Assembly (NCBI RefSeq): GCF_963675165.1
Contig: NC_087389.1
Coordinates: 3,780,830 to 3,844,829, forward strand
DNA: 64,000 nt
Source: Halichondria panicea
Taxonomy: Eukaryota > Porifera > Demospongiae > Suberitida > Halichondriidae
Reading direction: 5' to 3'
A program made the position numbers and the translations under genes. The notes beneath the pieces were generated by a model that was given only the letters and a program-made list of their open reading frames with translations, searched no databases and was not told where the DNA came from. Position 1 is the first letter of the stretch, and each line of letters starts with the position of its first letter. Below are positions 1 through 64,000 of this stretch, one piece after another.

Positions 1-192
1 TTATATGATTGTTGCTTTATAGATTCACGATCATTCCCCATAATGTTAAGATCATTACGATAAAAAGTAAATCGCATGTCTGTTATGTCAACACACAGGG
101 TGAATGCTCTCCGAGCATCTTGTTTCGAGAATAATCGTATGATGTACATGCAGTGTATCCAGACTATCTATATACCACAAATTGTTGATGAG

Positions 193-349
193 TACCGTAT
201 GTATAGCGGGTTATTTTCGTATGGTGGATTTTTTGTATTTCGTAATTAATTATTTTTCTGCAATAGGTTCAACGTCCTGCACTATCCTGACTGTACGAAT
301 ACTTAAAATACGAATGGGTAGTTCATAAAAAAATTACCCCTATACGGTA
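193..349. mobile_element. Short inverted-repeat element (MITE), TACCGTAT ends
   Basis: The left end reads TACCGTATGTATAGCGGGTT and the right end is a near inverse (AAAATTACCCCTATACGGTA). The element is about 157 bp with no coding capacity. It sits in the 3' flank of A1 and is present at the same place in all four units, so it predates the array. Related ends occur at 21548-21708 in exportin-5 intron 4. Confidence 0.7.
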
Positions 350-543
350 CTTGTACTTAGTGCTGCTGATCATATGATCTCCAGCCAATCAGCTTGTATA
401 TAGTCACCTGACCATAACTTAATAATGCACGCTATGAAGTAACAATTAAAATAAATGTAGCCATAGAAAACGGGGTTCTATAAATATCTAATGTATCGTG
501 ATACTATTGTTACATTAATTGCTTATGATCACTATCGATAAAC

Positions 544-633
544 TAGCCTCGATCCCAGGCCGAGTTTTCGCTTTTATAACGGTTAGGCAAACAACCGTTA
601 TAAAAGCGAAAACTCGGCCTGGGATCGAGGCTA
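544..633. mobile_element. Perfect 41-bp foldback element with 9-bp target duplication
   Basis: Two perfect 41-bp inverted arms (544-584 and 593-633) flank an 8-bp loop. The element begins TAGCCTCGATCCCAGGCCGA. TCGATAAAC occurs on both sides, and the other three units have the empty site with one TCGATAAAC (for example near 26045). This is therefore a 90-bp insertion that made a 9-bp target duplication, the size typical of Mutator-like transposases. It is present only in unit 1. Confidence 0.85.
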
Positions 634-668
634 TCGATAAACATGCAGTGGTTTAGATGCTGTAGAAT

Positions 669-2423
669 TCAATCCACAAAGTTAGACAATGATGCAAATC
701 TGTTCTGAGTAGGGATTGAATATTGTAATCGAACAGCATGGGCTTGGCGAACAGGTTCGACTGGTGCATCCGGGAGAAGCTCTTTTGTTATTGCATTGTA
801 CATAATCCTCCCTTCTTCGTCAAGCATTGAGTAGAGAGGATTGGGTAAGTTCACGAAAAATTTTTGAAATACTGTTGCAGAGAACATACGACCCAGGCTT
901 GTGTAGGTAAAAGGGCAGCCGAGGATCTGGTTGAAAGTATTGGCAAGGTGAAGCATGCATTCCCATTGAGCTAAGTAGTGGATCCGATCAAGAGCCTTCA
1001 TTTGGTTACGGCAATCCTTAATTTCATCACTGCCTTTACAGAGACACTTTTGAAGGCAGAGAACAAGAGCCAAAATGAAAGCCTTGAATCGATGGTCCAC
1101 ACTTGAGTGAATAGCCATCAGCCAACACCGGCTTGCAACTACTGCTAATTTCAGATCTTCAGAGACATTCTCCAATTCCGCTGAAATTTGTTTGCACTGA
1201 AATACACGTAAAACGATGTCTCTTCGTTTTATTTTGGGCATATCAGGAATATTCAACAAATTGTGTGATCCAAGAATCTCTAAATGCTTCTCATTGAGCA
1301 AGGAGGAAATGTTGTGTTCTTCTAATTTACACAGCGATTTTTGCCTGACCCTCACAATAATTTCAGGGATACTGCCACTTTCATAGCAACTAATGAGAGC
1401 ACCAATAGCATACAGAAGAACCGAATTGGTCACTTTCCAAGCAGACTCTCTCTTTATATCTTCAACAACTAGTATATAATTCCAGATTTTGCTCCCCTTC
1501 AGAATATGGCCTACCAAGAAATGCATTACATTGCGCGAAAACTCTCCTCTTTTGAAACGAGATACAATCCACTGAGGGACTGATGTACTAAATGCTGAGT
1601 GTTGAGACAGGTCTTCAAATGAATGAGGGACAACTTCATAAAACTTACGATCACTAGCGAGTTCTCCTTGATAATCATCAATGTTTAAAGAGGAGTTATT
1701 AAGCTTTTCAACTATTAACTCTACTTTAGCCTCCTGATCAATTCCTAGCTCAGGTAGTGCATGGCGACTGTGAAAGTCGTTGCCAAGACAGTATGGTAAG
1801 AAAAGGCGGATTTGAGGGTGGCTAAAGTTGCATGTTCGATCAAATTTCTGATAGTGAAAATACTGCACCTCTGTTTTAAGGTCTTGTAAATTGTGCGGTA
1901 TGAGAATCAGTCCGTGGTTTATGTTAAAAATGAAGAAATCCGAGTCCAAGCCTAAGACGGGACAGCCAAGATGATTTGCAAGTGACACCACATCTCGATC
2001 AGCTTCACCATCGGCAACAAAGAACCTAGCCCCAATGGTTTTACGAACAGCATCGACAAACACAACTTTTGCCAGATTAGGAACAATCATCTCGTTCTTT
2101 TTAAGCTGTTCAATCTGAGATTTGGCCCTACTCATCATCCTAAGCCGCTGTAAAACTCGATCATCACTAGTTGCTGCCTTTTCATTTTCATAATCAATAC
2201 CATCGACTACCACATAGGCCTCGATTCCGATAGACTTTAGCATTGTAAAGAAATCTAGAACCTTCTCATAAAACTCACAATAATCACCCCATCCAATTCC
2301 ACAAAACAGTTGATAGGACAAGCTAAATCCATCAATGACAATCCTACTGGAAACTTTTCTCAGGGTTACAGACTCGAAGTGCCCCTTCTCGTTCATGTAG
2401 GTGGTTAAGGTCCGAATTCCCAT
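669..2423 (-). CDS. Asteroid-like (ASTE1-type) PIN/XPG-fold nuclease, paralog A1, intact
   Basis: Predicted 584-residue protein from a single uninterrupted exon. I start at the ATG giving MGIRTL, the usual XPG/FEN1-type N-terminus; upstream in-frame codons offer only TTG. The expected metal ligands are visible: D31 (VIDG), D74 (VVDG), E140 and D142 (ADGEAD), D160 and D162 (LDSDFF), and D216 (LGNDFH). Residues 1-230 form the PIN/XPG core; the rest is the family-specific C-terminal region, ending in a tail (PVEPVRQA, QNRFASLS) shared with gene C. Family knowledge: human ASTE1 is longer (near 680 residues) and is reported to act as a structure-specific nuclease in DNA break repair. Which substrate this copy uses is unknown. 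The gene is intronless while the neighbouring exportin-5 is highly split, which fits an old retrocopy origin. It differs from A4 at about 16 residues. Confidence 0.85.
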   Translation of the reverse strand: MGIRTLTTYMNEKGHFESVTLRKVSSRIVIDGFSLSYQLFCGIGWGDYCEFYEKVLDFFTMLKSIGIEAYVVVDGIDYENEKAATSDDRVLQRLRMMSRAKSQIEQLKKNEMIVPNLAKVVFVDAVRKTIGARFFVADGEADRDVVSLANHLGCPVLGLDSDFFIFNINHGLILIPHNLQDLKTEVQYFHYQKFDRTCNFSHPQIRLFLPYCLGNDFHSRHALPELGIDQEAKVELIVEKLNNSSLNIDDYQGELASDRKFYEVVPHSFEDLSQHSAFSTSVPQWIVSRFKRGEFSRNVMHFLVGHILKGSKIWNYILVVEDIKRESAWKVTNSVLLYAIGALISCYESGSIPEIIVRVRQKSLCKLEEHNISSLLNEKHLEILGSHNLLNIPDMPKIKRRDIVLRVFQCKQISAELENVSEDLKLAVVASRCWLMAIHSSVDHRFKAFILALVLCLQKCLCKGSDEIKDCRNQMKALDRIHYLAQWECMLHLANTFNQILGCPFTYTSLGRMFSATVFQKFFVNLPNPLYSMLDEEGRIMYNAITKELLPDAPVEPVRQAHAVRLQYSIPTQNRFASLSNFVD

Positions 2424-4445
2424 GATCAACAATCGATACAGCAATTAAGTTCACAAAAACTTCCTGTCAGTGAATGATCTTGGCCACACACACTACTTGA
2501 ACACAGTCAGTTTTTGTATAGCTATAGATCTAATGCACCATTAGCTGTGATCGCCAAAGCAGCAGTGAAATGAAACTAAATTCACTGACCGATAATTATA
2601 ATACAAAACTGGCTACTACCTATACGGGGAAAAACAATCCCTGAAGTTTTGAAAACCACCATATAAGTACTTATATAGATAGTATTTGTTTGTTATATAA
2701 AAGAGCATTCTTAGAGGCAATAAAATAACATAAATGGTCATACGATCATATGACATATTAAAGCATCCACCCACACCGATTGTAAGGTTTGTCTTGTGAC
2801 AGCTGGTGTCTTATATACAACTAATACCAGAGTATCCAAATTTGAATCAATTTGTGTCAAGCTTCAGTTGAGGGAACTTATTAGTAAAATGTGTACTTCA
2901 TTTTCCACTCTCTCCTCCATAGGCAACTTTTACTGTCATCTTGTTGACTGAGTATACAAGGAATAAAACATGGATGGCATGGATCATGATAACAGCATGT
3001 AAATATCAGAAATAGAGCTCGAGAAAGAGTCAGCCAAATATTTAAGTATATAAGAAAACTTATAAAACAGTTACCTATTATATAGTCACCAACCTGAGCA
3101 TTATCTATAGATTTCCCTCTACCAAAATAATCATCGGACATTATGATGGGTACATTCAATGATGCGTGGATGATTTCTGCTGTATACTGTCACCTGGGTG
3201 GATGAAAAACAGATGCTGAGTACATAGTAGTGTTGTATCTATATTATGGACTATAGTTGGACAATACACCCAATAACGAGATTTACAACTCAAGTGTACT
3301 CATTTTCATTGTTTAGTAGCTATGACGTTCTCAGAACAATCAGATCATTGTTCACTTATTAATAACGACATAATGTCTGTCAGTGAAAGCTCAATGAAGA
3401 TGTGAAAATGCATGCTTTACACTTCACATTAAGTACAACTCACCACTTGAGGAGCTCAGCATTAGATCTCAGTGTTCCAGTCCAGCACTCAAGGAATGCG
3501 ACTAGACCCTCCCACTCTATGTACAGCATGGAACTATGACTGCACTAGCTCTGCATGCATGTGTATATATGCAATACTCACATTAATAACATTGTGCGCA
3601 TTTCAAGATGTCTTGAATAAGTCTAGAGCTTATAAGTATTACCAGGTCTGAGGAGTGCATTTTTTGCAGCTAAGTTTCTGGGAAATCATGCATAAGGTCA
3701 AAATCAGCAATCATCGAAGGAGACAAATGTAATTAGCCTCTGAAAGCCTAACAAAGTCTTACTGAAAAATGGGAGTAAAAAAACTGAGCATCTTTAAATT
3801 ATTGGAAGTCACTACAGGTTAATTTTTTTGACGGTTTCTATTACCTTCAAAACCACCTTCAAAACCAACAAACTGTCTCGAGAAGCTTAACGATTGTATG
3901 ATATTTGTGTCTGTGTAATTAGATCCACCCTTAACCCGTCATAAACTCAATTGTTCATGTAGAAATTTCTTCTGTTCAGCTACAACCGTATATATATATA
4001 TATACAACCCCATTTCTACGAATCTACAAATGTATAGAATGCTAATACAGTCATGCAGTGCTACTTTGTTTCTTTCAATACTTTTATTTATTGTTATGTG
4101 CTGGCTGGACCATAATTTGCCATTTTTCGGCCTTGGACCATGGGCTATAATCCGTGGTAAGGCAAAATTATCAATTATCTCCAGAACTAAAGTATTTTTG
4201 GACAATATTTTCTTATCAAAAGTTAGAAAATTTATCAAGCTTACTAATTTTTGGACCCTAGCCGTAAGATCTTCTTCAAATCTCCCTAACCGAAATGGAA
4301 AAACTAATAATTTTGAGCACTGCAAAGGATGTGTAGGTATGTTTGAACCTTTTATAAGATATTATAGCCAAACTATCTATATATATAGATGTTGTGACAA
4401 AGTTCGAAAACTTAGCCGGAAACCGTTGGCCTTTTCTCTCCCTAT
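2424..4445. other. 5' flank of A1, no intact gene seen
   Basis: AT-rich flank conserved in units 2-4. It should hold the A promoter, but I see no convincing core element. Minus-strand blocks around 2990-3720 look like decayed exons (for example residues NVPIIMSDD near 3130-3155 and MLYIEWEGLVAF near 3500-3530) with AG/GT borders, but the frames do not join. The family of origin is not recognised. Plus-strand open frames here are low-complexity and not credible. Confidence 0.4.
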
Positions 4446-4819
4446 CAGTGGCGGATCTAGGATTCTTGAAAGGGGGGTTCCAGGGCTCAAGGACTGTTAA
4501 ATTTACCAAAAAGGTCGTCACTTCTTCTAAACAGTGAGCATGCGCATTAACACACCGAATTTTTTCCTAAAAAAAAGGTCATCACTTTTCATGAAGCAGT
4601 CTGCATGCACTCGCTGGAGAGTTTTTAGCCTTCATAGTCACTAAAACTGCACAAACAAAGCTTCGCAGGACTAACAAGGACTAAAGGTAAGTGAGAAGTG
4701 CATGTGAAAGCTAGTAAGAAAGGAACAACTTGCTAACTAGTTGCTTGAGCCTCCCACTCACTTCTTTCTCAAAGGGGGGTTCAATTGAACCCAAAGAACC
4801 CCCTCTGGATCCGCCACTG
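4446..4819. mobile_element. hAT-like non-autonomous element, unit 1 only
   Basis: The 374-bp insertion starts CAGTGGCGGATC and ends GATCCGCCACTG, the classic inverted end of animal hAT MITEs, with G-rich and C-rich blocks just inside. Units 2 and 3 have the uninterrupted site (around 30330 and 48465). An imperfect CCTAT-containing duplication flanks it; a clean 8-bp target duplication is not visible. It has no coding capacity. Confidence 0.8.
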
Positions 4820-5115
4820 CCTATATATCCAATTACCCAATAACAATTGTTTACTCAACCTTAATCATGGAAACATTTTTGGATACATGCACTGTAGCTT
4901 ATTCATTCACCTATACACATGCACTGGTATCAAATCAGCACATTTTCTTAGAAATTTACATTTAAGTACAACTACTCACATATATTTTTTGGTATGGTTT
5001 ATATATACTCTCTATGGACTGGATGCACTTGTACACATTACACATTTTTTGGTTTTACTTTCACAACAGTCTCTTCTTACTAGGTATAGTCTTGCATGAG
5101 AGCAGCATAGGTTTA

Positions 5116-5690
5116 ACAAACAGGTTCTACTTGTGAGGAGAATTTCTTTTGTTATCGCTTCGTACATACAAGCACTTCGAAGTCCAACCTTGTATGAACG
5201 CCTGGACCGCTTGTAAAAAATAAGTGAAATACTGTTGCTGAGAACATTCGGCCCAGACTATAGTGTAGGTAAATGGATAGTTTGGGATTTGATTGAATGA
5301 ACGCAAGGTTCCACTGTGCTAAATAGTGGATTCGGCAAAGGTGAGTCATTGAATGTTCTCGGTGTTATCCTGCTTCATCAATCTGTCGAGCTCCACTACA
5401 CGTTTGAAAGTAGAAAACTAGAGGTGAAATGAAAGCCTCGAAATTATAATCAATATTGTGAATAATATTTTTCAGCCAGCATCGGCTCACAATTACCACT
5501 AACTTCAGCTTTTCTGAAATGTTTTTCCAAAGTCTTTGAAACCGATTTGCAGTGAAATACTCGCAAAAGAATTTTCTCTCTATCTATAGTAGTAGGGGCA
5601 TATCAGAGATCGTTTGTAGGTCATGTGACCTGAGTATACTTAAATGCTTTGATGAGAGGTTGATTTCATTATCCACAAGTGCACACTAGC
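5116..5690 (-). pseudogene. Pseudogene D1, C-terminal part of a decayed Asteroid-like gene
   Basis: Minus-strand sequence aligned with the 3' half of gene A. It covers the region encoding the C-terminal tail (near 5125-5170), the QW-containing segment (near 5300-5345) and the preceding block up to about 5650. Small deletions and frameshifts break it throughout. The matching 5' half lies 5.5 kb to the right (11195-12105). The last 90 bp or so (5600-5690) is repeated at 11198-11300, so the gene C segment is bracketed by a direct repeat of D sequence. In units 2 and 3 the two halves are contiguous. Confidence 0.75.
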
Positions 5691-6163
5691 ATAGATTGAA
5701 AAGAGAGGGATTGGCAACGGGGTGCACTTCCGGTGCCATCCATGTTTCCCCGCGCGGTTTTAATCGAGGCTTACTCCTAACGTGTGAGTCTAAACATGAA
5801 TAATTCTGAGCATTGTTTTTTACTGTCTGTAAAGTCACATGAACTTATCCTCATGCTTATGGCCATTTGGGACACAGCACACTACTTAGTAACACAACCT
5901 TAGCTATATCATAGGTGGTATAGGAACATGCGCTACTTCATGACAATCACGATTATGTTTTCTAAATGATACCCATGCACCATCAGGGGGGGCATTTGTT
6001 TAAGTGTTCGAGGGATCTTTGAGAAGCATGCATTAGACACAATAAGTTTCCCCGGGAGTTTTAGGGCGAAACACGGGAGGTTTTTCAGGCCCATCTGTGT
6101 AAACTCAATGTAAAGCATCACGTAAACTGCCTCCGTTGCCAATCCCTCTCTCTTCAATCTATG
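5690..6163. mobile_element. Inverted-repeat element at the left edge of the gene C segment
   Basis: The left end CATAGATTGAAAAGAGAGGG matches, in inverse, the right end at 6131-6163 (TTGCCAATCCCTCTCTCTTC, then AATCTATG), giving about 32-bp inverted ends with one or two mismatches. The interior is noncoding. No sure target duplication is seen. The element begins exactly where the D1 left half ends, so it marks a breakpoint. Confidence 0.65.
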
Positions 6164-6730
6164 GTACTAGTTAGTTGCAGTATTGAACTCAGCCCTCGTG
6201 CTTCAGTGCAATATATGCCATACATTCCTATACAGCTGGTTCCCATGTATGTTAACTATAACTTTAAAATCTAGTTTAGGGCAGCCAGAACTGGCCGGTG
6301 TATACGGAATAGCGAGTGGTTGCATTTCAGGGCAAGTTTTGTGCAGTAACTAGCAAACTAAACGACGAGTATATCGAGGTGACCGTGCTTCAAAAAGCCG
6401 GAGCAGCGAGAATCTACTACATAACGTTACAGATACTGTTTATGCACAATCATCATCATCATAAATTATATGTACGCATGCATGCATGCAGCAAAATACA
6501 AACATAATTATAAAGTTTTACTAAAGGAGGGTAACTGAAACTTGTTCACAAGAAAAAGAACAGCGATATAAATTATTCTCTATAGGTGTTTTATCTATAT
6601 TATATGCAGTGTGCCGAAAGTTTTGCGTCTTGTTGAAACATCCCATGCAATAAATACAACGAAACCTACCTATTGTAAACACACATGTACGCACTATTAC
6701 AACTGCATGAACTGCATGCACACACAATAA
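6164..6730. other. Spacer between element and gene C, with an exportin-5-intron-like relic
   Basis: No gene is seen. Positions 6304-6423 resemble 23772-23912, the piece of exportin-5 intron 3 that runs up to exon 3 (shared blocks include CAAGTTTTGTGCAGTA, ATATCGAGGTGACCGT and GCGAGAATCTACTA). This is either a dispersed repeat or a leftover of an older exportin-5 copy. Confidence 0.45.
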
Positions 6731-8464
6731 CTAAGACAGCTGAGCAAACCTATTCTGAGTTACAATTGCTTGCGGTCTGGGAGCACGTACAACTTGGGCT
6801 TGACGAACAGGTTCAACTGGTGCGTCAGGGAGTAGTTTTTTCGTTATTGCATCGTAGATATCTCTAGTACCTTCTTCGTCAAGTTTAGAATCGAGAGAGT
6901 CGGGTTGGCTCGTAAAAAAATTCAGAAATACTGTCGTAGAAAACAGATGACCAAGACTCGTGTAGGGAAAAGGAGAGCCGAGGATTTGATTAAAATCAAT
7001 CACTAGGTGCATCATGCATTCCCACTGAGCTAAGTGGTGGATCCTGCGAAGGCGTCCCATTTCATTTGGAGGAATTTCAAACTCGGATCTAGATCTAGAA
7101 TAGCACGTGTGAAAGCAGAAAACTAGTGCAAGAATGAAAGCCTTGAATTGATGATCAATGCTGTGAATGACGCTCTTTAACCAACATCTGCTAGCAACTA
7201 CTGCTAACTTCAGCTCGTCTGGAATTTTCCGTAGCGTCTTACACACAGACTTGCAGTGGAAGACTCGTAAAAGGTTCATCTCACGATCTTCCGAGGGACA
7301 ATCTCGGATATTCAGCAAGTTAAACGAGCCAAGAATATTCCTGTGCCTATCTAACAGAGCAACTTTATTGGCTTCAAAATTATATGACTTTGGCTTGCGG
7401 CAAACTCGTACAGGAGGAGTTTCGCATCTTTCAAGGCTGAGCAGTGCACCAGCAATGAACGGAAAGACAGTATTCGTCACCTCTGAAGCGGATTCTTTAT
7501 TCACATCTTCGATGGCTATAGTGTAATTCCAGGTTTTGGTATCCTTGCTTGCAAGAAATCTCATTGAAATGTGCGAGAACTGGCCTACTTTAAATTGCAT
7601 TACGACCCACTCAGGGACTAAGGGGTTAAAACGACTTAAAAACCTAGACTGAGATAATTCTTCAAACGAGTGAGGGTCTACACGATAAAACTTGTAATCT
7701 TCTGCAACTGTGTTCTGGAAATCATCAAACTTCACTCTACCTTTAAGTTTCGAGACAACAGTTCCCACCGAAGCATATTTTTCAATCTGTAATTCAGGGA
7801 GAGCGTTGGAACCATGAAAATCATTTCCAACACAATAGGGTATCAGAAGACGAGCATCAGAACTGAGGTTGTAGGCAGAATCAAATGAATGATAAGTAAA
7901 GCAAGGCACTACTCCATGCAGATTCGTTACTCCACCTCTACCATCATCAATGGGAATGTACCCACCTTCAATGTTGAAAATCAAGTAGTCGGAATCAAAG
8001 CCAAATACAGGGCAACAAAGATGATTTGCAAGACGGACAACGTCCTGATCTGCTTCACCATCAGCGACAAAGTATTTCACTGAGGAATCACAAACAGCAT
8101 CTATAAACACGGTCTTGGCCATGAAAGAGATAACAATCTCAAAAGGTGAAAGCTCATCGACTCGAGAATCAATCTGCCACAATCTCTGAAGACGTTGTCC
8201 ATCTCTACGTCTGCTGGTTTCCAACTTTCTATTTTCACAGTCAACACCATCTATAACAACATACACTTTTATTTCACGATTCAAGTCTGAAAGATAAGCG
8301 GTAACCTTTTTATAAAATTGACAGTAATCTCCACTTTTAACTCCAAGATAAAGCTTATAGCACAAAGCATAGCCATCAATGACAATACTTGACATATTCC
8401 TGATATTTGTTTGCACAATACGATTTGTCTCCTTGATGTAGGAAGTTAGCTTTGGTATCCCCAT
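6731..8464 (-). CDS. Asteroid-like (ASTE1-type) PIN/XPG-fold nuclease, paralog C, intact
   Basis: Predicted 577-residue protein from one exon, starting at the ATG for MGIPKL. It is a distinct paralog, clearly closer to A than to B: it shares with A the C-terminal LLPDAPVEPVRQA and TQNRFAQLS blocks, but differs along the whole length. All metal ligands are present: D30 (VIDG), D72 (VIDG), E137 and D139 (ADGEAD), D157 and D159 (FDSDYL), D214 (VGNDFH). It is the only copy in the window and lies inside a 5.5-kb segment absent from units 2 and 3. A 54-bp piece of a C-type gene (coding for the EDVNKESA region) survives in every D pseudogene, so C-like genes were once present in all units. Intactness over 1.7 kb with conserved catalytic residues argues for a working protein. 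Its cellular role is not deducible here. Confidence 0.85.
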   Translation of the reverse strand: MGIPKLTSYIKETNRIVQTNIRNMSSIVIDGYALCYKLYLGVKSGDYCQFYKKVTAYLSDLNREIKVYVVIDGVDCENRKLETSRRRDGQRLQRLWQIDSRVDELSPFEIVISFMAKTVFIDAVCDSSVKYFVADGEADQDVVRLANHLCCPVFGFDSDYLIFNIEGGYIPIDDGRGGVTNLHGVVPCFTYHSFDSAYNLSSDARLLIPYCVGNDFHGSNALPELQIEKYASVGTVVSKLKGRVKFDDFQNTVAEDYKFYRVDPHSFEELSQSRFLSRFNPLVPEWVVMQFKVGQFSHISMRFLASKDTKTWNYTIAIEDVNKESASEVTNTVFPFIAGALLSLERCETPPVRVCRKPKSYNFEANKVALLDRHRNILGSFNLLNIRDCPSEDREMNLLRVFHCKSVCKTLRKIPDELKLAVVASRCWLKSVIHSIDHQFKAFILALVFCFHTCYSRSRSEFEIPPNEMGRLRRIHHLAQWECMMHLVIDFNQILGSPFPYTSLGHLFSTTVFLNFFTSQPDSLDSKLDEEGTRDIYDAITKKLLPDAPVEPVRQAQVVRAPRPQAIVTQNRFAQLS

Positions 8465-8648
8465 CTTAGACAACAATCTCAGTTTCTATTTAATGTAGTG
8501 TTTTGACTCTACTTTAAAAGAGTGTACTGTCATCATTGATGATACATAATTTCAAAAAGGATGCAGTTACCAAGACACCAACATGCTATGAATTCCTAAC
8601 AGATATACTCACTCTAAAAACATAGGTGTGCTGGGCATACCTAATTAG

Positions 8649-8750
8649 CCAATGCATTACCTATTATTAGATAACTATTATTAGATACCAATGCATTACC
8701 TATTATTAGATACCTATTATTAGATACCAATGCATTACCTATTATTAGAT
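8649..8750. repeat. Tandem repeat upstream of gene C
   Basis: About two and a half copies of a roughly 40-bp unit containing CCAATGCATTACCTATTATT and TAGATA. It begins about 185 bp upstream of the C start codon, in the presumed promoter region. CCAAT occurs in each copy, but a regulatory role is only a guess. Confidence 0.7.
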
Positions 8751-8863
8751 CATGTTTGCCATAAATACTGCAATTTGATTGGCTAAAGGAAGTGTTCTAA
8801 TCCAACTTAGTTACTAGTAGCCCAGAATCCAGCAATCTGATTGGTCAGTACAGGGTTTATGTA

Positions 8864-8953
8864 TTAGTTATTGCCCAGCCAGGCGGCCCTCGGGCATTAT
8901 ATTGCTCCAGTGCAATATATGGCATGTTGCACGAGGGCGCCTGCAATAACTAA
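8864..8953. repeat. 90-bp imperfect palindrome
   Basis: The outer arms TTAGTTATTG and CAATAACTAA enclose GCCCTCG/CGAGGGC arms and an inner GCATTATATTGC / GCAATATATGGC pair. Similar GTGCAATATATGG words recur at about 6210 and 9140. It is probably another small foldback element. Confidence 0.6.
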
Positions 8954-9876
8954 CTTGTTGCCCAATGACGTTAAACTCGTCTGACTGGTCATATAAATCG
9001 TAATAAAAGACATGTGTTTTGAAGGAATTTAGTGTATTCATTAGTTTTGCTGAATTCCATAGTAAATTTTTTAGGTTTTCTTCCCACTAGTAGTTGTAAA
9101 GGCATAAGTCCCAAATGGGCATTATGCCATATAATGCAGTGCAATATATGGTAGCCATGGCAGTGATGCAACATGCCATATACTGAGCACTGGGTTGCTT
9201 TGATCTGCCCACTCACTGGGCAACAAATCTGTTTAATGATCAATATCTCACCCACGAGCCAATGTCCAAAGCTCTTCAAGTCCCCAAGCATAACACAGCA
9301 ACTGAACATTACTTGGAACAGGGTTTATCTCGGTGCGCGGTGGATGAAAGAACTAGTAAAATGGTAGGCATTAGGCCACAACAAGAGGTAGTTCTGTTTC
9401 TGGTCAGGTTGCTTCTCTGATTACGTGAGGCCAGTTATTCAATGACAACGTATTGTTATTGAATAACGGCAGTGGCCGAAAATGTTAGTAAAAACTGCAG
9501 ATAACTTCATCATACACGATTGAAATCAGGTATATACTAATTATACTAAGGTGACATGTTTTCACAGGTATATTAATTGCTATTCAGCGAATGCGCAAAA
9601 ATGTGTACTCACAGATAATTGGAAAATGCAATGAATCTCATTCAAACCACTTGCGAGATTAGAAACACCATAAATAATTCACAACTTGAGCAGAATTTAA
9701 TACCAGCTAAACAGTAAAATCGCCAAAAAAATCTATCTGTGAACTACATATTTATTTTTCATTGTGGTCAGACATTGTAAAACCATACCCACATGATGTC
9801 ATAGATTAGGATGCTGATAGGCTGAGCAGCTAAGCTATATACCACACTCAATATAGAGTGGGCGTTGAAGAGTGAA
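8954..9876. other. Noncoding stretch right of gene C
   Basis: I see no gene. It contains a hairpin at 9434-9467 with arms GTTATTCAAT / ATTGAATAAC (15-bp arms, one mismatch) and a repeated GTGCAATATATGG word near 9140. It is absent from units 2 and 3. Confidence 0.4.
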
Positions 9877-10067
9877 TACCGTATTACTAGAATGTTTTGC
9901 GAGCATCAAACATTTGCGAACTTTGCGAGGGCTGATCAATTCGCAACAATAAGATCCACACGATCCTTGCCAGAACGCAATAGTTAGATCGCAAAGGGTC
10001 AACTTTTCTGCTGATTTGGCTCATTCCAAAAGGTTTTTCACCAGCAAAATACTCTAGTAATACGGTA
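9877..10067. mobile_element. MITE with TACCGTATTACTAGA ends
   Basis: The left end is TACCGTATTACTAGAATGTT and the right end, read in inverse, is TACCGTATTACTAGAGTATT, giving about 24-bp inverted ends with two mismatches. The interior is noncoding and rich in TTGCGA words. It is 191 bp long and found only in the gene C segment. Confidence 0.75.
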
Positions 10068-10210
10068 CATAAAATTCCACTGGAACAACAACTCCACATG
10101 CATGCACACTGTTGCCAGACCCTGAGTGAGTGAAGGAGCGGGACTAGCGAGACTAAGTCTACTTTTGCCGTACTTCCGGTGCATACATCGATCGACATGA
10201 TCGATCATAT

Positions 10211-10460
10211 CTTACCTGACTATAATTATACACTCTGCTCTCCTGCTTGATTGGACGACGATCTTGTTGCCAGACACAGGTAATGAGGTCTCGACACAGC
10301 AAGCCAACAAGGCATCCTAAATCGACCATTACGTTACATGCATACAGCCATCCATATCCATCATAGACACTACAGTAGAATCTGTATCTATGCAGCCTCT
10401 AGCCATCTTGCATGCAACCTGGTGGTATCTTTTTGCAGCATTCAGCCCCTCCCACTTCCG
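10211..10460 (-). pseudogene. Decayed exportin-5 exon 1
   Basis: Minus-strand sequence aligned with exportin-5 exon 1 of the array (24981-25165). Shared blocks include the donor border (CTTACCTGACT), TGAGGTCTCGACACAGCA, CAACAAGGCATCCT and TTGCAGCATTCAGCCCCTCC. Indels destroy the frame, and a 60-bp stretch has been replaced. No other exons are attached. It is much more diverged than the three exportin-5 copies are from each other, so it marks an older duplication round. Confidence 0.7.
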
Positions 10461-10524
10461 TATTGGGGAGAGCGTGACCACCCCGACTGACTAGTTGGGC
10501 GGAGTCCAACCAACGCTGAGCGAT

Positions 10525-10955
10525 AGGAGGTTGGACACGCATCATCATGACGCTTTCAGTCATGTGATAATTATAAACCTTTATAGAATTCCTTTGAGGT
10601 CAAAGGTGAGAATGTAAAAGCTTATCAGGCAAGTAAGAGTAGAGAACGCTAAAGAGAAACAGATTAATGGTGCTCTGACCTCCTCTGCTCATATAGATCA
10701 TAATCCTGTTAAACAAAAATTGGAAAGTGTCAAAAAAATCTAGATCCATCTTTGAATCTTTTCAACAGTGTAGGGAAGGTGAGAGGGCAGTGGGAATGCT
10801 CCTAGACCACTTCTGGGTACTTGCAGTGTCTCTGTACAGCCTACAAAACAGTGGAGCATCAAGGTGCCTAATGGTGCCTAATCGGCCATTTTAATTAGAT
10901 TCTTATGAGCGCACGTGATAAAACCTGACGGTGGATGACGCACGTCCAACCTCCT
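10525..10955. mobile_element. Possible foldback element with AGGAGGTTGGAC ends
   Basis: AGGAGGTTGGAC at 10525 is mirrored by GTCCAACCTCCT ending at 10955, with further weak matches just inside each end. The interior is noncoding. No target duplication was found, so this is tentative. Confidence 0.4.
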
Positions 10956-11194
10956 CTGGTACTATACTTTACATGTACTAGGTCTAGTCAAAGTCTGGTC
11001 TAGTCTACGTCTGTGTTGGACACTGAGGTTAGTTACTATATCAATGATGTATGTATAGAGTGCATTGTTTACATTTATACACATACAGTAGTCATAAAGT
11101 CGTAAGCAATTGATTGCAAATTGGAAGGACGGCACTAAGAGTGTTCACCACTTTACGAGTTGCTGCTCCAAGACATCTGTTTTTGAGAGAGCGG

Positions 11195-12105
11195 ATGTAT
11201 ATCATATTAGAGATAGTTTGTAGGTCATGTGACCTGAATATACTTAAATGCTTTAACGAGATCTAGAGGTTGATTTCATTGTCCACAGGTGAACACAAGC
11301 AGTCCTGCCGACTTTTCACAACAATGCTGGGGATCCTGTTCCTTTGATAGCAACTAAGCATGGAGCACCGATAAAATACAGAAGGACGGAATCAGTCAAT
11401 TTCCAAGCAGATTCTAATTTTAAATCTTCAACCACTAAGATATACTTTCAGATTTGTTTCCCCTTTAGAAGATCCACGGCCAAGAAATGCATTGCGGTAT
11501 GAGAAAATTCTCCTCTCTTGAAACGAGATACAATCCACTGAGGGACTGATGTATACTAAACGCTGAGTGTTGAGACATGTATTCAAAAGAACGGGGAACA
11601 ACTTCATAGAACTTACGATCACTAGCGAATTCTGCTTGATAATCATCAACGTTTAAAGAGAATGTTCTAAGCTTTTTAAAATATATAAGTATACTAGCTC
11701 TACTTTAGCATCTTGATCTATTCCTAGCTCAGGTAGTGCATGGCGACCGTGAAACATTTCCAAGACAGTACAGTAAGAAGAGGCAGATTTTCGGGTGGCT
11801 AAAGGTGAACTTTTGATCAAATTTTCGACAGTTAAAATACTTTATTTAAAAATTTTTGGGCATGACTATGATCAATAGAAAAAATCCGAGTCCAAACCTA
11901 AGCCAAGATGATTTGCAAGTGACACCACATCTCGATCAGCTGTTTCACGGACAGCATCAACAATTCCGTTCAATCTGAGATTCGACCTTACTCAACGCCT
12001 TAAGCCGCTGTAATACTCGATCGTTACTAGTTGCTGCTCTGTACAAAAATTAAGACAGTATTCATCACCTCTGAAGCAGAATCTTTAGTCACATCTTCGA
12101 TGGCT
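11195..12105 (-). pseudogene. Pseudogene D1, N-terminal part, with a C-type fragment at its 5' end
   Basis: Continuation of D1 after the gene C segment. It matches gene A from the middle of the coding region to near residue 90 (blocks equivalent to PQWIVSRFKR, GNDFH and the RVLQRL region), with many frameshifts and with the first 80 codons missing. At 12052-12105 it switches to sequence matching gene C (7462-7515) that codes for EDVNKESASEV, a region that belongs some 240 codons further along. The pseudogene is therefore a composite. It ends about 190 bp from the B1 start, so the two are head to head. Confidence 0.75.
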
Positions 12106-12294
12106 AACAATTGTAAATTAAAACTATCTGGCACAATAAATACACAATGGACGCTGAATAAGGAAAAAAGCAAAATAACAAGACAATGTATGTCTATAAG
12201 GTGCTATAAACCTAAGTTTATTCATTACTACACATCAGGTGACTATTTCGGATAACATAAATTGTTAATACACATTTATTATATTAACATCGAA

Positions 12295-14033
12295 ATGGGA
12301 GTACCCAAGTTGAAGAAGTTTGTGTCCAGTAGCAAAGGATGGTACACAATACAAGTGTCAGGCAAAGTAGTCATCGATGGCAACTCACTCTGCTATAATC
12401 TGAACAAACAGCATGAGTGGAAGTTTGGAGGTGATTACAAAGACTTCTATGAAACGGTTACAGTGTACATTCAAGAGCTCAAGGCATTAGAAATAGAGCC
12501 GTACATTGTGGTGGATGGTATGGCTCACGATAACAGCAAGTATCAGACGTACATAGCGAGAAACGAAGAGCGTATCAACGGAATTGCTATCAGCCAATCC
12601 CTAGGCACAGCACCACACAACATTGTTCGTCCACTGTTCATACATACTGTGTTTCTTGATGCACTGAGAGACTTGAAGACAAATTTCTTCATAGCAGACG
12701 GAGAGGCAAATCAAGATATTGCATCCCTTGCCAATAGTTTATCTTGCCCTGCCCTGTTATCAGCGAAGATTCAGACTTCTTCATTTTCAACATTGAAGCT
12801 GGCTACATACCATTGACAGGTGGTGACCAACAAACACGAATTGAGTTTCAAAAGCCAGTCAAACGATTTCAGCATAAAGAATTCGATAAAAGCTTAAAAC
12901 TGAACGAAGAACAGCGGCTGTTCTTTCCTTTTATCCTAGGCAATGACTTCCATAAGGGTGTTTCACGGTCCTCACTGCAATTAACCTTCAGCACACCACT
13001 CCGCAACATCTCAAGAAAACTATCAATGCTAGATTTCAGCAATGCAACTTTGACACAATTCGTTTGTCCGAACCCCACAAGCCAGATGGAAAATATCAAA
13101 TTGTACTACAGAGGGGCAGCTCGATCATTTGATGACCTTGCATCTACCAGTTCACTTCTGGAGTTGTATCCACACACCCAGGAGTGGATCATGCAAGAGT
13201 ACAAGAATGGTAGGTTCATGGCTCCAATAATGAGTCTTGCAACTTGCCCTACTATGAAGCGGTGGCGACACACCATAGTGGTTGAAGATTTCAGCCAACA
13301 AAGCGCGTGGAAGGTTACAAAATTTGGAAGAAAATTTATCATTGGGGCTTTACTTGGTGACCAAGCAAACAAGCATCAGATAGTGACAACCGAAATTAAG
13401 CCACCATCACCTGACAACTCAAAACTTGCATTGGTGGACACCGAAGTCATCTTAGCTCCAAAGCACACCACAATTCTACCTGTGCCACTAAAAGATGTTC
13501 CACAAATGCCAGTCACCGTTCGCAAGGAGATAATGTATCGTGTGTTTCACTATACCGAGCCTGCTGAGTCGGACATTCCTGAGGGGCTACAGTTAGCCAT
13601 GATTGCAAGGTGCTGCTGGGTACGTAAAGTAGCTTGCGACAATACACACCTGATTCAGTCACTCGTATGCTGTATTCTAACCTGCTACGGCCATTTTCCA
13701 ATGACTGATCGAAGAGACGGATGTAAGTTAGCTCAACATGAGATTCTGTTTTTTCTACACTCCTATGCTCAGTGGCAGTGTCTACTACATCACGTTATCG
13801 CGTTTAACCAAGTTCTAAGCCACCCCTTTCCATACACAAGCCCTGCTAGGCTATTCTCTTCAAGTTTACTTCTACACTTCTACCAGCAGACCTCACAGGT
13901 CCTACAAGAAAAGATGGACACATTGGCAACGAGTATGCTACAAATAATTACAGAGAGCAAGTATTCTACTGAAAGTTTGAAAGATATTGAACTAGAGCCT
14001 TCGCAGACAAAGAAACGTCGCACTACATACTGA
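12295..14033 (+). pseudogene. Asteroid-like paralog B1, frameshifted
   Basis: Copy of gene B with the same ATG (MGVPKL) and stop as B2 and B3, but 1739 bp long where they have 1734. A 5-bp duplication (GCCCT repeated at 12746-12755) shifts the frame at about codon 152, just before the DSD metal-binding motif, so the product would end soon after. The 3' part is otherwise open to the normal stop (12744-14033 in the second frame). The metal ligand equivalent to D139 is also changed, the motif reading DGEAN. Both lesions fit relaxed selection. The truncated N-terminal product would lack D157, D159 and D216 and could not be a normal nuclease. Confidence 0.85.
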
Positions 14034-14066
14034 ACTATAAGTATATTACCGTAAGGTGACAGGTAT

Positions 14067-14943
14067 AATAATATAATAATTATATTATCATATTATCCTA
14101 TGGATACTGAAGATTATCACCAGTATCCATGGGATAATGCATTTATTGCTTGGCAACCAAAATGCAGGTTGAATCTGCGCATGCGCAACATGCGGTTGCT
14201 TTATCAACCAGAAGAATGCGTAGCAACAAAATTGAGTTCTCCCAGTTGAAGAAAAGAAAACAGCTAGAAAAGAAAACAGCTAGAAAGACAAAGAAATAAG
14301 ACTCTAGAACACTAAAGATTTTGTAGAGAACAGACAAGAAAAAAAGACAAGAAAAACGTTGACAACCAGCAACCCGTTTTGAAAATAGATAGTTCTGAAG
14401 GATAAACAGCATGTGCTTGCTTTCTATATCATGCTCCAGTGTATCAGAAGAGGAAACATGCACCGCTATAACTGAAGAAAAGTGTGACAACCGTTTTGAA
14501 GCAAAAACGATTTTATACAAGCCTGAACAGGCTTATATGGTGGTGCAGTACACTTCTACATGTGCAATACTCCACTCAAAGCACCCACTCCCAACTCTGA
14601 TGCCTGTTTGATGCATTAAATATGAACACTGACAACCTCCTGACCCTCAGCTTCACTGCAAAAAGAGCACAGAAGTGATACAGAGCATCAGAAAACAAGA
14701 AAAGAGACTAATAACATTGCAATGCATGATTATAAGTGTGTAAACTACGTTTTATTCCAAATAAGAATCACTTTTCCTAGTGTGCAATAACAAGTGTGCA
14801 ATAATACTTCCGGGTGTGCGATATGGAAAAATATCTGCACAGTCGGTGATGAGTTGCTTCCTGTGCAATTTGAATGTAAAACGCTGATGTCAGCACTTAT
14901 TAAAAAGCAATAAAGTTTAATATTAAATGCAACTTTAGAGTTT
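14067..14943. other. Unit 1-specific insertion after B1
   Basis: About 850 bp absent from units 2 and 3, where sequence runs straight from GACAGGTATTA to TTAAATGCGACTTT. It contains an inverted repeat ATGGATACTG / CAGTATCCAT (14100-14131) and A-rich blocks. The small open frame at 14411-14611 (+) has no recognisable domain. It is probably a decayed mobile element, but no ends were identified. Confidence 0.45.
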
Positions 14944-15714
14944 CAGTCTGCCCTAAGACCCCCAAGTTTTCAGTATTTGCAAGACAAGACAGGAAATACA
15001 TATCACAAGTATTTTAATGGTTTCATAAGGATGACATCACAAAAACATTGTTTTAATGAAATTCATAATTATATAATGAGATTCATAATGATCACCCTAC
15101 AACTCTGTCAGATGACTGGATTGAGATAGTGTGAACAGCTTGCACAAACTCTCAAAGTTAGCTCATTCTGAATAATCTCTGTGGTTGGTGGAACTCATGG
15201 CTGCATATCTCCAGATGTGAATGGAACCAGAGACTGCCTAAAGGATCAACTAGTGCATCTGATGCATGTGCATGCTTAGCAGCAAGCTAGAAGGCTTGAA
15301 GTCATTCATGAAGTGTTCTATGCTATTGCCAAGTTGTGTATTTATTTCAAAGTTTGTGTAACTGCTTTGCAAACACCATTCATTTGTATGGCATTTACCT
15401 TGAATATGTTGTAATTTAGATCCTTTTGATTTGATCAACCAATTTTTAGCTTGCTACGTTGATGGTGAACAGCTTGCTCAAACTCTCGAACTTTCCGCAA
15501 TCGTTTTCACAACTTAATGCCAGTTTGACCCAAATTCATATTTTAAAGTGTTTATCGTATGTTAAACTGTCTTCTTATTACATATTTCAACTTAGATAGC
15601 TCTAAAAACCTTTACTTTTATCAGAAACAAAGAAAAACTGTTCTCATTAATATATTCATGAGGCAACTTGTAGCACTTCCTGTCTTACAACATTTGGGGT
15701 CTTAGGGCAGACTG
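14944..15714. mobile_element. 771-bp DNA transposon derivative, CAGTCTGCCCTAAGACCCC ends
   Basis: A perfect 19-bp inverted end, CAGTCTGCCCTAAGACCCC, occurs at both borders, with a similar subterminal AAGACAGGAA word on each side. Units 2 and 3 have the empty site (GAGTTTTATAC), implying only a TTT duplication. An internal direct repeat, GTGAACAGCTTGC, lies at about 15131 and 15466. There is no transposase frame. It is specific to unit 1. Confidence 0.75.
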
Positions 15715-16212
15715 TTTTATACTGACCATTATCCGTGAATTCAAATTTTACAGTTTCCTCTCATTTGCTAACATCACATGCAGTAAATGTTAATACAATT
15801 ATAGAGTGCACATAATAATGCAATAGTGTACATCGAAATTTTAATTGAAATACATTGAAGATCATAAATGCACTAAAAACATAGTGATTCAGTATCGTTA
15901 TGCATACAAGCAACAAAGTCACGCCACAGTGAAAGCAAAATTAAGATCGATACAATCCATGCACAATGAAATGCAAAAAATCGGTCACACCGATTAAAGT
16001 GTTTATGTGGTAATATTTCTCTTCACCACCAGCTCCAAGCCTAGAGTCAAAATGCAAGATTCCACAATTACACCATCATGCACAAACCTGTTAATATATA
16101 CAGCATTTTATTAGACATCTGTTCATCTCCTTCGGGAAAATGTATTCCGACTCAAATGCATGGTCATAATTATATGAACAGAGCCATATATTATATAATT
16201 ATTATACCAACA

Positions 16213-17150
16213 GAAGGAACAGTTGTTGATCACAACACCATGCACGAAAGAAAATTTACGGAACTAACTGTTCATCTCAACAACACCGACTGAGGAAGAA
16301 ATAACTACTAATCGAAAAATCTATCTCACAGCTCAAAGAAAGAATCGAAGTATTGCAGGATCTCTCGAAGCCTTCGCTGAATATCTACCGTAGACAATCG
16401 AATCAAAGTATTGCAGGATCTCTCGAAGCCTTCGCTGAATATCTACCGTAGACAATCAACAAAAGAATCAAAGTATTGCAGGATCTCTCTAAGCCTTCGC
16501 TGAATATCTACCGTAGACAATCAACAAATCTCGACTGTGCATGGTATAGAGATTTTATCAATATGAATAATAAATATAATTATACTATTCATGCACTCCT
16601 GATTATAGCAACTGTTTTTAAATGTACCTGCAGGTGTAACAGTTGTTGATCACAACACCACGAAAGAAGATTTCAGAGCTGACACGTATCGAGCTGTCTG
16701 TTCATTTCAACAACACGAAAGAAGAGCACATCAATCAACAAATATCGACTGGGGCACAAAGTTCAGAGTTCATAATTATAATCATATATTACTATCAACG
16801 TAAATCTCTCTGCAAAGTCATATCATATCCCTGTAAAGCCAGTTGTTGATCACATGCAACAAGACGTTCACCGGCATAGAGTTCCTTATATCAAATACAT
16901 ATAGATGCTCTGCACCCAAATATCAACATAGCCTTAGCTTGCGACTTCAGTCTTTACATTACGTTTGCTTGCTTGAACAGAGCCACACACATACCTGCCA
17001 TCACGAAAAACCAGCTGTTGATTGCAACACCACGAAAGAAGATTTCACAGCTGACAAAGCTATCAGCTCATCTCAACAACACGAAAGAAAAAAGTTCACC
17101 GTTGACAATCAAAATGCATAACTCGACTGTGGCATAGAGTTCATTTATAC
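16213..17150. repeat. Degenerate repeats built on GTTGTTGATCACAACACCAC
   Basis: Three to four diverged copies of a roughly 200-bp module occur near 16220, 16640, 16840 and 17010. Each has GTTGTTGATCACAAC, ACCACGAAAGAA, then CATCTCAACAACACGAAAGA, and often GACTGTGCATGGCATAGAG. The module recurs in units 2 and 3. No confident protein is encoded; open frames come from the repeats lacking stops in one phase. It lies between the 3' ends of B1 and exportin-5. Confidence 0.6.
16343..16529. repeat. Three tandem copies of a 58-65-bp sequence
   Basis: AGTATTGCAGGATCTCTC followed by GAAGCCTTCGCTGAATATC and TACCGTAGACAATC occurs three times in unit 1 (starting 16343, 16401, 16466) but once in units 2 (near 34608) and 3 (near 52580). 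This is a copy-number change between units. Confidence 0.85.
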
Positions 17151-17639
17151 TTTGATATGATTGCAGATTGCAGACGGACAGATCTTCACAAAATTTCTTG
17201 ATAGAGCTAAATATCGTTCGACAAAATCATCAAACAGCACTCACTAAAGTTCTTTCGCAATAGCTAGTGTAAATTAAACTATTATAGCTACATATAGAGA
17301 CAGTCACGGTGGCTAATCCACATACAAGATTTTTACTTATGCTAGCAGCTAGGACATGTATGTGAGTAGCTAGCTACACACATACATGTCCAACTTAACT
17401 GGCATGGTCACTTTATGTTGAAATGAAACCAAGCGCGAAGGATCACATGAGCTAGTGTGTGGGATTTGATATCATAGAGATCTCCACGATAATTGCATTG
17501 CACCAGTTGACAAAAGGAACCACAGCATGTCCGGCCTGATCGCGAGCAACGTGCCATGCACATGCATGCACAGTGCAAGGTACTCTCAATACTCATGGTA
17601 AGAGAATAAAGTTACCATTATATATATCATAGTTTTGGA

Positions 17640-17696
17640 GACTCTATAATTATATACAGACTCTATAATTATATACAGACTCTATAATTATATACA
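17640..17696. repeat. Three tandem copies of a 19-bp AT-rich repeat
   Basis: GACTCTATAATTATATACA occurs three times here and in unit 3 (53718), but once in unit 2 (near 35752). Confidence 0.9.
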
Positions 17697-18685
17697 AGGT
17701 ATAGCTGTACATAGTGTGAGTACACTATGTAAGAGTCAAAATAAATAACTTGGGTGCATTATAATTATGCTTCAACACTGCATGCACAAGTCGAATGTTT
17801 TATGCCGACTGCACTGCATGCAATAACATTACAGGTTACATATTTTTTATGACGTTATAATTATAAGCTTGTATGAAGTTAGATATAATCATGCAATTCA
17901 CTATCTCAATTCCTCAAAGGTGACTTGCATGCTTGTACGTGACTACAATCAACCAAAGTATGTCTGGAGACAGCTTATCAGAGGTCCTGTGTCAACTATA
18001 ATATTATTACTCGATCTGCGGCATAGTCCATGAGTCACATGAAGCACAACAATTCCAACCACATCAATTTCAACACAATTCACATACTGTACATCTTAAT
18101 GCCTATATATATAATAAGCAACTAAAAACTTGGATTAAAATCACTTAGTGGGACAATCGCTTCAAGTGCATTGGTTCACATACCAACGTTATAGCAGCAC
18201 AAGCAAGGAGTAGAGAATAAGTAGTCACTACGTCCCAACTAAATTCGGACATATAGTGCTACGTAAAGCAAATGCATATTCACCTTGCCCAGGTTCAAGT
18301 TTCTTCTGGACCATCTGCTCAGTGACGGTGAGAGCTTCACTTATATGTAATGTACATTTGCAAGTTAGTGCTGCACATACAATACAGTAAGCTTCATGTA
18401 CAATACAATTACCACACAGTTAGGGTTTAGATAAACAGTATGCTTACTCGCAAAGAAGAGCATAAAGTCATCCGCCCCATCAAAGTCCAGACGGGAATAC
18501 TCTGAACTGACATGGTCGTACACATCAGGGTCACCCACCTACAATACATGCAGGGCAAGCACAAGAGTTATATCAGTATAATTATATGTGAGCAGTTCTA
18601 TAACTTTGTGATAATCCAGTGGCATATATGATTAGTAGGCATGGGAAAAAGGGGCTGGTGCAGTATTAAAAACTTGGGGTGTCCA

Positions 18686-18992
18686 TAGTCTCGAATACCA
18701 GCCGGTTCTCATTGTAGCGTGGGAGGGAGAGAACCGTCTGGTTACTCTGGGCATACTTTTCTGTCCTCGGACGGAATGTTGGTAGAGTATATTCATTGGA
18801 GCCTTACCCGCAAGAATGTAACATAGCTTTCAAGAATATAACAGTTTTATTTAGTGCGCACTAAATTGTGGGTTATTATCACGTGATTAACAGGATGATC
18901 ACATTCCTGACTGACAGAACGCTCCGCCCAGAGTAACCAGACGGTTCTCTCCCTCCCACGCTACAATGAGAACCGGCTGGTATTCGAGACTA
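18686..18992. mobile_element. Foldback MITE, 67-bp inverted ends, 9-bp target duplication
   Basis: Perfect 67-bp inverted ends (starting TAGTCTCGAATACCAGCCGG) enclose a 170-bp interior. GGGTGTCCA flanks both sides, a 9-bp target duplication as made by Mutator-like elements. It lies in exportin-5 intron 10. Units 2 and 3 carry it at the same site. Confidence 0.85.
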
Positions 18993-21547
18993 GGGTGTCC
19001 ACATTTGGTGCCATTATCGAATTGTATGAAATCTTTGGAAAAGCCCCCAAAATAAGTGCACTACCTGCTTTCATTGTTTCAATGACACACGTTTTAATGA
19101 CAGTAGGGCTGACTTTGAAAGTTGAAGATAAAATCAACTATAGTATCTTAGCAACATGCACAATGAGATAAAACCTCTGCCAACCAAGCCCATGGCCAGC
19201 AGCACTGGCTTCCGCACATGCACAGGTGCTGATGAGGTCAACAAGATATCATACCACTGATCATACCACTGATCACTATGGTATGCAGGTAAAGGACACA
19301 ACAACAGATAATATGGCGGAAACTTGGTGAGGGATAAACATTATTGAGAAAATTAAGCTTTTTAAATCAAAAAATATGGCTATCAACAGTTTGCAAAATG
19401 TTCATTGTATGAATTAATGCTTGATTTTCTCGAATGTTTCTCCCTCACAAAGCTTCCCGTGCTGACCTTGAGCAGTTTCTGTCGGGCTATTGTGAGGAGG
19501 TGTGTGAGGTGGTCCTTGAACACTGGGTGGTCCTTCAGGTGATTGTGGGAGAGGAACGTGATCCACACATCAGCTGACGTCAGGCTCAGCAGCTGCATGT
19601 GTAAGCGGGAGGAATGAAGTTGCGTCAAAACTGTACAGGATGCTTGTTTTTAGACTAAAGTTGCAGTATGCCACTATGTTAGCGGATGCAAAATATTGTA
19701 TAGTGGAACCCCTTTTAAAAGGCCACCAATGAAAAAGGCCAACTGTAATACAGGCACCAGTTGTGTATACAAAACAACCCTCAACAAAGGCTACTTCCAC
19801 TCACAACAGCAAAAAGTGTACTACAAAAGCCAATGTACACCTTAGATTCAGTGTATGAAAGTAACTAGGCATAAATATATAATGCTACATGCACAATGAC
19901 AGCGCTAGCTACCTGGCTGTCGTGCTTAGTGAACTCAGCCACAACCTGGAGGTACAGTTCCAGAGCCTCCGGAGGCTTGAATGTCAGAGAGTATGTCTGC
20001 AGGGACAAGAAACAAGGGCCTGATAACAGACACACAACCATCATTGATACCACACAGATAACATTCCAGCGTATAAAGACTGACTGCACAACACTGAAAA
20101 AACATAACAGTAATCAGATGTCCACCTGTCCACATAATGTACATATATGGCTACAAAGGTTGATAAGGGAATATTGTAGGGTTAGGTTTGCTATTGATAA
20201 GAAAGCTGTTTTTGAGCAAGCCCAATATTAACAGTGCCCCAGTCTCACAGGAGCTGTTTGAGCTAGTGCAGCCTCACATTACTGACAGAGTAATTAATAC
20301 TAAGAGTTTAAGCCTGACTATGTGGTACAATAGTGACTTTGGCTGGAGTGGTGGTCTGTGCACTGCACATGAGGGCAGATCCCTGCACTCACCCAGAGCA
20401 GTGCCAGCTGAGAGGTGCCCAAGTGGACCAGGACTTGACACACCCTCTTCAGGAACACGTATTGCTCCTCCACCACACCTTGCGAGTTGGCCAGTCTGCA
20501 AACACAGATATGTACTAAATAATAGTTTACATGCCTTCACTATACAAAAGAGTACATTGACCTTCAAGGTCACACATGTACTTTGTCATACGACAAGACA
20601 AGCTTCGAATTCGTTAACACTAAGCTGCAATGCTAAAGATAAGATTACTATTATACACATATGAATGTTTGAGGGAATGAAAGTGGCAGCAATATGCATT
20701 CTATACATAATTGTACCAGCCCAAAAAAAGTAAAAGATTACCACATGATGTAATGTCCTTCAAACCTTACACCTTACATTGAAGCAGCCATGATTCCATT
20801 GAGAGCTTCAGTGGAGAGAAGAAATGAGAGAATTGTGGTCCTGTCTCCCTCTGTCTTGCGAACATCACCCTGAAATCAAGTTAACACTACTTAACTACCA
20901 TTGTGTAGTCAAAGAACATGTGCTTGATCGAAAGCAAAATAATACGTACTTTTCTGGAGAGGATAGGCAGTAGACACTCACAGGCGACCGTCTTAAGTTC
21001 CTCCACCCCTATGAGGTTGTAGAGGAGCTTAATAAGCTTGGCGTCCTCCATCAGGAGGGTGGGAAACTCCACCCACTCCACAAAGCTGACTATCGTGCTC
21101 AGGGCAGTTTGACAAAGGGGCTCCGACAGAGGAGACTGGGGGATAATAGGTAAATAGTAAGGTAAAAGAGAATGGACGAGTGCAACAGTCACGCTGTGAT
21201 TTTTTTGGCTTAGTTGAAAATAGGTAAAGATCACTTCGCATAAAAGCTAAATTCAGTATACTAGATAATACCTCTAAGTTGCTAATGAGAAAAGTGAAGA
21301 CTGTCTGAGACTGCTGGTTGAGGGCAGCTGCCATCTCCCTCTTACGCCCTGAGGTCATGCCAGACTCGTACCCGTGGATGTCCTCAGCCAGACGACAAAA
21401 TATTAGCAACACCAGCTCCACCTGGGTGGACTGGGAGGGGAGAGGTGTGACAGCATGCAAGGACTGTACTTGAAGTGGTGGCATAATAGTACGCCTAATA
21501 ATTATACATATTGTATAAGTAGCGAGAAACCATTGAAGTTAGACCAA

Positions 21548-21708
21548 TATCGTATAGCGGGTAATTTTGGTCGACAAGCTGACTTCCTTTTCCCCACGAA
21601 AACGTAAAGTGTGATTCACCGCAACGCAGTGCAGGCAATGCAATTTTTTACTTAAGAAAATTAGTGAAACGAATTTTTTACCCCATGAAAATTACCCGCT
21701 ATACGGTA
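21548..21708. mobile_element. MITE with CGTATAGCGGGTAATTTT ends, exportin-5 intron 4
   Basis: The left end TATCGTATAGCGGGTAATTT is the near inverse of the right end AAAATTACCCGCTATACGGTA, read without its first base. It is 161 bp and noncoding. The same insertion is at 39682-39842 and 57613-57773. Confidence 0.75.
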
Positions 21709-23022
21709 CTTAAATGGAAGCTGTTAATTGGCTAAAACAAACTGTGTACATAATTTTAGTGTGCTAGTGTAACATCACATTTCTCCCCTACACCCATACA
21801 CACAACAGAATCACTACAATTTCAGTGCATAAAGCAATAATTATACGAGTGTAAAGACTAAAGATTATCTTACCCCACACTTTGAGACAGTCCCCAAGTC
21901 AGTGATAAACGAATCCCATCTCTGCGGCCACATCTTTTTGGCTGTTTCCACGGTGACCCTAGCCAGAGCCTCCTTAACGAAAGTGGGCTCTTGATCATAA
22001 GGAAGGAGTTTCTGCAGCATGAAAGAGAAGGAGTTGTAGTGCAGTTGAGAAGCACTGACATGATATAATTAGAGTAAAACATCAGCTAGGACTGCATGGA
22101 TACAACACACAATGTTGCAGGAGCGTAGCCATCATTTTTTGAAGGGGACAAAAAGCGGTCGTAAAGTGACTGTTTACCAGCCGCGCAGCACCAGAAATGT
22201 TGACAGGAAGCCATGCTTCTTAATATGATGTCATAATTTACTTATATACCTAGTTGGGTGTGGCCCGATGTTCTATTTGCGCAGGCTAAGAACGAGAGCT
22301 AGTCTATAGATTTCGACCAGAATAGCTCACAGTTTAGAGACTACATGTAAATCGTTTTACTTGCCACTAGCTAGCTAACTGCAGCCATACTTGGACCTGT
22401 GGATTATCCCCATACTTGCAAGTCTTACTTACCCAGACATCCAATCAGTGGTTCAGCCATACATCTGAGTATCCCTTAAATTACCTGGGATCTTCCCCTA
22501 ATGTGCATGCATGTATCCAAGTTACCTAGACCATCCGGCTTCCCGCATGGTCTGTCCATGCACCTATAGCCCTTGCGTCTGTACCAAAAGTTATCCAAAC
22601 CATCCAGGATCTTCCTGGACTATTCTACCCTGACTACAGTAAGACAAGGAAGAAAAGGGGGTGCTCAGCTAGATAAAACTAGAGCACTAAAGTGCAAACC
22701 CTCAGCTGGTGACATGATAATACAGAAACCAGAGGAGTGATAATGATGCAGTGCATGTAGCATGTATGACTAGTACAGCAACTCAAGGAGCAATAAAACT
22801 AAACTAACAACTGAGGCACGCACTGTGGACTGGGATCACAGCAAAGAAGCCTGGAGTCTTAGACTTAGAGAAGTATGGCTCCTGCCAGGCTGGAGAGTAG
22901 GATCCAGAGCTAGCTAAGAATCAGTCAACAGCAGCAACAACAACCAACCCAGGCCAGTCACAATTCTACTTTGACCCTATTCAATTGTTCCTGGTACGGA
23001 TCACTTCAGCAGCAAATACCTA

Positions 23023-23243
23023 TACCGTACGGGTAGAAAATTTCGAGGGTGTAAATTTTCGTGCAATTCAATATTCTGTCTTATTTGGAAAATTTCGCGG
23101 GTAGTAAATTTCGTGGAGTTAGGGTGTGTCACTATCTCGCATGCGTAAACAAAGCCTTTCGCGGGTTTTAATTTTCGTGTTCTGCAGCCACCCACGAAAA
23201 ACGCGAAATTAAAAACACCTCGAAATTTTCTACCCGTACGGTA
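23023..23243. mobile_element. MITE with TACCGTACGGGTAGAAAATT ends, exportin-5 intron 3
   Basis: The left end TACCGTACGGGTAGAAAATT continues as TCGAGGGTG and is matched in inverse at the right border. The interior repeats the word AAATTTCG / CGAAATT. It is 221 bp. The same insertion is at 41166-41386 and 59088-59308. The minus-strand open frame over it is a by-product. Confidence 0.8.
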
Positions 23244-25196
23244 GTCAAGGCCACGTGTAGCTATAGCTAGCTGCCAACATGCAAGTTCAAGCTTCTTAGC
23301 TTTTGCTCGACAAAGAAGCTTTAACATCAAAATCTGCCACTATTTAAACCAAGATATTGTTGTATGAAGGCTATCCATGCTGTAAACGCAGTACTGTGGC
23401 ATCCAGGTGAGTAGAAAAGCCCATCACAAACAAACAAACAAACAGACCAACGGACTACTATACCCGTGGCCGCCCACGCGCGCCTCGGGTAATAACCTGA
23501 GGTGAGTATTAGAAATCCAGAAAAAGGGGGGGATTTCCCCCTTTGCTACGCCACTGTGTTGAATACATATAGATTTCAGCAAGCTATTCATTAGTACAAC
23601 TGTTGATAAAGTATACATGTACAGTAGCCCCTCATTAATCAGGTCGCTCTTGGGACTATGCAGTTTGGCCGCGTAAGCAAGGTGGCCAGAATTCAGAAAG
23701 TGGATAATTATATGCGTATAAAGTCCATTAAAAAATCTGGTTTATATAGGGCGATCAAAACTGACTAGTTTACGGGAATAGTGAGGTCACAACCTTTCAA
23801 GGCGAGTTTTGTGCAGTAGTGATCTAGCTAGCAATTGGTGCCAAACAAAACGGTTGGTATATCGTATCGAGGTGACCGTTCATAGGGGCGGATTAGCGAG
23901 AATCTACTATACTCACATTTGAGAGGAACTGAAGCAGGTTCAGTTGGAACTCTCTGCCATCATCCAGACTCAAGCTCCTCCATCGATACCTAGAGAAGAG
24001 ATACGGACGTATCAGTAATTAGAATATCAAGCTTAAATTAGATGGTACGAAAAACTTCTGTATCATGTTCAACTGCTAATTAGAGTTGATGCAGTCTTTT
24101 GACAATAGAGCTGCCCGCTATTTTGTATCTTGCTTAGATAGTGGTGACAACAGTTGGACTATACGAATGTAGAAGGTCTCTCTCTACTCATTGAGCATCC
24201 ATCAACTCTCACTTTGTACAATATGAACACTCACTTAACAAAATGCTCCATGAGTTGCAATCCAAAGTGCCTGATGACAGGGACGTGCTCCTCGGACAGA
24301 ATGAAGCCACACCTCAAACAGTACGGACTCTCATCTTTGAACTGCTCCACTTTCTATAAAAACAAGAAATTAAAATTGACAGCTAAATGTATTTCAGTAA
24401 TTCAGCAAAAGTGATACGCAAACAGGGACTTCGAACAAACAGTAGAAATCAACAGAAATCAAGCATGAAATCCGATATCTTTCATGAAATCACAAAATCT
24501 CAAATGAAATCGTAACAGGACTAGGCAACCATGCCTTTTTTTTAAAAGGGTGTGGTCTCCAGTGTAGGTGAAGATTACACCCTTTCTTCGAACCGCACTC
24601 ATTGTCTCTATTGAGATGATTTTTGTGAAGAGATTGTCTCCTATCAGTGTGCAGTGAGCAGCTCTGAACGTTGAACGCGAACAATTAGCTAGAATCAGAT
24701 GTCATTGTTCAATTACCACATCCCTAAAACGTCATGTTAACATTTACTAGGAGATTACTAGTAAGCTTACAACACTTTCATCATGACTTGTGCTAGTCAT
24801 GTTACTTTGTGCACAATATTTGTGTAGAGCTATTGGTAGTTTGGCACTCTTCCGTTCTTATTCTTATTATATAGATCTACTCTTTCTCCTAGTATTAAGC
24901 TAGATCATAGCCCTGGTTCCAGGCTAGATCTAGATCAGGGTCCATAGGCAATCTATCTAGATTAGGTCTTGGAAGCACAAAACCTACCTGACTACACTCT
25001 GCTCTCTCTGCCTGAATGGACGAGGGGTCCATGATCTTGTTGACACAGGATATGAGGTCTCGACACAGCAGCAACAAGGCATCCTGCTTCTCATGCTCAG
25101 AGGACCATTGGACAGCCTTCTTCAACCTCGTGGTCTTGCAGCATTCAGCCCCTCCCACTTCCTAATTTTCAAGCATTCGCACTCTGTGGCATGCAC

Positions 25197-25254
25197 TAGC
25201 CTCGATTCCAGGCCGATTAAAATACGTATTTTAATCGGCCTTGAATCGAGGCTA
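25197..25254. mobile_element. 58-bp palindromic MITE with 9-bp target duplication
   Basis: 29-bp arms with one mismatch meet at the centre (AAAATACGTATTTT). It begins TAGCCTCGATTCCAGGCCGA, nearly identical to the element at 544-633. GGCATGCAC flanks both sides (9-bp target duplication). It lies 39 bp upstream of the open exportin-5 exon 1. Units 2 and 3 carry it at 43340-43397 and 61260-61317. Confidence 0.85.
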
Positions 25255-26077
25255 GGCATGCACTCACTGTCTAGATTTATAATAATATTGATACATAAAA
25301 TTTGCATACTTTAGTATAATAATACATGCACACTGTTAATTGATGAGCCTATTATTAAAAGTGAATTATGTCCCTCATTCCAAACAGCACCTACCCCATC
25401 ATACTACAACCTTCTTCGTTCTATACACCAGCCATCCTACCCTATGGTGTAAACCAAAATGGTTCCTGAGATATCGTCCAATGATGGCTGAACAATCCAG
25501 TGTAAGACATGCATGCACGTACCCCACTGTTAGAAGGTGACAAAAACACTGTTTTATATGATTGTTGCTTTATAAAAAGTAAATCGCATGTCCGTTATGT
25601 CAACGCACAGGGTGAATGCTCTCCGAGCATCTTGTTTCGAGAATAATTGTACGATGTACATGCAGTGTATCCAGACTATTACCACAAATTGTTGATGAGT
25701 ACCGTATATATAGCGGGTTATTTTCGTATGGTGGATTTTTTGTATTTCGTAATTAATTATTTTACTGCAATAGGTTCAACGCCCTGCACTATCCTGAGCT
25801 GTACGAATACTTAAGATACGAATGGGTAGCTCATACAAAAATTACCCCTATACGGTATTTGTACTTAGTGCTGCTGATCATATGATCTCCAGCCAATCAG
25901 CTTGTATATAGTCACCTGACCATAACTTAATAATGCACGCTATGAAGTAACAATTAAAGTAAATGTAGCCATAGAAAACGGGGTTCTATGAATATCAAAT
26001 GTATCGTGATACTATTGTTACATTAATTGCTCATGATCACTATCGATAAACATGCAGTGATTTAGATGCTGTAGAAT
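25255..26077. other. Spacer between exportin-5 exon 1 and the A2 stop codon
   Basis: No gene is seen. It holds the A-flank TACCGTAT element at 25700-25857 and the unit boundary used here (25554). A2 and exportin-5 run in the same direction, A2 upstream, so A readthrough could reach exon 1. Confidence 0.5.
25700..25857. mobile_element. MITE with TACCGTAT ends, unit 2 copy
   Basis: Orthologous to 193-349: same position in the A 3' flank and same inverted ends. Confidence 0.7.
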
Positions 26078-27834
26078 TCAATCCACAAAGTTAGACAATG
26101 ATGCAAATCTGTTCTGAGTAGGGATTGAATATTGTAATCGAACAGCATGGGCTTGGCGAACAGGTTCGACTGGTGCATCCGGGAGAAGCTCTTTCGTTAT
26201 TGCATTGTACATATTCCTCCCTTCTTCGTCAAGCATTGAGTAGAGAGGATTGGGTAAGTTCACGAAAAATTTTTGAAATACTGTTGCAGAGAACATACGA
26301 CCCAGGCTTTTGTAGGTAAAAGGGCAGCCGAGGATCTGGTTGAAAGTATTGGCAAGGTGAAGCATGCATTCCCATTGAGCTAAGTAGTGGATCCGATCAA
26401 GAGCCTTCATTTGGTTACGGCAATCCTTAATTTCATCACTGCCTTTACAGAGACACTTTTGAAGGCAGAGAACTAGAGCCAAAATGAAAGCCTTGAATCG
26501 ATGGTCCACACTTGAGTGAATAGCCATCAGCCAACACCGGCTTGCAACTACTGATAATTTCAGATCTTCAGAGACATTCTCCAATTCCGCTGAAATTTGT
26601 TCGCACTGAAATACACGTAAAACGATGTCTCTTCGTTTTGTTTTGGGCATATCAGGAATATTCAACAGATTGTGTGATCCAAGAATCTCTAAATGCTTCT
26701 CATTGAGCGAGGAAGAAATTTTTCGTTCTTCTAATTTACACAGCGATTTTTGCCTGACCCCCACAATAATTTCAGGGATACTGCCACTTTCATATAGCAA
26801 CTAATGAGAGCACCAATAACATACAGAAGGACCGAATTGGTCACTTTCCAAGCAGACTCTCTCTTCATATCTTCAACAACTAGTAGATAATTCCAGATTT
26901 TGCTCCCCTCCAGAATATGGCCTACCAAGAAATGCATTACATTGCGCGAAAACTCTCCTTTTTTGAAACGAGATACAATCCACTGAGGGACTGATGTACT
27001 AAATGCTGAGTGTTGAGACAGGTCTTCAAATGAACGAGGGACAACTTCATAAAACTTGTGATCACTAGCGAGTTCTGTTTGATAATCATCAATGTTTAAA
27101 GAGGAGGTACTAAGCTTTTCAACTATTAACTCTACTTTAGACTCTCGATCAATTCCTAGCTCAGGTAGTGCATGGCGACCGTGAAAGTCGTTGCCAAGAC
27201 AGTATGGTAAGAAAAGGCGAATTTGAGGGTGGCTAAAGTTGCATGTTCGATCAAATTTCTGATAGTGAAAATACTGCACCTCTGTTTTAAGGTCTTGTAA
27301 ATTGTGCAGTATGAGAATCAGTCCATGGTTTATGTTAAAAATGAAGAAATCTGAGTCCAAACCTAAGACAGGACAGCCAAGATGATTTGCAAGTGACACC
27401 ACATCTCGATCAGCTTCACCATCGGCAACAAAGAACCTAGCCCCAATGGTTTTACGAACAGCATCGACAAACACAATTTTTGCCAGATTAGGAACAATCA
27501 TCTCGTTCTTTTTCAGCTGTTCAATCTGAGATTCAGCCCTACTCAACATCCTAAGCCGCTGTAAAACTCGATCGTCACTAGTCGCTGCCTTTTCATTTTC
27601 ATAATCAATACCATCGACTACCACATAGGCCTCGATTCCGATAGATTTTAGCATTGTAAAGAAATTTACAACTTTCTCATAAAACTCATAATAATCACCC
27701 CATCCAATTCCACAAAACAATTTATAGGGCAAGCTAAATCCATCAATGACAATCCTACTGGAAACTTTTCTCAGGGTTACAGACTCGAAGTGCCCCATCT
27801 CTTTCATGTAGGCGGTTAAGGTCCGAATTCCCAT
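26078..27834 (-). pseudogene. Asteroid-like paralog A2, frameshifted by 2 bp
   Basis: Same start (MGIRTL) and stop as A1, but 1757 bp against 1755. A 2-bp AT insertion (CATATAG where A1 has CATAG, near 26793) shifts the frame after about residue 346. The first 346 codons are intact and keep D31, D74, E140, D142, D160, D162 and D216, so a truncated protein with the full PIN core plus a short foreign tail (ending GSGKNRCVN) could still be made. The remaining 240 codons stay open in the other frame. A3 carries the identical lesion. Calling it a pseudogene assumes the C-terminal region is needed. Confidence 0.8.
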
Positions 27835-30589
27835 GATCAACAATCGATACAGCAATTAAGTTCACAAAAACTTCCTGTCAGTGAATTATCTTGGCCCACA
27901 ATACACTACTTGAACACAGTCAGTTTTTGTATAGCTGTAGAGATCTAATGCACCATTAGCTGTGATCGCCAAAGCAGCAGTGAAATGAAACTAAATTCAC
28001 TGACCGATAATTATAATACAAAACTGGCTACTACCTATACGGGGAAAAACAATCCCTGAAATTTTGAAAACCACCATATAAGTACTTATATAATAGTATT
28101 TGTTCGTTATATAAAAGAGCATTCTTAGAGGCCGTGACATGCAATAAAATAACACAAATGGTCATACGATCATATGACATATTAAAGCATCCACCCACAC
28201 CGATTGTAAGGTTTGTCTTGTGACAGCTGGTGTCTTATTACAACAAATACCTATTGTAAGGTTTGTCTTGTGACAGCTGGTGTCTTATTACAACAAATAC
28301 CAGAGTATCCAAATTTGAATAAATTTGTGTCAAGCTTCAGTTGAGGGGATTAGTAAAATGTGTACTTAATTTTCCACTCTCTCTTCCATAGGCAACTTTA
28401 CTGTCACCTTGTTGACTGAGTATACAAGGAATAAAACATGGATGGCATGGATCATGATGACAGCATGTAAATATCAGAAATAGAGCTCGAGAAAGAGTCA
28501 GCCAAATATTTAAGTATACAAGAAAACTTATAAAATAGTTACTATATATAACTATAGTCACCAACCTTAGCATTGTCTAGATTCCCCTCTACCAAATCAT
28601 CGGACATTATGATGGGTACATTCAATGATGTGTGGATGATTCTGCTGTATACTGTCACCTAGGTGGATGAACAACAGATGCTGAGTGCATAGTAGTGTTG
28701 TATGAACATTATGGACTAGTTGGACAATACACCCAGATGTACAACTCGATCAAGTGTACTCATTTTCATTGTTTAATAGCTATGACGTTCTCAGAACAAT
28801 CAGAGGTGAAAATGCATGCTTTACACTTCACATTAAGAACAACTCACCACTTGAGGAGCTCAGCATTAGTGTTCCAGTTCAACACTCGAGGAATGCGACC
28901 AGACCTTCCCACTCTATGTACAACATGGAACTCCGACTGCACTCTGCATGCATGCGTATATAATACAATACTCACATTAACATTGTGCACATTTCAAGAT
29001 GTCTTGACCAAAGTCTAGAGCTTATAAGCATTACCAGGTCTGAGGAGTGCATTCTTACAGCTAGGTTCTGGGAAATCATGCATAAGGTCAAAATCAGCAA
29101 TAGACTACTGTAGAAACACATCATTCTTGGAATTGTGAATACCATTTAATAGTACCCACACCACAAAAAAGCCCATTGACTTCAAAGGAGACAGCCTGAC
29201 AAAGTCTTACTGAAAAATGGGAGTCAAAAAGCTGAGCACCTATAATTCTACAAGTTAATTTATTCTACTACCTTCAAAACCTCCTTCAAAACCAACGAAC
29301 TGTCTCGAGAAGCTCAACGATTGTATGATTCTGTGTCTGTGTAATATTAGATCCACCCTTAACCCATTACAAACTTAACTTCAATTGTGTTCATGTAGAA
29401 ATTTCTTCTGTTCAGCTACAACCGTATATATACAACCCCTTTTCGAATTACGAATCTACAGATGTATAGAATGCTAATTGATACAGTCATGCAATGCTAC
29501 TTTGTTTCTTTCAATACTTTATTGTTATGTGTTGGCTGGACCATAATTTGCCATTTTTTGGCCTTGGACCATGGGCTATAATCCGTGGTAAGGCAAAATT
29601 GCTATCCCTCAAATAGGTGATACCATTGAAAGGTGGCAATGAAGACATTTACTTTTGAAATACACTCGAGGCAGGACAGAGTGAAATTTAGTGATAGGCA
29701 CACCAATAGCCTGAATTATATGCAACTTAGTGTCTATAGAAATTCAAGCTTCATGAAATGCGTTTGTTTAGGCAAAATCACATGTTTACCCTATTTCCGT
29801 GTATCAAATGTGTGCCGTGACAGTATCATTCGCTGATACACAAAGATTAATACACAGTCATGTACAGTGCATGCATCCAGTAGAATACCACAAATGTGTG
29901 AGTAGTTGTACTTAAATGTATCTTAACTAAGAAATTGCACTGATACCATTGTGTAGGTGAATGAATATAAAGCTTATTTAAAAATATTTCCCCAAAAGTT
30001 GTTAGTTGTTATTGTGAGAAATCAAAAACGGGGTGATCGTAAAAAAAAATGTGTGTAACATTAATTATCTCTGTAACTAAAGTATTTTTGGGACAATTTT
30101 TTCTTATCAAAAGTTAGAAAATTTATTTAAGTAATAATGTCTGGACCCTAGCCGTAAGATCTTCTTCAAATCTCTCCCTAACCGAAACGGAAAACTAGCA
30201 ATTTTTCGCACTGCAAAGGATGTGTACGCAACATTGAACCTTTTACATAATTATAGCCAAACTATCTATAGATGTTGTGAAAGTTCCAAAACGTAGCCGG
30301 AAACCATTGGCCTTTTCTCTCCCTATCCGATTACCCAATAACAATTGTTTACTCAACCTTAATACATTTTTGGATACCCTGTAGCTTATCATTCACCTAT
30401 ACACATGCACTGGTATCAGCACATTTTCTTAGAATGGTTAGATATTTACATTTAAGTACAACTACTCACATATTTGTGGTATATAGTTTATAGGATTGGA
30501 TGCACTGTACACAATACACATTTTTTGGTTTTACTTTCACAACAGTCTCAGTCTTCTTACTAGGTATAGTCTTGGGAGCAGCATAGGTT
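27835..30589. other. 5' flank of A2 and spacer to D2
   Basis: No intact gene is seen. It contains a 50-bp tandem duplication (28203-28302) and minus-strand exon-like blocks (for example 29035-29104, which reads DFDLMHDFPE and CKNALLRP between AG and GT borders; and NVPIIMSDDLVEG near 28600). At about 29600-30060 there is about 460 bp not present in unit 1, where the flanking words AAGGCAAAATT and ATTATCTC are adjacent. Confidence 0.4.
28203..28302. repeat. 50-bp tandem duplication in the A2 5' flank
   Basis: ATTGTAAGGTTTGTCTTGTG followed by ACAGCTGGTGTC occurs twice here and in unit 3 (46346-46445), but once in unit 1 (near 2779). It supports A2 and A3 being sister copies. Confidence 0.9.
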
Positions 30590-32007
30590 TAACAAACAGG
30601 TTCAACTTGTGAGGAGAAGTTCTTTCGTTATCGCTTCGTACATACAAGCACCTTCGAAGTCAAACCTTGTATGAACGCCTGAACCACTTGTAAAAAACCT
30701 GTGAAATACTATTCCTGAGAACATTCGGCCCAGACTAGTGTAAGTAAATGGATAGTTCAGAATTTGATTGAATGAATTTGCAAGGTGGAGCATGCATTCC
30801 CACTGTGCTAAATAGTGGATCCGGCGAAGGCGAGCCATTGAGGGTTCTTGGTAATGTCCCGCTTTATCTATCTGTCAAGCTCCCCTACACGTTTGAAAGC
30901 AAAAAACTATAGTGCTGAAATGAAAGCCCCAAAATTATAATCAACATTGTAAAATTTTCAGCCAGCATCGGCTTGCAATTACCGCTAACTTCAGCTTTTC
31001 CCAAAGTCTTTGAAACCGATTTGCAGTGAAATACACGTAAAATAATTTTCTCTCTATCTAGTAGGGGCATATCAGAGATAGTTTGTAGGTCATGTGACCT
31101 GAGTATACTTAAATGCTTTAACGAGATCTAGAGGTTGATTTCATTGTCGACAGGTGAACACAAGCAGTCCTGCCGACTTTTCACAACAATGCTGGGGATC
31201 CTGTCCCTTTGATAGCAACTAAGCAGAGCACCGATAAAATACAAAAGGATGGAATCAGTCAATTTCCAAGCAGATTCTAGTTTTAAATCTTCAACCACTA
31301 ATATATACTTTCAGATTTGTTTCCCCTCTAGAAGATCCACGGCCAAGAAATGCATTGCGGTATGAGAAAATTCTCCTCTCTTGAAACGAGATACAATCCA
31401 CTGAGGGACTGATGTACTAAACGCTAAGTGTTGAGACATGTATTCAAAAGAACGAGGAACAACTTCATAGAACTTACGATCACTAGCGAGTTCTGCTTGA
31501 TAATCATCAACGTTTAAAGAGGATGTTCTAAGTTTTTTATACTAGCTCTACTTTAGCATCTTGATCAATTCCTAGCTCAGGTAGTGCATGGCGACCGTGA
31601 AAGTCATTTCCAAGACAGTACAGTAAGAAGAGGCAGATTTTCGGGTGGCTAAAGGTGAACTTTTGATCAAATTTTCGACAGTCAAAATACTTTATTTAAA
31701 AATTTTCGGGCATGACTATGATGCAATAGAAAAAATCCGAGTCCAAACCTAAGCCAAGATGATTTGCAAGTGACACCACATCTCGATCAGCTGTTTCACG
31801 GACAGCATCAACAATTTAAACACTACTTTTGCCAGAGTAGGAACAATCACCTCGTTCTTTTTAAGCCGTTCAATCTGAGATTCGACCTTATACTCAACGC
31901 CTTAAGCCGCTGTAAAACTCGATCGTTACTAGTTGCTGCTCTGTACAAAATTTAAGACAGTATTCATCACCTCTGAAGCAGAATCTTTAGTCACATCTTC
32001 GATGGCT
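30590..32007 (-). pseudogene. Pseudogene D2, contiguous decayed Asteroid-like gene
   Basis: A full-width but decayed relative of gene A on the minus strand. It runs from the C-terminal tail (near 30600) to the region equivalent to residue 90 (near 31935), with frameshifts throughout. Like D1 it carries a C-type fragment (31954-32007) at its 5' end. The C-terminal quarter is fairly well preserved (30602-30838 reads MARLRRIHYLAQWECMLHL in one frame). It ends 190 bp from the B2 start codon in head-to-head orientation, so B expression may use remnants of the D promoter. Confidence 0.75.
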
Positions 32008-32197
32008 AACAATTGTAAATTAAAACTATCTGGCACAATAAATACACAATGGACGCTGAATAAGGAAAAGAGGCAAAATAACAAGACAATGTATGTCTAT
32101 AAGGTGCTATAAACCTAAGTTTATTCATTACTACACATCAGGTGACTATTTCGGATAACATAAATTGTTAATACACATTTATTATATTAACATCGAA

Positions 32198-33931
32198 ATG
32201 GGAGTACCCAAGTTGAAGAAGTTTGTGTCCAGTAGCAAAGGATGGGACACAATACAAGTGTCAGGCGAAGTAGTCATCGATGGCAACTCACTCTGCTATA
32301 ATCTGAACAAACAGCATGAGTGGAAGTTTGGAGGTGATTACAAAGAGTTCTATGAAACGGTTACAGTGTACATTCGAGAGCTCAAGGCATTAGGAATAGA
32401 GCCGTACATTGTGGTGGATGGTATGGATCACGATAACAGCAAGTATCAGACGTACATAGCGAGAAACGAAGAGCGTATCAATGGAATTGCTAACAGCCAA
32501 TCCCTAGGCACAGCACCACGCAACATTGTTCGTCCACTGTTCATACATACTGTGTTTCTTGATGCACTGAGAGACTTGAAGACAAAATTCTTCATAGCAG
32601 ACGGAGAGGCAGATCGAGATATTGCATCACTTGCCAATAGTTTATCTTGCCCTGTTATCAGTGAAGATTCAGACTTCTTTATTTTCAACATTGAAGCTGG
32701 CTACATACCATTGACAGGTGGTGACCAACAAACACGAATTGATTTTCAAAAGCCAGTCAAACGATTTCAGTATAAAGAATTCGATAAAAGCTTAAAACTG
32801 AACGAAGAACAGCGGCTGTTCTTTCCTTTTATCCTAGGCAATGACTTCCATAAGGGTGTTTCACGGTCCTCACTGCAATTAACCTCACGCACACCACTCC
32901 ACGACATCTCAAGAAAACTAGCAATGCTAGATTTCAGCAATGCAACTTTGACACGATTCGTTTGTCCGAACCCCACAAGCCAGATGGAAAATATCAAATT
33001 GTACTACAGAGGGACAGCTCGATCATTTGATGACCTTGCATCTACCAGTTCACTTCTGGAGTTGTATCCACACACCCCGGAGTGGATCATGCAGGAGTAC
33101 AAGAATGGTAGGTTCATGGCTCCAATAATGAGTCTTGCAACTTGCCCTACTACAAAGCGGTGGCGACACACAATAGTAGTCGAAGATTTCAGTCAACAAA
33201 GCGCGTGGAAGGTTACAAAAATTGGAAGAAAATTTATCATTGGGGCTTTACTTGGTGACCAAGCAAACAAGCATCAGATAGTGACAACCGAAATTAAGCC
33301 ACCACCACCTGACAACTCAAAACTTGCATTGGTGGACACCGAAGTCATCTTAGCTCCAAAGCACACCAAAATTCTACCTGTGCCACTAAAAGATGTTCCA
33401 CAAATGCCAGTCACCGTTCGCAAAGAGATAATGTATCGTGTGTTTCACTATACAGAGCCTGCTGAGTCGGACATTCCTGAGGGGCTACAGTTAGCCATGA
33501 TCGCAGGGCGCTGCTGGGTACGTAAAGTAGTTTGCGACAATACACACCTGATTCAGTCGCTCGTATGCTGTATTCTAACCTGCTATGGCCATTTTCAAAT
33601 GATTGATCGAAAAGACGGATGTAAGCTAGCTCAACATGAGATGCTGTTTTTTCTACACTCCTATGCTCAGTGGCAGTGTCTACTACATCACGTTATCGCG
33701 TTTAACCAAGTTCTAAGCCACCCCTTTCCATACACAAGCCCTGCTAGGCTATTTTCTTCAAGTTTACTTCTACACTTCTACCAGCAGACCTCACAGGTCC
33801 TACAAGAAAAGATTGACACATTGGCAACGAGTATGCTACAAATAATTACAGAGAGCAAGTATTCTACTGAAAGTTTGAAAGATATTGAACTAGAGCCTTC
33901 GCAGACAAAGAAACGTCGCACTACATACTGA
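32198..33931 (+). CDS. Asteroid-like (ASTE1-type) PIN/XPG-fold nuclease, paralog B2, intact
   Basis: Predicted 577-residue protein from one exon. The start is the ATG of MGVPKL; the 11 upstream in-frame codons begin with TTG and are not needed. The complete ligand set is present: D28 (VIDG), D74 (VVDG), E137 and D139 (ADGEAD), D157 and D159 (EDSDFF), D216 (LGNDFH). The C-terminal half contains the family's LxxYAQWQC-type segment (LHSYAQWQCLLHH), equivalent to LAQWECMLHL in A and C. The last residues, SQTKKRRTTY, are a short basic cluster that could be a nuclear signal. B is the most diverged of the three types and the only one on the plus strand. The likely role is structure-specific DNA or RNA cleavage, inferred from family only. 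Confidence 0.87.
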   Translation: MGVPKLKKFVSSSKGWDTIQVSGEVVIDGNSLCYNLNKQHEWKFGGDYKEFYETVTVYIRELKALGIEPYIVVDGMDHDNSKYQTYIARNEERINGIANSQSLGTAPRNIVRPLFIHTVFLDALRDLKTKFFIADGEADRDIASLANSLSCPVISEDSDFFIFNIEAGYIPLTGGDQQTRIDFQKPVKRFQYKEFDKSLKLNEEQRLFFPFILGNDFHKGVSRSSLQLTSRTPLHDISRKLAMLDFSNATLTRFVCPNPTSQMENIKLYYRGTARSFDDLASTSSLLELYPHTPEWIMQEYKNGRFMAPIMSLATCPTTKRWRHTIVVEDFSQQSAWKVTKIGRKFIIGALLGDQANKHQIVTTEIKPPPPDNSKLALVDTEVILAPKHTKILPVPLKDVPQMPVTVRKEIMYRVFHYTEPAESDIPEGLQLAMIAGRCWVRKVVCDNTHLIQSLVCCILTCYGHFQMIDRKDGCKLAQHEMLFFLHSYAQWQCLLHHVIAFNQVLSHPFPYTSPARLFSSSLLLHFYQQTSQVLQEKIDTLATSMLQIITESKYSTESLKDIELEPSQTKKRRTTY

Positions 33932-36354
33932 ACTATAAGTATATATATATATCGTAAGGTGACAGGTATTATTATTAAATGCGACTTTAGAGTTTTATAC
34001 CGACCATTTTTCAAATTATCCGTGAATTTAGTTTCCTCTCATTTGCTAACATCACATGCAGTAAATGTTAATAAATTTATAGAGTGCACATAATATGCAA
34101 TAGTGTATAAAATTATTGAAATTTTAATTGAAATACATTGAAGATCATAAATGCACTAAAAACATAGTGATTCAGTATCGTTATGCATACAAGCAACAAA
34201 GTCATGCCACAGTGAAAGCAAAATTAAAATCAATACAATCCATGCACAATGAAATGCAAAAAATCGGTCACAACGATTAAAGTGTTTATGTGGTAATATT
34301 TCTCTTTACAACCAGCTCCAAGCCTATAGTCAAAATACAAGCTTCCACAATTACGCTATCATGCACAAACCTGTTAATATACAGCATTTTATTAGAATCT
34401 GTTCATCTCTTTCGGGAAAATGTGTTCCGACTCAATGCATGCATGGTCATGTATGAACAGAGCCATATATTATGCCAACAGAAGGAACAGTTGTTGATCA
34501 CAACACCACGAAAGAAAATTTACGGAACTAACTGTTCATCTCAACAACACCGACTGAGGAAGAAATATCTACTAATCGAAAAATCAATCTCACAGCTCAA
34601 AGAAAGAATCGAAGTATTGCAGGATCTCTCGAAGCCTTCGCTGAATATCTACCGTAGACAATCAACAAATCTTGACTGTGCATGGCATAGAGATTGAATA
34701 ATAAAATAATATAATTATACTATTCATGCACTCCTGGTTATAGCAACTGTTTTTAAATGTACCTGCAGGTGTAACAGAAGAACCCGTTGTTGATCACAAC
34801 ACCACGAAAGAAGATTTCAGAGCTGACACGTATCGAGCTATCTGTTCATCTCAACAACACGAAAGAAGAACACATCAATCAACAAATATCGACTGGGGCA
34901 CAAAGTTCAGAGTTCATAATTATAATCATAATATATTACTATCAACGTAAATCGTCTCTCAAATTGCACTGTCTGCATGTGCATGCAAAGTCATATCATA
35001 TCCCTGTAAAGCCAGTTGTTGATCACATGCAACAAGACGTTCACCGGCATAGAGTTCCTTATATCAAATACATAATAGATGCTCTGCACCCAAATCAACA
35101 TAGCCTTAGCTTGTGACTTTAGTCTTTACATTACGTTTGCTTGCTTGAACAGAGCCACACGCATACCTGCCATCACGAAAAACCAGCTGTTGATTACAAC
35201 ACCACGAAAGAAGATTTCACATGCAGCTGACAAAGCTATCAGCTCATCTCAACAACACGAAAGAAACAAATTTCACCGTTGACAATCAAAATGCATAACT
35301 CGACTGTGGCATAGAGTTCATTTATACTTTGACATGATTGCAGATTGCAGACGGACAGATCTTCACGAAATTTCTTGATAGAGTTCGACAAAATCATCAA
35401 ACAGTACTCACAAAAGTTATTTCGCAATAGCTAGTGTAAATTAAACTATTATAGCTACATAGACACAGTGGCATGGTGGCTAATCCACATACAAGTTTTT
35501 TACTTATGCTAGTAGCTACACATACATGTCCAACAGCATGGTCACTTTATGAAACCAAGCGAAGGATCACGTGAGCTATAGTGTGTGGGATTTGATATCA
35601 TAGAGATCTCCACGATAATTGCACCAGTTGACAAAAGGAACCCACAGCATGTCCGGCTTGAGCAACGTGCCATGCACATGCATGCACAGTGCATGGTACT
35701 CTCAATACTCATGGTAAGAGAATAAAGTTACCATTATACCATAGTTTTGGAGACTCTATAATTATATACAAGGTATAGCTGTACACTCACACTATGTAAG
35801 AGTCAAAATAAATAACTTGGGTGCATTATAATTATGCTTCAACACTGCATGCACAAGTCGAATGTTTTATGCCGACTGCACTGCATGCAATAACATTACA
35901 GGTTATATATATATTTTTTATGACGTTATAAATATAAGCTTGTATGAAGTTAGATATAATCATACAATTCACTATCTCAATTCCTCAAAGGTGACTTGCA
36001 TGCTTGTACGTGACTACAATCAACCAAAGTATGTCTGGAGACAGCTTATCAGAGGTCCTGTGTCAACTATAATATTATTACCCGATCTGCGGCATAGTCC
36101 ATGAGTCACATGAAGCACAACAATTCCAACCACATCAATTTCAACACAATTCACATACTGTACATCTTAATGCCTATATATATAATAAGCAACTAAAAAC
36201 TTGGATTAAAATCACTTAGTGGGACAATCGCTTCAAGTGCATTGGTTCACATACCAACGTTATAGCAGCACAAGCAAGGAGTAGAGAATAAGTAGTCACT
36301 ACGTCCCAACTAAATTCGGACATATAGTGCTACGTAAAGCAAATGCATATTCAC
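33932..36354. other. Spacer between B2 and exportin-5 copy 2
   Basis: The two genes converge here. It contains the GTTGTTGATCACAAC repeat block (34485-35295), one copy of the 58-bp repeat and one copy of the 19-bp AT repeat. No further exportin-5 exons and no other gene were recognised. Confidence 0.45.
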
Positions 36355-36839
36355 CTTGCCCAGGTTCAAGTTTCTTCTGGACCATCTGCTCAGTGACGGT
36401 GAGAGCTTCTACAGCAGCTGTTCTTGGAATCAGAAGAGACACTTGACTAAGTATCTTTACCATCTTACCACAAAATGCTAGAAAGTAAGTTGTTGCACTT
36501 ATATGTAATGTACATTTGCAAGTTAGTGCTGCACATACAATACAGTAAGCTTCATGTACAATACAATTACCACACAGTTAGGGTTTAGATAAACAGTATG
36601 CTTACTCGCAAAGAAGAGCATAAAGTCATCCGCCCCATCAAAGTCCAGACGGGAATACTCTGAACTGACATGGTCGTACACATCAGGGTCACCCACCTAC
36701 AATACATGCAGGGCAAGCACAAGAGTTATATCAGTATATATGTGAGCACTTCTATAACTTCGTGATAATCCAGCGGCATATATGATTAGTAGGCATGGGA
36801 AAAAGGGGCTGGTGCAGTATTAAAAACTTGGGGTGTCCA

Positions 36840-37146
36840 TAGTCTCGAATACCAGCCGGTTCTCATTGTAGCGTGGGAGGGAGAGAACCGTCTGGTTACT
36901 CTGGACATACTTTTCTGTCCTCGGACGGAATGTTGGTAGAGTATATTCATTGGAGCCTTACCCGCAAGAATGTAACATAGCTTTCAAGAATATAACAGTT
37001 TTATTTAGTGCGCACTAAATTGTGGGTTATTATCACGTGATTAACAGGATGATCACATTCCTGACTGACAGAACGCTCCGCCCAGAGTAACCAGACGGTT
37101 CTCTCCCTCCCATGCTACAATGAGAACCGGCTGGTATTCGAGACTA
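36840..37146. mobile_element. Foldback MITE with 9-bp target duplication, unit 2 copy
   Basis: Same insertion as 18686-18992, same interior orientation, one mismatch in the right arm, flanked by GGGTGTCCA. Confidence 0.85.
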
Positions 37147-39681
37147 GGGTGTCCACATTTGGTGCCATTATCGAATTGTATGAAATCTTTGGAAAAGCCT
37201 CCAAAATAAGTGCACTACCTGCTTTCATTGTTTCAATGACACACGTTTTAATGACAGTAGGGCTGACTTTGAAAGTTGAAGATAAAATCAACTATAGTAT
37301 CTTAGCAACATGCACAATGAGATAAAACCTCTGCCAACCAAGCCCATGGCCAGCAGCACTGGCTTCCGCACATGCACAGGTGCTGATGAGGTCAACAAGA
37401 TATCATACCACTGATCACTATGGTATGCAGGTAAAGGACACAACAACAGATAATATGGCGGAAACTTGGTGAGGGATAAACATTATTGAGAAAATTAAGC
37501 TTTTTAAATCAAAAAATATGGCTATCAACAGTTTGCAAAATGTTCATTGTATGAATTAATGCTTGATTTTCTCGAATGTTTCTCCCTCACAAAGCTTCCC
37601 GTGCTGACCTTGAGCAGTTTCTGTCGGGCTATTGTGAGGAGGTGTGTGAGGTGGTCCTTGAACACTGGGTGGTCCTTCAGGTGATTGTGGGAGAGGAACG
37701 TGATCCACACATCAGCTGACGTCAGGCTCAGCAGCTGCATGTGTAAGCGGGAGGAATGAAGTTGCGTCAAAACTGTACAGGATGCTTGTTTTTAGACTAA
37801 AGTTGCAGTATGCCACTATGTTAGCGGATGCAAAATATTGTATAGTGGAACCCCTTTTAAAAGGCCACCCAGGCCAACTGTAATACAGGCACCAGTTGTG
37901 TATACAAAACAACCCTCAACAAAGGCTACTTCCGCTCACAACAGCAAAAAGTGTACTACAAAAGCCAATGTACACCTTAGATTCAGTGTATGAAAGTAAC
38001 TAGGCATAAATATATAATGCTACATGCACAATGACAGCGCTAGCTACCTGGCTGTCGTGCTTAGTGAACTCAGCCACAACCTGGAGGTACAGTTCCAGAG
38101 CCTCCGGAGGCTTGAATGTCAGAGAGTATGTCTGCAGGGACAAGAAACAAGGGCCTGATAACAGACACACAACCATCATTGATACCACACAGATAACATT
38201 CCAGCGTATAAAGACTGACTGCACAACACTGAAAAAACATAACAGTAATCAGATGTCCACCTGTCCACATAATGTACATATATGGCTACAAAGGTTGATA
38301 AGGGAATATTGTAGGGTTAGGTTTGCTATTGATAAGAAAGCTGTTTTTGAGCAAGCCCAATATTAACAGTGCCCCAGTCTCACAGGAGCTGTTTGAGCTA
38401 GTGCAGCCTCACATTACTGACAGAGTAATTAATACTAAGAGTTTAAGCCTGACTATGTGGTACAATAGTGACTTTGGCTGGAGTGGTGGTCTGTGCACTG
38501 CACATGAGGGCAGATCCCTGCACTCACCCAGAGCAGTGCCAGCTGAGAGGTGCCCAAGTGGACCAGGACTTGACACACCCTCTTCAGGAACACGTACTGC
38601 TCCTCCACCACACCTTGCGAGTTGGCCAGTCTGCAAACACAGATATGTACTAAATAATAGTTTACATGCCTTCACTATACAACAGAGTACATTGACCTTC
38701 AAGGTCACACATGTACTTTGTCATACGACAAGACAAGCTTCGAATTCGTTAACACTAAGCTGCAATGCTAAGATAAGATTACTATTATACACATATGAAT
38801 GTTTGAGGGAATGAAAGTGGCAGCAATACGCATTCTATACATAATTGTACCAGCCCAAAAAAAGTAAAAGATTACCACAATGATGTAATGTCCTTCAAAC
38901 CTTACACCTTACATTGAAGCAGCCATGATTCCATTGAGAGCTTCAGTGGAGAGAAGCAATGAGAGAATCGTGGTCCTGTCTCCCTCTGTCTTGCGAACAT
39001 CACCCTGAAATCAAGTTAACACTACTTAACTACCATTGTGTAGTCAAAGAACATGTGCTTGATCGACAGCAAAATAATACGTACTTTTCTGGAGAGGATA
39101 GGCAGTAGACACTCACAGGCGACAGTCTTAAGTTCCTCCATCCCTATGAGGTTGTAGAGGAGCTTAATGAGCTTGGCGTCCTCCATCAGGAGGGTGGGAA
39201 ACTCCACCCACTCCACAAAGCTGACTATCGTGCTCAGGGCAGTTTGACGAAGGGGCTCCGACAGAGGAGACTGGGGGATAATAGGTAAATAGTAAGGTAA
39301 AAGAGAATGGACGAGTGCATCAGTCACGCTGCGATTTTTTTTGGCTTAGTTGAAAATAGGTAAAGATCACTTCGCATAAAAGCTAAATTCAGTACTAGAT
39401 AATACCTCTAAGTTGCTAATGAGAAAAGTGAAGACTGTCTGAGACTGCTGGTTGAGGGCAGCTGCCATCTCCCTCTTACGCCCTGAGGTCATGCCAGACT
39501 CGTACCCGTGGATGTCCTCAGCCAGACGACGAAATATTAGCAACACCAGCTCCACCTGGGTGGACTGGGAGGGGAGAGGTGTGACAGCATGCAAGGACTG
39601 TACTTGAAGTGGTGGCATAATAGTACGCCTAATAATTATACATATTGTATAAGTAGCGAGAAACCATTGAAGTTAGACCAA

Positions 39682-39842
39682 TATCGTATAGCAGGTAATT
39701 TTGGTCGACAAGTTGACTTCCTTTTCCCCACGAAAACGTAAAGTGTGATTCACCGCAACGCAGTGCAGGCAATGCAATTTTTTACTTAAGAAAATCAGTG
39801 AAACGAATTTTTTACCCCATGAAAATTACCCGCTACACGGTA
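39682..39842. mobile_element. MITE with CGTATAGC ends, unit 2 copy
   Basis: Orthologous to 21548-21708. Confidence 0.75.
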
Positions 39843-41165
39843 CTTAAATGGAAGCTGTTAATTGGCTAAAACAAACTGTGTACATAATTTTAGTGTGCTA
39901 GTGTAACATCACATTTCTCCCCTACACCCATACACACAACAGAATCACTACAATTTCAGTGCATAAAGCAATAATTATACGAGTGTAAAGACTAAAGATT
40001 ATCTTACCCCACACTTTGAGACAGTCCCCAAGTCAGTGATAAACGAATCCCATCTCTGCGGCCACATCTTTTTGGCTGTTTCCACGGTGACCCTAGCCAG
40101 AGCCTCCTTAACGAAAGTGGGCTCTTGATCATAAGGAAGGAGTTTCTGCAGCATGAAAGAGAAGGAGTTGTAGTGCAGTTGAGAAGCACTGACATGATAT
40201 AATTAGAGTAAAACATCAGCTAGGACTGCATGGATACAACACACAATGTTGCAGGAGCGTAGCCATCATTTTTTGAAGGGGACAAAAAGCGGTCGTAAAG
40301 TGACTGTTTACCAGCCGCGCAGCACCAGAAATGTTGACAGGAAGCCATGCTTCTTAATATGATGTCATAATTTACTTATATACCTAGTTGGGTGTGGCCC
40401 GATGTTCTATTTGCGCAGGCTAAGAACGAGAGCTAGTCTATAGATTTCGACCAGAATAGCTCACAGTTTAGAGACTACATGTAAATCGTTTTACTTGCCA
40501 CTAGCTAGCTAACTGCAGCCATACTTGGACCTGTGGATTATCCCCATACTTGCAAGTCTTACTTACCCAGACATCCAATCAGTGGTTCAGCCATACATCT
40601 GAGTATCCCTTAAATTACCTGGGATCTTCCCCTAATGTGCATGCATGTATCCAAGTTACCTAGACCATCCGGCTTCCCGCATGGTCTGTCCATGCACCTA
40701 TAGCCCTTGCGTCTGTACCAAAAGTTATCCAAACCATCCAGGATCTTCCTGAACTATTCTACCCTGACTACAGTAAGACAAGGAAGAAAAGGGGGTGCTC
40801 AGCTAGATAAAACTAGAGCACTAAAGTGCAAACCCTCAGCTGGTGACATGATAATACAGAAACCAGAAGAGTGATAATGATGCAGTGCATGTAGCATGTA
40901 TGACTAGCACAGCAACTCAAGGAGCAATAAAACTAAACTAACAACGTACGTGCATGAGACATGCACTGTGGACTGGGATCACAGCAAAGAAGCCTGGAGT
41001 CTTAGACTTAGAGAAGTATGGCTCCTGCCAGGCTGGAGAGTAGGATCCAGAGCTAGCTAAGAATCAGTCAACAGCAGCAACAACAACCAACCCAGGCCAG
41101 TCACAATTCTACTTTGACCCTATTCAATTGTTCCTGGTACGGATCACTTCAGCAGCAAATACCTA

Positions 41166-41386
41166 TACCGTACGGGTAGAAAATTTCGAGGGTGTAAATT
41201 TTCGTGCAATTCAATATTCTGTCTTATTTGGAAAATTTCGCGGGTAGTAAATTTCGTGGAGTTAGGGTGTGTCACTATCTCGCATGCGTAAACAAAGCCT
41301 TTCGCGGGTTTTAATTTTCGTGTTCTGCAGCCACCCACGAAAAACGCGAAATTAAAAACACCTCGAAATTTTCTACCCGTACGGTA
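41166..41386. mobile_element. MITE with TACCGTACGGGTAG ends, unit 2 copy
   Basis: Orthologous to 23023-23243. Confidence 0.8.
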
Positions 41387-43339
41387 GTCAAGGCCACGTG
41401 TAGCTATAGCTAGCTGCCAACATGCAAGTTCAAGCTTCTTAGCTTTTGCTCGACAAAGAAGCTTTAACATCAAAATCTGCCACTATTTAAACCAAGATAT
41501 TGTTGTATGAAGGCTATCCATGCTGTAAACGCAGTACTGTGGCATCCAGGTGAGTAGAAAAGCCCATCACAAACAAACAAACAAACAGACCAACGGACTA
41601 CTATACCCGTGGCCGCCCACGCGCGCCTCGGGTAATAACCTGAGGTGAGTATTAGAAATCCAGAAAAAGGGGGGGATTTCCCCCTTTGCTACGCCACTGT
41701 GTTGAATACATATAGATTTCAGCAAGCTATTCATTAGTACAACTGTTGATAAAGTATACATGTACAGTAGCCCCTCATTAATCAGGTCGCTCTTGGGACT
41801 ATGCAGTTTGGCCGCGTAAGCAAGGTGGCCAGAATTCAGAAAGTGGATAATTATATGCGTATAAAGTCCATTAAAAAATCTGGTTTATATAGGGCGATCA
41901 AAACTGACTAGTTTACGGGAATAGTGAGGTCACAACCTTTCAAGGCGAGTTTTGTGCAGTAGTGATCTAGCTAGCAATTGGTGCCAAACAAAACGGTTGG
42001 TATATCGTATCGAGGTGACCGTTCATAGGGGCGGATTAGCGAGAATCTACTATACTCACATTTGAGAGGAACTGAAGCAGGTTCAGTTGGAACTCTCTGC
42101 CATCATCCAGACTCAAGCTCCTCCATCGATACCTAGAGAAGAGATACGGACGTATCAGTAATTAGAATATCAAGCTTAAATTAGATGGTACGAAAAACTT
42201 CTGTATCATGTTCAACTGCTAATTAGAGTTGATGCAGTCTTTTGACAATAGAGCTGCCCGCTATTTTGTATCTTGCTTAGATAGTGGTGACAACAGTTGG
42301 ACTATACGAATGTAGAAGGTCTCTCTCTACTCATTGAGCATCCATCAACTCTCACTTTGTACAATATGAACACTCACTTAACAAAATGCTCCATGAGTTG
42401 CAATCCAAAGTGCCTGATGACAGGGACGTGCTCCTCGGACAGAATGAAGCCACACCTCAAACAGTACGGACTCTCATCTTTGAACTGCTCCACTTTCTAT
42501 AAAAACAAGAAATTAAAATTGACAGCTAAATGTATTTCAGTAATTCAGCAAAAGTGATACGCAAACAGGGACTTCGAACAAACAGTAGAAATCAACAGAA
42601 ATCAAGCATGAAATCCGATATCTTTCATGAAATCACAAAATCTCAAATGAAATCGTAACAGGACTAGGCAACCATGCCTTTTTTTTAAAAGGGTGTGGTC
42701 TCCAGTGTAGGTGAAGATTACACCCTTTCTTCGAACCGCACTCATTGTCTCTATTGAGATGATTTTTGTGAAGAGATTGTCTCCTATCAGTGTGCAGTGA
42801 GCAGCTCTGAACGTTGAACGCGAACAATTAGCTAGAATCAGATGTCATTGTTCAATTACCACATCCCTAAAACGTCATGTTAACATTTACTAGGAGATTA
42901 CTAGTAAGCTTACAACACTTTCATCATGACTTGTGCTAGTCATGTTACTTTGTGCACAATATTTGTGTAGAGCTATTGGTAGTTTGGCACTCTTCCGTTC
43001 TTATTCTTATTATATAGATCTACTCTTTCTCCTAGTATTAAGCTAGATCATAGCCCTGGTTCCAGGCTAGATCTAGATCAGGGTCCATAGGCAATCTATC
43101 TAGATTAGGTCTTGGAAGCACAAAACCTACCTGACTACACTCTGCTCTCTCTGCCTGAATGGACGAGGGGTCCATGATCTTGTTGACACAGGATATGAGG
43201 TCTCGACACAGCAGCAACAAGGCATCCTGCTTCTCATGCTCAGAGGACCATTGGACAGCCTTCTTCAACCTCGTGGTCTTGCAGCATTCAGCCCCTCCCA
43301 CTTCCTAATTTTCAAGCATTCGCACTCTGTGGCATGCAC

Positions 43340-43397
43340 TAGCCTCGATTCCAGGCCGATTAAAATACGTATTTTAATCGGCCTTGAATCGAGGCTA
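43340..43397. mobile_element. 58-bp palindromic MITE, unit 2 copy
   Basis: Orthologous to 25197-25254, flanked by GGCATGCAC on both sides. Confidence 0.85.
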
Positions 43398-43842
43398 GGC
43401 ATGCACTCACTGTCTAGATTTATAATAATATTGATACATAAAATTTGCATACTTTAGTATAATAATACATGCACACTGTTAATTGATGAGCCTATTATTA
43501 AAAGTGAATTATGTCCCTCATTCCAAACAGCACCTACCCCATCATACTACAACCTTCTTCGTTCTATACACCAGCCATCCTACCCTATGGTGTAAACCAA
43601 AATGGTTCCTGAGATATCGTCCAATGATGGCTGAACAATCCAGTGTAAGACATGCATGCACGTACCCCACTGTTAGAAGGTGACAAAAACACTGTTTTAT
43701 ATGATTGTTGCTTTATAAAAAGTAAATCGCATGTCCGTTATGTCAACGCACAGGGTGAATGCTCTCCGAGCATCTTGTTTCGAGAATAATTGTACGATGT
43801 ACATGCAGTGTATCCAGACTATTACCACAAATTGTTGATGAG

Positions 43843-44000
43843 TACCGTATATATAGCGGGTTATTTTCGTATGGTGGATTTTTTGTATTTCGTAATTAAT
43901 TATTTTACTGCAATAGGTTCAACGCCCTGCACTATCCTGAGCTGTACGAATACTTAAGATACGAATGGGTAGCTCATACAAAAATTACCCCTATACGGTA
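43843..44000. mobile_element. MITE with TACCGTAT ends, unit 3 copy
   Basis: Orthologous to 193-349 and 25700-25857. Confidence 0.7.
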
Positions 44001-44220
44001 TTTGTACTTAGTGCTGCTGATCATATGATCTCCAGCCAATCAGCTTGTATATAGTCACCTGACCATAACTTAATAATGCACGCTATGAAGTAACAATTAA
44101 AGTAAATGTAGCCATAGAAAACGGGGTTCTATGAATATCAAATGTATCGTGATACTATTGTTACATTAATTGCTCATGATCACTATCGATAAACATGCAG
44201 TGATTTAGATGCTGTAGAAT

Positions 44221-45977
44221 TCAATCCACAAAGTTAGACAATGATGCAAATCTGTTCTGAGTAGGGATTGAATATTGTAATCGAACAGCATGGGCTTGGC
44301 GAACAGGTTCGACTGGTGCATCCGGGAGAAGCTCTTTCGTTATTGCATTGTACATATTCCTCCCTTCTTCGTCAAGCATTGAGTAGAGAGGATTGGGTAA
44401 GTTCACGAAAAATTTTTGAAATACTGTTGCAGAGAACATACGACCCAGGCTTTTGTAGGTAAAAGGGCAGCCGAGGATCTGGTTGAAAGTATTGGCAAGG
44501 TGAAGCATGCATTCCCATTGAGCTAAGTAGTGGATCCGATCAAGAGCCTTCATTTGGTTACGGCAATCCTTAATTTCATCACTGCCTTTACAGAGACACT
44601 TTTGAAGGCAGAGAACTAGAGCCAAAATGAAAGCCTTGAATCGATGGTCCACACTTGAGTGAATAGCCATCAGCCAACACCGGCTTGCAACTACTGATAA
44701 TTTCAGATCTTCAGAGACATTCTCCAATTCCGCTGAAATTTGTTCGCACTGAAATACACGTAAAACGATGTCTCTTCGTTTTGTTTTGGGCATATCAGGA
44801 ATATTCAACAGATTGTGTGATCCAAGAATCTCTAAATGCTTCTCATTGAGCGAGGAAGAAATTTTTCGTTCTTCTAATTTACACAGCGATTTTTGCCTGA
44901 CCCCCACAATAATTTCAGGGATACTGCCACTTTCATATAGCAACTAATGAGAGCACCAATAACATACAGAAGGACCGAATTGGTCACTTTCCAAGCAGAC
45001 TCTCTCTTCATATCTTCAACAACTAGTAGATAATTCCAGATTTTGCTCCCCTCCAGAATATGGCCTACCAAGAAATGCATTACATTGCGCGAAAACTCTC
45101 CTTTTTTGAAACGAGATACAATCCACTGAGGGACTGATGTACTAAATGCTGAGTGTTGAGACAGGTCTTCAAATGAACGAGGGACAACTTCATAAAACTT
45201 GTGATCACTAGCGAGTTCTGTTTGATAATCATCAATGTTTAAAGAGGAGGTACTAAGCTTTTCAACTATTAACTCTACTTTAGACTCTCGATCAATTCCT
45301 AGCTCAGGTAGTGCATGGCGACCGTGAAAGTCGTTGCCAAGACAGTATGGTAAGAAAAGGCGAATTTGAGGGTGGCTAAAGTTGCATGTTCGATCAAATT
45401 TCTGATAGTGAAAATACTGCACCTCTGTTTTAAGGTCTTGTAAATTGTGCAGTATGAGAATCAGTCCATGGTTTATGTTAAAAATGAAGAAATCTGAGTC
45501 CAAACCTAAGACAGGACAGCCAAGATGATTTGCAAGTGACACCACATCTCGATCAGCTTCACCATCGGCAACAAAGAACCTAGCCCCAATGGTTTTACGA
45601 ACAGCATCGACAAACACAATTTTTGCCAGATTAGGAACAATCATCTCGTTCTTTTTCAGCTGTTCAATCTGAGATTCAGCCCTACTCAACATCCTAAGCC
45701 GCTGTAAAACTCGATCGTCACTAGTCGCTGCCTTTTCATTTTCATAATCAATACCATCGACTACCACATAGGCCTCGATTCCGATAGATTTTAGCATTGT
45801 AAAGAAATTTACAACTTTCTCATAAAACTCATAATAATCACCCCATCCAATTCCACAAAACAATTTATAGGGCAAGCTAAATCCATCAATGACAATCCTA
45901 CTGGAAACTTTTCTCAGGGTTACAGACTCGAAGTGCCCCATCTCTTTCATGTAGGCGGTTAAGGTCCGAATTCCCAT
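44221..45977 (-). pseudogene. Asteroid-like paralog A3, same 2-bp frameshift as A2
   Basis: Identical in translation to A2 in both open segments and broken by the same AT insertion (near 44936). The 346-residue N-terminal segment keeps every metal ligand of the PIN core. Being identical over 1.75 kb while A1 and A4 differ by about 16 residues, A2 and A3 are either very young duplicates, recently homogenised, or an assembly duplication. Confidence 0.8.
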
Positions 45978-48734
45978 GATCAACAATCGATACAGCAATT
46001 AAGTTCACAAAAACTTCCTGTCAGTGAATTATCTTGGCCCACAATACACTACTTGAACACAGTCAGTTTTTGTATAGCTGTAGAGATCTAATGCACCATT
46101 AGCTGTGATCGCCAAAGCAGCAGTGAAATGAAACTAAATTCACTGACCGATAATTATAATACAAAACTGGCTACTACCTATACGGGGAAAAACAATCCCT
46201 GAAATTTTGAAAACCACCATATAAGTACTTATATAATAGTATTTGTTCGTTATATAAAAGAGCATTCTTAGAGGCCGTGACATGCAATAAAATAACACAA
46301 ATGGTCATACGATCATATGACATATTAAAGCATCCACCCACACCGATTGTAAGGTTTGTCTTGTGACAGCTGGTGTCTTATTACAACAAATACCTATTGT
46401 AAGGTTTGTCTTGTGACAGCTGGTGTCTTATTACAACAAATACCAGAGTATCCAAATTTGAATAAATTTGTGTCAAGCTTCAGTTGAGGGGATTAGTAAA
46501 ATGTGTACTTAATTTTCCACTCTCTCTTCCATAGGCAACTTTACTGTCACCTTGTTGACTGAGTATACAAGGAATAAAACATGGATGGCATGGATCATGA
46601 TGACAGCATGTAAATATCAGAAATAGAGCTCGAGAAAGAGTCAGCCAAATATTTAAGTATACAAGAAAACTTATAAAATAGTTACTATATATAACTATAG
46701 TCACCAACCTTAGCATTGTCTAGATTCCCCTCTACCAAATCATCGGACATTATGATGGGTACATTCAATGATGTGTGGATGATTCTGCTGTATACTGTCA
46801 CCTAGGTGGATGAACAACAGATGCTGAGTGCATAGTAGTGTTGTATGAACATTATGGACTAGTTGGACAATACACCCAGATGTACAACTCGATCAAGTGT
46901 ACTCATTTTCATTGTTTAATAGCTATGACGTTCTCAGAACAATCAGAGGTGAAAATGCATGCTTTACACTTCACATTAAGAACAACTCACCACTTGAGGA
47001 GCTCAGCATTAGTGTTCCAGTTCAACACTCGAGGAATGCGACCAGACCCTCCCACTCTATGTACAACATGGAACTCCGACTGCACTCTGCATGCATGCGT
47101 ATATAATACAATACTCACATTAACATTGTGCACATTTCAAGATGTCTTGACCAAAGTCTAGAGCTTATAAGCATTACCAGGTCTGAGGAGTGCATTCTTA
47201 CAGCTAGGTTCTGGGAAATCATGCATAAGGTCAAAATCAGCAATAGACTACTGTAGAAACACATCATTCTTGGAATTGTGAATACCATTTAATAGTACCC
47301 ACACCACAAAAAAGCCCATTGACTTCAAAGGAGACAGCCTGACAAAGTCTTACTGAAAAATGGGAGTCAAAAAGCTGAGCACCTATAATTCTACAAGTTA
47401 ATTTATTCTACTACCTTCAAAACCTCCTTCAAAACCAACGAACTGTCTCGAGAAGCTCAACGATTGTATGATTCTGTGTCTGTGTAATATTAGATCCACC
47501 CTTAACCCGTTACAAACTTAACTTCAATTGTTCATGTAGAAATTTCTTCTGTTCAGCTACAACCGTATATATACAACCCCTTTTCGAATTACGAATCTAC
47601 AGATGTATAGAATGCTAATTGATACAGTCATGCAATGCTACTTTGTTTCTTTCAATACTTTATTGTTATGTGTTGGCTGGACCATTATTTGCCATTTTTC
47701 GGCCTTGGACCATGGGCTATAATCCGTGGTAAGGCAAAATTGCTATCCCTCAAATAGGTGATACCATTGAAAGGTGGCAATTACTTTTGAAATACACTCG
47801 AGGCAGGACAGAGTGAAATTTAGTGATAGGCACACCAATAGCCTGAATTACATGCAGCTTAGTGTCCAAGCTTCATGAAAATTAATGCGTTTGTTTAGGC
47901 AAAATCACATGTTTACCCTATTTCCGTGTATCAAATGTGTGCTGTGAGAGTATCATTCGCTGATACACAAAGATTAATACACAGTCATGTACAGTGCATG
48001 CATCCAGTAGAATACCACAAATGTGTGAGTAGTTGTACTTAAATGTATCTTAACTAAGAAATTGCACTGATACCATTGTGTAAGTGAATGAATATATAAA
48101 GCTATTCAAAAATATTTCCCCAAAAGTTGTTAGTTGTTATTGTGAGAAATCAAAAACGGGGTGATCGTAAAAAAAATATGTGTAACATCAATTATATTTG
48201 GAACTAAAGTATTTTTGGGACAATTTTTTCTTATCAAAAGTTAGAAAATTTATTTAAACTTAATAATGTTTGGACCCTAGCCGTAAGATCTTCTTCAAAT
48301 CTCTCCCTAACCGAAACGGAAAACTAGCAATTTTGAGCACTGCAAAGGATGTGTAGACATGTACGCAACATTGAACTTTTACATAATTATAGCCGAACTA
48401 TCTATAGATGTTGTGAAAGTTCCAAACCTTAACCGGAAACCATTGGCCTTTTCTCTCCCTATCCGATTACCCAATAACAATTGTTTACTCAACCTTAATA
48501 CATTTTTGGATACCCTGTAGCTTATCATTCACCTATACACATGCAGCACTAGTATCAGCACATTTTCTTAGAATGGTTAGATATTTACATTTAAGTACAA
48601 CTACTCACATATTTGTGGTATATAGTTTATACTCTCTATTGGATGCACTGTACACAATACACATTTTTTGGTTTCACTTTCACAACAGTCTCTTCTTACT
48701 AGGTATAGTCTTGGGAGGGGCATAGGCTTAACAA
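45978..48734. other. 5' flank of A3 and spacer to D3
   Basis: Nearly identical to 27835-30589, including the 50-bp tandem duplication (46346-46445) and the same decayed exon-like blocks. No intact gene is seen. Confidence 0.4.
46346..46445. repeat. 50-bp tandem duplication in the A3 5' flank
   Basis: Same two-copy repeat as 28203-28302. Confidence 0.9.
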
Positions 48735-50008
48735 ACAGGTTCAACTTGTGAGGAGAAGTTCTTTCGTTATCGCTTCGTACATACAAGCACCTTCGAAGTC
48801 AAACCTTGTATGAACGCCTGAACCACTTGTAAATCGAGCCATTGAGGGTTCTTGGTAATGTCCCGCTTCATCAATCTGTCAAGCTCCCCTACACGTTTGA
48901 AAGCAAAAAACTATAGTGCTGAAATGAAAGCCCCAAAATTATAATCAACATTGTAAAATTTTCAGCCAGCATCGGCTTGCAATTACCGCTAACTTCAGCT
49001 TTTCCCAAAGTCTTTGAAATTGATTTGCAGTGAAATACACGTAAAATAATTTTCTCTCTATCTAGTAGGGGCATATCAGAGATAGTTTGTAGGTCATGTG
49101 ACCTGAGTATACTTAAATGCTTTAACGAGATCTAGAGGTTGATTTCATTGTCCACAGGTGAACACAAGCAGTCCTGCCGACATTTCACAACAATGCTGGG
49201 GATCCTGTCCCTTTGATAGCAACTAAGCAGAGCACCGATAAAATACAGAAGGACGGAATCAGTCAATTTCCAAGCAGATTCTAATTTTAAATCTTCAACC
49301 ACTAATATATACTTTCAGATTTGTTTCCCCTCTAGAAGATCCACGGCCAAGAAATGCATTGCGGTATGAGAAAATTCTCCTCTCTTGAAACGAGATACAA
49401 TCCACTGAGGGACTGATGTACTAAACGCTGAGTGTTGAGACATGTATTCAAAAGAACGGGGAACAACTTCATAGAACTTACGATCACTAGCGAGTTCTGC
49501 TTGATAATCATCAACGTTTAGAGAGGATGTTCTAAGTTTTTTAAATACTAGCTCTACTTTAGCATCTTGATCTATTCCTAGCTCAGGTAGTGCATGGCGA
49601 CCGTGAAAGTCATTTCCAAGACAGTACAGTAAGAAGAGGCAGATTTTCGGGTGGCTAAAGGTGAACTTTTGATCAAATTTTCGACAGTCAAAATACTTTA
49701 TAAAAATTTTCGGGCATGACTATGATCAATAGAAAAAATCCGAGTCCAAACATAAGCCAAGATGATTTGCAAGTGACACCACATCTCGATCAGCTGTTTC
49801 ACGGACAGCATCAACAATTTAAACACTACTTTTGCCAGAGTAGGAACAATCACCTCGTTCTTATTAAGCCGTTCAATCTGAGATTTGACCTTACTCAACC
49901 CCTTAAGCCGCTATAAAACTCGATCGTTACTAGTTGCTGCTCTGTACAAAAATTAAGACAGTATTCATCACCTCTGAAGCAGAATCTTTAGTCACATCTT
50001 CGATGGCT
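48735..50008 (-). pseudogene. Pseudogene D3, decayed Asteroid-like gene with extra deletion
   Basis: Counterpart of D2. About 155 bp present in D2 (30690-30830, the LAQWECMLHL region) is deleted at about 48832. The 5' end has the same C-type fragment (to 50008). It is head to head with B3. Confidence 0.75.
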
Positions 50009-50175
50009 AACAATTGTAAATTAAAACTATCTGGCACAATAAATACACAATGGACGCTGAATAAGGAAAAGAGGCAAAATAACAAGACAATGTATGTCTA
50101 TATCATTACTACACATCAGGTGACTATTTCGGATAACATAAATTGTTAATACACATTTATTATATTAACATCGAA

Positions 50176-51909
50176 ATGGGAGTACCCAAGTTGAAGAAGT
50201 TTGTGTCCAGTAGCAAAGGATGGGACACAATACAAGTGTCAGGCGAAGTAGTCATCGATGGCAACTCACTCTGCTATAATCTGAACAAACAGCATGAGTG
50301 GAAGTTTGGAGGTGATTACAAAGAGTTCTATGAAACGGTTACAGTGTACATTCGAGAGCTCAAGGCATTAGGAATAGAGCCGTACATTGTGGTGGATGGT
50401 ATGGATCACGATAACAGCAAGTATCAGACGTACATAGCGAGAAACGAAGAGCGTATCAACCGAATCGCTATCAGTCAATCCAGGGGCACTACACCACATA
50501 ACGTCGTTCGTCCGTTGTTCATACATACTGTGTTTCTTGATGCACTGAGAGACTTGAAGACAAAATTCTTCATAGCAGACGGAGAGGCAGATCGAGATAT
50601 TGCATCCCTTGCCAATAGTTTATCTTGCCCTGTTATCAGCGAAGATTCAGACTTCTTCATTTTCAACATTGAAGCTGGCTACATACCATTGACAGGTGGT
50701 GACCAACAAACACGAATTGATTTTCAAAAGCCAGTCAAACGATTTCAGTATAAAGAATTCGATAAAAGCTTAAAACTGAACGAAGAACAGCGGCTGTTCT
50801 TTCCTTTTATCCTAGGAAATGACTTCCATAAGGGTGTTTCACGGTCCTCACTGCAATTAACATCACGCACACCACTCCACGACATCTCAGAAAAACTAGC
50901 AATGCTAGATTTCAGCAATGCAACTTTGACACAATTCGTTTGTCCGAACCCCACAAGCCAGATGGAAAATATCAGATTGTACTACAGAGGGACAGCTCGA
51001 TCATTTGATGACCTTGCATCTACCAGTTCACTTCTGGAGTTGTATCCACACACCCCAGAGTGGATCATGCAGGAGTACAAGAATGGTAGGTTCATGGCTC
51101 CAATAATGAGTCTTGCAACTTGCCCTACTACAAAGCGGTGGCGACACACAATAGTAGTCGAAGATTTCAGTCAACAAAGCGCGTGGAAGGTTACAAAAAT
51201 TGGAAGAAAATTTATCATTGGGGCTTTACTTGGTGACCAAGCAAACAAGCATCAGATAGTGACAACCGAAATTAAGCCACCACCACCTGACAACTCAAAA
51301 CTTGCATTGGTGGACACCGAAGTCATCTTAGCTCCAAAGCACACCAAAATTCTACCTGTGCCACTAAAAGATGTTCCACAAATGACAGTCACCGTTCGCA
51401 AGGAGATAATGTATCGTGTGTTTCACTATACAGAGCCTGCTGAGTCGGACATTCCTGAGGGGCTACAGTTAGCCATGATCGCAGGGCGCTGCTGGGTACG
51501 TAAAGTAGTTTGCGACAATACACACCTGATTCAGTCGCTCGTATGCTGTATTCTAACCTGCTATGGCCATTTTCAAATGATTGATCGAAAAGACGGATGT
51601 AAGCTAGCTCAACATGAGATGCTGTTTTTTCTACACTCCTATGCTCAGTGGCAGTGTCTACTACATCACGTTATCGCGTTTAACCAAGTTCTAAGCCACC
51701 CCTTTCCATACACAAGCCCTGCTAGGCTATTCTCTTCAAGTTTACTTCTACACTTCTACCAGCAGACCTCACAGGTCCTACAAGAAAAGATGGACACATT
51801 GGCAACGAGTATGCTACAAATAATTACAGAGAGCAAGTATTCTACTGAAAGTTTGAAAGATATTGAACTAGAGCCTTCGCAGACAAAGAAACGTCGCACT
51901 ACATACTGA
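50176..51909 (+). CDS. Asteroid-like (ASTE1-type) PIN/XPG-fold nuclease, paralog B3, intact
   Basis: 577 residues, single exon, same start and stop as B2 and nearly identical to it. All seven metal ligands (D28, D74, E137, D139, D157, D159, D216) and the SQTKKRRTTY tail are kept. The striking difference is a 56-bp stretch (50460-50515, codons 95-114) with about 16 substitutions against B2, changing NGIANSQSLGTAPRNI to NRIAISQSRGTTPHNV, in an otherwise near-identical gene. This lies between the two halves of the PIN core, in a region that in FEN1-like enzymes shapes substrate access (family knowledge, position approximate). It looks like a conversion tract from an unseen paralog. Confidence 0.87.
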   Translation: MGVPKLKKFVSSSKGWDTIQVSGEVVIDGNSLCYNLNKQHEWKFGGDYKEFYETVTVYIRELKALGIEPYIVVDGMDHDNSKYQTYIARNEERINRIAISQSRGTTPHNVVRPLFIHTVFLDALRDLKTKFFIADGEADRDIASLANSLSCPVISEDSDFFIFNIEAGYIPLTGGDQQTRIDFQKPVKRFQYKEFDKSLKLNEEQRLFFPFILGNDFHKGVSRSSLQLTSRTPLHDISEKLAMLDFSNATLTQFVCPNPTSQMENIRLYYRGTARSFDDLASTSSLLELYPHTPEWIMQEYKNGRFMAPIMSLATCPTTKRWRHTIVVEDFSQQSAWKVTKIGRKFIIGALLGDQANKHQIVTTEIKPPPPDNSKLALVDTEVILAPKHTKILPVPLKDVPQMTVTVRKEIMYRVFHYTEPAESDIPEGLQLAMIAGRCWVRKVVCDNTHLIQSLVCCILTCYGHFQMIDRKDGCKLAQHEMLFFLHSYAQWQCLLHHVIAFNQVLSHPFPYTSPARLFSSSLLLHFYQQTSQVLQEKMDTLATSMLQIITESKYSTESLKDIELEPSQTKKRRTTY

Positions 51910-54361
51910 ACTATAAGTATATATATATATCGTAAGGTGACAGGTATTATTATTAAATGCGACTTTAGAGTTTTATACCGACCATTTTTCAAATTATCCG
52001 TGAATTTAGTTTCCTCTCATTTGCTAACATCACATGCAGTAAATGTTAATAAATTTATAGAGTGCACATAATATGCAATAGTGTATATTGAAATTTTAAT
52101 TGAAATACATTGAAGATCATAAATGCACTAAAAACATAGTGATTCAGTATCGTTATGCATACAAGCAACAAAGTCATGCCACAGTGAAAGCAAAATTAAA
52201 ATCAATACAATCCATGCACAATGAAATGCAAAAAATCGGTCACAACGATTAAAGTGTTTATGTGGTAATATTTCTCTTCACCACCAGCTCCAAGCCTATA
52301 GTCAAAATACAAGCTTCCACAATTACGCCATCATGCACAAACCCGTTAATATACAGCATTTTATTAGACATCTGTTCATCTCTTTCGGGAAAATGTGTTC
52401 CGACTCAATGCATGGTCATGTATGAACAGAGCCATATATTATGCCAACAGAAGGAACAGTTGTTGATCACAACACCACGAAAGAAAATTTACGGAACTAA
52501 CTGTTCATCTCAACAACACCGACTGAGGAGGAAATATCTACTAATCGAAAAATCAATCTCACAGCTCAAAGAAAGAATCGAAGTATTGCAGGATCTCTCG
52601 AAGCCTTCGCTGAACATCTACCGTAGACAATCAACAAATCTTGACTGTGCATGGCATAGAGATTGAATAATTATACTATTCATGCACTCCTGATTATAGC
52701 AACTGTTTTTAAATATACCTGCAGGTGTAACAGAAGAACCCGTTGTTGATCACAACACCACGAAAGAAGATTTCAGAGCTGACACGTATCGAGCTATCTG
52801 TTCATCTCAACAACACGAAAGAAGAACACATCAATCAACAAATATCGACTGGGGCACAAAGTTCAGAGTTCATAATTATAATCATAATATATTACTATCA
52901 ACGTAAATCGTCTCTCAAATTGCACTGTCTGCATGTGCATGCAAAGTCATATCATATCCCTGTAAAGCCAGTTGTTGATCACATGCAACAAGACGTTCAC
53001 CGGCATAGAGTTCCTTATATCAAATACATAATAGATGCTCTGCATCCAAATATCAACATAGCCTTAGCTTGCGACTTCAGTCTTTACATTACGTTTGCTT
53101 GCTTGAACAGAGCCACACGTATACCTGCCATCACGAAAAACCAGCTGTTGATTGCAACACCACGAAAGAAGATTTCACAGCTGACAAAGCTATCAGCTCA
53201 TCTCAACAACACGAAAGAAACAAATTTCACCGTTGACAATCAAAATGCATAACTCGACTGTGGCATAGAGTTTATTTATACTTTGACATGATTGCAGATT
53301 GCAGACGGACAGATCTTCACGAAATTTCTTGATAGAGCTAAATATCGTTCGACAAAATCATCAAACAGCACTCACTAAAGTTCTTTCGCAATAGCTAGTG
53401 TAAATTAAACTATTATAGCTACATATAGAGACAGTCATGGTGGCTAATCCACATACAAGTTTTTTACTTATGCTAGTAGCTACACATACATGTCCAACAG
53501 CATGGTCACTTTATGAAACCAAGCGAAGGATCACGTGAGCTATAGTGTGTGGGATTTGACATCATAGAGATCTCCACGATAATTGCACCAGTTGACAAAA
53601 GGAACCCACAGCATGTCCGGCTTGAGCAACGTGCCATGCGCATGCACACAGTGCAAGGTACTCTCAATACTCATGGTAAGAGAATAAAGTTACCATTATA
53701 TATATCATAGTTTTGGAGACTCTATAATTATATACAGACTCTATAATTATATACAGACTCTATAATTATATACAAGGTATAGCTGTACATAGTGTGAGTA
53801 CACTATGTAAGAGTCAAAATAAATAACTTGGGTGCATTATAATTATGCTTCAACACTGCATGCACAAGTCGAATGTTTTATGCCGACTGCACTGCATGCA
53901 ATAACATTACAGGTTATATATTTTTTATGACGTTATAATTATAAGCTTGTATGAAGTTAGATATAATCATGCAATTCACTATCTCAATTCCTCAAAGGTG
54001 ACTTGCATGCTTGTACGTGACTACAATCAACCAAAGTATGTCTGGAGACAGCTTATCAGAGGTCCTGTGTCAACTATATAATATTATTACTCCATCTGCG
54101 GCATAGTCCATGAGTCACATGAAGCACAACAATTCCAACCACATCAATTTCAACACAATTCACATACTGTACATCTTAATGCCTATATATAATAAGCAAC
54201 TAAAAACTTGGATTAAAATCACTTAGTGGGACAATCGCTTCAAGTGCATTGGTTCACATACCAACGTTATAGCAGCACAAGCAAGGAGTAGAGAATAAGT
54301 AGTCACTACGTCCCAACTAAATTCGGACATATAGTGCTACGTAAAGCAAATGCATATTCAC
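51910..54361. other. Spacer between B3 and exportin-5 copy 3
   Basis: Same content as in unit 2: the GTTGTTGATCACAAC block (52455-53255, with a 169-codon open frame on the plus strand that I do not trust), one 58-bp repeat, and three copies of the 19-bp repeat (53718-53774). No gene was recognised. Confidence 0.45.
53718..53774. repeat. Three tandem copies of a 19-bp AT-rich repeat, unit 3
   Basis: GACTCTATAATTATATACA three times, as in unit 1 and unlike unit 2. Confidence 0.9.
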
Positions 54362-54857
54362 CTTGCCCAGGTTCAAGTTTCTTCTGGACCATCTGCTCAG
54401 TGACGGTGAGAGCTTCTACAGCAGCTGTTCTTGGAATCAGAAGAGACACTTGACTAAGTATCTTTACCATCTTACCACGAAATGCTAGAAAGTAAGTTGT
54501 TGCACTTATATGTAATGTACATTTGCAAGTTAGTGCTGCACATACAATACAGTAAGCTTCATGTACAATACAATTACCACACAGTTAGGGTTTAGATAAA
54601 CAGTATGCTTACTCGCAAAGAAGAGCATAAAGTCATCCGCCCCATCAAAGTCCAGACGGGAATACTCTGAACTGACATGGTCGTACACATCAGGGTCACC
54701 CACCTACAATACATGCAGGGCAAGCACAAGAGTTATATCAGTATATATGTGAGCACTTCTATAACTTCGTGATAATCCAGTGGCATATACGGCACCAAAA
54801 TGATTAGTAGGCATGGGAAAAAGGGGCTGGTGCAGTATTAAAAACTTGGGGTGTCCA

Positions 54858-55162
54858 TAGTCGAATACCAGCCGGTTATCATTGTAGCGTGGGAGGGAGA
54901 GAACCGTCTGGTTACTCTGGGCGGAACGTTCTGTCAGTCAGGAATGTGATCATCTTGTTAATCACGTGATAATAACCCACAATTTAGTGCGCACTAAATA
55001 AAACTGTTATATTCTTGAAAGCTATGTTACATTCTTGCGGGTAAGGCTCCAATGAATATACTCTATCAACATTCCGTCCGAGGACAGAAAAGTATGCCCA
55101 GAGTAACCAGACGGTTCTCTCCCTCCCACGCTACAATGAGAACCGGCTGGTATTCGAGACTA
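54858..55162. mobile_element. Foldback MITE, unit 3 copy with inverted interior
   Basis: Same insertion site and GGGTGTCCA target duplication as 18686 and 36840, but the interior between the arms is reverse-complemented: after the left arm it reads GGCGGAACGTTCTGTCAGTC, which in unit 1 is the inverse of the sequence before the right arm. The left arm has a 2-bp deletion. Confidence 0.9.
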
Positions 55163-57612
55163 GGGTGTCCACATTTGGTGCCATTATCGAATTGTATGAA
55201 ATCTTTGGAAAAGCCTCCAAAATAAGTGCACTACCTGCTTTCATTGTTTCAATGACACACGTTTTAATGACAGTAGGGCTGACTTTGAAAGTTGAAGATA
55301 AAATCAACTATAGTATCTTAGCAACATGCACAATGGGATAAAACCTCCGCCAACCAAGCCCATGGCCAGCAGCACTGGCTTCTGCACATGCACAGGTGCT
55401 GATGAGGTCAACAAGATATCATACCACTGATCACTATGGTATGCAGGTAAAGGACACAACAACAGATAATATGGCGGAAACTTGGTGAGGGATAAACATT
55501 ATTGAAAATAAAAAAATACGGCTATCAACAGTTTGCAAAATGTTCATTGTATGAATCAATGCTTGATTTTCTCGAATGTTTATCCCTCACAAAGCTTCCT
55601 GTGCTGACCTTGAGCAGTTTCTGTCTGGCTATTGTGAGGAGGTGTGTGAGGTGGTCCTTGAACACTGGGTGGTCCTTCAGGTGATTGTGGGAGAGGAACG
55701 TGATCCACACATCAGCTGATGTCAGACTCAGCAGCTGCATGTGTGGGCGGGAGGAATGGATAGTTATGTTGGGTTAAAACTCTACAGCATGCATGCTTGT
55801 TTTTAGACTAGAGTTGCAGTATGCCACTATGTTAAATATTATACAGTGGAACCTCTCTTAAAAGTGTACTAAAAAAGCCAATGTACACCTTAGATTCAGT
55901 GTATGAAAGTAACTAGGCATAATGCTACATAGCACAATGACAGCGCTATAGCTACCTGGCTGTTGTGTTTAGTGAACTCAGCCACAACCTGGAGGTACAG
56001 TTCCAGAGCCTCCGGAGGCTTGAATGTCAGAGAGTATGTCTGTAGAGAAAAGAAACAAGAAACAAGGGCCTGATAACAGACACACAACCATCATTGATAC
56101 CACACAGATAACATTCCAGCGTATAGATAGAGACTGCACGCACCACACTGAAAAAACATAACAGTAATCAGATGTCCCACCTGTCCACATAATGTACATA
56201 TATTATGGCTACAAAGGTTGATAAGGGAATATTGTAGGGTTAGGTTTGCTATTGATGAGAAAGCTGTTTTTGAGCAAGCCCAATATTAACAGTGCCCGAG
56301 TCTCACAGGAGTTGTTTGAGCTAGTGCATCCCCACATTACAGACAGAGTAATTAATACTAAGAGTTTAAGCCTGACTATATGTGGTACAATAGTGACGTT
56401 GGGAGTGGTGGTCTAGCTGTGCACTGCACATGAGGGCAGATCCCTGCACTCACCCAGAGCAGTGCCAGCTGAGAGGTGCCCAAGTGGACCAGGACTTGAC
56501 ACACCCTCTTCAGGAACACGTATTGCTCCTCCACCACACCTTGCGAGTTGGCCAGTCTGCAAACACAGATATGTACTAAATAATAGTTTACATGGCTTTA
56601 CTATACAACAGAGTACATTGACCTTCAAGGTCATACATGTACTTTGTCATAATTATGACAAGACAAGCTTCGAATTTGTTAACACTAAGCTACAATGCTA
56701 AAGATAAGATTACTATTATACACATATGAATGTTTGAGGGAATGAAAGTGGCAGCAATATGCATTCTATAGATAATTGTACCAGCCCAAAAAATGTAAAA
56801 GATTACCACAATGATGTAATGTCCTTTAAACCTTACACCTTACATTGAAGCAGCCATGATTCCATTGAGAGCTTCAGTGGAGAGAAGCAATGAGAGAATC
56901 GTGGTCCTGTCTCCCTCTGTCTTGCGAACATCACCCTGAAATCAAGTTAACACTACTTAACTACCATTGTGTAGTCAAAGAACATGTGCTTGATCGACAG
57001 CAAAATAATACGTACTTTTCTGGAGAGGATAGGCAGTAGACACTCACAGGCGACAGTCTTAAGTTCCTCCATCCCTATGAGGTTGTAGAGGAGCTTAATG
57101 AGCTTGGCGTCCTCCATCAGGAGGGTGGGAAACTCCACCCACTCCACAAAGCTGACTATCGTGCTCAGGGCAGTTTGACGAAGGGGCTCCGACAGAGGAG
57201 ACTGGGGGATAATAGGTAAATAGTAAGGTAAAAGAGAATGGACGAGTGCATCAGTCACGCTGTGATTTTTTTTGGCTTAGTTGAAAATAGGTAAAGATCA
57301 CTTCGCATAAAAGCTAAATTCAGTACTAGATAATACCTCTAAGTTGCTAATGAGAAAAGTGAAGACTGTCTGAGACTGCTGGTTGAGGGCAGCTGCCATC
57401 TCCCTCTTACGCCCTGAGGTCATGCCAGACTCGTACCCGTGGATGTCCTCAGCCAGACGACAAAATATTAGCAACACCAGCTCCACCTGGGTGGACTGGG
57501 AGGGGAGAGGTGTGACAGCATGCAAGGACTGTACTTGAAGTGGTGGCATAATAGTACGCCTAATAATTATACATATTGTATAAGTAGCGAGAAACCATTG
57601 AAGTTAGACCAA

Positions 57613-57773
57613 TATCGTATAGCTGGTAATTTTGGTCGACAAGCTGACTTCCTTTTCCCCACGAAAACGTAAAGTGTGATTCACCGCAACGCAGTGCAGG
57701 CAATGCAATTTTTTACTTAAGAAAATCAGTGAAACGAATTTTTTACCCCATGAAAATTACCCGCTATACGGTA
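57613..57773. mobile_element. MITE with CGTATAGC ends, unit 3 copy
   Basis: Orthologous to 21548-21708. Confidence 0.75.
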
Positions 57774-59087
57774 CTTAAATGGAAGCTGTTAATTGGCTCC
57801 AACAAACTGTGTACATAATTTTAGTGTGCTAGTGTAACATCACATTTCTCCCCTACACCCATACACACAACAAAATCACTACAATTTCAGTGCATAAAGC
57901 AATAATTATACGAGTGTAAAGACTAAAGATTATCTTACCCCACACTTTGAGACAGTCCCCAAGTCAGTGATAAACGAATCCCATCTCTGCGGCCACATCT
58001 TTTTGGCTGTTTCCACGGTGACCCTAGCCAGAGCCTCCTTAACGAAAGTGGGCTCTTGATCATAAGGAAGGAGTTTCTGCAGCATGAAAGAGAAGGAGTT
58101 GTAGTGCAGTTGAGAAGCACTGACATGATATAATTAGAGTAAAACATCAGCTAGGACTGCATGGATACAACACACAATGTTGCAGGAGCGTAGCCATCAT
58201 TTTTTGAAGGGGACAAAAAGCGGTCGTAAAGTGACTGTTTACCAGCCGCGCAGCACCAAAAATGTTGACAGGAAGCCATGCTTCTTAATATGATGTCATA
58301 ATTTACTTATATACCTAGTTGGGTGTGGCCCGATGTTCTATTTGCGCAGGCTAAGAACGAGAGCTAGTCTATAGATTTCAACCAGAATAGCTCACAGTTT
58401 AGAGACTACATGTAAATCGTTTTACTTGCCACTAGCTAGCTAACTGCAGCCATACTTGGACCTGTGGATTATCCCCATACTTGCAAGTCTTACTTACCCA
58501 GACATCCAATCAGTGGTTCAGCCATACATCTGAGTATCCCTTAAATTACCTGGGATCTTCCCCTAATGTGCATGCATGTATCCAAGTTACCTAGACCATC
58601 CAGCTTCCCGCATGGTCTGTCCATGCACCTATAGCCCTTGCGTCTGTACCAAAAGTTATCCAAACCATCCAGGATCTTCCTGGACTATTCTACCCTGACT
58701 ACAGTAAGACAAGGAAGAAAAGGGGGTGCTCAGCTAGATAAAACTAGAGCACTAAAGTGCAAACCCTCAGCTGGTGACATGATAATACAGAAACCAGAGG
58801 AGTGATAATGATGCAGTGCATGTAGCATGTATGACTAGCACAGCAACTCAAGGAGCAATAAAACTAAACTAACAACTGAGACATGCACTGTGGACTGGGA
58901 TCACAGCAAAGAAGCCTGGAGTCTTAGACTTAGAGAAGTATGGCTCCTGCCAGGCTGGAGAGTAGGATCCAGAGCTAGCTAAGAATCAATCAACAGCAGC
59001 AACAACAACCAACCCAGGCCAGTCACAATTCTACTTTGACCCTATTCAATTGTTCCTGGTACGGATCACTTCAGCAGCAAATACATA

Positions 59088-59308
59088 TACCGTACGGGTA
59101 GAAAATTTCGAGGGTGTAAATTTTCGTGCAATTCAATATTCTGTCTTATTTGGAAAATTTCGCGGGTAGTAAATTTCGTGGAGTTAGGGTGTGTCACTAT
59201 CTCGCATGCGTAAACAAAGCCTTTTGCGGGTTTTAATTTTCGTGTTCTGCAGCCACCCACGAAAAACGCGAAATTAAAAACACCTCGAAATTTTCTACCC
59301 GTACGGTA
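59088..59308. mobile_element. MITE with TACCGTACGGGTAG ends, unit 3 copy
   Basis: Orthologous to 23023-23243. Confidence 0.8.
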
Positions 59309-61259
59309 GTCAAGGCCACGTGTAGCTATAGCTAGCTGCCAACATGCAAGTTCAAGCTTCTTAGCTTTTGCTCGACAAAGAAGCTTTAACATCAAAATCT
59401 GCCACTATTTAAACCAAGATATTGTTGTATAAAGGCTATCCATGCTGTAAACGCAGTACTGTGGCATCCAGGTGAGTAGAAAAGCCCATCACAAACAAAC
59501 AAACAAACAGACCAACGGACTACTATACCCGTGGCCGCCCACGCACGCCTCGGGTAATAACCTGAGGTGAGTATTAGAAATCCAGAAAAAAGGGGGGATT
59601 TCCCCCTTTGCTACGCCACTGTGTTGAATACATATAGATTTCAGCAAGCTATTCATTAGTACAACTGTTGATAAAGTATACATGTACAGTAGCCCCTCGT
59701 TAATCCGGTCGCTCTTGGGACTATGCAGTTTGGCCGCGTAAGCAAGGTGGCCAGAATTCAGAAAGTGGATAATTATATGCGTATAAAGTCTATTAAAAAA
59801 TCTGGTTTATATAGGGCGATCAAAACTGACTAGTTTACGGGAATAGTGAGGTGACAACCTTTCAAGGCGAGTTTTGTGCAGTAGTGATCTAGCTAGCAAT
59901 TGGTGCCAAACAAAACGGTTGGTATATCGTATCGAGGTGACCGTTCATAGGGGCGGATTAGCGAGAATCTACTATACTCACATTTGAGAGGAACTGAAGC
60001 AGGTTCAGTTGGAACTCTCTGCCATCATCCAGACTCAAGCTCCTCCATCGATACCTAGAGAAGAGATACGGACGTATCAGTAATTAGAATATCAAGCTTA
60101 AATTAGATGGTACGAAAAACTTCGGTATCATGTTCAACTGCTAATTAGAGTTGATGCAGTCTTTTGACAATAGAGCTGCCCGCTATTTTGTATCTTGCTT
60201 AGATAGTGGTGACAACAGTTGGACTATACGAATGTAGAAGGTCTCTCTCTACTCATTGAGCATCCATCAACTCTCACTTTGTACAATATGAACACTCACT
60301 TAACAAAATGCTCCATGAGTTGCAATCCAAAGTGCCTGATGACAGGGACGTGCTCCTCGGACAGAATGAAGCCACACCTCAAACAGTACGGACTCTCATC
60401 TTTGAACTGCTCCACTTTCTATAAAAACAAGAAATTAAAATTGACAGCTAAATGTATTTCAGTAATTCAGCAAAAGTGATACGCAAACAGGGACTTCGAA
60501 CAAACAGTAGAAATCAACAGAAATCAAGCATGAAATCCGATATCTTTCATGAAATCACAAAATCTCAAATGAAATCGTAACAGGACTAGGCAACCATGCC
60601 TTTTTTTTTTAAAGGGGGTCTCCAGTGTAGGTGAAGATTACACCCTTTCTTCGAACCGCACTCATTGTCTCTATTGAGATGATTTTTGTGAAGAGATTGT
60701 CTCCTATCAGTGTGCAGTGAGCAGCTCTGAACGTTGAACGCGAACAATTAGCTAGAATCAGATGTCATTGTTCAATTACCACATCCCTAAAACGTCATGC
60801 TAACATTTACTAGGAGATTACTAGTAAGCTTACAACACTTTCATCATGACTTGTGCTAGTCATGTTACTTTGTGCACAATATTTGTGTAGAGCTATTGGT
60901 AGTTCGGCACTCTTCCGTTCTTATTCTTATTATATAGATCTACTCTTTCTCCTAGTATTAAGCTAGATCATAGCCCTGGTTCCAGGCTAGATCTAGATCA
61001 GGGTCCATAGGCAATCTATCTAGATTAGGTCTTGGAAGTACAAAACCTACCTGACTACACTCTGCTCTCTCTGCCTGAATGGACGAGGGGTCCATGATCT
61101 TGTTGACACAGGATATGAGGTCTCGACACAGCAGCAACAAGGCATCCTGCTTCTCATGCTCAGAGGACCATTGGACAGCCATCTTCAACCTCGTGGTCTT
61201 GCAGCATTCAGCCCCTCCCACTTCCTAATTTTCAAACATTCGCACTCTGTGGCATGCAC

Positions 61260-61317
61260 TAGCCTCGATTCCAGGCCGATTAAAATACGTATTTTAATCG
61301 GCCTTGAATCGAGGCTA
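61260..61317. mobile_element. 58-bp palindromic MITE, unit 3 copy
   Basis: Orthologous to 25197-25254, flanked by GGCATGCAC on both sides. Confidence 0.85.
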
Positions 61318-61764
61318 GGCATGCACTCACTGTCTAGATTTATAATAATATTGATACATAAAATTTGCATACTTTAGTATAATAATACATGCACACTGTT
61401 TTAATTGATGAGCCTATTATTAACAGTGAATTATGTCCCTCATTCCAAACAGCACCTACCCCATCATACTACAACCTTCTTCGTTCTATACACCAGCCAT
61501 CCTACCCTATGGTGTAAACCAAAATGGTTCCTGAGATATCGTCCAATGATGGCTGAACAATCCAGTGTAAGACATGCATGCACGTACCCCACTGTTAGAA
61601 GGTGACAAAAACACTGTTTTATATGATTGTTGCTTTATAAAAAGTAAATCGCATGTCCGTTATGTCAACGCACAGGGTGAATGCTCTCCGAGCATCTTGT
61701 TTCGAGAATAATTGTACGATGTACATGCAGTGTATCCAGACTATTACCACAAATTATTGATAAG

Positions 61765-61922
61765 TACCGTATATATAGCGGGTTATTTTCGTATGGTGGA
61801 TTTTTTGTATTTCGTAATTAATTATTTTACTGCAATAGGTTCAACGCCCTGCACTATCCTGAGCTGTACGAATACTTAAAATACGAATGGGTAGCTCATA
61901 CAAAAATTACCCCTATACGGTA
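61765..61922. mobile_element. MITE with TACCGTAT ends, unit 4 copy
   Basis: Orthologous to 193-349. Confidence 0.7.
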
Positions 61923-62142
61923 CTTGTACTTAGTGCTGCTGATCATATGATCTCCAGCCAATCAGCTTGTATATAGTCACCTGACCATAACTTAATAATG
62001 CACGCTATGAAGTAACAATTAAAATAAATGTAGCCATAGAAAACGGGGTTCTATGAATATCTAATGTATCGTGATACTATTGTTACATTAATTGCTCATG
62101 ATCACTATCGATAAACATGCAGTGATTTAGATGCTGTAGAAT

Positions 62143-63897
62143 TCAATCCACAAAGTTAGACAATGATGCAAATCTGTTCTGAGTAGGGATCGAATATTGT
62201 AATCGAACAGCATGGGCTTGGCGAACAGGTTCGACTGGTGCATCCGGGAGAAGCTCTTTCGTTATTGCATTGTACATAATCCTCCCTTCTTCGTCAAGCA
62301 TTGAGTAGAGAGGATCGGGTAAGTTCACGAAAAATCTTTGAAATACTGTTGCAGAGAACATACGACCCAGGCTTGTGTAGGTAAAAGGGCAGCCGAGGAT
62401 CTGGTTGAAAGTATTGGCAAGGTGAAGCATGCATTCCCATTGAGCTAAGTAGTGGATCCGATCAAGAGCCTTCATTTGGTTACGGCAATCCTTAATTTCA
62501 TCACTGCCTTTACAGAGACACTTTTGAAGGCAGAGAATTAGAGCCAAAATGAAAGCCTTGAATCGATGGTCCACACTTGAGTGAATAGCCATCAACCAAC
62601 ACCGGCTTGCAACTACTGCTAATTTCAGATCTTCAGAGACATTCTCCAATTCCGCTGAAATTTGCTTGCACTGAAATACACGTAAAACGATGTCTCTTTG
62701 TTTTATTTTGGGCATATCAGGAATATTCAACAAATTGTGTGATCCAAGAATCTCTAAATGCTTCTCATTGAGCGAGGAGGAAACGTTGCGTTCTTCTAAT
62801 TTACACAGCGATTTTTGCCTGACCCTCACAATAATTTCAGGGATACTGCCACTTTCATAGCAACTAATGAGAGCACCAATAGCATACAGAAGGACCGAAT
62901 TGGTCACTTTCCAAGCAGACTCTCTCTTCATATCTTCAACAACTAGTAGATAATTCCAGATTTTGCTCCCCTTCAGAATATGGCCTACCAAGAAATGCAT
63001 TACATTGCGCGAAAACTCTCCTCTTTTGAAACGAGATACAATCCACTGAGGGACTGATGTACTAAATGCTGAGTGTTGAGACAGGTCTTCAAATGAATGA
63101 GGGACAACTTCATAAAACTTACGATCACTAGCGAGTTCTCCTTGATAATCATCAATGTTTAAAGAGGAGTTATTAAGCTTTTCAACTATTAACTCTACTT
63201 TAGCCTCCTGATCAATTCCTAGCTCAGGTAGTGCATGGCGACCGTGAAAGTCGTTGCCAAGACAGTATGGTAAGAAAAGGCGAATTTGAGGGTGGCTAAA
63301 GCTGCATGTTCGATCAAATTTCTGATAGTGAAAATACTGCACCTCTGTTTTAAGGTCTTGTAAATTGTGCGGTATGAGAATCAGTCCGTGGTTTATGTTA
63401 AAAATGAAGAAATCCGAGTCCAAACCTAAGACGGGACAGCCAAGATGATTTGCAAGTGACACCACATCTCGATCAGCTTCACCATCGGCAACAAAGAACC
63501 TAGCCCCAATGGTTTTACGAACAGCATCGACAAACACAACTTTTGCCAGATTAGGAACAATCATCTTGTTCTTTTTAAGCTGTTCAATCTGAGATTTGGC
63601 CCTACTCAACATCCTAAGTCGCTGTAAAACTCGATCATCACTAGTTGCTGCCTTTTCATTTTCATAATCAATACCATCGACTACCACATAGGCCTCGATT
63701 CCGATAGATTTTAGCATTGTAAAGAAATCTAGAACCTTCTCATAAAACTCACAATAATCACCCCATCCAATTCCACAAAACAGTTGATAGGACAAGCTAA
63801 ATCCATCAATGACAATCCTACTGGAAACTTTTTTCAGGGTTACAAACTCGAAGTGCCCCTTCTCGTTCATGTAGGTGGTTAAGGTCCGAATTCCCAT
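62143..63897 (-). CDS. Asteroid-like (ASTE1-type) PIN/XPG-fold nuclease, paralog A4, intact
   Basis: 584 residues, single exon, start at MGIRTL. It lacks the AT insertion of A2 and A3 and is closest to A1 (about 16 residue differences, among them E to K near residue 111 and S to G after the NDFH motif). All metal ligands are present: D31, D74, E140, D142, D160, D162, D216. Its 3' flank lacks the 41-bp foldback element of unit 1. With A1 it is one of two complete A genes, at the two ends of the visible array, while the two inner copies are broken. Confidence 0.87.
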   Translation of the reverse strand: MGIRTLTTYMNEKGHFEFVTLKKVSSRIVIDGFSLSYQLFCGIGWGDYCEFYEKVLDFFTMLKSIGIEAYVVVDGIDYENEKAATSDDRVLQRLRMLSRAKSQIEQLKKNKMIVPNLAKVVFVDAVRKTIGARFFVADGEADRDVVSLANHLGCPVLGLDSDFFIFNINHGLILIPHNLQDLKTEVQYFHYQKFDRTCSFSHPQIRLFLPYCLGNDFHGRHALPELGIDQEAKVELIVEKLNNSSLNIDDYQGELASDRKFYEVVPHSFEDLSQHSAFSTSVPQWIVSRFKRGEFSRNVMHFLVGHILKGSKIWNYLLVVEDMKRESAWKVTNSVLLYAIGALISCYESGSIPEIIVRVRQKSLCKLEERNVSSSLNEKHLEILGSHNLLNIPDMPKIKQRDIVLRVFQCKQISAELENVSEDLKLAVVASRCWLMAIHSSVDHRFKAFILALILCLQKCLCKGSDEIKDCRNQMKALDRIHYLAQWECMLHLANTFNQILGCPFTYTSLGRMFSATVFQRFFVNLPDPLYSMLDEEGRIMYNAITKELLPDAPVEPVRQAHAVRLQYSIPTQNRFASLSNFVD

Positions 63898-64000
63898 GAT
63901 CAACAATCGATACAGCAATTAAGTTCACAAAAACTTCCTGTCAGTGAATGATCTTGGCCACACACACTACTTGAACACAGTCAGTTTTTGTATAGCTATA

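Follow-up and report, generated by a model that had tools for sequence, protein, structure and literature searches.

We describe here a tandem array on contig C13 of the Halichondria panicea genome in which single-exon, putative Asteroid/XPG-type nuclease genes alternate with the front half of the exportin-5 gene. The window, meaning the whole 64,000-base stretch presented, is C13:3780830-3844829, and coordinates without a contig prefix are window coordinates. It was analysed together with its flanks (C13:3715830-3884829, 169,000 bases), and genome searches, in which the best candidates only were scored, covered the 131.5-Mb, 39-contig assembly. Self-comparison of the window revealed direct repeats with a period of about 18 kb; positions 18338-30694 and 36496-48833 are 98.8% identical across 12.4 kb, and another repeat pair in the array is 99.4% identical across 6.7 kb. 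With the flanks included, the repeated region covers about 117 kb of C13 and runs on in both flanks, so the array is real, as the original prediction had it, larger than the window, and has both window ends inside it. From left to right, a unit reads A, then D or P, then B, then an exportin-5 front half, where A, B and D are the nuclease-like genes and P is a broken relative of A. The whole array holds six front halves (c1 to c6), seven copies of B and six of A, plus the broken A-like genes. Three of the front halves (c3, c4 and c5) fall in the window, as does the start of a fourth unit (A5 at 62143-63897). The features of the window are as follows.

669..2423, minus strand: A2, predicted Asteroid/XPG-type gene, intact single-exon ORF of 584 aa
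3446..3544, minus strand: E13', exon-13-like exportin-5 copy with small indels
5092..5685, minus strand: P2, 3' part of a broken A-like gene, split by the D-bearing insert
6731..8464, minus strand: D2, predicted Asteroid/XPG-type gene, intact ORF of 577 aa; the insert occurs once in the window
11191..11943, minus strand: P2, 5' part of the broken A-like gene (other part at 5092..5685)
12289..14033, plus strand: B3, predicted Asteroid/XPG-type gene, frameshifted by a 5-bp insertion relative to B4
18448..25119, minus strand: c3, exportin-5 front half, exons 11-1
26081..27837, minus strand: A3, frameshifted by a 2-bp insertion, the identical lesion occurring in A4
28858..28944, minus strand: E13', degraded exon-13 copy
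30611..31794, minus strand: P3, broken A-like gene
32198..33931, plus strand: B4, predicted Asteroid/XPG-type gene, intact, 577 aa
36355..43262, minus strand: c4, exportin-5 front half, exons 12-1, splice sites kept where resolved
44224..45980, minus strand: A4, frameshifted by a 2-bp insertion
47001..47087, minus strand: E13', degraded exon-13 copy
48973..49943, minus strand: P4, broken A-like gene
50176..51909, plus strand: B5, predicted Asteroid/XPG-type gene, intact, 577 aa
54362..61182, minus strand: c5, exportin-5 front half, exons 12-1, no lesion seen
62143..63897, minus strand: A5, predicted Asteroid/XPG-type gene, intact, 584 aa

Four units in the order A, D, B, exportin-5 had been predicted for the window. 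The order holds, but the window has three front halves rather than four, and D does not recur in each unit: an intact D occurs once in the window, and the other units carry P. The front halves are spaced 17.1-18.2 kb apart except for c2 and c3 (24.8 kb), in whose spacer the D-bearing insert splits P. This segment (5932-8606), which lies inside the P pseudogene, is 92% identical in opposite orientation to C13:3871058-3873773, right of the array. Both D genes are open, and the differences between them are almost neutral (dN/dS 0.89 in that pair). The spacer behind B gave seven matches in the genome search, all on C13. The gap between A and the exportin-5 start codon is about 230 bases in c1 and c6 and about 960-1060 bases in c2-c5, the latter four carrying at least some 730 additional bases between A and exon 1 that are absent from c1 and c6. 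Within exportin-5 intron 10, a 305-bp segment of c5 (54861-55165) runs opposite to its counterparts in c3 (18683-18987) and c4 (36837-37141), to which it is 98% identical once inverted; it is imperfectly palindromic and possibly a small inverted-repeat element.

The exportin-5 identity first proposed for the repeated fragment is borne out by PDB and Pfam matches. A single front-half exon matched exportin-5 in the PDB at E=2.8e-5 and exportin-T at E=0.012. Eleven exons were modelled, followed by a twelfth, with AG/GT borders across the six copies and two exceptions, the exon 10 acceptor of c6 and the start of exon 6 (the exon 5/6 junction is uncertain). Exon 12 lies 126 bases behind exon 11 in c1, is in phase and is kept in five of the six copies; the PDB alignment, with E=3e-19 for the whole query, spans exon 8 into exon 12. 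The exon 11 and exon 12 donors are kept in all six copies and the exon 12 acceptor in five. An unguided scan for the next exon did not rank exon 12: the best score of the real query (27) was below those of all eight shuffled queries (28-36), and the exon 12 stretch was the best match of a shuffled query. Support for exon 12 comes from its phase, position, conservation and PDB alignment; an end of the front half at exon 11 was considered and rejected on the phase, conservation and alignment. In genome searches, all 48 matches of the animal's own front-half exons fell in the array, and all 30 matches of a human front half fell in the six array copies. The Xpo1 model, used as a control, gave 24 matches, 14 in the array and 10 elsewhere on five contigs.

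For the nuclease-like genes, B4 exceeded the Pfam cut-offs for PF12813 (XPG_I_2, 27.4 bits against 24.2) and PF00867 (XPG_I, 26.2 against 24.9), and A and D gave XPG-type matches below cut-off only. In the PDB, B4 alone found no clear nuclease, its best XPG/FEN1 match having E=0.77; a profile of seven proteins from this genome had exonuclease 1 (E=2.9e-11) as its sole match at E up to 0.1. Six acidic residues of B4 (D28, D74, E137, D139, D157 and D159) are in register with exonuclease 1 and invariant in all seven aligned proteins, two pairs of which are near-identical. We take these to be the catalytic positions of the FEN/EXO1 family, the seventh of which falls at D216. Structure prediction for B4 by itself and for B4 together with four other window proteins gave models of too low a quality to be used (mean pLDDT 33.6 and 36.3). 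An NCBIfam search gave nothing credible in any of three proteins, and searches for relatives in wider genome and viral contig collections returned 245 and 38 pattern matches, none of them confirmed.

B, A and D can be classed on these matches as Asteroid/XPG-type genes whose products are putative nucleases. Like Asteroid/ASTE1, of the XPG/FEN superfamily, they show matches to XPG_N and XPG_I_2 (some below cut-off) and acidic residues in the exonuclease 1 register; unlike Asteroid/ASTE1, they form a local cluster of single-exon genes. The genome search with B placed 34 of 36 matches on C13 and that with A 45 of 46. One relative lies outside the cluster, at C10:3298571-3300394, with an open frame of 607 aa; the XPG_I_2 profile gave eight genome matches, including a short one on C9. 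ASTE1 and fly ast appear in a table of nucleases (PMC11574390). The Asteroid phrase occurred in no paper among the literature matches listed for an Asteroid-type expansion in sponges, and searches on exportin-5 in sponges and on ASTE1 returned nothing useful. Six of the seven B copies are open, with dN/dS of 0.18-0.35 in 14 of 15 pairs and 0.07 in one (the pairs are not independent); three of the six A copies are open and three frameshifted, with dN/dS of 0.39-0.44 in three pairs.

The back half of exportin-5 was found once, at C13:3736731-3743672, immediately left of the array. It lies on the same strand as the front halves, its exons are in order and collinear, and it ends in a stop codon; the array therefore sits inside the exportin-5 gene. 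The back half was initially missed because the genome-wide search was too insensitive for short, diverged exons. The PF19273 profile found no match in the genome (at E up to 10, five matches, all of them array front halves), and a human back half gave one match elsewhere at E=8.5 and missed the sponge back half. Searching the left flank under laxer settings returned 328 matches; among the best 15, eight lay on the minus strand in strictly descending order, a chain spanning human residues 493 to 1159, and with the reversed bait the best 15 formed no such chain. Since this search revealed the back-half exons in order, an exportin-5 gene absent from the genome or present only in fragments was rejected. 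The joined back-half exons matched exportin-5 (E=3.1e-12) and nothing else in the PDB at E up to 1. A genome search with the same exons gave 18 matches, every one on C13: the back half accounts for 13, and the other 5 are exon-13-like copies in the array.

When c1, the leftmost front half, was joined to the back half, the product matched PF19273 (Exportin-5) at 5.7e-40 in a single stretch across the junction, PF03810 (IBN_N) at 5.9e-6 and PF08389 (Xpo1) at 1.4e-25, and the phases of the exon 12 end and the exon 13 start match. Judged from its sequence, the pair is apparently one whole exportin-5 gene with Asteroid/XPG-type genes nested in intron 12. The exon model lacks the counterpart of human residues ~815-950 (~135 residues). 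The gene is like exportin-5 in the three Pfam models that it matches; unlike exportin-5, it has an intron 12 of ~12.6 kb with four Asteroid-type genes or remnants inside, and its front half is repeated five times without the back half. The co-amplification noticed originally, with Asteroid-type genes physically multiplied alongside the exportin-5 5' part, stands, but the free-standing combination then envisaged does not, as the rest of exportin-5 adjoins the array. Amplification took in the 5' part because the nuclease-like genes lie within and next to exportin-5 itself.

A segment of the units is matched collinearly by the left flank between the exon 14 edge and gene X2, exon 13 included; identity is mostly 67-81%, rising to 89% in short blocks. 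In the five aligned exon-13 copies, homology breaks just inside exon 14; small indels are present in all five and a stop codon in four. The front halves c2-c6 have no back-half HEAT repeats, and a degraded exon 13 copy is all that is found, beside five of the six units; neither the genome search nor the flank comparison found an exon-13 copy in the unit right of A5. As homology stops inside exon 14, the extra units are 3'-truncated exportin-5 copies with their nested genes.

In all five internal B regions the left side resembles B7 and the right side B1/c1. Over the left flank and the first 1.1 kb of B they differ by 0-5% from B7, except for one B5 window equally distant from B7 and B1 (14 and 13 of 250), and over the same part by ~10-50% from B1. 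Starting 3.65 kb beyond the B start, the difference from c1 is mostly 0-3.5% (one window 6.7%; B2 and B3 comparable over part of the stretch), and there B7 has no homology. In the zone between, B1 and B7 themselves are ~1-9% apart. Internal repeats that are chimeric between the end repeats, the mark of a tandem array made by NAHR, are thus present in five of five B regions. On these comparisons, the internal B copies are chimeras of the two end copies, as would result from out-of-register pairing of the end blocks with an exchange in the zone common to both. Such chimeras are the signature of unequal crossing-over between direct repeats.

The close likeness of some units (12.4 kb at 98.8%, 6.7 kb at 99.4%) is what would be expected if haplotypes, or a shorter array, had been wrongly laid end to end in the assembly, but such an artefact is very unlikely. 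The 169 kb contain no N; the introns of the front halves differ by 0.4-6% among copies, and units have private lesions and a private insert. Genome searches turned up one back half and, on other contigs, no copy of the array, the single distant gene on C10 being all that was added. The B copies, moreover, are chimeric between the two ends.

The array is like a tandem segmental duplication made by NAHR in that direct repeats flank the block and internal repeats are chimeric between the end copies, and like NAHR partial gene copies in that an apparently whole copy of the cut gene lies at the edge and truncated copies lie inside. It is unlike the usual NAHR duplication in that the nuclease-like genes on the flanking repeats are themselves located inside the cut gene; given that nested position, the same events copied the front of the host gene and the nested genes together.

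We consider it probable (roughly 0.85) that an exportin-5 locus with nested nuclease-like genes underwent a partial duplication and then amplification by NAHR, with the extra front halves carried along as passengers. The starting locus would have been exportin-5 (XPO5), transcribed leftwards, with single-exon Asteroid/XPG-type genes in intron 12 and gene A just upstream. Long ago, part of the locus would have been duplicated in tandem, with the break just inside exon 14, which put a second set of exon 14 start, exon 13 and nested P and B upstream of exportin-5. The homologous end blocks may then have misaligned, and unequal crossing-over (NAHR) would have multiplied everything between them, giving the six front halves (exons 1-12), six A and seven B. 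Sequence divergence suggests two time steps, the old partial duplication (~20-25%) and a recent amplification (0.4-6% in introns). Facing the sole back half, c1 would be best placed to be spliced in the ordinary way and expressed as a whole protein, and the other front halves would be passengers truncated at the 3' end, most of them in decay. Coding constraint persists on gene B and, more weakly, on A, so that extra dosage of nuclease genes would be the likeliest selected product, if any.

The coding state of the front halves fits passengers in most cases. No lesion was seen in c1 or c5, and four of the five extra front halves carry at least one. In c2, a 1-bp deletion in exon 6 causes a frameshift. 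The start codon is changed from ATG to AAG in both c3 and c4; c3 has also lost 1 bp at the exon 6 edge and over half of exon 12, including its acceptor. The exon 10 acceptor is lost in c6. The exon 7 donor of c6 has also lost 7 bp, which was rejected as a lesion, since one of two identical 7-bp units is gone and a donor remains.

Across exons 1-11 of the six front halves 30 codons vary, 17 synonymously and 13 not; ten codons where the exon 6 edge is uncertain, and two with gaps, were excluded, and the lost start codon is among the 13. With 23% of changes expected to be silent and transition bias ignored, the binomial p against equal rates is 7e-5. The extra front halves have therefore not simply drifted. 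The ratio points to constraint at some stage of their history, through use of a copy or through repeated exchange with c1; it is the main point against pure passenger status and leaves some room for use of a front-half copy.

The nucleases and exportin-5 N-terminal proteins might instead have been co-amplified as a functional unit acting together, for example in small-RNA processing or export. The order is constant between units, c5 is free of visible lesions, and amino-acid changes among the front halves are fewer than expected under equal rates. The position, however, follows from nesting in the exportin-5 gene; damage is seen in four of the five extra front halves, half of the six A copies are frameshifted and the P copies are broken; and the end of the amplified block is set by homologous end blocks, not by gene ends. 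We regard a functional unit as extremely unlikely. The link between nucleases and small-RNA export that had been suggested finds little support, given the lesions in four of the five extra front halves and a structure explained by unequal crossing-over. The composite unit is best explained as a consequence of nested genes copied with the front of their host gene, which needs no functional tie, and the most fitting role for the front half is that of a passenger, with no nuclease/RNA-export unit to be assumed.

At UGT1-type loci, multiple 5' cassettes are each spliced over a long distance to one shared back part. Several front halves used in turn in this way, with splicing to the sole back half, would agree with the presence of six front halves and a single back half, all on one strand and correctly ordered, with exon 11 and 12 donors kept in six of six copies and the exon 12 acceptor in five of six, and with lesion-free c1 and c5. 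Such use is highly improbable here, as the same-strand A genes between cassettes should end transcripts, c3 and c4 have no modelled start codon, c3 lacks over half of exon 12 with its acceptor, c6 lacks the exon 10 acceptor and c2 is frameshifted. Use of at least one upstream front half, with c5 the best candidate, either as a 5' cassette or as a truncated exportin-5 of ~480 residues that tunes small-RNA export, is very unlikely. A truncated product of the c5 type would presumably keep the N-terminal, Ran-binding part and act by competition. If this were so, nested nuclease genes would have created a multi-cassette exportin-5 locus.

Under the passenger reading, which we prefer, nested genes would have turned a conserved host gene into a target for recombination, with one apparently whole copy surviving at the edge. 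Most exportin-5-like models at the locus would then be truncated duplicates, a caution for annotation. The locus would also allow one to study a possible interference of such half-copies with small-RNA export. Outside the array, frames resembling ubiquitin carboxyl-terminal hydrolases and nucleotide cyclases were recognised by eye left of exportin-5 (C13:3731756-3735236), as was an N-acetyltransferase-like frame to the right (C13:3877495-3878172).
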